NCBI GenBank assembly: GCA_964036045.1
Contig: OZ038383.1
Coordinates: 69,596,588 to 69,660,587 of the forward strand
DNA length: 64,000 nt
Direction of reading: 5' to 3'
Origin: Eutreptiella sp. 'Long Island Sound 2002'
Lineage: Eukaryota > Euglenozoa > Euglenophyceae > Eutreptiales > Eutreptiaceae
Shown one piece after another: positions 1 to 64,000 of the stretch; position 1 is the stretch's first letter; each line of letters starts with the position of its first letter. Under the pieces are notes generated by a model. It worked only from the letters and a program-made list of their open reading frames with translations. It did no database searches and had not been told where the DNA came from. Position numbers and translations under genes: made by a program.

Positions 1-1
1 G

Positions 2-1438
2 TGGTGCGTTTTGCCGTTTGGATTAAACGTTGCACCACGGGAATGGCAACGCCTCATGCAACCAATTTTAAATGCCGTGCGCGAACGCGGAGCACTCGTT
101 TGGGTCTACTTGGACGATTGGCTCATCATTGGCAATACTTACCGTGAATGTCTGGAACACACACGTTTTTTGGTACAACTTTTGCATCGGTTGGGTATAT
201 TGGTCAATGTCCCAAAATCATGTTTGGAGCCGTCTCAAGAAATTATAATGCTTGGTTTTATGCTAAACTTCAGGGAAGGATTAGTCGCGGTACCTCCAAA
301 GCGCCTACAAGCAATTTTTCGGGACGTGAACAGACTGGCACACAGTCACACACCATCAGTGAGGCGATGCGCCTCCGTTCTTGGAAGAATCCGTTCCTTG
401 TTGTTCGCCATGCCCCATATCCGACTCCTCAGCGACGCCCTGGCGGTGCACGTGGCGGTGGCAGTCCAGGCTGGCTGGGAGGCAGACGTGGCGCTCCCGG
501 AGCGCGTGTCACGTCAGTTGATGGATCTGGCGGACGAGTTACACCAGTGGAAGGGACGCACCTTCGTAGTTTCCATGGGTCACGTCAGGGACATGTACTC
601 GGACGCGTCAGATCTGGCGTGGGGCGGAGTCCTTCAAGGGAATGCCCAAGCAGCGTTCGGTTGGTTCCAGAATCGAGAGGAACACATAAACGTCAAAGAG
701 TTCAGGGGAGCCCTACTGACTATTCAAGCGTATGCGCTGAGGGACACCGCGCTGCGATTTTTCACCGACTCAATGGTCCTTTACTGGTATCTCCGCAAGT
801 GGGGAGGCCGCAAGCCGCGGTTCAACGCATTGATTCTCCAACTGTGGAATTTTACACAAGCCAATCGCGTCGAGATTCAACCGTTTTACGTGCACACCTC
901 GGTGAATCCGGCGGACATTTGGTCTCGGCTTCGTTGGACACCGTCGGAGGCTACCTTCCCGTCGGACGTGTTGACTTGGATCCTGGAGGAGTTCAAAAGT
1001 TGGATTCAGCCGGAAATCGATTGGATGTCAAGGAGTTCCAATGCGGTGTGCAGCAAGTTCGTCAGTCCGTGTCCTCACCCGGGGGCTTACGCCATCGATG
1101 TCTTCTCCCAGAATCTAACTTTACTTTCACCGGGGTGGGTCTTCCCGCCGTTCAAGCACATACCTCAGTTGGTCAACAAAGTGTTGGAGTCACCAGGGGT
1201 GAAGGTTCTCATTGCTCTGCCGTACAGGCCGCGCGAGGTTTGGTGGAACCTATTGATGAAACACGTGAAGTTCGCAGTGAACACGTCGGAGTTCCGTTTG
1301 CAAATGCCAGACGGCACGGAGACACAACCACGTTTCGTGTTGACCTTGGCGTATGTTTGCGTGAATACTATCAATTGCGAGGAGCTACCAACGAAGAGGC
1401 GACGCTTATCATCAATGAAATCGGGAAGGACACCTTGA
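2..1438 (+). CDS. DIRS-like retrotransposon reverse transcriptase/RNase H polyprotein, 5' end outside window
   Basis: The frame is open from the window edge, so the N-terminus is missing. Just after the edge is the RT finger motif LPFGLNVAP, and the catalytic box VYLDDWLI follows with its first Asp near base 113. A DIRS/Ty3-type RNase H comes next: SDAS (Asp near base 602), VKEFRGA, FFTDS and NPADIW supply the four acidic positions. The last ~110 residues (AYAIDVFSQN, WVFPPFKHIPQLVNKV) resemble the segment that follows RNase H in DIRS and Ngaro elements. In the family this polyprotein makes cDNA from the element RNA. The downstream recombinase frame and 72-bp inverted repeat support DIRS. There is no internal stop, so this copy may be young. 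Confidence 0.85.
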   Translation, partial: WCVLPFGLNVAPREWQRLMQPILNAVRERGALVWVYLDDWLIIGNTYRECLEHTRFLVQLLHRLGILVNVPKSCLEPSQEIIMLGFMLNFREGLVAVPPKRLQAIFRDVNRLAHSHTPSVRRCASVLGRIRSLLFAMPHIRLLSDALAVHVAVAVQAGWEADVALPERVSRQLMDLADELHQWKGRTFVVSMGHVRDMYSDASDLAWGGVLQGNAQAAFGWFQNREEHINVKEFRGALLTIQAYALRDTALRFFTDSMVLYWYLRKWGGRKPRFNALILQLWNFTQANRVEIQPFYVHTSVNPADIWSRLRWTPSEATFPSDVLTWILEEFKSWIQPEIDWMSRSSNAVCSKFVSPCPHPGAYAIDVFSQNLTLLSPGWVFPPFKHIPQLVNKVLESPGVKVLIALPYRPREVWWNLLMKHVKFAVNTSEFRLQMPDGTETQPRFVLTLAYVCVNTINCEELPTKRRRLSSMKSGRTP

Positions 1439-2346
1439 AACGTTACAATTCTGCGTGGCACATGTTTGGTACGTTCTTGTTACAAGACGCGGCGCTTGCT
1501 CCACTGTTAAAGGTGGAGCGCTTTGGTCAAATCCCACTGATGACGGTGGCGGTGCAACTTCTAAAGTTTTCACGCACGCATTCTTTAAGTGCTGGGCGTA
1601 TGGCGTATTCAGCAGTGTGTTTATTCCCGTGCTTTTCGCAACTACGTTTCGAGGGTATGCTACGCAACTTGAAACGTGACTGGTTCGTCAGTGTTCCTCA
1701 TTATCATCGTTTCTATGATGTACGGCGTCTTATACAAGTCATGCATCAGCAACCTGTGGAGACGGAAGCTCAGCTGCGCTTGCAAGCCATTTTGTCCTTG
1801 AGATTGTTTCCCTTGTTCCGAGGCGTTGATCTGGCGCGATCACGTAGGGATATCCAACGCGCTGCTCAGCCTTGGTTCATTTCTGCTAAGCGCAAAGGGA
1901 GGAGATACTATGCACGTTATCCTATTCACAATGTTACGCCACCGTCAATTCATCCGCAGCGCTGCTTAGCGCGTTATTTGGAGGCTACTGGTGATTACGA
2001 GGGTTCTGAGATTTTTGTGTCCCTACGAAAGCCACGGAAGCCTTTATCATCTGATACCATCAACGGTCTCACTACTCGCTGGTTAAGGAAACACCTACTG
2101 GAATTGGGGGAACTGGAGACGGATTCGTTTTCCGCGCATTCTACTCGAGGAGCAGCAGCAACTGCACTAATCTATCTTGGCGTGGATCCGCATGTGGTAG
2201 CAGCATTGGGTGATTGGTCCTGTTACGATACATTCAGAAAGTTTTACGACAGGACCAGAGCTCTGTTGCGCATCGCGCAAGTTCTGGTCCCTCTTGATCT
2301 GGCGACTGGAGAAGCGGCGCGCGCTTCGCGCCTGGCGATTGATTAA
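1396..2346 (+). CDS. DIRS-like tyrosine recombinase, overlapping the RT/RNase H frame
   Basis: Similarity starts near base 1396 (KDTLKRYNSAW, a core-binding-domain start), about 40 bases before the RT frame ends and one frame back. The first ATG in frame is at 1462, so expression may use a frameshift or that ATG. The catalytic domain shows the first Arg in LFRGVDLARS, the box HSTRGAAA, a Trp in LGDWS at the place of the second His/Trp, and the nucleophile Tyr in FRKFYDR. These are the R-H-x-x-R-(H/W)-Y residues of tyrosine recombinases. DIRS elements use this enzyme instead of a DDE integrase to integrate circular DNA. The same frame is stop-free back to base 148, under the RT gene. The end at TAA 2346 is clear. 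Confidence 0.85.
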   Translation, partial: EATLIINEIGKDTLKRYNSAWHMFGTFLLQDAALAPLLKVERFGQIPLMTVAVQLLKFSRTHSLSAGRMAYSAVCLFPCFSQLRFEGMLRNLKRDWFVSVPHYHRFYDVRRLIQVMHQQPVETEAQLRLQAILSLRLFPLFRGVDLARSRRDIQRAAQPWFISAKRKGRRYYARYPIHNVTPPSIHPQRCLARYLEATGDYEGSEIFVSLRKPRKPLSSDTINGLTTRWLRKHLLELGELETDSFSAHSTRGAAATALIYLGVDPHVVAALGDWSCYDTFRKFYDRTRALLRIAQVLVPLDLATGEAARASRLAID

Positions 2347-2433
2347 TTCTTATAAAGGGTTCAGTTCACGGGAGCTCAGTCTTCCGTTCTGTTGCCCATA
2401 TATGGGGATTGTGTAGTGCTAGCTGAGCCAGCT

Positions 2434-2505
2434 CGGATTTACCCGAATAGGTGAGGAGGAAAGAAGAGATGGCGAAGCAATAGCACTACACAAGACACAT
2501 ATATG
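2434..2505 (+). repeat. 72-bp inverted repeat, arm 1 (probable DIRS internal complementary region)
   Basis: Starts 88 bases after the recombinase stop. It is the exact reverse complement of 2892-2963 over all 72 bases. DIRS elements carry an internal region complementary to their termini that guides circularisation of the cDNA, and this position fits. Just upstream (2409-2420) a 12-base string is repeated as its complement inside the arm. Confidence 0.75.
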
Positions 2506-2891
2506 CCCACCCTGTCCCTCCCTTAAGTTCTTCGCTCACCGTGAAAAGCAGTTGACACTTGGGTCGTCGGTTGTCACGGTTTTAAGAGCATGGGAGGTTA
2601 ATAGTGGTTGGAGCATGTAAGGAGTACTGATTTTCCAAATTTTTTATTATACTACGGTTTTCTCTGAGATCATCGACGACAGGTCGTAGCTTAGAGGAAA
2701 AACACAACTGTAAGGTTGGTAGAGTGTGGGTCCAAACCCCATGGAGGGGGTATTGGAGGTCACAAATTTCATTTTCCATGTATAATACCATTTTTGTGTA
2801 TATTTTGAGGGTGCCCGTTCCAATGAAAGGTAGCAAGGGGCACCAAAAGAGCAGAAAACAGAGAAAACAAACCGGTTTTAAGGAGTTGGCC

Positions 2892-2963
2892 CATATATGT
2901 GTCTTGTGTAGTGCTATTGCTTCGCCATCTCTTCTTTCCTCCTCACCTATTCGGGTAAATCCG
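2892..2963 (-). repeat. 72-bp inverted repeat, arm 2 (probable end of DIRS right terminal repeat)
   Basis: Perfect complement of 2434-2505, with 386 bases between the arms. If arm 1 is the internal complementary region, this arm marks the right end of the element near base 2963. The left terminal repeat is outside the window, so the assignment is by position. Confidence 0.65.
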
Positions 2964-4494
2964 AAACAATGGTATGTTGTTCAGATGTTGGCATATGCTT
3001 TGGAGTGGAACACCACCATATGCCGGATCGCGTACTCCATTTGGCTTGGCGCACGAAGGATCACAAGAATTGGTCTCCAGATCATGGGCTGACTCGGGCA
3101 GTGCGTGGCGCCCATATCCGAAGGGGTTTCGAGGGTAAGGTGGGGATGTACATCGGCATTGATATTTGGTCTTAATCCTCCATGAATACTAGACTTCGAT
3201 TCCATGCATGCTTTGAGCCTTCGGATAAGTGGTAACTTCAATTTTGAGCATACATTTGATATATGGCCAATATGGTGTGAATTGGCAGTTTTTTGGCATG
3301 TTATGAGTTCAAACTCATGGGGCATATCTCGAAGCCCATTCGACTCCAGGTCCAACCAAGGTTATGTCAGGGTAGTGCATGGTACTGAGTGCCACTCTAG
3401 GTCATTACACGCCACCTCCCTCATTGGGCTAGGATTTAGAGGCTTGGGAGTGAACACCTTTTTGGGGTTTATGTAGTGACTTGTGACACATGGCATTCAG
3501 CCATCTCATTTGACCCGGTTCAGGGCAATATGTTGGTGAGTGAAGGGAAGGCCTTGAGTCCAGGGAATGAGGGGTTTATGGCTGTGAATGTGTATGTTTA
3601 CCTCTTTCCCCAACTTTGCTTTATTTGTGTTCATATGCCAATTTCAGGGCTTTCTTCTTTGGTGCAATTCTTGTACCTGCCCGCAACCGTGGGACGACCG
3701 GTGTGCTGAACGGAAGCCCGCATCGTGGATTGGATTATTGCTGGATTTGTGGGATCTGGTTGCTGTTCAGAGTTGAACGAGGATTGTTTCTTTTTTTCTA
3801 TATTTTTGGATTTGGAACCCTGGATTTTGATAAATGCAATCGTTGATCAGGAGCAAATCGGCAGGGGTTACAGGCGGAAGGGGTACAGCAGGGGCCGGTC
3901 CTGGTAGGGACCTTCTTTACTTGTAGGTTAAGCCTAGTGGTCCCCCACCTCAAGACCCCTGTACTCAATTGTTTCTACGACTGATTGTGGTTCTACTTTT
4001 TAAATGTTGCTGAATTCAGTTGCTTGGCCTTGCTGGCGAAGCCATATCCTGTGTTTGGCCTAACTCCTATGCCCCAGATTCCTAACCAACTCCATTTCAT
4101 CGAGATGAGTGCACATGAAGTGCTTGGTGCTATCTTGGAGGCCTGAGTCTTGCTAGTTTTCACATAAAATCATCTGTTTTGTTTATAAACCATTGGAGCT
4201 TTGTATTTAGATCTACTTTTGTCTATCTGCAGCCCCCCTTTGTTACACATGTTTTGATTGTGGAAGGACTTATCCTGATATGCTTGATCCGGTCCCTGGA
4301 CTTGCTCTACTTTACCTTTGTGCAGAATTCTTTTTGACTTGGGGAAAATCAGCAAGGTTTTTCTAAATCAAATACAAGGAACAAGCACAAGTGTGAGCAA
4401 ACCAGAAACCTTTTCTGGTAGCAAAGGAAGGCCCTAGAAGACTAAAGCAGAACACGAAGAACACCAATGAAAACTTGTATCCTGAACTGTAAAT
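2964..4494. other. No gene recognised; AT-moderate unique sequence
   Basis: Only short open frames without recognisable motifs. I see no tandem repeat and no similarity to other parts of the window. The last part may be leader of the gag gene at 4495, but it does not resemble the start region of the other family G copies (16921, 28455). Confidence 0.4.
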
Positions 4495-6417
4495 ATGTCT
4501 GTCACGCTCAGTGCCAAAACAGTGCCGATCACAAGCACCAGATGCAAGACGGATGTTGTGAGAGTACGGGCGTCATCTACAAGTTGTGTACCCGTTGACA
4601 CTGGTCCTCTAGGAGAACTTGCAGTAACAAGAGAAGCGGAAGAAATCAAAGAGATACATACAGAAGGAGCCCGCCCGAGTGCAAGCGCTGAGGCGCCAGG
4701 CTTAACGCTGGCGAACCTCAGGCGTCTCGAAGGCAAGAACCCTGTGGCAGCCGGCTTAGCTTCTGTCGTGTCCTCGATGCCCCCGTCCGAAACTTCTCCT
4801 ACCCCAGGGATCGAAGTGGCTAATGCCAAGGTCAAGTCCTGGAGAAGCGCAGCAAGGAAAGAAAAGGTGAAGGAGGCGCCTTTGGGAACGATGTTCGGAG
4901 CTACGTGGGCCGAGGAGACGTTTGATATACCTCACGGCGAAATGGACTGGTCGTCGTCGTCACCCAATCATCTGAGTAGGAACCCGACTGGGTGTCTGGA
5001 GAACCTACGCCTCCGGAAAAACCGAAGGAGTATGAGTGCCTGAAGTCTGGCCCCAGTCCCAGGGCAGTGGCACCCGAACCTACGAGTGTGGATCGAGGTT
5101 TGCCCCGGCGAATTGCGGCCCCCAAACTGGGTCTCGATGAGACGATGGAGTTGCTATCCCAGGTCCTGGGTGCAGGCAATGAAGATCCAGATCTGAGTGC
5201 GTTATCAGCAGCACTCAAAACGAAGTTGGGGCTCTCCGATCTGAAGAAGCCCCCACCTACTATGTCCCCAGGTGTTGAACTGCTAACCAGGGATGTGAAG
5301 AGCTGCAGAGGCTTCGGCAGCTCCCCAATGGACACCTGTTCTAGGCCTTTCCACCCTCGTGTGAGGACTGTGCCTGTCTGCAGTGTAGGTGACACTACAG
5401 AGGCTGAAATGAAAGGCTATGGTCTGTCAGCCTTGGCCCCATTGGCCACAGTGCACCCCTCACCCCTCTCAGGTGGCACAGGTGACACAGGCGTCCCAGG
5501 CAGGGGAGAGAAGGCCATCGCCACGGCGAACTTTCAGACCGAACTCCCCGAGTTCAATCCCAAAAACCTGCCTGAATGGGCTGAGGAGTTTTCTGAGTTT
5601 TTGCTTCTCACGGGTCAGCAACACGCTGATGTCCGTACGAAATGCACACTCATCAAAAAGCCGTGCAAAAAGAAATTCCTTCAGCGGCAGGTGGAAACCG
5701 CTATCAAGAAGAGCTCCAACTGGGGCGACTTCCTGAAAAGACTGGAGCAAATGTATCCAGTCTTCGAAATGGACCTGAGTGTCCGAACACAGATTGAGGA
5801 GTTGCCTCCTCTCCCCCAATTCCCCACAGCTGCGCGCATCTCCGAGTTCCTGGTGCAGTTGGAGGAGCTCATGGGGCGCATGAACCCCTCGTCCTATGGG
5901 CCGACTGAGCCACATCTATGGCTAGTGGGGTAGATTCCTAACAGGACATGGGATAACTGCAGAGAGACGTCCGAGAGAAAAGCTCGGAGGCACTCTTACG
6001 ATGACCTGGTCGATCTGTTGATCGAATGGGCCATGGAGAGGGAGAATGACTCCCACATGGACAAGTATCTGCGCAAACAATCTGCAAAGGAAGATCCCTG
6101 CTGAGAAGTCTCCTGGAGGGAGGTCGCCTCAACCCCACTCTAACCCTGGTAAGGGCCGCGGTGGTCAATTCAAGCACTTGACTGAGACCCCCCCCTCCAA
6201 AGGTAAAGGGGCCCCCGATCTTTTCTACTGTCGTCCTAGGGAAGATAAGGGTGGACCCTGCCACGCGCCTGACTGTGATGGGCGAAGTTCGTGCGTGCTC
6301 CAGTTGAAGCGCAGGCAGAAAACCAAAGATGGTCAGGAGGTAAAGCACCAAGACCATTTCTGCTGCACGATAACGTGCGGATTTTGCGGCAAGAGGAGGC
6401 ATCACATAGGTTTTTAA
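4495..6417 (+). pseudogene. Family G retroelement gag with two zinc-binding motifs, broken copy 1
   Basis: ATG at 4495 opens ~180 residues. The frame then shifts near 4985 into a second stretch that holds the capsid-like part (LPEFNPKNLPEWAEEFSEF; QFPTAARISEFLVQLEEL; SYGPTEPHLWLVG). TAG at 5931 interrupts it, and the sequence goes on as IPNRTWDNC. A further shift leads to a basic tail with a Cys/His cluster (CHAPDCD) and a CCHC knuckle start CGFCGKRRHH, cut off by TAA at 6415 just where satellite DNA begins. The same order is seen at 28.9-31.2, 32.0-32.9 and 57.4-58.6 kb. Gag proteins coat element RNA in cytoplasmic particles. This copy cannot make a full protein. Confidence 0.7.
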
Positions 6418-8187
6418 AGGCAAAAGCGTTAGTTTATTCTGAAAACTAAGAAAATGGCGGAGTGACTTGTTTTGGGGCTGAAATATCATGCCAACCATGC
6501 TGCAAAACCTGTTTTGGTGCGTCAGGCACCTGCAAAATAGGGTGCGGGGGCCTTGAAGGGAGCCCCCAAGCCTAAAACATACAGATTTTTTGCAAAATAT
6601 TGGGCCATTTTCTGACACATAATGTCCTTTTTAAGGTCGAAGAGGCCTTGAAACACCTATGTTCTGGCTCCAATAATTTTGAATACATGTTTTATTGCGT
6701 CAGGCATCTGCAAAATAGGGTGGGGAGGGCGTGTACTGGCCATCCGAGCCCCAACAACAATTTTTTTGCCCAAAATTGGTGTTTTTAGGCCATTTTTGGG
6801 CAAAAAAAGGGCATTTTTTTAGGGGGAGCGGCCCTGAATCACCCATTTTCTAGGTTTCTAACCCTGCAACACATGTTTTCTTTGGTTGAACACCTGCAAA
6901 ATAGGGTGGGGGGTTGTTGAATTGACCACCCGAGCCGAAAGAACACTTTTTTTGGCCCAAAATTGGCATTCTTAAGCCATTTTTGGGCAAAAAATGGCCA
7001 TTTTTAGGGGGGGGGGCGACCATGAATAACCCATTTTCCGGCTCACTAACCCTGCAACACACGTTTTTTTGAGTCGAGCACCTGCGAAACAGGGCGGGGG
7101 CGCGTCGAATGGGCCATGGAGAGGGAGAATGACTCCCACATGGACAAGTATCTGCGCAAACAATCTGCAAAGGAAGATCCCTGCTGAGAAGTCTCCTGGA
7201 GGGATGTCGCCTCAACCCCACTCTAACCCTGGTAAGGGCCGCGGTGGTCAATTCAAGCACTTGACTGAGACCCCCCCCTCCAAAGGTAAAGGGGCCCCCA
7301 ATCTTTTCTACTGTCGTCCTAGGGAAGATAAGGGTGGACCCTGCCACGCGCCTGACTGTGATGGGCGAAGTTCGTGCGTGCTCCAGTTGAAGCGCAGGCA
7401 GAAAACCAAAGATGGTCAGGAGGTAAAGCACCAAGACCATTTCTGCTGCACGATAACGTGCGGATTTTGCGGCAAGAGGAGGCATCACATAGGTTTTTAA
7501 AGGCAAAAGCGTTAGTTTATTCTGAAAAGTAAGAAAATGGCGGAGTGACTTGTTTTGGGGCTGAAATATCATGCCAACCATGCTGCAAAACCTGTTTTGG
7601 TGCGTCAGGCACCTGCAAAATAGGGTGCGGGGGCCTTGAAGGGAGCCCCCAAGCCTAAAACATACAGATTTTTTGCAAAATATTGGGCCATTTTCTGACA
7701 CATAATGTCCTTTTTCAGGTCGAAGAGGCCTTGAAACACCTATGTTCTGGCTCCAATAATTTTGAATACATTTTTTTTGCGTCAGGCATCCGCAAAATAG
7801 GGTGGGGAGGGCGTGTACTGGCCATCCGAGCCCCAACAACAATTTTTTTGCCCAAAATTGGTGTTTTTAGGCCATTTTTGGGCAAAAAAAGGGCATTTTT
7901 TTAGGGGGAGCGGCCCTGAATCACCCATTTTCTAGGTTTCTAACCCTGCAACACATGTTTTCTTTGGTCGAACACCTGCAAAATAGGGTGGGGGGTTGTT
8001 GAATTGACCACCCGAGCCGAAAGAACACTGTTTTTGGCCCAAAATTGGCATTCTTAAGCCATTTTTGGGCAAAAAATGGCCATTTTTTGGGGGGGGGGGC
8101 GACCATGAATAACCCATTTTCCGGCTCACTAACCCTGCAACACACGTTTTTTTGAGTCGAGCACCTGCGAAACAGGGCGGGGGCGCG
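6022..8187 (+). repeat. Tandem duplication of a 1,083-bp unit spanning gag end and satellite
   Basis: Unit 1 is 6022-7104 and unit 2 is 7105-8187, nearly identical with a few substitutions and short homopolymer changes. Matching landmarks (tcgaatgggcc at 6022 and 7105; the TAA ending the knuckle at 6417 and 7500) differ by exactly 1,083. The joint shares tcgaa with the place where satellite continues at 8188, which suggests microhomology or slipped repair. The second broken gag tail (7129-7500) is a passenger. Confidence 0.9.
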
Positions 8188-10330
8188 TCGAACTGACCAC
8201 CCGAGGCCAAAAAACACTGTTTTTGGCCCAAAATTGGAATTTTTAAGCCATTTTTGGGCAAAAATGGCCATTATTTGGGGGGGGCGGGTCTGATTCACCC
8301 ATTTTGCGGGTCCTTAACCCGGCAACACATTTCTTTAGAGTTGTGCACCTGCGAAATAGGGTGGGAGGGTGTTGAACTGATCACCCGAGCCGAAAAACAC
8401 TGTTTTTGGCACAAAAATGGCATTTGGATGCCATTTTTGGGTAAAAAATGGCCATTTTTTAGGGGGGGCGGTTCTGAGTCAGCCACTTTCCGGCTCCCTA
8501 ATCCTGCAACACATGTTTTTTTGAGTCGAGAACCTGTGAAATAGGGTAGAGGGGCGTCGAAGTGACCACCCGAGCCCAAAAAACACTGTTTTTGGCCCAA
8601 AATTGGCATTTTTAAGCCATGTTTGTGTAAAAATGTCCTTTTTTAGGGGGGGCGGCCCTGAATCACCCATTTTCGGGCTTCCTAACCCTGCAGAACACGT
8701 TCTTCTGAGTCGAGCACCTGTAAAATAGGGTGGGGGGGCGTCAAACTGACGGCCCGAGCCCAAAAAACACTGTATTTGGCCCACAAATGGCATTTTTAAG
8801 CCATTTTTGGGCAAAAATGGCCATTTTTTAGGGGTGAGCGGCCCTGTTTTATCCTTTTTCTGGGTCGCTCACCCTGCAACACATGTTTCTCTGAGTCAGG
8901 CACCTGCGACATAGGCTGGGGGGGCCTTGAACTGGCCACCCAAGCCCAAAAAACACTGTTTTTGGCCCAAAATTGGCATTTTTAGGCTTTTTTTAGGCAA
9001 AAAATGGCCATTTTTTTGGGGGCGGGCCTGAATCACCCATTTTCCGGCTGCCATACCCTGCAACACATTTGTTTTGAGTCGATAACCTGCAAACTAGGGT
9101 AGAGGGCCTTAAAATGTCCACCCAAGCCAAAAAAATATTGTTTTTGGCCCAAATTGGCATTTTTAGGCCTTTTTTTGAGCAAAAAATGGCCATTTCGGGG
9201 GGGCGACCCTGAATCACCCAGTTTCTGGCTCCCATACCCTGCAACATATGTTTTTGTGAGTCAAAAACCTGCGAAATAGGGTCTGGGGGCCTTGAACTGA
9301 CCACCCGGGCCCAAAGCACCCTGTTTTTGTCGCAATATTGGCATTTTTAGGCCTTTTTTTTTCGGCAAAAATTGGCCATTTTTGGGGGTGGCGGCCCTGA
9401 TTCACCAATTTTCCGGCTCCCATATGCTGCAACCCATTTTTTCTTTGAGTGGAGCACCTTCGAAATAGGGCGGGGGGGCCTTGAACTGGCCACCCAAGCC
9501 CAAAATAGACTGTTTTTGGCCCAAAATTGGCATTTTTAGCTATTTTTTGGCAAAAAATGGCCATTATGAGGGGGGGGCTCACCCATTTTCTGGCTCCCAT
9601 ATGCTGCAACGCATGTTTTTTTTGAGTCAAGCACCTGCAAAATAAGTTGGGGGGGACTTGAAATGGCCACCCAAGCCGAAAATTGGCAATTTTACGCCTT
9701 TTTTGGGCAAAAAATGGCCATTTTTTTGGGGGGGGGGGTGAATCACCCACTTTCCGGCTCCCATACCCTGCAACACATGTTGTTTTGAGTCGAGCACCTG
9801 CGAAAGAGGGTGGAGGGCCTTGAAATGGCCACCCAGACCCAAAAGAAACTGTTTGTGGCCGAAAATTGGCATTTTTAGGCCCTTTCTTTGGGGCAAAAAG
9901 TGGCCATTTTGGGGGGGGGGGCGGCCCTGACTCACCCATTTTCCGGCTGCCATATGCTGCAACACATGTTTCTTTTGAGTCCAGCACCTGCGAAATAGCG
10001 TGAGGGGGCCTTGAACTGGCCACCCAAGCCCGCAGAACACTGTTTTTGGCCGGAAATTGGCCAATTTGGGGCAAAAAAAATGGCCATTTCGGGGGGCGGC
10101 CTTGTTTCGGGCCGAAAATTGGCTTTTCTCTCCGTTTTCGGGGCTGGTGGCTGGAAACAGTTGTGAAATGGCTTCAATGGCATGCAACACATCTTCCTTC
10201 GAGTCCAGCACCCTCAAAATAGGATACCGGGGGCACCAGCTGACCACCCAGACCCAGAACACACTGATTTGGGCTCGAAGTTGGTATTTTTTGGCCAAAA
10301 AACTCAATTGTTGACAAAAAATGGCCATTT
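6408..10330 (+). repeat. Satellite array, unit about 184-185 bp
   Basis: A unit built of cacctgcaaaatagggtg, ggccacccaagcc, aacactgtttttggccc, aaaattggcatttttagg, tggccattttt plus a G-run, cacccattttccggctcc and ctgcaacacatgtttt recurs every 182-188 bases (anchors near 8347, 8531, 8715, 8900, 9085, 9267). Roughly 20 units are present, counting those in the 1,083-bp duplication. Order degrades after 10100. Minus-strand open frames through it (FLPKNGLKMPILGQK and similar) only reflect the repeat. Unit length is near that of a nucleosomal satellite. Confidence 0.85.
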
Positions 10331-10619
10331 TTGGCCAAATTTTGTCAACAGATTTTGGTGCACACGGATGCTGTAAATTGTGTTTTCTTGATGTGTGTGT
10401 CCACACAACTTGTTTCTTCACATCCCGCACCCTCAAGCTGCTCGCCTAAGCCCAAAAACTCAATTTTTGGCTAAAAAATTCAATGAATCTTGGCTTACTT
10501 TTGATAAGAATCCCCCCCCTTGCAAAGTCCCACAAGGGTCTCTCCCTCCGTCAAGGAGCACAGCATTCCTGCACCCAAGCCCAATACTCACACTGCATTG
10601 GACTGTATGCACTGGCCAG
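10331..10619. other. Degenerate satellite edge and unique spacer
   Basis: The first half keeps bits of the 184-bp satellite (tggccatttttggcc, cccgcaccctcaa). The rest, including a C-run near 10512, shows no feature beyond a possible tail of the minus-strand fragment at 10620-10826. Confidence 0.4.
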
Positions 10620-10826
10620 CAGAGGTTTGCTCGAGGACTTGCCAAACAAGATGATCTGAAACACCAGAATTAAATTAAAGACCATGGTCTCCATGCTCCC
10701 CAATAGGAGTGGAACTTGTTTTCAGATCCAGGAGGCCTCCATGGAGTAGGCCAGAACGGATGCCCCATAGAGAATGTTCCCAGGTATGGCCAACAAAACT
10801 AAGTAAATACAGAGGTCGTGCCAAAG
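10620..10826 (-). pseudogene. PQ-loop membrane-protein-like fragment
   Basis: Read on the minus strand, the frame gives WHDLCIYLVLLAIPGNILYG, ASVLAYSMEASWI, a TGA at 10724-10722, then KQVPLLLGSMETMVFNLILV and FQIILFG. Two hydrophobic segments with the pattern IPGN...YG...SW...(K)xxPxLLGSxxTMVFxL...FQ match what I know of the second repeat of PQ-loop transporters (lysosomal or vacuolar amino-acid exporter family). The upstream side runs directly into the 22-bp minisatellite and no start is visible. It is an exon remnant or a captured gene piece. The family call rests on pattern only. Confidence 0.4.
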
Positions 10827-10827
10827 G

Positions 10828-11995
10828 ACAGTGCAGCGTGCACAGTGCATGCGTACGGTGTGTACAGTGTGCATGTTCACAGTTCGTGTGTGCAGCGTGC
10901 ACAATGCGTGCACGCAGTGCGCACAGTGCGTGCGTGCAGTGTGCACAATGCGCGCGTGCAGCGTGCACAATGTGTGCGTGCAGTTTGCAGAATGCGTGCG
11001 TGCAGCGTGCACAATGCGTGCGTGCAGTTTGCACAATGCGCGCGTGCAGTGTGCATAGTAGGCGCGTGCAGTTTGCACAATGCGTGCGTGCAGTTTGCAC
11101 AATGCGTGCGTGCAGTGTGCACAATGCGTGCGTGCAGTTTGCACAAAGCGTGCGTGCAGTTTGCACAATGTGTGCGTGCAGCATGCACAATGCATGCATG
11201 CAGTTTGCACAATGCGTGCGTGCAGTGTGCACAGTACGTGCGTGCAGCGTGCACAATGTGTGCGTGCAGTTTGCACAATGCGTGCGTGCAGCGTGCACAA
11301 TGCCTGCGTGCAGTTTGCACAATGCGCGCGTGCAGTGTGCACAGTAGGCACGTGCAGTTTGCACAATGCGTGCGTGCAGTTTGCACAATGCGTGTGTGCA
11401 GCGTGCACAATGCGTGCGTGCAGTTTGCACAATGCGTGCGCGCAGTGTGCACAGTGCGTGCGTGCAGCGTGCACAATGTGTGCGTGCAGTTTCCACAATG
11501 CGTGCGTGCAGTGTGCACAATGCGTGCGTGCAGTTTGCACAATGCGCGCGTGCAGTGTGCACAGTAGGTGCGTGCAGTTTGCACAATGGGTGCCTGCAGT
11601 TTGCACAATGCGTGCGTGCAGCGTGCACAATGCGTGCTTGCAGTTTGCACAATGCGTGCGTGCAGTGTGCACAGTGCGTGCTTGCAGCATGCACAATGTG
11701 TGCGTGCAGTTTGCACAATGCGTGCGTGCAGCGTGCACAATGCGTGCATGCAGTTTGCACAATGCGCACGTGCACCGTGCACAGTAGGCGCGTGCAGTTT
11801 GCACAATGCGTGCCTGCAGTTTGCACAATGCGTGCATGCAGCTGGCACAATGCGTGCGTGCAGTTTGCACAATGCGTGCGTGCAGTGTGCACAGTGCGTG
11901 CGTGCAGCATGCACAATGCGTGCGTGCAGTTTGCACAATGCGTGTGTGCGTGCAGTTTGCACAATGCGTGCGTGCAGTGTGCACAGTGCGTGCCG
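10828..11995 (+). repeat. 22-bp minisatellite with 220-bp higher-order repeats
   Basis: About 53 copies of a 22-base unit of the form gcagtttgcacaatgcgtgc plus gt, with variants gtgtgcacag and gcgtgcacaa. A marker variant (agtagg) sits at 11057, 11343, 11563 and 11783: spacings 286, 220 and 220, that is 13, 10 and 10 units. The order of variant units repeats between the last three blocks. Because 22 is not a multiple of 3, every frame cycles through the same 22-residue Cys-rich string and stays open; this is not coding. Confidence 0.9.
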
Positions 11996-13110
11996 AGTGG
12001 GAGCCCCAAGAATGGTTAATTTCTGCACACAGTGCACGCGGCGCCTGTTAGGCCCCCTTCCTTTATCGCGGAGCCTGCATCAGAGCCAGAGAGGGGCATC
12101 GCCTCCATTCCAAGCTGGTGGTCCTCTCACGCACTGTGTCGGGTGTGGTACAGTGCAGCTGCAGCGTGCATCAAACCTTCAAACAGATTATCGGACGGCC
12201 AGCATCCCCCCCCTGCCCCCCCTGAACCTTCTTCATGCTCCATCCCTGGTCAGCAGGCTCAACAATGAAGACGATCCCAGAGTATGCAGAGAGGCGTTTG
12301 TCCAACAGCCTCCAACTGCACTTTTGACGGAAAGGCCATAACACCCCTCCTGCCCAACCCATGCCCCAACACCCCAGAACAACGGTTAAAAGCCCACATG
12401 AACCCTCAGCAAGCCCCAACAGCCCCAAGCAATCCTCAACACCCCTCAATACCCCTGACTGGTCACGGTCCAATACCCCCCTTTCTTGGACCGCTCCTGC
12501 CAAAATAGTCCAACTCTTGGCCAAACGAACAAACGCACGACAACACAATACATGGAGAGGCCAAAAATACCTCGGATGAACAGGTGCACCCCTACACCAC
12601 AGCTCCACCCTGAGGGGAATAAAAAGTGTTTGCAGGCGCATCCATTATCAAGTAAGGACAGGATTGTTCCACAGGCCTGCCCATCCTTGAGAGGTTGATG
12701 AAGGAGGGTGCGGTTAGCATGTGCTGGATGTGTACTACGACCAAATGCTTCACATCTATTCATCTACGAAAATGCAAAATGTGTTCATTGTCCAATCCTT
12801 GCAGCCAGGCCGCCCTCAAGCGGCTAGCTAATGCCCATATTGACACTGTGCCGCCAACGCACTGCAGCTCTTGCCCTGAAACCCAGCCACAGTGTGCCGT
12901 TGTGTGGGTCAAACCCATCAATTTTGGAAACCACAATCAGACTTTCCACACTGCAGCAATGTTCGGCTACGCTCCACCGCGTCCTTTCCGCTCTCTGTCA
13001 GGGCACTCTTTTGTTTTCCACAACTCTCATTGTGACCATGGCGCTTGGGCACAACTCATTTGCACATGAACATGGGACCAAAGACCAATCTGCTGCTCCC
13101 TCCTGCCCTT
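11996..13110. other. Unique sequence without a supported gene
   Basis: Several overlapping short open frames exist on both strands, the longest ~150 codons on the minus strand, but none has a recognisable motif. It lies between two blocks of the same 22-bp minisatellite. Confidence 0.4.
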
Positions 13111-13257
13111 TCACTGTGCACAGTGCGTGCATGCAGTAGGCACAGTGTGTGCGTGCGTGCAGCGTGCAGAATGCGTGTGTGCGTGCAGCGTGCACAATGC
13201 GTGCCTGCAATGTGCACAATGCGTGCGCGCAGCGTGCACAATGCGTGCGTGCAGTGT
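13111..13257 (+). repeat. Second short block of the 22-bp minisatellite
   Basis: Six to seven degenerate units (gtgcagcgtgcacaatgcgt type) with some 4-base gtgc insertions. A further one to two units lie at 14066-14105, right after an (aat)n run. Confidence 0.75.
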
Positions 13258-13397
13258 AAAACGCAATGCCAAAGGCACGAGCAAAAGCTCCACAGTGTCA
13301 AAAAGACACAATCTGAGTCGGGAACGGACAAACAGCGAGGGTGTTCTGTCACCCAGACCGAGAGATTTTCGCTGAAACCCTTAGCAGACAGAAGGCA

Positions 13398-14038
13398 CTA
13401 ATATTGTGAAGACTCCTGTGTGTGCGTGCACCCACCTCCCCTGCCCAAACTCACAGCGAACGAGGCTCCCTCCAGGGCCCAGGGGTTCAAACTGTGGTAG
13501 TCGCACAGCGACTCTAAATGCAGGGCCCGTAACCGGCACGTTAGTGGCATATACCACCACTCCCATTTGTAGTGTTTGTACCCGAAACCCAGCACTAGAC
13601 CCCTGATGTTATGGCCGCGGCACTGCGTGCTGTTGCACAACTGCAAGGCTTTATGTACAAGGGTCGGGATCATTGCCTGCAAAACGAGGGGGCAGTTTGG
13701 CGACCAACAGTCCGGCCATCTGTCCCACATTTCCGGGTTGAAAAACGGCTCTGCTGGTGGTACCCGCTTCATGGTTAGAGACAGGGTGTCGGTGCACATC
13801 ACAGAACCTTCACCCCAGTTCAAGAACTGGCTCTCAGGCTCCCACTTAAAGGGCACCTCGTAAAGTATATGTTGAAAAATCTCCACAAAGTGCCGCACAG
13901 CCGGCAAGAGGGATTCCGGGACATTGCAGAATCCCAGGTAAGTGTTGTCCATATACCTGGTGAACAACGCTGCTGCGAAGACATTGTCAACCGCTACGGC
14001 AGCGCCCGTCTCCGCAATCATACACTTCAAGGGTGAAA
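13398..14038 (-). pseudogene. Reverse-transcriptase-like fragment with YMDN in place of YxDD
   Basis: A 200-residue minus-strand stretch has normal protein composition, unlike its surroundings. It contains AAALFTRYMDNTYLGF, then VRHFVEIFQHILYEVPFKWE, PESQFLNWGEG and a segment rich in Trp and Tyr (GFGYKHYKWEWW). The R-Y-x-D-[D/N] box followed by an FxEIF...YEV...FL.WGE stretch resembles the palm and thumb of some RT families that read (F/Y)xRYxDD. The second Asp is replaced by Asn, so a polymerase would be weakened or dead. The N-terminal side is cut by an (aat)n microsatellite at 14040. TAG/TAA follows at the C-terminus. It could also be an unrelated unknown protein. Confidence 0.4.
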
Positions 14039-14039
14039 T

Positions 14040-14105
14040 ATTCAATAATAATAATAATAAATATTCGTGCGTGCAGTGTGCACAGTTGGTGCGTGCTTGC
14101 AACAT
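14040..14105 (+). repeat. (AAT)n microsatellite joined to 22-bp minisatellite units
   Basis: ataataataataataaata at 14047-14065, immediately followed by gtgcgtgcagtgtgcacag. It marks the break point of the RT-like fragment. Confidence 0.7.
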
Positions 14106-14459
14106 GGGATGTGCACGGGGCAAACGGTGCATAGGGGGTGTTCCTAGCCGCGGCTAGCCACGGCTCGGTGGGTTGACCCGCCCCCTCCCCTCCCCCCCAC
14201 CCCTCTCCCGGCCCCCCTTGGCTGGCCACGGCTGGCTAGAACTGGCTGGGGGGAAATTTTGGCAAAAATCAAGGAAAATGAAGAAAAAGCAGCCACACTT
14301 GGGGTCCCTACGGTGCAAATCATCCCCTTTTGGCTTGTGGCTATGTATGCAAGTGCATTTGGGGCCACTAGGTTGTGTGGCCTCTTTTGAAGTGCAAAAT
14401 GACGCGCCCTCCCTCGAATGCTCAATTTAATTCATTAATTTTATTTTCACGTACAGCTG

Positions 14460-14670
14460 AAGACACACAATGTGGCATACTTCAACACAAAAAAAAATTC
14501 TCAACACAAAGTTTTTTTTTTCAACACGAAAGTTTTGAACACAAAATTTTCGAACACAAAAATTGTTGTGTTGAAAAACATGTTTCAACATGGAATGGTT
14601 GCATTGAACAAAAAGTTTATCGTTGAAAATTTTTTTTGTGTTGGACACATCATCATCATCATCATCATTA
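14460..14670 (+). repeat. AT-rich cluster of caacacaaaa/tttt repeats ending in (ATC)n
   Basis: Repeated caacacaaa, cgaacacaaaa and the complementary ttgtgttgaaa alternate with T-runs, allowing partial hairpins. The block ends in catcatcatcatcatcatca near 14650. No coding signal. Confidence 0.6.
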
Positions 14671-14985
14671 GATCTTGAGAGCAGGCAAAATGCAAGGCCC
14701 AACAATATGGTGGCTAGGTGACTGGGTGGTTGGGTGGCTGGGTGGCTGGGCAGCTAGCTAGGTGGCTGCGTGGCTGGGCGGCTGGGTGGCTACATGGCTA
14801 GAATGATGTGATGTGACCTGATCTTGACAGCAAAGGCAAAGAGGCAAAATGCGAAAATGCAAGGCCCAACCCAATATGGTGGCTACACAGCTAGGTGGCT
14901 GGGTGGCAAGGTGGTTGGCCAGGTGGCTGGCTGGCTACGTGGCTGGGTGGCTGGGTGACCGTGTGGCTGGCTGGAGCCCCCCCCC
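14670..14985 (+). repeat. 8-bp ggctgggt minisatellite in two blocks
   Basis: Blocks at 14702-14810 and 14876-14975 of tggctgggtggctaggtggc type. Each is preceded by the same direct repeat (atcttgagagcaggcaaaat near 14673; atcttgacagcaaaggcaaa near 14822, both leading to gcaaggcccaac), so the whole segment is a ~150-bp duplication. A C-run follows at 14979. Confidence 0.65.
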
Positions 14986-15650
14986 CCCCCCACCCACCCC
15001 CTCCCCCCCACTGACCCGAACACGCCCATACCATCAAGAGCCGAGGCGTGATATGTTGCTTCTTCTTGTTTTCTCTTGATGCGTTACCCGCAAGCTCCAA
15101 CACTTGGCGCTCAAGAACTCCAACACACCAGCCACATACACAGGTGCTACCTTGCCAACACTGGAAGAATACCGCCAGTTTGCGGGATACACGACATGGC
15201 TTTGAGAAGAGAAGTGGAGCATCATGCATCATGCATCATGCATTGCAACCGCAGCAGAATCATCAACCAACACAACGGCAAGCCAAACCACCACTTGAAT
15301 GGAGAGATGGGACAGGCGGGCAAAAAATGACCGACACAACTGTGATATTTCCTCTGTGATATTTCAAGTATGATATTTCTAGCATAGACCCACAAGCTCC
15401 CTAACGCTTGCTTCTGTCCTCCACCACTGCGTTGAACTTAAGCATTCCCATACAATTCACCCAAAATACCATCAATATGCAAATGCAAATGTGTGTACAA
15501 CGCAATGCCAAAGGCAACAGGCAAAGGCTCAAAAGATGCATGGAGTTGTCTTGTTGGGTTCCACAAATCACTCAGGTTGGTAATCACGACGAAATCACAA
15601 CAAAATCACTCTAATCCACATTTGTGGCTTCAAAAGTGGAAATATGGCTA
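14986..15650. other. Unique sequence, no gene recognised
   Basis: Short open frames only. There is a small gcatcatgcatcatgcatca run at 15219. At 15503 the string cgcaatgccaaaggca repeats one at 13262. Confidence 0.4.
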
Positions 15651-16330
15651 TTTAGGGGCATTTTTTGCACCCTCCGGAGGATTATCTTGAAAAAAAGGCA
15701 TGTAGGGTCACAATTTGTAGCTTGGCAAGCCTAACAGAGTTCTAGGGAAATTTTTTCATTAATGCCAAATCACACGAACGCACAACAACATCAATGAAAT
15801 CAACCATTGTGGGTTCAAAAGTGCAAATACAGCTGTTTGGGAGATTGTTGGCACCCTCCGGATAATTATCTCGAGTAAAGGTCATGTAGGGTCACATTTT
15901 GTTGCTTGGCAAGCCTCACCTAGCTCAAGGGACAAACTTGATCAACTTGAGATCACACAAACGCGTGGCTGTATCACTTTAATCAACATTCATGTGTTTA
16001 AGGGTGCAAATACAGCTGTTTTGGGCCTTTTTTGGCACCCTCCGGGTTATTATCTGGGGTAAAAGGCATGCACGGTCACAAATTGTTGCTTGCCAAGCCT
16101 CACGTAGCATTGAGGACAAACTTCATCTATTTGAAATCACACGAAAGCGCGACCGTATCACTTTAATCAACATTTATGTGTTCAAAACTGCAAATATAGC
16201 TGTTTTGGGCCTTTTTTGGGCGGAAAATGGTGTTTTATGGTCCTGTCGCTGCTGAAACACTTGTTCAGTGGCTTCAATGGCATGCAACACATCTGTCTTG
16301 GAGTTCAGCACCCTCAAGTTACGGGAAGGG
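15651..16330 (+). repeat. Second 184-bp repeat array, related to the 6.4-10.3 kb satellite
   Basis: Units anchored at gcaccctccgg lie at 15667, 15851 and 16035, exactly 184 apart. Each carries tgtagggtcacaatttg, cttggcaagcct, aatcacacgaacgc and gtgcaaatacagctgttttg. The last part (16250-16320) has ggcttcaatggcatgcaaca, as at 10173, tying this array to the end of the larger satellite. Confidence 0.75.
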
Positions 16331-16918
16331 GAACAAGTCTCACCATCCAGCCCTGAAATTCCCGGGTTTAGCACTTTCTGAGCACATTTAAGGTCATCCA
16401 TGGTGTATTTCGGCCTTTGAGGTGCTAAAAACGGATTTAGAGGGCTGCCACCATGAAGTAAGAGGTTGGTTTCCTTTGCAAGTGTCCAATGGTGCTCCAT
16501 GCAACATATGACGCTGCTTTCAAGGGTTCAAGAGGCAATGCGCATGAGTTATTTCCGGTTTTGGCACTTTGTGAGCACATTTAAGGTCATCCATGGTGTG
16601 TTTCTGCCTTTGAGGTGCTAAAAATGGATTTAGAGGGCTGCCACCATGAAGTAAGAGGTTGGCTTTCTTTGCAAGTGTCCAATGGTGCCTCCATGCAACA
16701 TATGACGTTGATTTCAAGGGTTCAAGAGGCAATGCACATGAGTTATTCCCGGTTTTAGCACTTTGTGAGCACATTTAAGGCCAACCATGGTGTGTTTCGG
16801 CCTTTGAGGTGCTAAAAACGGATTTAGAGGGCTGCCACCATGAAGTAAGAGGTTGGTTTCCTTTGCAAGTGTCCAATGGTGCTCCATGCCACATATGACG
16901 CTGATTTCAAGGGTTCAA
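16331..16918 (+). repeat. Three tandem units of about 193 bp
   Basis: The anchor agcacatttaagg occurs at 16381, 16574 and 16768. Each unit includes tttgaggtgctaaaaa, gggctgccaccatgaag and gcaagtgtccaatggtg. No coding function seen. The array ends where the family G start region begins. Confidence 0.8.
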
Positions 16919-16920
16919 GA

Positions 16921-17412
16921 GACCCAAAACAAGGAGTGCACATCTCTAGATGGCACTATAAAGGAGAGAGTGCCCATGTGGGCAGTTTTCCCATGACTGT
17001 AGGATATTTTCTAACTATTCTTTTCTGTGACTTCTACTGAGTAGATACATTGTCTATCTTTTCACCATTGGCTGCAGCCCTTAATGTTTTGGATTTGATC
17101 CTGAATTTCCTCTTCTTGCACTGTGGGTACTCCGGAGCTTTGGTCTATCGTTTAATTTCATCAAAACCTTGGCATTTGGAAAAACCTGAGCTACATCAAG
17201 AAGCAGCAGGAGCAAGTAGAGACACAGACAAAACAATATCATCAAGAGCATCAACAGTGGAAGCCTGTTTTAACTTTCTGGTACTAGAGATTTTCAGTCT
17301 TTGCGTACCTGCAACCCCGTGCAGTACAACCAATACGTCGAGACTGACAAGATTTCTGAAGGGCGGAAGAATACCATATGGACACCAAGGACACTGCCGA
17401 GAAGACAGCGCC
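16921..17412 (+). mobile_element. Family G 5' region, truncated fragment
   Basis: Aligns with 28458-28958 almost base for base, from the hexamer aaaaca near the start through the TATA-like box to accatatggacaccaagga. It breaks after cagcgccg, just inside the gag start. It is a 5' fragment without gag. Confidence 0.8.
16949..16985 (+). promoter_or_regulatory. TATA-like box inside a double hairpin, family G copy
   Basis: TATAAAG at 16957 sits in the loop of a GGCACT/AGTGCC stem, followed at once by the near-palindrome tgcccatgtgggca. The same arrangement is conserved at 28484-28520. Confidence 0.45.
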
Positions 17413-17536
17413 GTCAGATCGTAGTTCTCTTGACTTTTTTGTGCCAGTTCCAGCGCCGCATTCTGTCGCGGTACAGTAACTTGAGGCATCTTTTGTGTAT
17501 ATTCTCATCAACCAGGATGGGTGCAATCGGGTGCGT

Positions 17537-17872
17537 TCAGTATGATATGGATGCAATGTAGTCCAACATCTCAACAAGGCCCTTATACGAGGATACCTGA
17601 TGCGTAGTCAGGAACAGCGGTTGCCAACCAGGACTCGGTACTGGATCTTGCCCAATATCCAGGGGTAACCTGATGCTCGGTATTGGCGCTGGTCTGTCCG
17701 CAAGCAAGCCCAGGTCTCTTACTATCCCACGAAAGCTCCGTTTCATTCTGACCAGCGCTGCAGCCACATTGCCGATGCTGCCGATGAGCACATCTATGGT
17801 TTGGTGTCCTCTTAAGTACGGCAACCTGCACGGAATCTCAACGACGTCGTCACGTGCGCTTGCGCCTGGCCC
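17537..17872 (-). pseudogene. Unrecognised coding-like fragment
   Basis: The minus strand reads about 110 residues of ordinary composition (ARDDVVEIPCRLPYLRGHQT; IDVLIGSIGNVAAALVRMKR; LADRPAPIPSIRLPLDIGQD) and stops at 17537. The N-terminal side runs into the start of E copy 1 near 17870 with no start codon, so E may have inserted here. I do not recognise the family. Confidence 0.35.
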
Positions 17873-18480
17873 CAGAAAGAAAAAAAACCATATGTAAAAC
17901 GCGACGAAAAACTTTATAAGTAGCTGAAATTAAAGTTAAATTGCATAAGAAATGCCTAAAGCAAAGAGCACGCGGCGAAACGCGGTAAAACGCGGCGGCA
18001 AAAATTTGCAACTTAAATAGACAAATAAATAGCGCTGTAAGTGCCGTAACGTTAATACGAGCATAACGCCGTGCCCCTCATCGTCTAACACGCCGTATAC
18101 GCAGAGAAAACCGCGTCGAGCAATGCGCAAAACACGAAACAAAAATTTCCTAACACGCCACGCCCCTGCTCTCGCTCCCTCAAGCCCTCTTTTATTCACC
18201 ATGTACCTTACCCTCCCGCCCGTGCCCCACCCTCGACGCTTCTGCCTCCTTTTTGCCGCAGGTGGAACGTACGCGGCGTCAAGTCCAGGACAGCGAAACC
18301 ACAAAGGAGAAAACATCCACGACACCGCCACCAAAGTGGGGTAACATGTAAGGCAGTGATGAAGACATTGTCTTGCTGCCTGCAAGTGTGCGCGCGTTGG
18401 GTAGTGTATAAGTTTATTTCATTTGCAAAAGCCGAAGAAATATTTTAACAAATTTTGCAGCGGTTAGTAGGAGAAACCAA
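17873..18480 (+). other. E copy 1, 5' segment
   Basis: Contains repeated aaaacgcg-type strings (aaacgcggtaaaacgcgg near 17978), then a pyrimidine-rich stretch (18170-18250). It aligns with 46375-46990: taaaacgcgacgaaaaactt, agcgc(t/c)gtaa, aaatttttctaa-type runs and cgccgcgtcc appear in the same order. It may hold the start signals of E. Confidence 0.6.
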
Positions 18481-20480
18481 ACAAACCCAGGCAACAAACC
18501 AAACAAGGCAGCAGGACAGGACACCACAGCACCACACGGCAGCACAGCACTAAGGGGCACAGCACAGGGGAGCAGGGCACCAAGGGTGAGCAGAGCCGCA
18601 CAGCAACACCGCACAGGGCGGAGAGGACAGGGAACGCACAGCACGACACCCCAGGACGCAGACAGCACAAAGCACAGCGGCGAACAACAGCATGCAGCAA
18701 AACACCCCGGCAAAACACACACAGCGCGGGGTGACAAGACAAAACACAGCGCCGGGAGGCACGGGACCCCAGGACAAAGGACGGCGCCCCAGGGCACGAC
18801 AAAGCGCGCAACAGCACCAAACAGAGCAAAACAAAACAACACAACAGAGCGCACAACAACACAACGCCGGGCGGCACAACGCGCAGCAGCACGGCGCAGC
18901 GCAGCACCCAGGGACACACCACAGCGAACCACAGAAACACGACACCCGGAGCCACCAGGACCCACCAGGAGAGAACACAGGACAGCCAGGCCCAACAGCA
19001 AACACCCAAACACAACAGGCCACAACACAAAACACCAGCCAGCGCCACAGGGGCAAGAGAGCACCGCGTAGGGAGCAACGACACAGGCACACCACCACAG
19101 CACAGCACAAGGGGCGCCACGAAACGGCAAGCGCCCGGAGACACAGCACAAGGAACAACAGCACCGCAAGACAACACAGCACCGAGCCCAAGGGCAGACA
19201 GAGCGCAACAACCCGCCACAGTAGGGGACGAGGCAAAACGCGACCGAAGCACCGCAACGAAACAAACAACACAGCACAGAACCAAGAGACGCACCACGGC
19301 ACAACAGAGCACAAAACAGCACAGCGCAGCGGAAACCAGCACAGGAGTGCAACGCTACAGGGCCACGCCGAACAGCAAGACGCACCACGGCACAGCACCA
19401 AAGAGACAGAAACAGCACGGAGCACCACGGAAAGGCAAGGAAGAACGCAAAAAAAAAACCAGCAGAGAGCGCAGCAGCGTACAACAGCAAAGCACAACAA
19501 AAACAGCACAACAAGACCCAGCACAACACCGCGCCGAACAACACGGCGCAAGAACCCAGCCCGACACAAGAACGCCACACAGCACCGGGCAAAACCCAAA
19601 ATACACCACAGACCGCAGCACCACACGACCCGACGCATGACACCGCATGACACAGGGCACCACAACCAGCCGGGGGGGGGGGGGGGGGGCAGCACAACCA
19701 GTATACACCCGACAAAAAAAAAACCGCGCACAGCAGCCCCGGGGGGGGGGGCGGACAACACCACACGGCACCCCCGAACGGGGCAAAACACCACACCAAA
19801 AAAGAGACCAACACAACACACACCAACGCAAGGCAAAAAAGCACGACAAGACCCGGCGCAACAGGGCAGCCCCACCACAGCACCCAAGGGCAACGACAGG
19901 CTGCAATGGCCGCCGCAGAACACAACCACAGGACAAACCACACAAGCAGGTTACCAGAGGCAGCACGGGGAAGAGAAACGCCGCCAGCACGGCGCCGACG
20001 GACACAAGCAACAACACACAGAGAGCAGGCACAGGCATGGAGCACCGAACGACACAGCGCAAGCGAAAACCGGCCCCCGCCGGAGCACATCGCCCACAAC
20101 AACACACACCAACACACCCAACACCCCAAGACACACAAACGGGCCCGGCAACGCACAACCGGCACACCAAGGCAGGGGAAAAAAAAAGAAAGGAAGCGAA
20201 AAAAATGCCCCAAACAAACAAAAAACGAAAGAAAAGCAAGAAAGAACAAAAAGACGCAGGGGGGGGGCGCTGGGAGAAAAAAAAAAAGAGGGGGGGGACC
20301 ACAAGATGCCAAGGCCCAAGGCATCCCGGGCCGGAAAACACGGAACGCCAGAGACAACGTGGGGGCAGAAAAGGAAAAAAAAGCAGCAACAACCACAAAC
20401 CGGGCAACCCCAGCCCGGAGGGGGCCGAGCAGACAAAGAGAGCACCGAGACCGGCCAGAGGAAAGGGTGAGGCGCACCAA
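18481..20480 (+). repeat. E copy 1, T-poor body (cacagcac-rich) with G-runs
   Basis: Made largely of acagcacaac/cacagcacc strings with very little T, then A-run plus G-run blocks (G-runs near 19673, 19740, 20258 and 20288). The strand asymmetry removes stops in all six frames, which explains frames of 300-1,000 codons here. The plus-strand G-runs could form G-quadruplexes. Confidence 0.75.
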
Positions 20481-21156
20481 AACGCGCCCGCGAGGCCGGC
20501 CCGCCCGGCCTGGCCAAGAGGGGCGCGCACACCCACACACGCACGGGATCCCGGCATGGCGTCCTCTGACTGCAAAGGGGTGGTGTCAGCGTCCACACGA
20601 AACAACCCCGGTGCACCCGCGGAGTCCCCCGTGGAAAGACGGACGGTACAGGAAACCGGACGTGTCAGTGACCAGGTCCACATACGCAAACCACCGCAGC
20701 GCACGCAGCCCAAGACCGACGCCTGAGGGACCCGCCAGGGACAACCCCGTCGTGGAGCCCCTAAAGGGTACGACGCGGAGCGAGCCCACCGCCGCTGCTT
20801 TGGCAGCGGCCAGGGGCAGGCACAAAGAGCCGGGTTCTCGTCCGGCCCGCACTGGCCCTGCGCAGCCGCCCAGTAAATCTGGGGGCGCAAGCCCCGGGTT
20901 GGGGAAAAGGCCCCAAAGCATCAGGAAAGCCGACCAGAGCACCGAGAACGACCCGACCGGACGCGGCGCGGCGCACCTACACGGGGCCAAGAGGCACAAC
21001 AGCGAGGCACGCCGCCAGCCACAACCAATGCACACAAATAGATGCCAAGCAACAACGGCCACCGGGTGCCGCAAGCCCGGGCAGCGCGCACAACCCCCAA
21101 TGAATCACGGCACAGGAACGGGTGCCAGCCAACACCCAACCAGCAGACCGCACGCC
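20481..21156 (+). repeat. E conserved segment, copy 1
   Basis: Best-conserved part of E. It aligns closely with 48871-49555 (gtccacacgaaaca, gagtcccccgt, aaagacggacggt, caaccaccgcagcgcacgca-type strings, cgcagccgcccagtaaa). Not repetitive within itself. Absent from inverted copy 3. Confidence 0.75.
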
Positions 21157-23690
21157 CCAGTCATGAGTGGCGGGGTACAAGCGGAGCGCGCACACCAACA
21201 CACACACATCCCAACATCCGAGCCAGGAGTGGCGGGGCGCAGCCAAAACCCGAGGCCAAGCAGACACACCCTAATTGCACACCCCAGCCAGGACTCGCGG
21301 GGGACAAGCGGAAAGCGCACAGAAAAACACACACACACCCCAACACCCCAGCGGGGAGTGGCGGGGGGCAGCCAAAACCCGAGCTCAAGCAAACACACCC
21401 GCACTGCACACCCCAGCCAGGAGTGGCGGGGTACAAGTGGAGCGCGCACACAAACACACACACACATCCCAACACGCAAGCCAAGAGTGGCGGGGCACAG
21501 CCGAAACCTGAGCCCAAGCACACACACCCACACCGCACAGCCCAGCCAGGAGTGGCGGGGTACCAGCGGAGCGCGCACAGAAACACACACACACCCCAAC
21601 ACCCCAGCCAAGAGTGGCGGGGCGCAGCCGAAACCCAAGCCCAAGCACACAGTTCCACGACGCACACCCCAGCCAGGACTGGCGGGGTACAAGCGGAAAG
21701 CGCACAGGAAAACACACACACACCCCAACACCCCAGCCAGGAGTGGCGGGGCACGGCAAACACCTGAGCCCAAGCACACACACCCACAACGCACACCCCA
21801 GCCAGGAGTGGCGGGGTACAAGCGGAGCGCGCACACACACACACACACACACACCAAAACCGGAGCCAAGAGTGGCGGGGCGCAGCGGAAACCCGAGCCC
21901 AAGCACACACATCCACTACACACACCCCTGCCAGGAGTGGCGGGGTACAAGCGGAGCGCGCACACAAACAAACACACACCCCAACAACCCAGCCAGGACT
22001 GGCGGTGCGCAGCCGAAAACCGAGCCCAAGCACGCACACCCATACAGCACACCCGAGCCAGGAGTGGCGCGGTACAAGCGGAGCGCGCACACAAACACAC
22101 ACACACACCCCAACACCCCAGCCAAGAGTGGCGGGGGGCAGCCGAAACCCGAGCTCAAGCACACACATCCGCACTGCACCCCCAGCCAGGAGTGGCGGGG
22201 TACAAGTGGAGCGCGCACACAAACACACACACGGATCCCAACACGCAAGCCAGGAGTGGCGGGGGCACGCCGAAACCCGAGCCCAAGGACACACACACAC
22301 ACCCCAACATCCCAGCCAGCAGGGGCGGGGCGCAGCCGAAACCGCAGCCCAAGCACACACACCCAGACCACACACCCCAGCCAGGAGTGGCGGGTTGGAG
22401 GCGGAGCGCGGAAACAAACACACACATACACCCCAACATCCGGACCAGGAGTGGCGGGGCGCAGCCGAAGGCCGAGCCCAAGCTGACACACCCACGCCGC
22501 ACACCCGAGCCAGGAATGGCGGGTTGGAAGCGGAGCGCGCACACAAACACACACACACCCCAACACCCCAGCGAGGAGTGGCGGGGCGCAGCCAGCACCC
22601 GAGCCCAAGCACGCACACCCACACCGCACAACCCAGCCAGGAGTGGCGGGGTACAAGCGGAGCGCGCACACAAACACACACACACCCCAAAACCCCCGCA
22701 AGGAGTGGCGGGGCGCAGCCGCAACCCGAGCACAAGCACACACACTCACAGCGCACGACCCGGCGAGGAGTCGCGGGGTACAAGCAAAGCGCGCACACAA
22801 ACGCACACACACCCCAACCCCCCAGCCAGGAGTGGCGGGGTACAAGCAAAGCGCGCACACAAACACACACACACCCCAACACCCCAGCCAGGAGTGGCGG
22901 GGCGCAGCCAAAACCTGAGCCCAAGCACACACACACACAACGCACACCCCAGCCAGAAGTGGCGGGCTTGAAGCGGACCGCGCACAGAAACACACACACA
23001 GCCCAATACCCAAGCCAGGAGTGGCAGGGCGCAGCCGAAACCCGAGCGCAAGCACACGCACCCACACCGCACACGCCAGCCAGGAGTGGCGGGGTACAAG
23101 CGGAGCGCGCACATAAACACGCGAACACCCCAACACCCCAGCCAGGAGTGGTGGGGCGCAGCCGCAACCCCAGCCCAAGCACACACACGCACACCGCACA
23201 CCCCAGCCAGGAGTGGCGGGGTACAAGCGGAGCGCGCACACAAACACACACACATTCCAACACCCCAGCCAGGCGTGGCGGGGCGCAGCCAAAACCCTAG
23301 CCAAAGCACACACACCCACACCGCAAACCCCAGCCAGGAGTGGTGGGGTACAAGCGGAAAGCGCACACAAACACACACGTACCCCAACCCCCAAGCCAGG
23401 AGTGGCAGGGCGCAGCCGAAACCCGAGCCCAAGAACACACACCCACGCCGCACACCCCAGCCAGTAGTGGCGGGGTACAAGCGGAGCGCGCACACAACAA
23501 CACACACCCCAAAAACCCAGCCAGGAATGGCGGGGTGCAAGCCCAAACCCAAGCACAACGGCACACACCACAAAACCAAGCCAGGAATGCTGGGGCGAAA
23601 CCAAACCCCGTACCCAAGCATACCACCCAAGGCCCCAGCCAGGATTGGCGGGGTTCGGGTGAAACCCAGACCCAAACACAAGCGCCACAC
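21157..23690 (+). repeat. E tandem array, copy 1 (dimeric unit ~128 bp)
   Basis: Two alternating monomers each start with cagccaggagtggcgggg. One continues tacaagcggagcgcgcac and an (ac)n run; the other continues cgcagccgaaacccgagccc and an (ac)n run. About 20 dimers. The core contains GCCA-GGAG-TGGC, a possible small hairpin. No protein function is inferred from the open frames (THTHPNTPARSGGA type). Confidence 0.85.
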
Positions 23691-23692
23691 AA

Positions 23693-24163
23693 CAGTAGGA
23701 AACCCAGTGTCCATAGCCTGGGCACTGAGGGAGCCCGTGCCATGCAGGTGACCCGGCCAAACGAGGTCTCGAGACGGGGGGTAAAGCTGCATCCTAAAGC
23801 CTGCGCTGCGGTGGGACTCGACGCAAAGCGTGCGACAACCAAGCACCTCGGAACCTCAGTGCCAAGAACATGCATGCATGCCTTGGGAACGGGATACCCA
23901 AGGAAGTCCGGTGAACCCCTAGGGTTCCGCCCAAAGGAAGGAACGTCCGCAGGCACGGGGGCACACCCTCCCGACGAGACAAGTACGTCACGCCCGCGGC
24001 GATAAGCCCTCCCAGTGTTGCCCGAGGCCGCTTTGTTGGGGGCCACCAGAAAGGTCTAGCGGGATGTAAGTTGCCTCCCCTCTTCAAGCGCGGAGCCTCT
24101 TCCTGTTCGTCACAGGAGCAACGCCAGCGGGATACATGGGGCGCCTCTGCACGACCGAGTGCA
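23693..24163 (+). repeat. E 3' module, copy 1
   Basis: GC-rich unique module of ~470 bp, found again at 53893-54360 and, inverted, at 25457-25925. It always lies between the array and the tetranucleotide tail. It contains a CCAAG/CTTGG stem (23862-23886) around the palindrome atgcatgcat. A conserved structured 3' end is typical of sequences recognised by a LINE reverse transcriptase. Confidence 0.7.
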
Positions 24164-24179
24164 CCTACCTACCTACCTT
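24164..24179 (+). repeat. (CCTA)n tail of E copy 1
   Basis: Four CCTA/CCTT units after cgagtgca. The same gtgca-plus-tail junction closes copies 2 (54361) and 3 (inverted, 25440); the family at 57339 has a similar cgagtcga plus tail. Confidence 0.75.
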
Positions 24180-25439
24180 AACAGGCCGGCAGGGTGGGCT
24201 GGTCCCAGCCCATACTGCACCAGCTGGTGGCCAGGCTGAAGAAGACACAGCAGAAAGAAGTCCAGGTGCGGGGAAAGGCAGAGGGTGCAGGCTGGGAGGC
24301 AGAAGTTGCGCAGGCAAAGAAGCGGGTGCAAGTGGCGCGGAGGGCAGTGGAGGATGAGCATGGAGCAATCTACCAAAAAGTGGTGGCAGAGCATGAGCCG
24401 TATATGGAGAGAGCTGTACCGTACAAGTCCCTGCAATAAATCCGAGAGTTGGTAGAGGCTGGACAACCAGAGCAGATTAAGGCAGTGAGACTGCGGGACG
24501 GCAGGGTCACAGGCAACAAGCCGGAACTTTTGGCGGAAATGGCAGAGAGCTTTCCGGGGTGAGACAGCCAAGGGCAGCGGGGACTCAGCGAGACCACACG
24601 GAGGATGGTGCGGGCGCTGCCGCGGACGTTCATGAAGGAGCAAAGCGAGGCCATACACCGCCGCAGGGTGACACTGCGGTAAATAGCGGAGGCGGTGCGG
24701 GCCCTTAAGAGGAAAAAGCGCCCAGGGATGGATCAGCTGGTGGTGCAGGCATAGGAGAACCTCGGAGCGCCCGAACTGGATGGGTTGGTGGGGAGGATCA
24801 CAGAGGTGCTGCGCACCGGCGAGCCCCCGGTGGAGTGGAGGGGCACGCTGAGCCCCCTCCACAGGAAGGGGATCACCTGTTGCTGGGGAACTGGAAGCCC
24901 ATATGCTGTGCCGTCACAGAGGCCAGGCTGGTGTGGATGGTGGTCTTCAGGAGGATACAGCAGAGGCTGTATGAGGTGGGGGTTTTCCGGGACAACATGT
25001 GGGGGTCCACACAGGAAGTAAGCTTCCTGTATGACATGTAACTGAACAATGAGGACCTGGAGGCCTTCGTGTCGTCAGTGGACGTGAAGTGGACGTTCCC
25101 CAACACGCCGCAGAGGCTCAGGGACAAGGTGTGGGGGCAGTTGGGGCTCCTGTACGGCGACTTCGTAGAGGAGTATCTGCGCACAAGGAGGTACACCATT
25201 GCACCGGGTAAGCGCGGTACAGAGTGCATGTGTGACCCCAGGTGGCGGGGTACCACAAGGCGGCATGGAGGGCCCGTTCCTGTACATGCTTGCCATGCTC
25301 CCACTGATGCGATGGATAGCGGAGGCGTACCCACACCTGGCGCCACACACATCGCCGACACAAGCATAGGTGGACGATGCGATGCCCATGGCCCGGGACG
25401 AAGGGACGAAGAAGGTGGTACAGGACCGGATGCAGAGAG
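24180..25439 (+). pseudogene. LINE reverse transcriptase fragment A
   Basis: Frames in several phases line up with the LINE at 31.3-34 kb: PYKSLQ, AVRLRDGRVTGNKPELLAEM, then PGMDQLVVQA, VEWRGTLSPLHRKG, NWKPICCAVTEARLVWMVVF, SVDVKWTFPNTPQRL (RT motif A region), a GGMEGPFLYML-type motif B, and a motif C region with TAG in place of the Tyr codon (AGGTGGACGATGC at 25368). Stops (24437, 24560) and frameshifts make it dead. RT in LINEs copies the element RNA at a nicked target. E copy 1 ends at its left edge and inverted E copy 3 at its right. Confidence 0.75.
24718..25439 (+). repeat. 722-bp direct repeat, left copy (flank of E copy 3)
   Basis: From gcgcccaggg to tgcagagag. Matches 27315-28036 base for base apart from scattered substitutions, with the same total length. 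E copy 3 lies exactly between. Confidence 0.85.
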
Positions 25440-27314
25440 GTAGGTAGGTAGGTGCACTCGGTCCTGGAGAGGCGCCTCATGGTTCCCCCTGGCGTCGCCC
25501 CTGTGACAAACAGGAAGAGGCTCCGCGCGTGAAGAGGGGAGGCGGCTTACATCCCGCTAGACCTGACTGTTGGCCCCCAACAAAGCGGCCCCAGGCAACA
25601 CCGGGAGGGCTGATCGCCGCCAGCGTGACGTGCTTGTCTCGCCAGGAGGATGTGCTCCCGTGCTTGCGCACGTCCCCTCCTTTGGGCGGAACCCTAGAGG
25701 TTCACGGGACTTCCTGGCGTATCCCGTTCCCAAGGCATGCATTCTTGGTACTAGGGTTCCGAGGCGCTTGGGTGTCGCACGCTCCGCCTCGAGTCCCAAA
25801 GCAGCGCAGGCCTTAGGATGCAGCCTCACCCCCGGTCTGCGAATCTCGTTTGGCCGGGTCACCTGCATGGCACGGGCTGCCTCAGTGCCCGGGCTGTGGG
25901 CACTGGGTTTCCTACTGTTGTGCGGCGTTTGTGTATGGGTCCGGTTTGCGGTTGGGTGTGGGTTTTGTTAACCCCGCCAGTCCTGGCTGGGGTCTTGGGT
26001 GGGTGTGTTTGGGCATGGTTTGTGGTGTTGTCCCTCTAGTGTCGGCTGTTTGTGGTGTTCGTGGTTGGGGTTCGGTTTCGGCCTGCTTAGGGGACGTGTA
26101 TGGTTTCGTGCGCGCCCCGCTTGCCCCCCGCCGTTTCCGGTTCCGGCGTGCGGTGTGGGCGTGCGTGCTGGGCCCGGGTCTCGGCTGTGCCCAGCCTCTT
26201 CGTGGCTGGGTTGTCGGGGTGTGTATTTTGCGCTTTTTTTTTTTTGCTGGGTGTCCCTGTCCCGGGCCTTGTGGTCCCTGTCCCCCCATCCCCTTCCTTT
26301 CGGGCTGGGCTGCTGGCTCTTTTTTTTTTCGTGTTGTGTGTCTGCATGTTTCGGTGGCGGGGGCTGGGGGTGGAGGATTGGTACGGGTGGAGGGGGGAAC
26401 GGGAGGGGGAGGTGGACATGGGGCGGCGGTGGCGCGCTTGGTGGCGTCCGGGGGAGCGGGAGTGGTGGTGGCGGGGGCTGGGGGTGGTGGATGGGTATGG
26501 GCGGCGGGGGGAACGGGGAGCCCGGCAGGGCCTGTGGAGGGAGGGGGGGGTGGACGTGGGGCGGTGGTGGCGTGCCTGGCGGCGTCGGGGGGAGCGGGAG
26601 CGGTGGTGGCGGGGGCTGGGGGTGGGGGTCTTGTATGGCCAGACGGGGGAGGGAGAGGTGGACATGGGGCGGCGGTGGCGCTCGTTGAGGCGCCCGGGGG
26701 AGCGGGAGCGGCGAGAGCGGAGCCTCTGGGGGTCGTGGTGGCACCTGGCGGAGCGGGAGCGGCGCGAGTGGGTGGTTGAGGCGCGGTGGCGGTGTGGGGA
26801 GGTGGGCGCCGTGGGCGAGTGTGCCGTGCGGGGGGGGAACGGGAGCGCCGCCGTTTGCGGGACCGGGCCTCATCGCTCGAGTCGGGCCAGTCAGGAGGCG
26901 TCGGCGGGTCCTGGGAGGCTTCGCGTGGTGCCGCCTGGTACTGGAGGGGGGGGGGGGGTCCCCTGTTGTCCATGCATCCGCCACGTAGGGGTGTGGTGGC
27001 GGCAGCGGCTGGTGGTATGGGTCGAGTGACTGTCCTTGGCGGGCTTGGGTCCGGGGGGCCCCTTCGGTGTGGACGGGGTGGCCGGGGGGATACGGATACG
27101 GTTCCGGGTATGGGGGGGGTGGCTGGCACAGGGGGGGTGGCCCCTGGCGGTAGGCGGGGTATGCGGGTGGAGCGCTCGGTGGCTGCCATCTAATTCGCTG
27201 GTGCTGTTTGTGCTCGGGGGGGTTGTGGCCTGGTGGGGTAGGGTGGTGGGCAGTGGTAGTGGTGGGCGTGGTGTTGGCAGTGGTGGTGGTGGGGCCGCTG
27301 GTGGTGCTGGTGCA
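25440..27314 (-). mobile_element. E element, copy 3, inverted and truncated
   Basis: Read on the minus strand, it ends in the tail (25440-25456), preceded by the 3' module (25457-25925) and a short array (25926-26225). Upstream of that lies a C- and A-rich body (G/T-rich on the plus strand). The conserved segment (iii) is missing. Strings such as the complement of ccaaggcccaag...cccgggcc near 26260 recall the body of copies 1 and 2. The 3' module carries the same palindrome-centred stem. It is flanked by 722-bp direct repeats of LINE RT sequence. Confidence 0.7.
26345..26800 (+). repeat. G-rich minisatellite, unit about 110-125 bp
   Basis: Repeats of ggtggcgggggctgggggtg, gaacggga/gg, gacatggggcggcggtggc and gcgcccgggggagcgggag recur four times. 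Many runs of three or more G on the plus strand make G-quadruplexes likely. Open frames here are composition artefacts. Confidence 0.75.
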
Positions 27315-28045
27315 GCGCCCAGGGGTGGATCAGCTGGTGGTGCAGGCATACGAGAACCTCGTAGCGCCCGAACTAGATGGGTTGGCGGGGAGGATCACAG
27401 AGGTGCTGCGCACGGGCGAGCCCCCGGTGGAGTGGAGGGGCACGCTGAGCCTCCTCCACAAGAAGGGGATCACCTGTTGCCGTGGAACTGGAAGCCCATA
27501 TGCTGTGCCGTCACAGAGGTCAAGCTGGTGTGGATGGTGGTCTTCAGGAGGATACAGCAGAGGCTGTATGAAGTGGGGGTTTTCCGGGACAACATGTGGG
27601 GGTCCACACAGGAAGTAAGCTTCCTGTATGACACGTAACTGAACAATGAGGGGCTGGAGGCGTTCGTGGCGTCAGTGGACGTGAAGTGGATGTTCCCCAA
27701 CACGCCGCAGAGGCTCAGGGACAAGGTGTGGGGGCAGTTGGGGCTCCTGTACGGCGACTTCGTAGAGGAGTATCTGCGCACAACGAGGTACACCATAGCA
27801 CCGGGGAACCGCGGTACAGAGTGCATGGGTGACTGCAGGTGGCGGGGTACCACAAGGCGGCATGGAGGGCCCGTTCCTGTACATGCTTGCCATGCTCCCA
27901 CTGATGCGATGGATAGCGGAACTGTACCCACACCTGGCGCCACACACATCGCCGACACAAGCATACGTGGACGATGCGCTGCCCATGGCCCGGGACGAAA
28001 GGGCCAAGAAGGTGGTACAGGACCTGATGCAGAGAGTAAGGGAAA
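27315..28045 (+). pseudogene. LINE reverse transcriptase fragment B (right copy of 722-bp direct repeat)
   Basis: Same part of RT as fragment A: PGVDQLVVQAYENLVAPELD, WRGTLSLLHKKG, NWKPICCAVTEVKLVWMVVF, FRDNMWGSTQEVSFLYDT then TAA at 27636, SVDVKWMFPNTPQRL, GVPQGGMEGPFLYML (motif B) and QAYVDDALPM (motif C with both Asp kept). Frameshifts near 27470 and 27825 separate these pieces. The match to fragment A ends at 28036. The sequence continues in frame a little further (VRESVFPCLGVSF) before unrelated DNA. Confidence 0.75.
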
Positions 28046-28454
28046 GTGTATTTCCATGCCTAGGGGTAAGCTTTACTTGTCGTAGAGATGCCTAGAGGCA
28101 TACTACATTTTCTTCTTGGTATTGGCCTAACCAAAAAGGAGTGACAAAGCATTTTGACCTATAAAACCAAGCACTACACTTTGGATGTTGTGTGCAACCC
28201 TGATCCCCCAACTCATTGGACATAGACACCATTTCCTGGACTGACTGAGGCGCTGACATCGATCCAGACCCTATACATCTTTTTATATTTTCTGATAAAT
28301 GCTTAGCTATCCTAGTGGTCCGCACCCTAGGGGGCTGGGGTACCTTTGTTCGAGAGGTCCTGCGTTCCATACCCAGTCAGCCTGGCTAAGTAGGAAGTTC
28401 CCATGTGACATGGCAGTGACCTCAGCGCCACAAGCCATGCCACCTCAGCCTATG
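28046..28454. other. Spacer with possible tRNA-derived (SINE-like) head at ~28300-28385
   Basis: No gene. The string ggtcctgcgttccataccc resembles a pol III B box and T arm (GTTC-x-A-x-x-CC), preceded by tagctatcctagtggt, which is like an A box with extra bases. A full tRNA cloverleaf is not apparent. Confidence 0.3.
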
Positions 28455-28927
28455 GGACGCAAAACAAAGAGTGCACATCTCTAGATGGCACTATAAAGGA
28501 GAGAGTGCCCATGTGGGCAGTCTTCCAAGGATTGTAGGATATTGTCCAACTATCTTTTTCTAAATCTGTAGTTGTTCTGAGTTCTAGTGAGTAGATGCAT
28601 TGTCTATCTTTTCTCAATTGGCTGCAGCCCTTCATGTTTTGGATTTGATCCTGAATTTCCTCTTCCTGCACTGTGGGTACTCCGGAGCTTTGGTCTATCG
28701 TTTCGTTTCCTCAAAACCTTGGCATTTGGAAAAACCTGAGCTACATCAAGAAGCAGCAGGAGCAAGTAGAGACACAGACAAAACAATATCATCAAGAGCA
28801 TCAACAGTGGAAGCCTGTTTTTACTTTCTGGTACGGGAGATTTTCAGTCTTTGCGTACCTGCAACCCTGTGCAGTACAACCAGTACGTCAAGACTGATAA
28901 CATTTCTGAAGGGCGGAAGAATACCAT
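28455..28927 (+). promoter_or_regulatory. Family G 5' region with TATA-like box
   Basis: TATAAAG at 28492 lies in a GGCACT/AGTGCC hairpin, followed by tgcccatgtgggca. The leader runs ~430 bp to the gag ATG at 28928. The copy at 16921-17412 keeps the same elements, which argues for function in the element. I saw no second copy downstream to prove it is a long terminal repeat. Confidence 0.5.
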
Positions 28928-31255
28928 ATGGACACCAAGGACACTGCCGAGGAGATAGCGCCCTCAGCGGCACCAGCAAAGCTGGCACCGAAGCCCAGAC
29001 CTGGTGAACCTGAACCTGAGGAGCCCGTACCTTCAGTGTCCTTAAGTGGGCTTGGGGAAGTTTCGCTTGAGGGCTTGGGAGTTGCCTCCAGAGGACTATC
29101 CGTTGGAGCAGCTGAAGGCAAGGACAAGGAGAAGGGATCAGTGGATATGCGGGCCAAAAAGGATGACCCTGGTGATGAACACGTTCCATCCGATGAGGTA
29201 CCCTTCAATGACAAACCTTCTGAGAGTGCGTCAAGCGCCTCTCACCCACCTGCAGCACCCTCTTGCACAACCACTGCACTCCCAGTCACAAATCCAGCAG
29301 CATCCTCACCCACAACCACTCCCCCTATGGCTGAGGGTCTAGGCCTTACTGGTATGCCTTAGCCCCCGCCTGTGGTGTGAATTTAGTCGCGACTGCGCCA
29401 CCTATGGCGACAGCAGTCAGCGGACTAGTGGCATCCAGCTCCACTTACACCGGTATCGATGAGCCTATGCCACTCCGCTACACTGAGGGCTATCACAAGC
29501 CCCCTACTGGTGTGGGCCCAACCTATATTCCTGGCTATGCAGCACCGGAGCGTAGCTATGCCATGCCAGCGCCTGGCATTGCCTCTCTCAGGGGCCTTCG
29601 GGGCCCTGAGTCCTGTGGGGGACGGAGCAGGGAGTCAGGAGACCCTCTAACAGGTCGCTGACACGCTCGGAGATTAAGGAGGCTCTCCGTAGCGCTACTG
29701 CAGTGCTGGTTGCCGACATTACTCAGGCCATCAGCAACAAGGTGCAGCCCCTGAAACCACCTGAGGGGTCACCTATGACCATTGGAGTTTGTCCTCACCG
29801 ACTGCAGGCCACCCACCTGGTGGCGGTACTGACCCACACTCAGGGCGGCGTGAGAAGTCAGCCTATGCCGACCCCTGCAGCTGTATCAAGGAGTTTCTTC
29901 GTTCCGAGAACTGACCAGCCAACCTACAGCCATGTGGGGAACTCCACCCGAGCTGAGCTGGATCAGTTAGGACTGACAGCCTTAAGGCCTATGGTTGACG
30001 TGGAGCCATATGGCTCCAGTGACTTTGGTGGTGATCCTTCAGATGACGAGTCGCCATCTCTAACGTCTGGTTCACCCTCTGAGGACGATGACCCTCAGGA
30101 CCCAGAGAGCCCGAGTGGTAGAAAGAAGAAGAAGATGATTAGGAGGAAGCGCCACGAGAGACGCACATCCAAAGAGGCTAAAGCTATCGCCACCTCTAAG
30201 ATTGTGGTGAACTTGCCTGAGGTCTCTGAAAAGGATCTCAGCGAGTTCGCGGAGAGTTTCGGCTGGTTCCTGAGGATGACCCGCCAGACCCACGCTAGTG
30301 GGCGGGTGAAGTGCGACCTACTCTTGCAGTGTTGCAAGACAAAGTACTTGGAGAAGCAAGTCAAGCAGATCGTGACTAAGTCCGCCACGTTCGCCGAAGT
30401 GCTGGTTGCCCTTGAGAGGCAGTACCCCTCCTAGGAGACCGACCTATCCATCCTGACCGAGATCCAGAGCCTGGCCGTGTTGCCCAACAACCCCCAGGCT
30501 GCGCGTATCTCGGAAGCACTGGCCGACTTGGACCACTGGGTAGGGCGACTGACGCCCGGATCTTACGGCAGCGATGAGATGCTTTTCTGGTTGGTGGCGA
30601 AGATCCCACGAGATGTGTGGGATGAGTGTTGGGCTACGGGGAAACGCAAGGCAGGAACCCTCACCTACGAGGACTTCTCTGTACTTCTATTGGAGCTGGC
30701 GTTGGAGAAAAAGAGTGACCAGCACCTCAACGCCTACCGCCCCGGAGGAGGCAACTCTGGGAACCATGGCCGTGGGCATCAAGGACCTCGACCTGGACAA
30801 GGGACTACCCCTAAGAATGCTCGCCATACGAGCAAGGTGCAAGACCTCTTCTGGTGTGACGCCAGAGACGAGCAGGGCGGCCGCGTGCATGCCCCAGACT
30901 GCGATTAGCATGAGTGCTTCGTGGTCCAGAACAAGAAGCAGGAGACCAACACACGTGCCAAGGCTAAGATGCGTGAGCACTGAAGGTGTACCATCACCTG
31001 TACTTTCTGTCGCAAGCGCAAGCACTACGAGGATGAGTGCTACCACAAGCAGCGCGTGTCATCGAAGCTCAAGAGCGATGCTCAGAATGGCCGTGGAAGT
31101 GCCGGAGGCAAGAGCACTGGCGAAAAAGGCAAGGGTAACTCTCAAGGACGGGGCAAAGGCCAAGGTCACGCGCAAGGCCACGGTGGAGGATGTGGAGGCC
31201 CTGACAAGAAAAACCGGAGAAGAATAAGGACAACATCCAGGACAGGTCCGGGGAA
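28928..31255 (+). pseudogene. Family G gag, copy 2, fused to LINE
   Basis: ATG at 28928 begins MDTKDTAEEIAPSAAPAKL. Pro/Ser-rich N-terminal parts continue in shifting frames (stop 29360, then 29377 and 29703 frames). The capsid-like core is at 30190-30740: VVNLPEVSEKDLSEFAESF, LLQCCKTKYLEKQVKQIV, TAG at 30432, then AARISEALADLDHWVGRLTP. The tail holds CHAPDC-like VHAPDCD and the knuckle CTFCRKRKHYEDEC (C-x2-C-x4-H-x4-C, near 31000), then a Gly/Lys-rich end (GKGQGHAQGHGGGCGG). At ~31255 the sequence switches to LINE. Stops at 30905 and 30981 are shared with copy 3. Confidence 0.7.
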
Positions 31256-31934
31256 AACCATATGGCACGACAAGCGAGCATGGCACACAGCAGTGCACTC
31301 GCATGACCTAGAAGCCCAACATGACTCCCAGGAAATCGCCGCACGACTGGACACCACACGCCGGCAACTCAGAGAATGGCACATCCGCCGGGCAAAGGAA
31401 CGGGCGCAAGGACAACAACGCTACTTCCAAAACCCCCAACCCTACAAATCCCTGGAACACGTGGACAAGGTCCTGGGGGAGACCGGCCACCGAGGCATCC
31501 AGGCGGTACGCCTGCAGGACGGCACGCTGACCAACGATCCCAAGGTGGTCCTGGAAGAAGTCCTCAACAGCTTCCTGCGCCAACAAAACAGTGAGGATGG
31601 CGAGCTGTCAGCATACACGGAGGAACTGATATCCCACCTGCCGAAACTCTACAACCGGACGCAGCGACGAGACATGCACCGAACCCCGTTCACTACTCGG
31701 GAGCTCGATGAGGTGTTGTAGAAGCTACAACCGGGAAAAACCCCGGGGATGGACGGACTCCCAGCGGAGCTCTACCGTAGGCTCCTGCTGAACCTGAAGA
31801 GACACTTGGCCGCGCGCCTGTGGGATATTGCCATCGGGAAAAGGGACGTACCACGCGACTGGGCAAACCTAGTACACCCCCTGTATAAGAAAGGCAACTG
31901 GGCGAACCCAGACAACTGGAGACCCATCGTGTGT
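31256..31934 (+). pseudogene. LINE ORF2 N-terminal fragment C1
   Basis: Encodes HDKRAWHTAVHSHDLEAQHD, PQPYKSLEHVDKVLGETGHR, FTTRELDEVL, stop TAG at 31719, then KLQPGKTPGMDGLPAELYRR and NWANPDNWRPIVC. It breaks at 31934 into the second unit of the duplication. No endonuclease domain lies before the RT. Confidence 0.75.
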
Positions 31935-32890
31935 GGCGGGTGAAGTGCGACCTACTCTTGCAGTGTTGCAAGACAAAGTACTTGGAGAAGCAAGTCAAGC
32001 AGATCGTGACTAAGTCCGCCACGTTCGCCGAAGTGCTGGTTGCCCTTGAGAGGCAGTACCCCTCCTAGGAGACCGACCTATCCATCCTGACCGAGATCCA
32101 GAGCCTGGCCGTGTTGCCCAACAACTCCCAGGCTGCGCGTATCTCGGAAGCACTGGCCGACTTGGACCACTGGGTAGGGCGACTGACGCCCGGATCTTAC
32201 GGCGGCGATGAGATGCTTTTCTGGTTGGTGGCGAAGATCCCACGAGATGTGTGGGATGAGTGTTGGGCTACGGGGAAACGCAAGGCAAGAACCCTCACCT
32301 ACGAGGACTTCTCTGTACTTCTATTGGAGCTGGCGTTGGAGAAAAAGAGTGACCAGCACCTCAACGCCTACCGCCCCGGAGGAGGCAACTCTGAGAACCA
32401 TGGCCGTGGGCATCAAGGACCTCGACCTGGACAAGGGACTACCCCTAAGAATGCTCGCCATACGAGCAAGGTGCAAGACCTCTTCTGGTGTGACGCCAGA
32501 GACGAGCAGGGCGGCCGCGTGCATGCCCCAGACTGCGATTAGCATGAGTGCTTCGTGGTCCAGAACAAGAAGCAGGAGACCAACACACGTGCCAAGGCTA
32601 AGATGCGTGACCACTGAAGGTGTACCATCACCTGTGCTTTCTGTCGCAAGCGCAAGCACTACGAGGATGAGTGCTACCACAAGCAGCGCGTGTCATCGAA
32701 GCTGAAGAGCGATGCTCAGAATGGCCGTGGAAGTGCCGGAGGCAAGAGCACTGGCGAAAAAGGCAAGGGTAACTCTCAAGGACGGGGCAAAGGCCAAGGT
32801 CAAGCGCAAGGCCACGGTGGAGGATGTGGAGGCCCTGACAAGAAGAACCCGGAGAAGAATAAGGACAACATCCAGGACAGGTCCGGGGAA
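31935..32890 (+). pseudogene. Family G gag, copy 3 (partial, duplicated)
   Basis: Second unit of the 1,634-bp duplication. Same capsid-like core and CCHC knuckle as copy 2, with the same internal stops (TAG near 32066, TAG at 32539, TGA at 32615). It lacks the N-terminal half. Confidence 0.7.
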
Positions 32891-35800
32891 AACCATATGG
32901 CACGACAAGCGAGCATGGCACACAGCAGTGCACTCGCATGACCTAGAAGCCCAACATGACTCCCAGGAAATCGCCGCACGACTGGACACCACACGCCGGC
33001 AACTCAGAGAATGGCACATCCCCCGGGCAAAGGAACTGGCGCAAGAACAACAACGCTACTTCCAAAACCCCCAACCCTACAAATCCCTGGAACACGTGGA
33101 CAAGGTCCTGGGGGAGACCGGCCACCGAGGCATCCAGGCGGTACGCCTGCAGGACGGCACGCTGACCAACGATCCCAAGGTGGTCCTGGAAGAAGTCCTC
33201 AACAGCTTCCTGCGCCAACAAAACAGTGAGGATGGCGAGCTGTCAGCATACACGGAGGAACTGATATCCCACCTGCCGAAACTCTACAACCAGACGCAGC
33301 GACGAGACATGCACCGAACCCCGTTCACCATTCGGGAGCTCGATGAGGTGTTGTACAAGCTACAACCGGGAAAAACCCCGGGGATGGACGGACTCCCAGC
33401 AGAGCTCTACTGTAGGCTCCTGCTGAACCTGAAGAGACACTTGGCCGCGCGCCTGTGGGATATTGCCATCGGGAAAAGGGACGTACCACGCGACTGGGCA
33501 AACCTAGTACACCCCCTGTATAAGAAAGGCAACTGGGCGAACCCAGACAACTGGAGACCCATCGTGTGTGCCATCACGGAGGCCAAACTCATATGGATGC
33601 TCATCCTCAAACGGGTGGCCCCGGCAGTGTACCGGGCTGTACCGCCCACAATGTGGGGGGCCATACCGGGTAGGTCACCATTGCAGGCCATATTTATGCA
33701 AGACGCCATGGTGGACATGGACCCGATCAGCCTTATCATCACGTCCCTGGATGTCAAAGGGGCCTTCCCCAACACCCCGCACCGCCTCCTGCTGGCCGTC
33801 TGAGAGCAGCTGGGGGTCCCTCCCAGGGCTTTCTGCAAGCGTACCTCGCCACCCGCATGTACGCCATAAAAACCGACGTGGGCACCACCCCATGGGTCCA
33901 TCCCGCCAGTGGGGTCGCGCAAGGGGGCGCGGAAGGCCCATTCCTCTTCCTACTCATCACCCTACCACTGGCGTTTTACATCCGACGCACATACCCGGAC
34001 GTGGACCCATACCCCCTACGGACCACGCTCCTAGCGTTTGTGGACGAGATGGCGGTGGTGACCGCCAGCGCACATCAACCCCTGCCGACCACCCCGGACC
34101 CCACCAGAGCCACCAAAGTCCTCCACATCGTCACCACCTACCTGGAGGGCAACCAGCTGCTGGCACACAACGTCAAATCTGCCACCATGGTACACCACGC
34201 ACCGCCGCCGCTCCTCCGCCCCGAAGACCTACCCATGAACCCAGTAAACACGGCCACGTACCTGGGGGTCCAACAAGCGGCCACCGCAGGCGGGGTCACC
34301 CTGCCGCCAAACCTGGTACGGCAGCTGACACAGACACTAGTCATAGCACGCATCACGGCACTCTCCACCAAGGCCCTGGCATATTTCCTACAAGCCATGC
34401 TCAACGCAGCTATAGCATTCCAGGCCTTGCACCTAACGCACTCCAAACACATGCTGCAAGCAGCCGCTACCACAGTGCGACGAGCGTGGACCATCCACGG
34501 CCACCGGCGCACATCGCTACCTGCAACGGTACGCGCGGCATCACCACCGTACTACGGAGACAACACCGAACACCTCGTCAACAACGCGTACACAGCTCAC
34601 ACTGCAGCCCACCTACATTGTCTCATGCACGATCATGAGCTGGAGTTACGGGAAGTCTTCACGCTGACACTGCGGGAGGCCCAATACCATTGCAACACCT
34701 GCCCCCCATACATACTTCACCAGCGGGGCCTCCCCACCAAGGTGGGTGCCCGCATATGGAACCACCTACAACTCCTGCTGCCCCACCACCAACACGTCAT
34801 CCAAACCAACCATCGGTGCAGGGAAACCGGCCCTCTGGCGGTCCTTCACACCGATGAGGGGGGTGGACCAACGGGGAGCACCACCACTCTGGACCTGGTG
34901 GGCACCACCCTCCACCTCGTGCAGGTCATCCAAAACCAGATGCAAGCCCTCCAACGAGTGGGCACACACCACGTCCCATTCCTACAACACCCAGAGTGGC
35001 CCAACAAATCACTCCTGGAGAACCACATACGCAGTGCGGCCAACTAAACCGGGCACCCTAAACCAACAGATGGGGAAGTACGTGAAGCGTACAACCTGTT
35101 TTGGAACACGCACAAATGGCCATTGCCACCGAGCCCACCGCGAGGGAACCAGGCCCCCCACCAGCCATCGGAGCAAGTGGAAAATGCATCTGGTACCACG
35201 GTGCCCGCGGCGCTCCCCCTAGCGCCCAACAGGCTCAAGGCCACGTTGCGGCCGGGCAGAGCAGGGGGCAGCTTGTGGATGCTACCGCCACCCACGGCGC
35301 GCCCCTTCTGTCCGCCGCCACTATCGCAAGACAAGCTGACGGGCACCCCCACCACTTGCTGGCGATGTGGGCCCCGAGCGCTGGCCACCCCGTGGCCCCT
35401 CCTCCAGTTACTGGCGCGTTACCACCCCATGCCAACGGCCCACGCTACCCCAGAACAACACCGATGGCTACACACGCGCTTCGAATGGGCTGCAGAGAGG
35501 GACACGGCCACAGTGGCGTGGGGCCCCAGCGCGAAGGCGGAATGGAGATTCCACCAGGGAACGTGGAAGACCCAGCAGCCGGCCATCACCTTCCCGGTGC
35601 TAGCCACACACCGCAGCACCACGCCGAAGGCCCCCGCCTACCCGGTCAAACACCGATGCTCCCAAGTACAGGCCTGGCAGACGGTCTAGTGGACCACATT
35701 CCACCCGCAGACGGCGTACCTGCTCCAGTACGTGTACAGCTATCTGACACAGGGCCATGAGAGAAAACACGACTATGTCCGCATGAACCCGGCAGCAACC

Positions 35801-37206
35801 GAGATCATTCGCCAGGGGGTGGGCGTGTATGCTACCCGGAGACTCCGGCCGGACACCAACACGCCGTGGGCCACCACGGAACGGGGGGCACACATCCATG
35901 CTTACCAACCAACGATGCCATGCCGCCTACCGCACCCGGAAGACCACAACACAATGATTTTCGCGGATGCCTCTGGCACTACAAACCTCACCCCAGCGGC
36001 CGGGGGGGCGGCTCTAGAGTTGAAAGTAGACACGACAAGCCCACTGCGCCAACACCACCTCACATGGGCTACCATCTTCGGGGCCTCCTCTCACGGGGAA
36101 CTGAAGACACTGGCGATCGTCGTGGACGCCATCAATGACACCCACCAAGAACCGCGTGACCACGCGCAACATGTATGGGTTGTGGTGGACGCAGCAGTGG
36201 ACTTCCAAATTGTCCGCAGGTTGGCGCGACAGCCCCTGCACAAAGCAACTGACTCTAGTCTGGGCACCCAGGCCCTACACCTCTGGACAGCCTTGCGGCG
36301 CCTCCCCAAAGACGTCGTCCTGCATCTCGTCAAACAAGAATCTCATCGGTATAGCCTGGGCAACGGGCACATAAACTTGCACGCCCACAACCAGCTTGCC
36401 GAGCATATGCCCGCTGCGAGGACCCCCCGCTACGAGACCACATGCACACACACCTCCAACACCTGCCGCCAGTCCCACGCCCCGGGGAACCACCAGCCTG
36501 GGTGCCAGACAATCGCATCTATAACGACACGGGACGGGCATACCACTACCCACAACCCGTCCGCACCATGGCGAGCATTCGGGGCAGTCAAGCCGACAGC
36601 GCCCCTTTGGGCCGTCTCCAACATACAATGCGCACAGCATTGTACTTCTCGGCTCTTGACCCATCCCTAATACCGGTACACCTGCAGACACGACGTGCCC
36701 AGCTCTTGTTCGAACAACTACCCCTCCTAGACAGGGTGACACGCTGGTATGCCCGGCGAGGTATAGACATACCCCCGGAATACACCATATGCCCCTGCCA
36801 TCTCCAACAGCCAGAAACATGGGAGCACTTCAAGCGCTGCCCTTTAGCCCAAGGGGACAACCACCTGGCCACGTGGACACCGGAGAACACCATAGCGCAA
36901 CACCACGGATGGGGCCCAGCCACGCCACCCGCAAATGAGGTTCGGCGCTAGTTGCAGCAGCCGGAGAACAAGGAGGCAGTACTCAGGGGAGCGGTGCCAC
37001 TCCAGCTCTACAGGGTCGTCGCCGACCACGCCTCAGAACCTAAGGCCACCATACGTCACATGCAGCTCACCGCCATCAAGAGGGCGGACGCACAGCTACA
37101 GCACCGCGTCCAGGTGTACGCACAGGAAGCACAACAAGCATCCCACGACCGCCGCACGTACTATAACCTCCTCATCCACTACAAACATGCACAGCCTAGC
37201 GACTAA
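32891..37206 (+). pseudogene. LINE ORF2: reverse transcriptase, RNase H and C-terminal zinc knuckle
   Basis: The RT fingers and palm run to TGA at 33801: LQPGKTPGMDGLP, NWRPIVCAITEAKLIWM and SLDVKGAFPNTPH (motif A). After a frameshift near 33820 come SGVAQGGAEGPFLF (motif B) and LAFVDEMAVV, where motif C keeps the first Asp but has Glu for the second. Thumb and connection run to TAA 35045. RNase H follows at 35732-36400: FADASGT, SHGELKTL, VWVVVDAAVD, GHINLHAHNQLAE. A shift near 36430 leads to CPCHLQQPETWEHFKRC, a CxC-x9-H-x3-C knuckle typical of LINE C-termini. TAG at 36949 interrupts; the natural end is TAA 37204-37206. No AP-endonuclease is seen, because the start is joined to gag. Confidence 0.8.
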
Positions 37207-37300
37207 CCACAGGCGCGGGCCCGCGGCGACGGGCCAGGCACCGCACCGCCCGGAGCGCGCGCGCCCCCTCCCGTGTAGAGGCCGGATCGTCCTACAAACA

Positions 37301-38617
37301 ATGCCTCTCCTCAGGATGCCCGAAGGTGAAGCTCCACATCCGCGGCCGGGGAACCCATGCGGGATCTGCATAGAAGTGAACGACGAAGACGGCAACCCGC
37401 TGCGTGGGCATGACCTTGGCTGCGGCGGCACCGAGCAGCTGCACTAGTTCTGCAGCCCGTGCATCGCGAACTTGTGGTCGTGCACACTCTGCCGGCGACC
37501 GCATCCACTCTGCACAGCTCCGCCGCCGCGCGAAACGCAAGACAAAGACTTCACACTCCAGACACTGCGCACTCTGACCCAGCAAAACGTCTGGAACGAC
37601 GGCGCGAGGGAGGACAGCCCCGACGTCGAGTGATTGGACGTCCTCCCCGACGAGGACCCTGCGACACCACCCCCCCGCCCCCCCTGGCGCGAACCAACCT
37701 GGGCGCTGCCAGACCCGAGGGCGGACCCCACGATTTAGGTCCCCGACCACGAACACTACGACGACGCGCCACGGGGCAGTCTACCAGACAGTTGGGGCTA
37801 CGTCACCCCCATGAACATCAACAACTACCACACCATCATCGTCACCCTCACCACTCGCCTCCCGGTCGCCTTCGGCTGGCTGGCAGGGGACGCGGAATGG
37901 GCAATGGCCATCGCCCGCGGCGCCCATGGCACCGACTGGGGGGACTTCTTCCCCCGCGGTGGGGCCCTGGCCCCGGGGGCGACCGAGAGGCTGATGGCGG
38001 CCTACCTCACGTGGAGGGGCATCCCCCCTCCACGCAGCCCCCGGTCGCTGGTACAGCGTGTCCAGCAGCCGCACGTCCCGCCGCCGCAACCGGGCACGTA
38101 CGGCAATGCGGCAGTGGCCAGGATGATGGCCAGAGGGACCCCGCTCGACAGCTCATCCTACTCCCCCCGGAGAACCACCGCCACCATCACCACCCTCCCG
38201 CCCCGATCCCGCGCCACGACGGCAACTAGGGCCACGAATGTACGGGCCCGAACGTCGACCGCAACGTTCTCCACGTCCCCCAACCTGTCCACCTCCGCCC
38301 CCCCAACACCCGTCGCCGCACCACACCAACAGCACGCCACGGACGCAACGCGGACTACGGGCGATCCGGCACCATCTAGGGCCGGCACGCCACAGAGCCC
38401 CCCACAGGAGCGTGCGTCCAAACGGGCGGCGCAACGACAACCAACACAACACCACACGGCCACAGGGAACGGGGGACACCAAGAATCGCCTGCCGGGAGC
38501 GGAGCCCTGCCCGGCCCCACGAATTCGGGGGCGGCACCAAGCCCAAGCAACCTCCCGGCACCGCACACCCGCACAGGGAACCGGCCCCGAGCCCCACAGG
38601 AAGCCCGCAACACCTAA
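37301..38617 (+). pseudogene. LINE accessory ORF, N-terminal part with RING-like zinc finger
   Basis: One frame runs from ATG 37301 to 38617 with nonsense codons at 37445, 37634 and 37736. The start encodes CGIC, 17 residues, C, then H-x2-C, SPC, six residues, C-TL-C-R; the TAG falls between the His and the following Phe-Cys. This C-x2-C ... C ... H-x2-C-x2-C-x6-C-x2-C layout fits a RING finger, with a slightly long gap (six) between Cys3 and His4. Then come a short conserved-looking block (SLPDSWGYVTPMNINNYHTI) and a long Pro/Thr/Ser-rich tail. It starts 95 bases after the LINE ORF2 stop, so it may be ORF1 of a second LINE copy in tandem. RING fingers usually act as ubiquitin ligases; none is proven here. 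Confidence 0.5.
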
Positions 38618-39880
38618 CACCACCCGTCGCGCCTGCGCACGGTTCACAGCCGGCAGCCAGCCAAGCGGCAGCAGCACAGGCCCACTCGGAACCCCTTCCG
38701 CACCATGGCACACCTGACCGGCCGGCGGCGGACCCAGCATACACGCCACCCGACGGCCCCCACACACAGGCACACACTGCTGCCCCGACCGACACCACCG
38801 CCGCCCAGCCCTCCGACACCTTGCACCCCCACGGCCCCGGAGTCACCGAGAACCTAACCCCCCAGGCCCCGGCAACGTCCGGCACGGAGGATCTACGGGC
38901 CATGACACACGACGGAACGGCGCCCCAGCGGCACCAGGCCCCACCAACTGAGCTGCAGGCGCGACCAGCAGAGCCGTCATCTCCCGTTCGCCCAGCCCCT
39001 GGAACGGGCCCCTGGCCCGGATCCGGCACGCACCGCCGCCCCGGCGGGTGCCCGACAGCCCGCGGGCCCGGGGAGCCGACCTGAGCCGCTGCCCGTGGTG
39101 GAAGGCCACGCCCGAGGGGCACCGCAACCGACGAACGATGAACCCGAACCGCCTGCACCGCCGACCCAACCGCAGCACGGGTAGCCCACGGTGGGCGCGG
39201 AAGCAATGCAGGGGCCCCCACAACGGACACCGGCGCCAACACAAATGGGGGAGCCTGGCGGGGGAGCGGACCGGCCGTCAATGCAGAGTGCCGACCTGCC
39301 GAACGACGCGGCACACGGAGGCGACGAGGCATTGGCCGCTGGCCAGCCTGACGCGAGACCTGAGGGACCGACTCCGGACACCGGGTGTGAGGACGAACTC
39401 CGCGACCCTGAGCCACAATTCGCGCAGGCGCCGCCCCCCTGGCGAACCTGGCACTTTGCGCAGACGCAAGCACGCCGGGGGGGCGCCGCAGCGAGATCCA
39501 CCGGAAGCTCGCGCCGGGTCATAGACCCCGGAAGCCACACCCAACACGCCCCAGCGCCTGGCCGAGGTCGGAACGTCACCCAACGGACACAAGCGCGACG
39601 ACGACTCCTTCGATGCCTTCATGGAGTCCTGCAGCGGTGACCCCCACACGGTCCCGGCACCGGCGGCGCCACGCGTCCGCCCGGAGCCGTGACGCGACCG
39701 AGCGGAAGACACACCCCCCACGGCATCACGACAAGCACACCTCCAGCGCAATTACACCGCACTGGAGCAGGTTACCACTGTGGGTGAAGAGCGGGCAACC
39801 GCGAGCGGTGCGGCAAACCGGACCGCGGACGAGCGCGGCGCCCCAGGAGAGGGTGCACACGTATAACGCGTCCCGTCGCC
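38618..39880 (+). other. Pro/Thr/Ala-rich remainder of the LINE accessory ORF
   Basis: GC-rich, low-complexity coding-like DNA in shifting frames with no clear domain. It ends where GC content falls sharply near 39880. Confidence 0.4.
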
Positions 39881-39966
39881 CGTTCCGCAGCGATGTGAAG
39901 GAACAGAAACAAACAAAAGCCAAATGTACCTTCTCCGTCAATCGAAAACCTATAATTCTTTTTAAA

Positions 39967-42043
39967 ATGGAACTGCGTACAAAAATTGACTGTCATCCTG
40001 TAAATCACACGCCGCAGCCAGATTTCCGCATTCAACAGTCACTGGAGATTCTCCAGAACATCGCTAAAACGAACTTACAAATAGTGACAGTAATTTCCCA
40101 CTGTTTCAACAATCATCAAGCCGACTCGTGCCACTTTCCACATGTCCACTCCAGTACCAAAGACCGCAGCGATGATTTACCGCAGCAAGTGTCACGCACA
40201 CCCGTATCTCACGCATCGCCGTACGAGCACGTTAAACCGATTTCACGACACCTCACCCCAGACACTCTACACAAACCCCTATCACCACCGACACCACAGG
40301 TTCAAAATCAAGATCCGAAAAGTGCAGATGCGCCGCTGTCAGCAGTGTGGTCCCTTCCGAGATTCTGCCAGAGCTCTCAAGAACGTGTAGACCATCCGCC
40401 AGCCGGTGACAGGTCCCGTTCCTTCCTTTTCTCACGGCAGCTCCCCACAGGTCAATTTTACGAGTTAACAACTGGGCCGCTTACAAACCAAGCCACCTCA
40501 CTGGTAAGACCAGAATCACGGGAAGCCGAAGATTGCTCAAGACATGAATACACAGAAGACCATTCGCGGTCCACAAGAGGCACTGAAGATACTGATACCA
40601 ACTCTCCACCCACAATCACCAACTCAGAGATTCCAAGGCCAGTGTGCCGAAATTTCATTAAAGACCATATCACCGACTCCGCCGAATCAAGCTCCAGCTC
40701 TGACGACGACATACCAGATCTTCAAAGCTCCAGCACAGACTCTGAAAGCGAACAGCTACTCACGGGAAGATTTTGGGTTGACTCCGATAAAGAAGAAAAA
40801 CCAGATGACGTTCCAGCGAGCATTTCGGCAACGCCTTACTGGTCTGCTCCCGACTCTGGACAATATGATACACCAGCAGAGCAAGAAAATTTCATGTGTC
40901 AGCCCAAGAACAAGCCTTGCCCGCAGCCGTACGAAGACTTCCTGTTCAATGCAACCCCGGCCTCCACACGATCAGCGCGCAAGAGGAAACCGCACGCCAA
41001 GAAGAATCTAAACATCCTGTTCACTACCGAAGCGCTCCTCCTCGATGAAGCCTGTGCAAGAAATGAAATCCTGCTTACATGGCGATCCGAATTTTATCAA
41101 CACCAGCTACTCCTTCTCTGTCGGACCGAAGAGGTCACACGGAACACAATTCAAGTTGACGCCTTATGCTTCCATCGAATGAACATTAGGCTAGTCGAGG
41201 CAGAACAAGATCAAAGAAAAGCTGTCCAAAGCTAAGCCTTCGCAGGCCTCACTCGGTTGGCATCACGCACTCCTTCCGGTGAGCACACGTCGATCCTTGC
41301 ACGATCCCTCACCGCATACATCTCGCTCACTATAGTACTTTTCGAAGACCACGAAGAAGGACTCCGTCGCATCATATTACTCGAAGAAGACAGCCGTCGT
41401 TACAAAAGATTTGGCCCGTCACACCTTTCTCCATCTCGCCGCGTCTTGGGCGCAGTTATCAAACACCACCAGCGAGATCGCCCTTTCTCCGACGCTTGGA
41501 GACAAATGGCCACCGTCAATTCAATGTCGTCAGACAGCGTAGTGCTCGACCCATTCCGCTTTCAAGAGACCGTCCTCATGAACTTTCTCCGTTCTCAAGG
41601 TCTACTTCCTGGTCCATGCATCCGCCATTTCCCACACAAGGTTTCTACCAGCCCATGCTCATGGGCGGACGCCAATGACAACGACCCCTCCTGCAACGTA
41701 CCAGAGCCCGTGGACAGTAAGAAAGCCGAAGAGCAGTTGCAACATAAGTTTTCTAAGGACATCTCTGAATTTGCCGTCAGCTTTGAGACTCCTTGGTCCC
41801 CCTCGTCCGACCTGCTCGACAGCCTTCTTTTTTATCTAATTCAGTGGCCTGAGTCTGTTAGGCCAGCCAAGATAACTCTTGAAGGCCAATGTGACCTCGC
41901 CACCTGTCTCTCTGACAGTATCATGCATGCCTGCCCTCAATCATTTGCAAGTACTGCTCAGTGACTTCATTGATTTCGACCGAGAACGCTGGGAAGCAAT
42001 CACAGCGTCGATGAGCGAATTTCAGGCCTCAACTCACAAGTGA
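39967..42043 (+). CDS. Unrecognised protein in an AT-richer island inside LINE DNA
   Basis: ATG at 39967 (MELRTKIDCHPVNH) opens 422 codons to TAA 41233. The same frame then continues after the stop to 41964, giving a potential ~650-residue product. A shift near 41940 would add LSDFIDFDRERWEAITASMS before TGA 42041. There is an acidic Ser-rich stretch (SAESSSSSDDDIPDLQSSST) followed by a basic stretch (RSARKRKPHAKKN), then an ordinary globular-looking part (TTEALLLDEACARNEILLTW; RRYKRFGPSHLSPSRRVLGA; FETPWSPSSDLLDSLLFYLI). I do not recognise a family. Base composition differs from the LINE on both sides, which suggests an inserted element or captured gene, roughly 39880-42690. Confidence 0.5.
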
Positions 42044-42690
42044 CGACCGACACTCGGCTGCTTTTATATTTTGCCTCTCCCCTGCAGATATATATATATA
42101 TGGTATATATGTCTTTTGCACCCTGCAACATGCTCCGGCAGTAAGAGACAAGAGACCTGACGTCCTGAAACAATAGTTTTACGTTCCACAGTCCTCTATG
42201 TCCTGTTGCTCTGTGTGCCAGGGGTACTCCCTAGGCTTAGTGCCAACGTTAGCAGTCTTTTTGGAGGTCTAACTTGACCAACACTCGCCTGTCTACACGT
42301 TTCCTTTTCTTAGCCCAATCCCGGACACACACGTAAAGCTCAGCTTCCTACCCACCAGCACTAACCCAGTCACATAAATCTCTTTTGCCTTCAGAACTGC
42401 TTAGTTTCCTGAGTGGCATGACAAGCATAACCCTGAAATCACACTAATGGAATGAAGCCCGCTGTAAAAGCTTACACAGCCCCTAGCAACCCGGGGAGTC
42501 AGAGGATGCATAGGGAAAAACAAAAAAGCCCCCCAGCCAACAATAAGCCTATCTGCATTTTCTTTGCCTACAATAAGCCGGAGTGCATTCCATGTACCTT
42601 CAACCCAACAATCTATTTGTCGTGAATTTTATTACTATTTTTTTTTCTTTTATTGTACAATATTCTGGTTGTACTTACTTGAGATGTGAC
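42044..42690. other. AT-rich 3' side of the inserted island
   Basis: No coding signal. Contains a (ta)n run near 42092, a T-run at 42640 and tacaat-type strings. GC-rich LINE sequence resumes at about 42690. Confidence 0.5.
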
Positions 42691-43800
42691 ATTCCCGTTA
42701 GCATGTCAACGCTTACGTGACCCGGGAGGCCCCACCCGGACAGCTGGGAGCCACAGAGCCAGAAGGGTGCACGTGTGGAAGCGGCCACCAACACCGCTAG
42801 CGAGCCTATCGGCCCGCCGCCGGGGGGCGCCCCGCCCTGCAGGAGGGGGCACCTGGACTACGCACGCTTGGAGGGCGCCGCCAGCCACCCCAGCAAACAA
42901 GCGGAGCAAGCGGCGACCCAAGACCTGGGCCTCTGGGTCCCCAGGCTTACCGCCGGGGAGCGGCTCGCCCTGGCAGTCTGCATACGATGGCTGCTTTCTT
43001 CGCGGTCCCACCCCCTCGCGGAGGGAACCCGCATCATGGCAGACATCACGTTTGGCCATCGGAGGGGGCACACGCCCCCCGCCAGCATGGACCACCCCGG
43101 CCAATGGCACTTTGTGGCCACGCGGCTCATGGCGCATATGGGGGCCTACAGCCCGGATGAAGTGAATGGACTCCACTGGTAGTAGCACCAGCGCGCCGCC
43201 CTGCGCATCCGTGCGACCATGCAGGACCATGATATCTTGGAAATCCCTGGATCACCGGGCTACAAAGGACACGCCTCAGGCCACCGGACGCCGCGGTCCC
43301 AAGACGTCCCGGAGCCTCCCGGGGAGGCGGCGCGCTGAAACTCCCCGGAACGCCCACGGGGTCCACCACCCGGGAGGGGCTCCCCCTCTGGCACATACAG
43401 CAGCCCCCTGCGACTGTTCGCCCCGCGGAGGAGCCCGGGCAGTCCCCATGCCTCGGGGGCGCAAGGCAGCACGCCGGAACAATGCCAAGAGACAAGGAAC
43501 CCTGGCTGGTCCCGTCGCCGCAGCCGCACGCCGCCTCCCGCGGCGCGGCGAGTCGTCTTCCATGAACATATGGACAGGGACCACGGGGGCCCCTGCGACC
43601 GCCACGCCCGACGAACATCATCTGCCACCGATCCCAGACGCCGGTCCAAGAGGCCCCGCACGGAACGGACGCACATCCCCATCGTTCTCACGCCAGTCGA
43701 GCGCGAGCGGCAGGCAGCGCTTCAAGCGGACCCCCGCCAGGCAGCGGGCGAAGCATCCAGTTCATCCGCCGCCTCCCTCCCAGGGTAAGCGGCCAACCCA
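42691..43800 (+). pseudogene. LINE accessory ORF, middle part
   Basis: Frames encode LTAGERLALAVCIRWLLSSR, DHPGQWHFVATRLMAHMGAY and SPDEVNGLHW, stopped by tandem TAGs at 43180-43185. Weak continuation follows (LRIRATMQDHDILEIPGSPG), then Arg/Pro-rich low complexity. It lies between the RING-like and Ulp1-like parts, so it probably belongs to the same ORF. Domain unknown. Confidence 0.4.
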
Positions 43801-45244
43801 TTGTCGGAGGGACCACACGCCACGGACACGCGACCAAGGGAGCCTGCAGCCGACCCAAGCCCTGCACAAGGAGCGGGGGGGCGGCCCTCCCCGCAGCCCA
43901 GAAACCACCAAGCCACGGAGGGCACATCGCGACAACCGGGGCACGACGCGAGCAGCCCAGGGGCGGACACAGAAATGACGGGGACCTCCGGCCCCCACGA
44001 GTCCGCCGGCCCACTGCCCGCCGCCACGCCCTGGTCAATGCCCCAGCAACAGGAACCCCCCACGGATCACGTGCCTGGGGGACACCCTGGCACAACCTCA
44101 CAGCACCCCTCCCCGGCTGGCGCAGCGCTGGACCAGGACCGGTTGGCCATGCCCCCCGCCCCCCCCCGACCGCCGGAACAAAGAGGCGCGGGTCCCTTCG
44201 ATGACGCGGAGCTGAGAGCGCTCTACGGCATCCACGCTTCCACGCCCTCGAGCGAGCTGGTGGCAACCCTCCAGGAACACCTCCGTGACGTCAACCCGGA
44301 CAGGCTCTTCGCCATGGTCCCCCTGCCACACGCTGCAACAACCAGAATGTATGTGCGGCAGCTCCAGGCGCTCGTCACCCCCGGGGCACAGATCTCCGAC
44401 AACCTCTTTGAAGCGTGGATCTGGTGGTTCAACACCCACCAACCAGCCCAGGGGGGCGTCTGGGTCCGACACCTGGGCTGGGTACACACGCTCAAAGCGC
44501 CGCAGACAGACCCCAGGCTCGCGCCCAGCACCGGGGGCCGGGACCAGGGTGCCCCGCCACCGAGGCCCGACAACCTCCGTATCCCGCCGCACGAAGGCCT
44601 GGCGGCATGGGAAAGCGGGACCGCCCGTAGCAGGGGGCACAACCTCACGAGCCTGGCGGCACGCTACCCGGAGACGGCGTGTGTGGCGCCCCCGGCGCGC
44701 GAACGTGACCCCGGCACCATAGCCATGATCGTGTTGGAGAATGGCCACTACTACCAAGTGCGGATCATCCCGCACCGGCAGAGGGGCCACTTGAGCCCGG
44801 AGGCCGTTGACTCCATGCCCCCGGCAACCACGGACCTGCCGGACAGCCTCAGCCCCCTGCTCCCAGACCAACCCCCGGACCCCCTGACGGCTGTCGTGTC
44901 GGGGACGGCAGGCACCTGGCACCCAGGCCACCCCCTCCACTGCCTCTGGCGGTGAGCGTGACGCCGCTGGCCACACACACAGGGGGTGGTCAGCGGCGTG
45001 GAGGTTCTACCTTGACGGCCGGCAGCACTTGGAGGCCATCCCTGAACGGACGGCAGAGACCCCCACCGCGACCAACCTGTGCCCCGTCTTCGCGATCCAC
45101 CAGGTCCGGGCGCTGGTACTGGGCGAGCAACTGCAGCCCACCATCCGCACTGAGACGGAAGCCCAGGCGGCTAAAGCGGCCCTGGTGCACGAAATCCTCA
45201 GTGCCCTCCGCAGCGCCCTTGTGCGACGCGTGGGTAACCCCTGA
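43801..45244 (+). pseudogene. Ulp1-like (C48) cysteine protease domain of the LINE accessory ORF
   Basis: After a Pro-rich N-terminus, residues ~195-215 read ISDNLFEAWIWWFNTHQ, like the entry helix of Ulp1/SENP proteases. Near 44737 comes TIAMIVLENGHYYQVRI, with a His in the place of HW (codon 44746), and 21 residues on AVDSMP gives the Asp (codon 44809). The frame stops at 44953. In the next frame TNLCPVFAIHQV (Cys codon 45080) fits the nucleophile box, giving the order His, Asp, Cys. The Asp-Cys distance, ~90 residues, is longer than usual. Ulp1 enzymes cleave SUMO-like conjugates, and viral and transposon versions process polyproteins. One frameshift makes this copy inactive. Confidence 0.45.
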
Positions 45245-46356
45245 GGGCCCTGAGCAACAGCCGGCCGCGGGACCCGCAGCGACGACGCGCAGCCGCGCAT
45301 GCGCGACACGAGTCCCGCACCGGGCATGCGCAAGGGAAGAGATGACATGGCGGACAAGGGATCCCCCCCTCCCGCCAGAGGACCGGACAACAAACGTCAC
45401 GCCACCGGATGCGGGGTCGGCCACGAACCACGAGGACCCCGGGCAGGCCGACCACGCCCAAACGGACCCCCTGGTACAACCCAACAACACGCGGCCGCGC
45501 AATACACTCCAACAACGCCCGTCGACCGGGCACACAAGCGGGGAAGGCGTCAACCTACCCGGCACGTGCAACGGGCACCCAAGGAGTAGACGCTAGCCTT
45601 AGCAGCCCATGGTGTCAGACACGAAGGAAAAACCAACGACCTCCTCCCACATCCCCCGGACGGGTGCCGCACTTCCCGGACCCCCGCGACCCGCCTGCAA
45701 CAGGGAATGGGGGCAGCGCCACACCCGGACCCGTCATCCCACCTGACCCTGCTCTCCCACGTAACGGATCCGGGGGGGGGCGGGCAAAGGAGCCAGCCAA
45801 ACGCGCGGGGCCCACGGCGGAGCCGATGACCACGGGAGCGTTGTCGAACACCGCGATCTGCCAGATCCAGGCGCTGGCGCTGGGCAAACGACGGCAGCCC
45901 GCCACCCGCACTGAGACAGAGGCTGGGCGGCACACCCGGCCCTTGTGCACGAAATCTTCAGTACCCTCCGCCGCACCCTTGTGCGACGCGTGGGAAACCT
46001 CCCAGGACCCTGAGCCGCACCCGGCCACAGGACCTGCAGCGACGACGCACAGCCGCACGCGCGCGACGCGAGTCCCGCACTGCCCATGAGCAAGGGGGGA
46101 GACGATACGACGGCTGCGGGGTCACCTTCCCCCAGCGGAGGGCCGGCTGATGGACGTCACACCAACGGCTGCGCACTCGGCCATAAACCACGACAACCGC
46201 GGGCGGGCAAACCTCGCCCACAAGGACCCCAGGTACAACCTGACGGCACACGGCCGCGCAACACACCCCAGCAACACTTAACAGTCGGACACACCGACGG
46301 GAAAGACGTCAACCTGCCTGACACATGCAACAGATACCCGAAGAGTGGGGGCTAGC
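45066..46356 (+). repeat. Diverged ~760-bp tandem duplication at the end of the LINE accessory region
   Basis: The segment with the protease Cys box and the following ~500 bp recurs from about 45830. Anchors cgctggtactgggc (45111) and cgctggcgctgggc (45872), and cgcagcgacgacgc (45275) and tgcagcgacgacgc (46035), are 760-761 apart. The second unit stops at 46356, where E copy 2 begins. Confidence 0.75.
46032..46356 (+). repeat. 325-bp direct repeat, left flank of E copy 2
   Basis: From acctgcag to gctagc. The same 325 bases, with ~8% differences by eye, follow the tail of E copy 2 at 54373-54697. Confidence 0.85.
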
Positions 46357-46990
46357 ATGGCGCGTAAACCTGTCGCTCGCTGGGGCCCTGTCCCAAAACG
46401 AAATAAAAAGATAGGTAAAACACGACGGAAAAAACTTTCTGAATAGCTGAAAATAAAGCCAATTAGCATAAAAAAAACGGTTAGGCCAAAAAGCGCGCTG
46501 CGAAACGCGTAAAAACGCGACAAAAAACCTTTCGACGTAAAATAGTCCGATAGTTAGCGCCGTAAACACCGAAACGCTCGTAGGACCCTAATGCCGTCCC
46601 TGACGGCGTCTAACTAGCCGTAGGAACAAGGAAAAACGCGTCGCGAGCAGCGCGTAAAACTCGAAAAAAATTTTTCTAAGCCGCCGCGTCCCTTTGCCCT
46701 GCTTCCCTTCCTTTTCTCTCCTTCTCCATGCACCCACCTCCCTTCCCTCGTGCCCCCCCTCACACCTTTTTGTCAGCTTAGGCGACCGGCCCTGGGGGAA
46801 AAGCGGTCAACCCCTTGCAAGCAAGACCACCATCTTCGCGGCCGGGTGGCAACACGTAAGTCAGAAATTTCACCTTTGTATTGCTGCATGCCTGCGTGCG
46901 TGAGTTGCGTAGAGTTTGATTTTCTAAGGAGAAACGTTTTAATTTTTGGTTTTCAGAAAGTTTTCAAAGGCACGGAAAAACAGCAGGGGT

Positions 46991-48870
46991 TTTTAGCAAA
47001 GGAAAAGAGGACAAAAGGAAAAACAAACACCAGCAGCGCAGACAACCGCACAGCACAGCCCCCCAGCACAACACCGCAAGGCAGCACAGCACCGCAGGAC
47101 ACAGCAGAGGGCGCAGGACACCACAGGACAACGCACAGCACAGCAAGACACCACGACACACCAGAGCGGCAGCACCACACCGCAGAACGCCCAGGGAGAC
47201 ACCACAACACACAGGGACACGCCACAGCATGAGGCACCGACAACAGCGCAGACTCAACCGGAACCGAACAACACGACGCGCAGCGCAACACAGCACCGCA
47301 CACACCGGGAAAGGACACAAACCAACACCACCAGCAAAGGAAAACGGACAGCAGGGCGCCACAGCAGGGCACCAGCAGACAACCACGGGCCACCAGACCC
47401 AGCACCGCACCACAGCACACCAAAGGAAACAGCACAACACACAGCAGCGCACCACAGCACCGGGCGCTGGCAACAGCCCGCACCACACGAACAGCACAAC
47501 GCAAGCGCACCAGCACAGGGAAGCACAGCACCGCACAGAGCAGAGAGGACAGGGAACGCACAGCACAGCACCCCAGGACACACACAGCACAAAGCAGAGC
47601 GGCGAACAACAGCACACACCACAAGGCAACGACAAAACACACACAGCGCGGGGGAACACCGCAAAACACAGCGCCGCAAAGCACAGGGCCCTAGGGCGAC
47701 GGGGAGCACCAGAGGGCACGGCTTGACGAGCAGCGGCACCAACGGAGCGCAGCAAAACAACACAGCACACAACAGCAGGATACCGGGCGACTCAACGCGC
47801 AGCAGCGCAGCGCAGCACCGCAACCCGGGACACACAGCACAGCACATCACACGGCACACAGCACCGAGCGGAAGCGACGAAAACCGCGAGACAAAGGAGG
47901 GGGGGGGGGGCACCAACCACCGGGGAGCAGCCAACGTCCAGACGGGAGGCACGAAAGAGGCGAGAACGCACAGGGAGCCCCAAAGCGGGAGGCCAACAGA
48001 GACAACAAAGCGCAGCGCCGAGGCCCAAGGCACCCCGGGCCGGAAACCAGAGAAAGCCGGAGACAACGGGGGCGCACAACGCAAAAAAAAAAAAGAACGG
48101 AGCACCAAGCGGCAGGGGGGTGGGGGGGGGCAGCAACCACCAGAGAGGAACCAACGGCGAGGCGAGACACAGAAAAAGGAGAGAGTGCACGGGGAGCCGA
48201 GAAGCGGGAGGCCCACAAACAAAACACAGCGCCAAGGCCCAGGGCACCCGGGGCCGGAAACCAGAGAAAGCCAAAGACAACGGGCGCGCACGCAGGGAAA
48301 GAAAACAAGAAAAAGGGGGGCACCGAGCGGCAGCAACGAAACCAGCCAGACACAAGAAAAAGAGGGGGGGGGGCATCAAGCACCAAGGAGCAGCCAACGG
48401 CCAAGCAGGAAAAAAAAAGGCGAGAGCGCACGGAGAGCCGAGAGGCGGGAGAAAAAAAAAACGCAAAGCACAGCGCCAAGGCCCAAGGCAACCAGGGGCA
48501 GAAACCAGAGAAAGCGAGAGACAAAAGGGGCGCCGACAAGGGAAAAGAAAAAAGAACGGAGCGGCGGCAAGAAAAACTGCGAGACACAAAAGGGGGGGGT
48601 GGGGGGGAGGCAACCACCAGGCAACAACCAACAACCAGGCGGGCAACACGAAAGGAGCGAGAGCGCACGGAGGGCCGAGAAGCGCGAGGCCAACAAGACA
48701 AAAAACACACAGCGTCAAGGCCCGGGGCACCCGGGGCCGGAAGCCAAAGAAGGCAGGAGACAAAGGGGGCGCGCGGAAGACGGCAACGGAAAAAAAAAAT
48801 GGGGTCCAAGACGGGGGCAACCCCAGCCCGGAGGGGGCCAAGCAAAGCAGAAAGCCAAAGCGGCCAAAGG
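46991..48870 (+). repeat. E copy 2, T-poor body with ~235-bp tandem units
   Basis: acagcac-rich first half, then units anchored at the agcgcacggaga-type string near 47963, 48180, 48421 and 48656, each with ccaaggcccaaggca...ccgggcc and an A-run plus G-run (G-runs near 47889, 48116, 48366 and 48591). Copy 1 has a single such unit (20270-20400). Confidence 0.7.
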
Positions 48871-49555
48871 AAAAGGTGACGCGCACCAGAACGCGCCCGG
48901 GAGGCCGGCCCGCCCGACCCAGCCAAGAAGAGCAAGCACACGCACACACGCGCGGGACCCGGGCGTGGCGTCCTCCGACCCGCAAGGGGCCGTGTCGGCG
49001 TCCACACGAAACAGCGCCCGTGCACCGGGCGAGTCCCCCGTCGAAAGACGGACGGTCCGGGTAACCGGACGCGTCAGTGACCGGGTCCACACACGCCAAC
49101 CACCGCAGCGCACGCAGCCCAAGACCAGAGCCGGAGAGACCCGCGAGGGACAAGCCCATCGCGGGGCCCCGAACGGGTACGACGCGGAGCGAACCGCCCG
49201 CCTCGGCGGGGGCCAGCGGCAGGCACAAAGAGCCCAGTTCTCGGCCGGCCTCCGCGTGCCCCGCGCAGCCGCCCAGTAAAGCCGGAGTCGCAAACCCACG
49301 GGGTGGGGAAAGGCACCACGGCGACGGCAAAGCCGACCACAGCACCGAGAGCGACCGGACCGGACGAGGGGCGGCGTACCACGCGGGGCCACGAGGCACG
49401 CCAGAAAGGCACACCGCCGGCAACAACCAAGGCACACGGACAGGTGCCAAGCAGCGACGGTCGCCGGGTGCCACAAACCCGGAGGCCGCATACAACACGC
49501 AACGAACCACGGCACACGAACAGGTGCCAGGCAACAGCCAACCAAAAGACCATAA
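48871..49555 (+). repeat. E conserved segment, copy 2
   Basis: Counterpart of 20481-21156, alignable throughout. It includes tggcgtcctccgac, gtccacacgaaacag, gagtcccccgtcgaaagacg and gcgcagccgcccagtaaa. Confidence 0.75.
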
Positions 49556-50922
49556 ACCCCAGCCAGGAATGGCGGGGCGCAGCCAAAACCCGACCCCGAG
49601 CACACACACCCACAACGCACAGCCCAGCCTGGAGTGGTGGGGCGCAGCCGAAACCCGAGCCCAAACACCCACACCCACACCGCGCACCCCAGCCAGGAGT
49701 GGCAGGGTGCAAGCGGAGCGCGCACACCAGCGCACACACAGCCCAACACCCCAGCCAGGAGTGGCGGGGCGCGGCCGAGATTCGAGCCCAAGCACACAGA
49801 CCCAAGCCGCACACCCCAGCCAGGAGTGGTGGGGTACAGGGGGAGCACGCACACCAGCACACACACAACCCAACAACCCAGCCAGGAGTGGTGGGGCGCA
49901 GCCAAAACCGGAGCCCAAACACACACACCCACACCGCACACCCCAACCAGGAGTGGCAGGGTACAAGGAGGGCACGCACACCAGCACACACACACCCCAA
50001 CACCCCAGCCAGGAGTGGCGGAGGGCAGCCGAAACCCGAGCCCAAACGCACACACCAACGGTGCGCACCCCAGCCAGGAGTGGCCGTGTTCAAGCGGAGC
50101 GCCCACACCAGCACACACACCACTGAACACCCCAGCCAGGAGTGGCAGGGTGCAGCCGAAAGCCGAGCCCAAACACACACACCCACGGTGCGCACCCCAG
50201 CCAGGAGTGGCGGGGTGCAAGCGGAGCGCCCACACCAGCACACACACACCCCAACACCGCAGCCAGGAGTGGGGGGGTGTAGCCCAGACCCAGGCCCAAA
50301 CACACACACCCACACCGCACAGCCCAGCCAGGACTGGCGGGGTACAAGGGGGGCACGCACACGACCACACACACACCCCAACACCCCAGTCAGGAGTGGC
50401 GGGGCGCAGCCAACACCCGAGCCCAAACACACACACCCACGGCGCACACCCCAGCCAGGAGTGGCGGGGTTCAAGCGGAGCGCCCACACCAGCACACACA
50501 CAGCCCAACACCCCAGTCAGGAGTGGCGGGGCGCAGCCCAAACCCGAGCCCAAACACACACACCCACGGCGCGCAACCCAGCCAGGAGTGGCGGAGTGCA
50601 AGCGGAGCGCCCACACCAGCACACACACACCCGAACACCCCAGCCAGGAGTGGCAGGGGTGCAGCCGAGACCCGAGCCCAAACACACACACCCACACCGC
50701 ACACCCCAGCCAGGACTGGCAGGGTACAAGGGGGGCACGCACACGAGCACACAAACACCCCAACACCCCAGTCAGGAGTGGCGGGGCGCAGCCGAAACCC
50801 GAGCCCAAACACACACACCCATGGCGCGCACCCCAGCCAGGAGTGGCGGGGTGCAAGCGGAGCGCCCACACCAGCACACACACAGCCCAACACGCCAGCC
50901 AGGAGTGGCAGGGTGCAGCCGA
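49556..50922 (+). repeat. E tandem array, copy 2, left part
   Basis: Dimers of cagccaggagtggcgggg-led monomers as in copy 1, interrupted inside a monomer at gcagccga by the insertion at 50923. Confidence 0.85.
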
Positions 50923-52387
50923 GTAAGTAAGTAAGGTAAGTAAGTAAGGACGGCCGCGTCCGCAGCCTCATCTGACTCCTCCTTGTTTGTTTTACATGGT
51001 GGCCGCCTTAGGCGGGAAGGAGTGCTCTCCACCATTAGTTTCCCTGGCGACCCCTGTCTCACCTCACGGCCGAGTACTTCAACCAGGTTCCCTTGGGGCA
51101 TGACCGGTGGTAGGCTCCCTTCAGTCGCTGCCCTCACGGTTTCAGCTCCTTCCGGTCACCCTTTGAAGGATCCCCCGGCCTTCCCCCCCTAGCACAGCCT
51201 ATTGGGCGCCTGCAGGCGGGTTTCCTGCGGATAGCCCTCGCCGAGAACGGAGCATTTCTCTCTGTCAGCCACATTCCACCACTCCCCATCCCTCACGGGC
51301 TGGAGTACCCACTCGGCTCCCGGATGCACTTGGTTTTCGTCCATCCACGGCTGGAGGCCAGGGGGCGACCCTTTCCACGTTCCTCCTGGTCCCGCTCACG
51401 CGTGAACCTACGTGTACTCAGGCCATTGACCCGGGGATCTCAAGGTCAACCCTCACCCCTGCGGACACCTCACGGCCGTCCCGGAGTTCAGGGCATTTTC
51501 CCGACTTCCCGTGGCCAGGTTCTCCATGGTTGGCCCATGGTTCACGACTCCATGGCGACTGGTTTCCCACTCCCATGGGGCTGTTGCTTGGCGCTTTCGG
51601 CCTCCCTGCCCTTCCCATGTCCCATTCCCCGTTGCCTCATCCCGGCACCGGCCCGTTCCCAGCATCCCATGGACTCCCTACCCCTTCGGGCCGTTGTGCG
51701 GCCCTAGCCACACGCCCTTCCCCGCCCCGCCCCCTTGTCCCTGCGTCCCGTGATTATACCCCACCGGTCCGCCTGCTACCCTGTGGCGCTGGCCCACTGG
51801 GGCTTCTTCCTTCCAGGGACCGTTTCGTGCGCTAAGCACGGGTCGCTTCCTTCCCGCCCCCGTCCCTTTCCCCTGTGCCGCGGCCCGGGCCTAATCCCCC
51901 GGGCTGTCTTGCGGCCCCATCCGATCCCTCATCCCGTGTTTATACCCCGGCAGGCCGCCAGCAACCCCGTGACGCGGGCCCACTGGATCCTCATCCATCC
52001 GGGGACCGTTTCGTGCGCCTAGCACGGGTCGCTCCCCTCCCTCCCCCGCCCCTCCCTCCTGTGCTGTCTCCCTAGCTGTCCTAGTCACCTGGGGCCGTCG
52101 CGTGGCCCTAGCCACTCGTCCTTTTCCGTCCCGCCTCCTTGTGGTGTTGTCCTCGTTTTTTCCCCCCTTTTTTTTGTGCCCTTTTTTTTTGCTTGGTTCC
52201 CTCATCCCTGCATGCACGCACAACATCACTGCATCGCCATCTCGTTTCTGTTCGGTGCTCACGTCCAGTCCCTCTGCCATCCTGTGGCGTTGCCTCTGGC
52301 GGTCCCCGGCCATAACGAGCGGCCCAGTCATTCAGCCCGCGTTGCTGTACAAGTTTCCGCTCTCTCCCCTCTCTACCCGCCCCTCCC
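50923..52387 (-). mobile_element. Nested insertion with (CTTA)n tail, family E''
   Basis: Splits one monomer of the E array: the left side ends gcagccga (50922) and the right side resumes ccgaaacccgag (52388), so ccga appears on both sides as a 4-bp target duplication. On the minus strand it ends in ttacttactt-type repeats (50949-50923), preceded by a GC-rich module. Further upstream are units with cccgtgct(t/a)(a/g)gcgcacgaaacggtcc at 187-bp spacing (plus-strand anchors 51821 and 52008). No coding function. Same architecture as E with unrelated sequence. Confidence 0.65.
51700..52130 (-). repeat. ~187-bp tandem units inside the nested insertion
   Basis: Plus-strand strings ccgtttcgtgcgc(c)taagcacgggtcgc and gccctagccac recur (51701, 51821, 52008, 52105). 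Each unit also holds a gattatacccc/tttataccccg string, TATA-like on the minus strand. Confidence 0.6.
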
Positions 52388-53890
52388 CGAAACCCGAGCC
52401 CAAACACACACACCCACACCGCACACCCCAGCCAGGAGTGGCAGGGTACAAGGAGGGCACGCACACCAGCACACACACAGCCCAACGTCCCAGCCAGGAG
52501 TGGCGGGGCGCAGCCGAAACCTGAGCCCAAACACACACACCCACGGTGCGCACCCCAGCCAGGAGTCGCGGGGTGCAAGCGGAGCGCCCAGACCAGCACA
52601 CACACAGCCCAACACCCCAGCCAGGAGTGGCGGGGTACAAGGGGGGCACACACACAGACACACACAACCCAACACCCCAGCCAGGAGTGGCGGGGTGCAG
52701 CCGAAACCCGAGCCCAAGCACACACACCCATGCGGCGAACCCCCGCCAGGAGTGGCGGGGTACAGGAGGAGCAGGCACACAAACACGCACACCCCAACAA
52801 CCCAGCCAGAAGTGGCGGGGCGCAGCCGAAACCCGAGCTGAAACACACATACCCACACCGCGCACCCCACCCAGGTGTGGCGGGCCGCAAGCGGAGCGCC
52901 CACACCAGCACACACACACCCCAACACCTCAGTCAGGAGTGGCGGGGCGCAGCCAAAACCCCAGCCCAAACACACCCACCCACACCGCGCACCCCAGCCA
53001 GGAGTGGCTGGGTGCAAGCGGAGCACGCACACGAGCACACACACAGCCCAAAAGCCCGGCCAGAAGTGGCGGGGCGCAGCCGAAACCCGAGCCCAAGCAC
53101 ACACACCCAAGCCGCACACCCCAGCCAAGAGAGGCGGGGTAAAGGAGGAGCACGCACACCAGCACACACACACCCCAACACCCGAGCCAGGAGTGGCGGG
53201 GCGCAGCCGAAACCCGAGCCCAAACACACACACCCACACCGCACAGCCCAGCCGGGAGTGGCAGGGTACAGGAGGGGCACACACACGAGCACAAACAGAC
53301 CCCAACACCCCAGCCAGGAGTGGCGGGGCGCAGCCGAAACCCTAGCCCAAACACACACGCCCCCGCCGCACACCCCAGCCAGGAGTGGCGGGGTACAAGT
53401 AGAGTGCGCCAACAAACACAAACGCACCCCAACACCCCAGCCAGGAGTGGCGGGGCGCAACCGAAACGCGCGGCCAAGCAGACACACCCACGCCACACGT
53501 ACAAGCAGGAGGGGCGGGGTACAGGAGGAGCACGCACACCAGCACACACACACTCCAACACCGCAGCCAGGAGTGGCGGGGCGCAGCCAGAACCCGAGCC
53601 CAAGCACGCACACCCACGCCGCATACCCCAGCAAGGAGTTGCGGGGTGCAAGCCGAGCGCGCACACAAGCAGACACAAACCCCGACAACCCAGCCAGGAG
53701 TGGCGGGGCGCAGCCGGAACCCGAACCCAACCACACACACTCACACCGCACATCCCAGCCAGGAGTGGCAGCGTACAAGCGGAGCGCACACACAAGCGCA
53801 CACACGCCCCAACACCCCACCCAGGAGTGGCGGGGCGCAGCCGACACCCGACCCCAACCACAACCCAGACCCAAACACAAGCGCCACGCA
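52388..53890 (+). repeat. E tandem array, copy 2, right part
   Basis: Continues the interrupted monomer and runs to caagcgccacgcaacggtagg, where the 3' module starts. Confidence 0.85.
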
Positions 53891-53892
53891 AC

Positions 53893-54372
53893 GGTAGGAA
53901 ACCCAGTGTCCATAGCCGAGGCACTGAGGCACCCCGTCCCATGCAGGTGTCCCGGCAAAACGAGATCCGGAGACCGGGGGTAAGGCTGCATCCTGAGGCC
54001 TGCGCTGCTTTGGGACTCGAGGCGGAGCGTGCGACACCCAAGCACCTCGGAACCCCAGTACCAAGAACATGCATGCATGCCTTGGGAACGGGATACGCCA
54101 GGAAGTCCGGTGAACCCCCAGGGTTCCGCCCAAAGGAGGGGACGTGCGCAAGCAGGGGGGCCCACCCTCCTGGCATGACGGGCAGTCACGCTGGCGGCGA
54201 TCAGCCCTCCCGGTGTTGCCCGGGGCCGCTTTGTTGGGGGCCACCATTCAGGTCTAGCAAGATGTAAGCCGCCTCCCCTCTTCACGCGCGAAACGACTTC
54301 CTGTTCGTCACAGGGGCGACGCCAGGGGGAACCATGGGGCGCCCCTCCAGGACCGAGTGCACCTACGTACCT
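53893..54372 (+). repeat. E 3' module and tail, copy 2
   Basis: Close match to 23693-24179, including the CCAAG/CTTGG stem (54061-54085) and the ending accgagtgca plus cctacgtacctac. Confidence 0.75.
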
Positions 54373-54697
54373 ACCTGCAGCGACGACGCACAGCCGCACG
54401 CGCGCAACGCGAGTCCCCCACCGCCCATGAGCAAGGGGGGAGACGACACGACAGCTGTGGGGTCACCTTCCCTCACCGGAGGGCCGGCTGATGGACGTCA
54501 CAGCAACGGCTGCGCAGTCGGCCATAGCCCACGACCACCCCGGGCGGGCCAGATGCGCCCACAAGGACCCCCGGTACAACCCTACGGCACACGGCCGCGC
54601 AACACACCCCAGCAACACCTGACGGTCGGACACACTGACGGGGAAGACGTCAACCTGCCTGACACGTGCAACAGATACCCGAAGAGTGGGTGCTAGC
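54373..54697 (+). repeat. 325-bp direct repeat, right flank of E copy 2
   Basis: Equal in length to 46032-46356, starting directly at the tail. The LINE accessory repeat then continues past the duplicated part to about 54940, as expected for pre-insertion sequence. Confidence 0.85.
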
Positions 54698-55700
54698 CTT
54701 AGCAGCACGTGGTGTCGAGCACGAACGAAAACCCAACGACTTCCTCCTACATCCCCCGGGCGGGGGCCACACTTCCCGGACCCCCGCAACCCGCCTGCAG
54801 CAGACAGAGGGGCCGCGCCACCTCTGGACCCATCCTTCCATCTCACCCTCCTCTCCCGCGAGCCGGATCCACGAGGGGCCAGGCAAAACGCCCGGCCACA
54901 CAGGCAGAACCCACGGCCGGGCCGATAACCACGAGAATGTTAACGAGCAATCGTCCAGAGTATTACCTTCCAAGGCGAGCATCCAGGGATACGTGCACCG
55001 CAGGGACCGGTGCACACCTCCTCCGGGAAAGTTAAATGCCTGGGACGCCGGGGGGATTACGGCGCATATAACCTACGCGAATGGTACGAGGGGCACACTC
55101 CCCGCAGAAAGATAACAACGTCAATAAGCGGGAGGGGGGCTGCAACACTGCCTGGTATTCCTATCCTCCGAAACCCCACCCGGGGCGCGCGGGGGACCAC
55201 AGACTCACCACGCGGGGCCACGCCGACCCCCTGCCAGCGGGCACGGGTGTGTTACGCCGAGCGCCACCCACCACGTCGGCAAAACATCCCGGCACCACAG
55301 CACAAGCCGAGCCGCCCTAACCATCCTAACCACCGTACTCAGCACCGCGACACAGGCACGCCACCCACATGACCCGCAAAACACGGCAGGATATGGCGCA
55401 CGGCAGGCAGGCAGACACGAACACAAGCACCGCACAACCGAGCTGGAACAGCACCCTGGGGCTCCCATGGGGAGCACAGGGACGCACCAAGGGGGACCGA
55501 TGGGGCCTTGCCAACGGCGGGGGGTGTACATATGCATGGCACAAGCAAAACTGGAAGGACGGCTACAGAGCACCGCGAGATACCGGATGATGGGTTGTGC
55601 ATGCAACACTGCCAGGACGGGGCAGGAAAAAGGGCACCGAATCTGGAAAAAAAACTTTTTTTACAGCGGTGCGACCACTTGTCATTACTTTTCTCCCCCA
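54698..55700. other. LINE accessory repeat tail, then unassigned GC-rich DNA
   Basis: To ~54940 it matches 45597-45840. Beyond that I find no repeat partner in the window and no coding motif. A run of A then T (ggaaaaaaaactttttttac at 55646) lies near its end. Confidence 0.5.
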
Positions 55701-56880
55701 CGGTGGGCAGACGGCGCACAGTACGAACGTACCGTGCCGGCCCCACGCAACTGGCGCGAGCCAACACCGCAGCAGGCAGAACACGTGCACGCAATAAATC
55801 CGACTGCGCAGGCGCCCACTGCAACGACAAGGAACAAACGCTGAACGAACCGACCAAGAGGCGACCAACGCGACCGCACACCGACAGCTACAGCTACAGC
55901 AGACACGACGTGACCTTCAACAGACCGCACGCACGCCAGCCAACGCCAAGCTGGCCGACATGCATGGGCCGGTGCGAGAGCGACGTCCAACAAGCTGGCA
56001 ACACTGTGGCGAGCCACGCTCGCCGACCACCATGACCACGAACACAGAGGAACACCATAACTCTACCACTGCGGACGCGGCCAACCAACGTTAACAAACT
56101 ACACTACACTACACTCGGACAAACCAAGACGCAACCCACCAGCACCGACACGAACGTGCCGGCTACAGGAGCAGGAACTGACGATCAGACCACCGGCAGC
56201 GGCGCCACGGAACCCACACGAACCCAGCCGACCATGAGGCCGCCGCGAGAACCGCGCACCAACCACACCGCAGCTGCAGCCGCCACATGACCATGAACAG
56301 ACCACACGCAAGCCGGCCAACACCAAACCAGCGAGGCGTGCAGGGGTCAAATTGGGAACGGCGTCCAACGGGATGGCGGCACCGTGTTGCGCCACGCCCA
56401 CTGGCGACCATGCTGACGAACACGACAACACACCGCGACCCTACCATTAGGAACATCGCCAACCAGCGCTGACGAACCGCACTACGCCGCACTTGGACCA
56501 ACCGAGACGCAACTAGCCAGCGCCGACACGGACGTGCCGGCTGCACAAACAACATTCGGCGATATGACCACCGGCAGCAGCACGACGAAAACCACGCAGA
56601 CCAAGCCGACAGTGAGGCGGCCAAGACAACCGCGCACCAACTACACCGCAGCTGCAGCCGCCACTTGACCGCAAACAGACCACACGCAAGCCAGCCAACA
56701 CCAAACCAGCCAGGCGTGCACGGGTCGAAACAGGAACGGCGTCCATCGGGTTGGCGACACCGTGGTGCGCCACGCCGGCCAACGACCATGTCCGCGAACA
56801 AAACGGGGACTCCACCATCACGCAACCAACCGACCAACATTAACAAACTACGCCGAACCGTTAAAGGACCGACCACTCAA
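55700..56880 (+). repeat. Tandem array of a 378-bp unit (~3 copies)
   Basis: Anchors cagaccgcacgcacgccag (55921), cagaccacacgcaagccgg (56298) and the matching string near 56676 are 377-378 apart. caccggcag occurs at 56191 and 56569, and caccaaaccagc at 56321 and 56699. 378 is divisible by 3, so minus-strand frames persist, but they show no protein motif. Probably the array part of family E'. Confidence 0.75.
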
Positions 56881-56944
56881 CCACAACGACCTACTTCCAA
56901 CCCCCGGCCCCCAGGGACCGCGCAAGCTCGACCGAGTCAGGAGG

Positions 56945-57366
56945 CTTGAGTCTGCGCCACGGCATGCGAGTCCCGGAGCACCTGCTTCTTCAAGTCGCCT
57001 CACGCCTACTGAAAACCAACCCAAGTGGGGGTGCCTGCAGGACAGGGCCTATGGCCTGGCTCCCGGCCCCTGAACCTTGGAATCCGGAGGTTGTTGAGGA
57101 TGTGCGATGGGACCCTCCCCCACGTATCATCCGCCCGAAGGAGAGGAAGGTGAGACTTAGGTCGAACATGGGTTACCTCTCTGGGCAGAACCCGCTGTAG
57201 GGTACTGCTCGCGGCGACTGCGCCCTTCCCCCATGTGGGGGAGCCGCTTTGTGGGGGCACGTGCAGTAGCGCCATGGCTGGGTGAGCAAAAGCCCCTTGG
57301 TAAGACCCCCCTGCGGGGCAACCCCAGACCCGAGTCGACCTACCTACCTACGTACGTACCTACCTC
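56945..57366 (+). mobile_element. 3' module and CCTA tail of family E'
   Basis: GC-rich ~395-bp module ending gacccgagtcga, then cctacctacctacgtacg and further CCTA units (57339-57366). It resembles the E module in layout and in strings such as gccgctttgtgggggc (gccgctttgttgggggcc in E), but the rest differs. Preceded by the 378-bp array. It is joined directly to gag sequence at 57367, so it appears inserted in a family G copy. Confidence 0.6.
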
Positions 57367-58578
57367 CTGAGGATGACGGGCGAGACCCACGCTAGTGGGC
57401 GGATGAAGTGCGACCTACTCTTGCAGTGTTGCAAGACAAAGTACTTGGAGAAGCAAGTGAAGCAGATCGTGACTAAGTCCGCCACGTTCGCCAAAGTGCT
57501 GGTTGCCCTTGAGAGGCCGTACCCCTCCTAGGAGACCAACCTATCCATCCAGACCGAGATCCAGAGCGTGGCCGCGTTGCCCAACACCCCCCAGGCCGCG
57601 CGTATCTCGGAAGCACTGGCCGACTTGGACCACTGGGTAGGGCGACTGACGCCCGGATCTTACGGCAGCGATGAGATGCTTTTCTGGTTGGTGGCGAAGA
57701 TCCCTCGAGACGTGTGGGATGAGTGTCGGGCTACGGGGAAACGCAAGGCAAGAACCCTCACCCACGAGGACTTCTCTGTACATCTATTGGAGCTGGCGTT
57801 GGAGAAGGAGAGTGAGCAGCACCTTAACGCCTACCGCCCCGGAGGAGGCAACTCTGGGAACCATGGCCGTGGGCATCAAGGACCTCGACCTGGACAAGGG
57901 ACTACCCCTAAGAATGCTCGCCATACGAGCAATGTGCAAGACCTCTTCTGGTGTGACGCCAGAGACGAGCAGGGCGGCCGCGTGCATGCCCCAGACTCGG
58001 ATTAGCATGAGTGCTTCGTGGTCCAGGGCAAGAAGCAGGAGACCAACACACGTGCGAAGGCTAAGATGCGTGACCACTGAAGGTGTACCATCACCTGTGC
58101 CTTCTGTCGCAAGCGCAAGCACTACGAGGATGAGTGTTACCACAAGCAGCGTGTGTCACAGAAGCTGAAGAGCGATGCTCAAAATGGCCGTGGAAGTGCT
58201 GGAGGCAAGAGCGGTGGCGAAAAATGCAAGGGTAACTCTCAAGGACGAGGGAAAGGCCAAGGTCAAGCGCAAGGCCACAGTGGAGGATGTGGAGGCCCTG
58301 ACAAGAAGAACCAGGACAAGAATAAGGACAACATCCAGGACAGGTCCTGGGGAAACCCCAACCCTGCACCAGGGGGGACCAATCCTGAGCCCTCTAGTGG
58401 GCAGCGAAACACGGCGCCTACGACCCGTTCCCAGACCCAACCCCGACAAGAACAAGGAACTAAGCCTGCCAACAAAGATGGGGACCAGTGTAACGCCCGC
58501 AAACGTTCCCGCTTCATGCGGATGGCGCAAAAACTGCGCAAGAAGGGGTTTGATGTTACCTGTCCCACCGAGTGCTGA
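57367..58578 (+). pseudogene. Family G gag, copy 4 (C-terminal two thirds)
   Basis: Starts mid-gag (MTGETHASGRMKCDLLLQCC) after the E' tail. TAG at 57529 matches the stop seen in copies 2 and 3. The frame then runs AARISEALADLDHWVGRLTP to VHAPDSD and TAG 58003, the knuckle CAFCRKRKHYEDEC, and QGQAQGHSGGCGGPDKKNQ. Unlike copies 2 and 3, it does not switch to LINE at ~58345 but continues with WGNPNPAPGGTNPEPSSGQ and KRSRFMRMAQKLRKKGFDV, giving the natural sequence after gag. Confidence 0.7.
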
Positions 58579-58683
58579 CAGAAACGCTCTGGGGGATCTA
58601 CAGACGTGGTGTTCTGAGTACGTATCCGTCTTGGGAGACACCAATACCTGGGGCTACTGGATACTGGGGCTACTATATCAATT

Positions 58684-59142
58684 TTGGCCAAGAAAACTTT
58701 ACCTCCTGGGGACCTGCGGAACATCATGCCTACCGCAGCCATTTGCATGGGGGATGGCAATGTGGTGCACAGTTGTGGGGACTGCAGGGTCGACGTGCCT
58801 CTGGGATCAAGGAGCATTGTCCATCGGTTCTGTGTGATGGAAACCGAAGCCTTCGACTTCGTACCGGGGACGGACGTCTTCCTCGAGCACTCCCAGATTC
58901 TATCCCTCACGCTGCAGGCACGCTATGTCCTCCACCTGGACCATGGCGACGGAAGGGAATCTGTACCAGTGGAGCAGTCTGAGCAAACGTCAAGATACCT
59001 GAGGGTATGCAAGACGGTGCCCTCTTCCATGATGGTTGCCTGCAAAACGGAGGACTATCAGCTCCTTGGGGATGTCCTTGACCAAGGTCCAAAGGAATTG
59101 GGATACTGCAGGGTAGATAGAGATGTGCATGACAAATTTTGA
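58684..59142 (+). CDS. Retropepsin-like (aspartic protease) C-terminal half, family G
   Basis: An open frame encodes IMPTAAICMGDGNVVHSCGD and IVHRFCVMETEAFDFVPGTD, then VFLEHSQILSLTLQARYVLH. The string FxVMxTxAFDxVxGTDxFLEH is the usual second half of retroviral-type proteases in LTR retrotransposons (the hydrophobic-Gly-x-Asp signature). The catalytic D-[ST]-G half is not visible upstream, so the copy is incomplete. It lies ~105 bases after the gag-like end in another frame, as expected for gag-pro. It ends at TGA 59142, within a few bases of a switch to AT-rich DNA. Proteases of this kind cut the element polyprotein. Confidence 0.5.
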   Translation: MAKKTLPPGDLRNIMPTAAICMGDGNVVHSCGDCRVDVPLGSRSIVHRFCVMETEAFDFVPGTDVFLEHSQILSLTLQARYVLHLDHGDGRESVPVEQSEQTSRYLRVCKTVPSSMMVACKTEDYQLLGDVLDQGPKELGYCRVDRDVHDKF

Positions 59143-59198
59143 TTGTAATGAAAATGAAGAATTTTTTATTTTCGTTTCACTAGATTCGGGCCACGCGA

Positions 59199-59672
59199 GG
59201 CAGGCGACGGTGAAATGCGGCAGGGAGCGACAGGAAGGCGACAGGGTGGCGACAGGAAGACGACAGGGTGGCGACAGGAAGACGACAGGAAAGCGGCAGG
59301 AAAGCGGCAGGAAAGCGACAGGAAGCGACAGGCAGGCGACAGGAAGGCGACAGGAGAGCTGCGACAGGAGGGCGACAGGAGGGCGACAGGGCAGCGACAG
59401 GGTGGCGACAGGGAGACGACAGGGGAGCGACAGGAAACAAGACATAGCGACAGGATAAGCGACAGGAAAGCGACGAGAAGACGACAGGAGGGCAACAGGG
59501 CTAGTGGCGACAGGGAAGCGACAGGGAAGCGACAGGAGAAAGCGACAGGAGAGCGACAAGAGAGCAACAGGAGAGCGACAGGAGAGCGGCAGGGTGTTTT
59601 TTTGCGACAGGAAGGCGACAGGAAGGCGACAGGAAGGCGACAGGGATGCGACAGGAGAGCGACAGGCTTGTG
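59199..59672 (+). repeat. gcgacaggaa minisatellite, left block
   Basis: Irregular 9-12-base units of gcgacagg followed by a short A/G filler. The same core recurs at 61059-61690. Confidence 0.85.
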
Positions 59673-60290
59673 GAGGACAACAAGTGAGACAATGTAGTAC
59701 ATGATTTTTTCTATAGCTGGATATATGTAAAGAAAATGAGAACCAATGTTTTAGATTTATTGGGATTCTTTTGAAGATGTCAGTTCATTGTTACATGTAT
59801 AAACTTTTACCATTTGGTGAATTTTGTTGTTTTATGGAATCACTACATTCAGCAGGTTGATTTCGCCTGAAACTGAAAGCCAAATGATAAAGATAAAAAT
59901 AAGTTTCAACTGCAAACTGTCCCGATCATGAATGGTCCCGACATCCCGAAAACAAGAACTCGTCCCGACAGCAAGAACTCACGAGAACTCACTATAAACA
60001 ATAAACAGAAAATGTGGCAAGAAGAGGACAAAAATAACACAGTCAGAAACAAATAAGAGCAAGAAAGAAAAGGTCCTTGTGTGTGTACAACTTAGCTGCT
60101 CGATCAGTGTGCCGCAGCGATAGCCGACCCATTTCTATCCCCAAGATCAGGACCTATTTTTCCTCACAGGTTTCCTTGCACTGATCTATCGCCTATCCGA
60201 GGATCCCGGAGGAGCCCAGCAACAACGCGTTCACGACCCCAGGAACAGGCAACGTCTCTGCCCTGTTTCCCAGGTCTCTCTCTGAGCTCT
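59673..60290. other. AT-rich centre, no gene
   Basis: No open frame of note. Contains repeated cccgacagcaagaactc-type strings (59950-59990). Confidence 0.5.
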
Positions 60291-60775
60291 CCCGCACAGC
60301 ACAGCACAGCACCATTCAGCACCGCACGGCACAACACAGCACAACTCAGCACCGCACGGCACAGCACAGCACAATGCAGCACCGCACGGCACAGCACAGC
60401 ACAACTCAGCACCGCACGGCACAGCACAGCACAATTTAGCACCGCACGACACAGCACAGCACCAATCAGCACCGTACGGCACAGCAGCACAATTTAGCAC
60501 CGCACGGCACAGCACAGCACCATTTAGCACAGTACAGCACCATTCAGCACCGCACGGCACAGCACAGCACCAATCAGCACCGCACGGCACAGCGCAGCAC
60601 AACTCAGCACCGCACGGCACAGCACAGCACAAATTAGCACCGCACGGCACAGCACAGCACAACTCAGCACCGCACGGCACAGCACAGCACAATTTAGTAC
60701 CGCACGGCACAGCACAGCACCAATCAGCACGGCACCGCACAGCAGCACAATTTAGCACCGCACGGCACAGCACAT
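60291..60775 (+). repeat. 30-bp minisatellite (cagcaccgcacggcacagca)
   Basis: About 16 units of acaactcagcaccgcacggc plus acagcacagc, with variants in the first ten bases. The word cacagcac is also the main word of the E body, but no longer match was seen. Minus-strand frames repeat LCCAVPCGAE and are not genes. Confidence 0.85.
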
Positions 60776-61058
60776 AATTGTGAGATTCAGTTTGATTTGC
60801 AAAATGGTTGCGAGCCTACAGCTGAGAAGCCATGCAAATGTGCATAGTAGATCACCAAGAGTGTTAGGAATTTAGGATTGCCAAAAAATGCAAATGATTG
60901 AACCATCGATCTACGACTTGCCTCATTGCTTTGCACACGTTTGGGGACGTTTGCTAAGGTGAGATCTCACAATTTGGCATGAACAAAGAACATTTTTAGT
61001 ACTATCGAGCCGCCTGTTTGAGGTATCTATGGCTTTCCATCGGGAGGGTAACACATTG
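60776..61058. other. Spacer between minisatellites, no gene
   Basis: Moderately AT-rich unique sequence. Confidence 0.5.
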
Positions 61059-61690
61059 GGCGACAGGGAGGCGATAGGGAGGCGACAGGGAGGCGGCAGG
61101 AAGGCGACAGGCAAGCGACAGGCAAGCGACAGGCAAGTGACAGGAGAGCGACAGGTTACCACGTTGGGCGACAGGGAGGCGACAGGGAGGCGACAGGGAG
61201 GCGACAGGGAGGCGGCAGGAAGACGACAGGCAAGCGACAGGCAAGCGACAGGCAAGCGACAGGCAAGCGACAGGAGAGCGACAGGTTACCACGTCCGGCG
61301 ACAGGGAGGCGACAGGGAGGCGACAGGGAGGCGACAGGGAGGCGACAGGAAGACGACAGGCAAGCGACAGGAGGGCGACAGGGAGGCAACAGGAAATAGC
61401 GACAGGAGAGCGACAGGAGGGAACGACAGGAGAGCGACAGGAGAGCGACAGGAAGGCGCCAGGCAAAAAGTAGCATGGCGACAGGAAACGACAGGAAGCG
61501 ACAGGAAGCGACAGGATAGCGACAGGAGGGCGGCAGGAAAGCGACAGGGGAGCGACAGGGGAGCGACAGGGGAGCGACAGGACAGCGACAGGGAAGCGAC
61601 AGGCAAGCGACAGGGGAGCGACAGGGGGCTGAAAGTGCCAAAACAGCGACAGGGAGGCAACAGGGAGGCGACAGGATGGCGACAGGAGGG
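61059..61690 (+). repeat. aggcgacaggg minisatellite, right block
   Basis: Mostly 11-base units with higher-order blocks: acaggttaccacg(t/c) recurs near 61150 and 61282, dividing the array into ~130-bp super-units. Confidence 0.85.
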
Positions 61691-61708
61691 CGAGGTGGCC
61701 CGAATCTA

Positions 61709-62204
61709 CTGACAAATCTGAAACTGACAAATTTTAGATTTTCGTTTCAAATGATTTGAAAATTTTCATTGAAGGAGCATGCCAAAAATCCAGGCTATAC
61801 AATGCTTTGTTTGAAGCATGACACGTTGGGATGCTTGTTTTGTTGCATACAATTCTGCTTACTTGTGCCCCTTTTCTTGTTGTCCTAATGCTCTTTGCTC
61901 CGTACCCCAAACTGGACTAACAAAACCATTCAAATTGTGCAAAACCCTTTGGTGCATACTTTTGTAGCTCTCTCGTCGGATTGATCCTAACCCCAATCCT
62001 AACCATAACCCTACAAATGCAATGTTTACACGATGTGCACGAAAAGGAAAAAGCTGCAAAACATCTCAACGTATGATTCACTCTTGTGGACATGTGGAGA
62101 GTGCACAATAAGACTTATAAAAGAGAATTGTCATGTAGAGAATGGGTAAAACCAAAGAGGTTGAACACATTTATACGAAGTGCACGCCCCATTGAGAGAT
62201 AAAG
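61709..62204. other. AT-rich unique sequence with telomere-like string
   Basis: cctaaccccaatcctaacca followed by taaccctac (61986-62014) looks like degenerate telomeric repeat (CCCTAA type). No gene recognised. Confidence 0.4.
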
Positions 62205-62506
62205 TTAGTCGGATTCCGAAGAAATCTCGTCCATGTCAGCGATGTGGTCTTCCAGATTCCTGTTTCTGCTTGGCCACCTTTGCCTTGTCCGTTTTCCTTT
62301 GTTCAGCCAGCGTTGCCCATACTGCAGCATTTGCTGCATAATGTTTGTACTGTTGCTCACTGAGATAGTAGCATTCTTCATCATGGTCAACAGAAGCTCT
62401 GAACGCACCGACAGTTTTGCCTTTTGGCCACTTGTATGAGGGACCGACGACTCGACAGTAGCGGTGAACATTTTCTTTTTGTCAGCAGCAGGCATGCCAC
62501 TCCAGA
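62205..62506 (-). pseudogene. Small coding-like fragment, unknown
   Basis: Minus strand reads GSFWSGMPAADKKKMFTATV, LSVRSELLLTMMKNATISVS, LQYGQRWLNKGKRTRQRWPS and a clean acidic end DHIADMDEISSESD with TAA. Composition is protein-like and the C-terminus looks natural. There is no start, and upstream frames are broken; an intron boundary just upstream is possible. Family not recognised. Confidence 0.3.
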
Positions 62507-62982
62507 AACTTCCAGGTATTTGGATAGAAACACCAGTGTTTCTCTATTCATCAAGGATCTGAACATGATCCGCCAGCGGCATGGTGGTGCAGGCAGGCCT
62601 GAAATGAAGAAACAAAATAGAAAAACAAAGATTAATCAATCTTGGCAAGATGTTTTTGTACAATCACTTTGTGCAGCAGCATTTTGACAAGTGCAGAGGA
62701 ACATTGGCGCTGAGTTGGCATGTCTGGTGCACGTACTGCAGCTCCGGTGCACGCGCTGCATCTGTGGATGAAAAACGTTTTTTCTCCAATTTGAGCAAGA
62801 CCCATTCAGCAATTCTAAAGAAAATACAAAAGAGAATAAGGATCTTTATGTTCTGTGATATTTTCCGGGCCAGAACTGGCAGTCACAAACAGTTGAAATC
62901 CGTATAGTAGCCAGAAATGAAACAATCAGGAGGAAGATCCAGAGCTTCATTTTTTTTCGAAAAATTGGCAAAATTTCCAAGT
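62507..62982. other. AT-rich sequence, no supported gene
   Basis: Short frames only. It may hold the upstream exons of the fragment at 62205-62506, but I see no reliable splice sites. Confidence 0.35.
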
Positions 62983-63016
62983 TGACAAAATTTTCATTTT
63001 CGTTTCAATGAAAATG
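62983..63016 (+). repeat. AT-rich hairpin (attttcatt...aatgaaaat)
   Basis: tgacaaaattttcattttcg followed by tttcaatgaaaat forms a 9-bp stem. Relatives of the same string occur at 59131 and 61728, which suggests a shared terminal motif of small elements. Confidence 0.5.
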
Positions 63017-64000
63017 GCCACAGTGATGCGAAGAGGCAGCAAAGAGGACAAGGCTGTGGTGATGCAGAGAAGCGCGGATGAGGACGAGGCCGAGGGGAGG
63101 CAGGGCAACCATGCTGAGGACAAGGCTGTCAGGATGCAGTGAGGAAATCAAGTGGACTAAGCCGCGCCGAGGCGGAACAGCAGCCAAGAGGACGAGGCAG
63201 TGGAGAAGCAGTGAAACAGCCAAAATGAGGAGCCCGTGGTGATGCAGCGAAGCGGTGACGAGACCATGAAGTGCCCTGGATTGGATCATCCTGGGCAAAA
63301 CAAGGAGGAGCGGCCAAACCACGACGAGATCATCATCCGGTGAAATAAGGCCAGACTCCCCGGGCTGGATCATCCGGAGCGGATCAAGCAGCAGGAGCCG
63401 CCGCCCCCCGGACTGGATCATCCAGGGACAAGAGGCGGCCTGGCGCTGAATGATCCGGGGCTGGCAACCTGTCCGCGCAAATGCCGGGCCCGACAGGCTG
63501 CGCAAAGGCGGGCCCGGTAATCCGGGTATAGCAGGCCAGACGTGAGTGCTGCTAGCTACGCCTCTCCGCACGCCCACCAAGCATGAGTCACTCCTACCGC
63601 AGGTGAAACACGTAGGGCGAAGTGGTGCACCCAGGGCCGCCCACGCATTAAAAACAAGGGTGGAGTCGCACGAACAGCAAGATGCTTGAGCCAGGTGAGG
63701 GAAAAACAACTGAAGTGCCATCCCCCCGGAAACGAAGGGGGGACATCATCAAGGACACCAAGTACGCAAGCGGCGCACGACAGCAAAGCACTCCATCCCT
63801 CCAAGCCCTAGCACGGATACGTGTCGTGGCGTCCCTGCTAGGCCACAACGGCGGAAAACAAAAACGCTGTGTTCTCGTGCACAAATGCAGGTGATCAATT
63901 TGGCAGCCCACCCTGCATAACCAAGGGCGCAGATCACACACAGGGCAACACGCCGGAGCCAGATATGGGGGGGACAGAAGAAAGAAGGACCCTCAGCCAG
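63017..64000. other. GC-rich sequence with short degenerate repeats, no gene
   Basis: gatgcag...gaggacgaggc-type words recur between 63030 and 63260, and ggatcatcc occurs several times between 63283 and 63460. Minus-strand frames (HHHGLLILAVSLLLHCLVLL) arise from these repeats. Nothing recognised to the window end. Confidence 0.4.

Follow-up and report, generated by a model that had tools for sequence, protein, structure and literature searches.

The window, a stretch of 64,000 nucleotides of Eutreptiella sp. contig OZ038383.1, contains two full-length copies (E1 and E2) of a composite element, E, alongside the elements E3, LINE-B and N and a series of flanking target duplications. Other tandem duplications of kilobase size are also present in the window. 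The features, in window positions, are:

17843-24179, + strand: E1, full-length copy (blastn, module identities, head alignment)
17843-18469, + strand: E1 head, with A-rich/CG start, pyrimidine tract and GT...AG intron-like stretch at 18348-18460 (sequence; alignment of 10 heads)
18470-20309, + strand: E1 T-poor body, 23 T in 1,840 (composition, alignment)
20310-21130, + strand: E1 GC-rich conserved segment, 79% to E2
21131-23680, + strand: E1 dimeric array, 40 hairpin-like 21-mers (motif count)
23690-24163, + strand: E1 3' module, 86% to E2 (also genome search)
24164-24179, + strand: E1 CCTA tail (sequence)
24717-25439, + strand: E3 target duplication, copy 1, in the LINE-A RT (723 columns, 95.2%)
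25440-27313, - strand: E3, 5'-truncated LINE-E copy, with tail, E-type 3' module, array remnant and C-rich LINE-E part (blastn; LINE-E comparison)
27314-28036, + strand: E3 target duplication, copy 2 (same alignment)
30268-31255, + strand: LINE-B left target duplication, ~990 bp, in an LTR gag (94.9% to 57365-58357)
31256-57364, + strand: LINE-B, 5'-truncated L1-like LINE with RT, holding E2 and others; CCTA-type tail at 57339-57364
46032-46356, + strand: E2 left target duplication, 325 bp (ungapped 91.1% match to 54373-54697)
46357-54372, + strand: E2, full-length copy broken by N (blastn, flanking duplication)
46357-46989, + strand: E2 head, intron-like GTAAGT...CAG at 46856-46956 (sequence; head alignment)
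46990-48715, + strand: E2 T-poor body, 21 T in 1,726, five of them in one run at the body start (composition)
48716-49555, + strand: E2 GC-rich segment, 79% to E1
49556-53862, + strand: E2 dimeric array split by N, 45 motifs (motif count)
50923-52386, - strand: N, nested element in E2, tail (CTTA)n, putative ~248-bp duplication (sequence, array comparison)
53890-54361, + strand: E2 3' module, 86% to E1
54362-54376, + strand: E2 tail, overlapping the target duplication by ACCT (sequence)
54373-54697, + strand: E2 right target duplication, pair of the left copy
56851-57338, + strand: LINE-B 3' end, distant homologue of the E 3' module (shuffle test)
57365-58357, + strand: LINE-B right target duplication, pair of the left copy

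The first-pass annotation had described E as a composite present twice with one module order (head, T-poor body, GC-rich segment, dimeric array, 470-bp 3' module, CCTA tail), and comparison of the two copies bears this out. Sensitive blastn within the window returned colinear blocks at 17857-22593/46378-50920 (67.6% identity) and 22142-24178/52387-54376 (78.7%). Over ungapped columns, identities of 62% in the head, 79% in the GC-rich segment and 86% in the 3' module exceed those of five 3-mer-shuffled nulls (39-44%, 46-48% and 40-46%, respectively). The T-poor body, also said to be common to both copies, is alike in composition (T 1.3% in E1, 1.2% in E2), but its homology is limited to ~450 bp (18492-18946/47418-47865, 73%), and the whole-body alignment reaches 55.5% against a null of 48-53%. 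The array is made of a single 21-nt motif, spaced mostly at 62 and 65 bp. Covariation in its hairpins (24 of 113 deviating pairs still paired, 4 of 6 double changes) is too weak to claim, and is likewise weak in the 3' module (a double change in 2 of 144 predicted pairs, from three sequences). The lengths of the two copies, previously put at 6.3 and 6.55 kb after removal of the nested insertion, do agree, with a revised figure for E2: ~6.30 kb, once N's ~248-bp duplication is subtracted along with N, versus 6.34 kb for E1. N seems to carry this duplication as its own, the 93.5% match being the top of 151 distinct array comparisons (next, 91.5%). A relationship of N to the 3' ends of E or LINE-B was rejected; the scores of the LINE-B 3' end against the E1, E2 and E3 3' modules were each reached by none of 300 shuffles.

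The long open frames of E were considered as coding sequence and rejected, as DNA lacking T has no stop codon in any of the six frames; 13 of the 16 gaps in the E1/E2 body alignment, itself poor, are not multiples of three, which was also counted against coding. No RT was found within E: tblastn of 12 LINE-B proteins on the E-type stretches L033-L037 gave matches of only 38-44 residues, located at the type II 3' end, and the P0012 query had no match in any of the stretches L009-L039.

The 3' module, which the first-pass annotation had proposed as a genome query, was used to collect copies. In the 2.28-Gb genome, 40 of 2,473 first-look candidates were scored and all 40 match over the full 471 bp; the first-look counts (2,473, 2,743 and 2,589) are distinct from copy numbers. 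We read 20 further copies of the 3' module besides the window's own. A CCTA-type tail directly follows the module in all 20, and the 5' ends vary: the head lies within the stretch in two, the others being cut in the body, GC segment, array or 3' module. The order of modules is never scrambled in the copies read, as the first-pass annotation had expected, yet modules are exchanged. The head and T-free body are joined to at least three different 3' halves, so that a shared beginning can end elsewhere, contrary to that expectation. The intron-like signals persist in genomic copies of the head (alignment of 10 heads); a spliced RNA would have lost them. One predicted protein, P0250, joins an antisense head (27 residues, 70%) to a sense body, a single case that we looked at for 5' inversion (twin priming); predicted-protein matches mark only loci with open frames and are biased toward T-poor ones.

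Six of the 20 copies contain the LINE-E (E3-type) part, and four of these match the LINE-B RNase H region at 45-60%. LINE-E is an autonomous L1-like LINE with an endonuclease, an RT and an RNase H-like region, and it has the same 3' module as E. One copy (L024) is preceded by a 1,194-aa open frame that continues up to the edge of the stretch and matches Exo_endo_phos (E 5.5e-6) and RVT_1 (E 1.8e-15). E3 was considered as an E composite and rejected, since its 5' part is that of LINE-E. Because E3 and these six copies belong to LINE-E, E has the ending of a LINE present in the same genome; LINE-B shares the 3' end distantly. It is conceivable, though unlikely, that E arose by internal deletion from a single full-length autonomous LINE with which it shares head, T-free body and 3' end. 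The 1-8 array motifs in front of the 3' module in LINE-E copies would fit such an origin, as would the T-poor third codon positions of LINE-B (5-12%). However, the 6 kb upstream of L024 that holds the endonuclease and RT, in a stretch ending before the element's 5' end, contains no head, body or GC segment, and the head is attached to several 3' halves rather than to one.

The near absence of T in the body is maintained while its sequence changes. With body limits set from T-free runs, which leaves out a few T at the edges, eight young bodies contain 24 T in 12,646 bp, and one of them (L033) contains none in 1,695 bp. Young bodies diverge by up to ~30%, and the differences almost never involve T: 27 of 1,371 body mismatches do so (27 non-independent pairs), versus 48 of 130 in four duplication pairs. 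The body RNA is predicted to fold weakly (-0.19/-0.21 kcal/mol/nt, versus -0.34/-0.37 with A and T randomised), because of composition alone, as mono-shuffled bodies fold equally weakly (-0.19/-0.22). We favour the explanation that selection for an unstructured, processing-silent RNA keeps T out. Two other explanations are each unlikely. The body may be merely an old T-free minisatellite, in which fast tandem turnover rather than selection on T keeps T out; the E2 body does have internal duplications with a 214-bp period, and E bodies contain CAGCACA-like low-complexity sequence and compress to 7-10% below shuffled sequence. Against this, aligned bodies differ by T-avoiding substitutions (for example, none of the 69 that separate L033 from L035 involves T), and bodies with little mutual homology are equally T-free. 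Alternatively, T may be removed by copying or editing, through misreading of U in the RNA template or deamination of A on the complementary strand. The exclusion of T itself, broader than that of stop codons or splice sites, speaks for such a process, as do the T-poor synonymous sites of LINE-B, but T is retained in the head and in the 3' module within these families, where the process would need either to be inactive or to be hidden by selection.

Eleven target duplications were measured at copies of E, its kin, LINE-E, LINE-B and N (not counting L034, whose 164-bp repeat lies 824 bp away from the tail, or L035, whose 3' end falls beyond the stretch). They range from ~14 to 1,988 bp, and eight exceed 100 bp. 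Those of L025 (1,988 bp, 99.65%), L011 (420 bp), E2 (325 bp) and the C20 copy (136 bp) adjoin the tail and the 5' end. No target duplication was found at 13 of the 20 3'-module copies, with 5' ends estimated from T content (the element reaches further in L019, L024, L027 and L028), one flank shared by L017, L018 and L021, only 1.3 kb upstream of L026, and the 5' ends of L010, L019, L024 and L027 outside the stretch read. None was found at E1 either, for which the repeats at 16921-17417/28456-28967 were rejected, as no tail lies at the right place. Long, variable duplications are also reported for L1 in NER-deficient human cells, where they exceeded 100 bp in 4 of 7, 21 of 23 and 22 of 28 inserts of three lines, 18 of them being >1 kb, versus never above 10% in HeLa (PMC5223499); there they accompany a repair defect in culture, whereas here they are found at natural copies in one genome. 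According to PMC2912911, short duplications occurred only with 5'-truncated L1. Similarly, both head-bearing copies among our 20 have long duplications and 13 others have none, but the length scale is larger, the truncated E3 has 723 bp, the full-length E1 none and L036, which has the head, ~14 bp. That the flanking repeats stem from unequal recombination or segmental duplication is quite improbable. In its favour, divergence at non-CpG sites is higher in the E2 repeat (19/247) than in the LINE-B repeat (29/852; p 0.007), the reverse of the order expected from the nesting of E2 in LINE-B; L033 shows a tandem element-target-element-target arrangement, the C20 repeat sits in satellite and the window holds the other kilobase tandem duplications. 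Against it, the tail and the 5' end mark the boundaries of the repeats at loci that are independent and have unrelated targets, with lengths varying by copy.

Taken together, E is very probably a composite non-LTR retrotransposon that is non-autonomous, resembles primate SVA in its architecture and depends on LINE-E for mobilisation in trans. The fixed 3' end with its CCTA-type tail, the variable 5' truncation and the abutting target duplications are those of target-primed reverse transcription (TPRT), and the same 3' end is found on an RT-encoding LINE; copying in trans by non-LTR machinery, as first suggested from the window, is thus supported. An RNA would be made from the 5' head, carrying the U-free body, GC-rich segment and short-hairpin array and ending in the 470-nt 3' module and (CCUA)n tail common to LINE-E. 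The LINE-E endonuclease and RT would copy this RNA into new sites by TPRT, and a second cut ~14 to ~2,000 bp away would yield target duplications of that length. The body would stay T-free through selection against U, most likely because a noncoding RNA of ~6 kb would in this way avoid secondary structure as well as signals for splicing and 3' processing.

To our knowledge, LINE-mobilised VNTR composites are known mainly from primates. SVA combines a CCCTCT hexamer, an Alu-like part, a SINE-R and poly(A). E is larger (E1, 6.3 kb), with a T-free body and a 470-bp 3' module and CCTA tail common with its LINE; on direct reading we rejected it as an SVA family member, given the CCTA tail and different modules, although it works like SVA. 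SINEs are a few hundred bp long. E is far longer and has an internal satellite, and no tRNA and no Rfam match at gathering score was found in the window, nor a Pol III-type head (tRNA, 7SL or 5S RNA); with the threshold relaxed to E 0.5, Rfam gave a single weak match, antisense to the body, in the E1 region (E 0.17) and nothing in that of E2. The dinoflagellate spliced leader is absent from the window. SVA and the other VNTR composites (LAVA, PVA and FVA) are described as hominoid-primate-specific; like E, they are non-coding, have an internal VNTR, use an L1-type LINE in trans and share some domains while differing in others (PMC4432496). Similarly, SINEs with LINE-derived 3' ends, as treated in PMC3747384 (stringent 3' recognition), share their 3' end with a LINE of the same genome.

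A literature search, thin in its coverage of subscription journals, returned no T-free element and no natural LINE family that habitually makes long duplications. We tentatively propose, at somewhat less than even confidence, that this family keeps >1.5 kb of its RNA essentially devoid of uridine despite free sequence divergence, which would imply uridine-specific selection or a uridine-specific copying process of a kind that we have not seen reported for mobile elements, and that its LINE makes target duplications of up to 2 kb in a normal genome. If so, E would be an independent VNTR composite from a distant eukaryote, larger and modular, whose LINE is available as well. Its T-free body would be a natural experiment, in which >1.5 kb is maintained in three letters during sequence change, making it testable whether RNA base composition itself is selectable. 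The kilobase target duplications would be a natural counterpart to the NER-deficient cell result on the placement of second-strand cleavage.

The genome around the window is 2.28 Gb in size, with the window on contig C6, and is eukaryotic, as judged by the window's retroelements. The window starts with reverse transcriptase (RT) and phage-integrase-like frames, which we read as DIRS-type, and also contains an LTR gag and protease and two LINEs (LINE-A and LINE-B). The first-pass annotation had described a large noncoding composite element, E, present twice with the same module order. Sequence and module alignments bear this out, E1 and E2 being colinear composites; a third 3′ module, E3, lies within LINE-A. 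The features are as follows.

2433–2505 and 2892–2964: perfect inverted repeat of 73 bp with about 390 bp between its arms (MITE-like or hairpin element)
6022–7109 and 7105–8192: tandem duplication, 1,089 bp, 99%, adjoining a 184-bp satellite
16921–17417 and 28456–28967: 5′ region of an LTR gag element, twice, flanking E1, LINE-A and E3; about 110 bp identical, remainder about 90%
17843–24179, plus strand: E1
25440–27313, minus strand: E3
30301–31935 and 31935–33570: 1,636-bp tandem duplication (98.8%) spanning the gag/LINE-B junction and showing lower divergence than the target duplication of LINE-B
31256–57364, plus strand: LINE-B, 5′-truncated and L1-like, holding E2
36951–57338: very long T-poor 3′ region of LINE-B with repeats of about 760 bp and 378 bp; a Cys-rich stretch after the RNase H-like part is RING-like in look
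39860–42720: segment of this 3′ region, AT-richer and bounded by CACGTA-like inverted ends; probably a further insertion
46357–54372, plus strand: E2, broken by N
50923–52386, minus strand: N, a nested element

With the E 3′ module as a query against the whole assembly, the first look gave 2,473 candidates; the 40 that were scored all matched it over its full length. The end is fixed: a CCTA-type tail directly follows the module in all 20 fetched copies, and the flanks beyond it differ, except for one common to L017, L018 and L021. The head was present in two of the 20 (L011 and L025) and the GC-rich segment in five, these two included. A query with the head (40 scored of 2,743 candidates) led to six further fetched loci.

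The 5′ part of E3 recurs in six of the 20 copies (L016, L019, L020, L024, L027 and L028), with best matches of 80–91%, but 75% for one (by length) in L028. Further upstream, L019, L024, L027 and L028 carry an RNase H region with 45–60% identity to that of LINE-B (E-values down to 2.6e-60). Upstream of L024, a 1,194-residue frame, open to the stretch end, codes for an endonuclease (Exo_endo_phos) and for an RT sharing 48% identity with a LINE-B relative across 714 residues; the solved structure nearest to this RT is human L1 ORF2p. An 805-residue frame without a Pfam match precedes the 1,194-residue one. Together these parts make up LINE-E, an L1-like autonomous LINE of at least 14 kb by our own sum, with the E 3′ module and CCTA tail as its 3′ end; E3 is one of its truncated copies. 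The last ~190 bp of LINE-B scored above all 300 shuffles against the module of each of E1, E2 and E3, which makes LINE-B a relative. In L040 and L024, the frames of 805 and at least 1,194 residues are followed by long Pro/Arg-rich frames before the common 3′ module.

E is very probably a non-autonomous composite non-LTR retrotransposon, copied in trans by LINE-E. The discovery of LINE-E strengthens this reading and weakens its first rival, that E is an internally deleted derivative of one autonomous LINE with the same head, body and 3′ end, which we now consider unlikely. E has the architecture of SVA-type VNTR composites (PMC4432496) and, like SINE/LINE pairs (PMC3747384), has a 3′ end in common with a LINE.

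The annotated module order is kept in the loci read, although the modules themselves are exchanged. L033 and L034 contain the E head, T-free body and GC-rich segment, followed by a different array and a 3′ end with a (CAAACCT)n tail. In L035–L037, a third array follows the head and a T-free body; the tail, read in L036 and L037, is CCTA. The type III end is a match to the E module, scoring 55 where the best of 100 shuffles reached 43.5, and is only at the edge against LINE-B (47 versus 48); the type II end, with its different tail, showed no match to the E module (40.5 versus 41 in shuffles). Among predicted proteins, 118 of the 120 matches listed (of 174) pass from the 3′ module into the array, 35 of these including at least about 60 residues of the module. 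In one predicted protein, P0250, an antisense head is joined to a sense body, a possible twin-priming inversion. In two others, P0249 and P0262, an E-type GC-rich segment and T-free frame run on from RT frames, as if E had inserted there; P0249 is 98% identical to the window RT frame at 2–1435.

A CCTA-type tail closes all three 3′ modules of the window. The flanking repeat is a gap-free 723 bp of LINE-A (95.2%) at E3, 325 bp (91.1%) at E2 and about 248 bp at N. LINE-B starts in the LTR gag at 31256 and its CCTA-type tail ends at 57364, where gag resumes, the gag repeat being about 990 bp (94.9%). No flanking duplication was found for E1 in the window. Elsewhere, duplications measured 1,988 bp in L025 (~6.4 kb; 5 mismatches, 2 gaps), 420 bp in L011, 30 bp in L014 (5′ end cut in the body), about 1.7 kb in L033, 42 bp in L037 and about 14 bp in L036. 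That of locus C20 is 136 bp long inside a ~90-bp satellite (99.3% versus 90–92% in most other registers). Eight of these 11 exceed 100 bp; L034 and L035 were left out. No duplication was found for 13 of the 20 fetched 3′-module copies, and four of the 20 have their 5′ end outside the fetched stretch. In L033, element and target stand in tandem, as expected from unequal crossing-over between long duplications, and ~700 additional bp separate head and body. One result counts against the reading of E given above: the E2 repeat shows 7.7% non-CpG divergence versus 3.4% for the outer LINE-B repeat (p 0.007). Either the E2 repeat is older (for example, LINE-B jumped carrying E2), or rates differ, or it is no target duplication; the remaining long duplications are independent of it. 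For L1, duplications that are long and vary in length have been described in NER-deficient cells (PMC5223499). In the literature searched, we found neither long duplications as the habit of a natural family nor a T-free element.

Eight bodies contain 24 T in 12,646 bp, and half of these T belong to L011, an older copy. The count is zero in the 1,695 bp of L033 and one in the 1,625 bp of L025. The E1 and E2 bodies contain about 1% T. The E2 value is the one expected from decay: of the 29 differences that separate its flanking repeats, 11 involve T, implying by our own arithmetic a gain of ~0.85% T per copy, compared with 16 T in the ~1,720 bp of body beyond the initial T run. With that run set aside, T is followed by G at 19 of 39 positions in the two bodies (p 0.005; E1 12/23, p 0.006; E2 7/16, p 0.19), a pattern expected of CpG decay. 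T takes part in 27 of the 1,371 mismatches between bodies (a match was obtained for 27 of 28 pairs; the pairs are not independent), versus 48 of 130 in four window repeat pairs; in the homologous E1/E2 body patch the count is 11 of 118 (p 2e-7). The GC-rich segment occurs in 22 predicted proteins, a sample that favours open, hence T-poor, frames. Fourteen extend for 100 residues or more upstream of it, and in 12 of those 14 no more than 3.3% of the adjoining residues need T-containing codons; the two exceptions, as we read them, run past insertion junctions and reach an RT frame and a weak match to a protease.

A GTAAG site is found in all 10 aligned heads and, by our own reading, a 3′ splice-like CAG near the body start in seven; the T-free stretch of L025 begins ~20–25 nt past this CAG. 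Genomic copies still contain the intron-like stretch, an argument for a copied RNA that is unspliced or for signals that are unused. The exon-like stretch of seven of the 10 aligned heads (L025 2086–2700 and others) holds a 22-codon ATG frame, its stop present in six and lost in L035. The array T lies in the motif CCCC-A-GCCA-GGAG-TGGC-GGGG, pairing with A in a predicted hairpin (mean predicted pairing probability 0.76–0.87 for T, 0.75–0.77 for G and 0.09–0.11 for A). Body RNA is predicted to fold far more weakly than A/T-balanced sequence at equal GC, an effect of composition alone. From these features, we infer an E RNA that may retain U only where it serves pairing or signalling. The body would be an unstructured leader without processing signals, the array hairpins could bind protein in many copies per RNA, and the 3′ module would be the handle for LINE-E.
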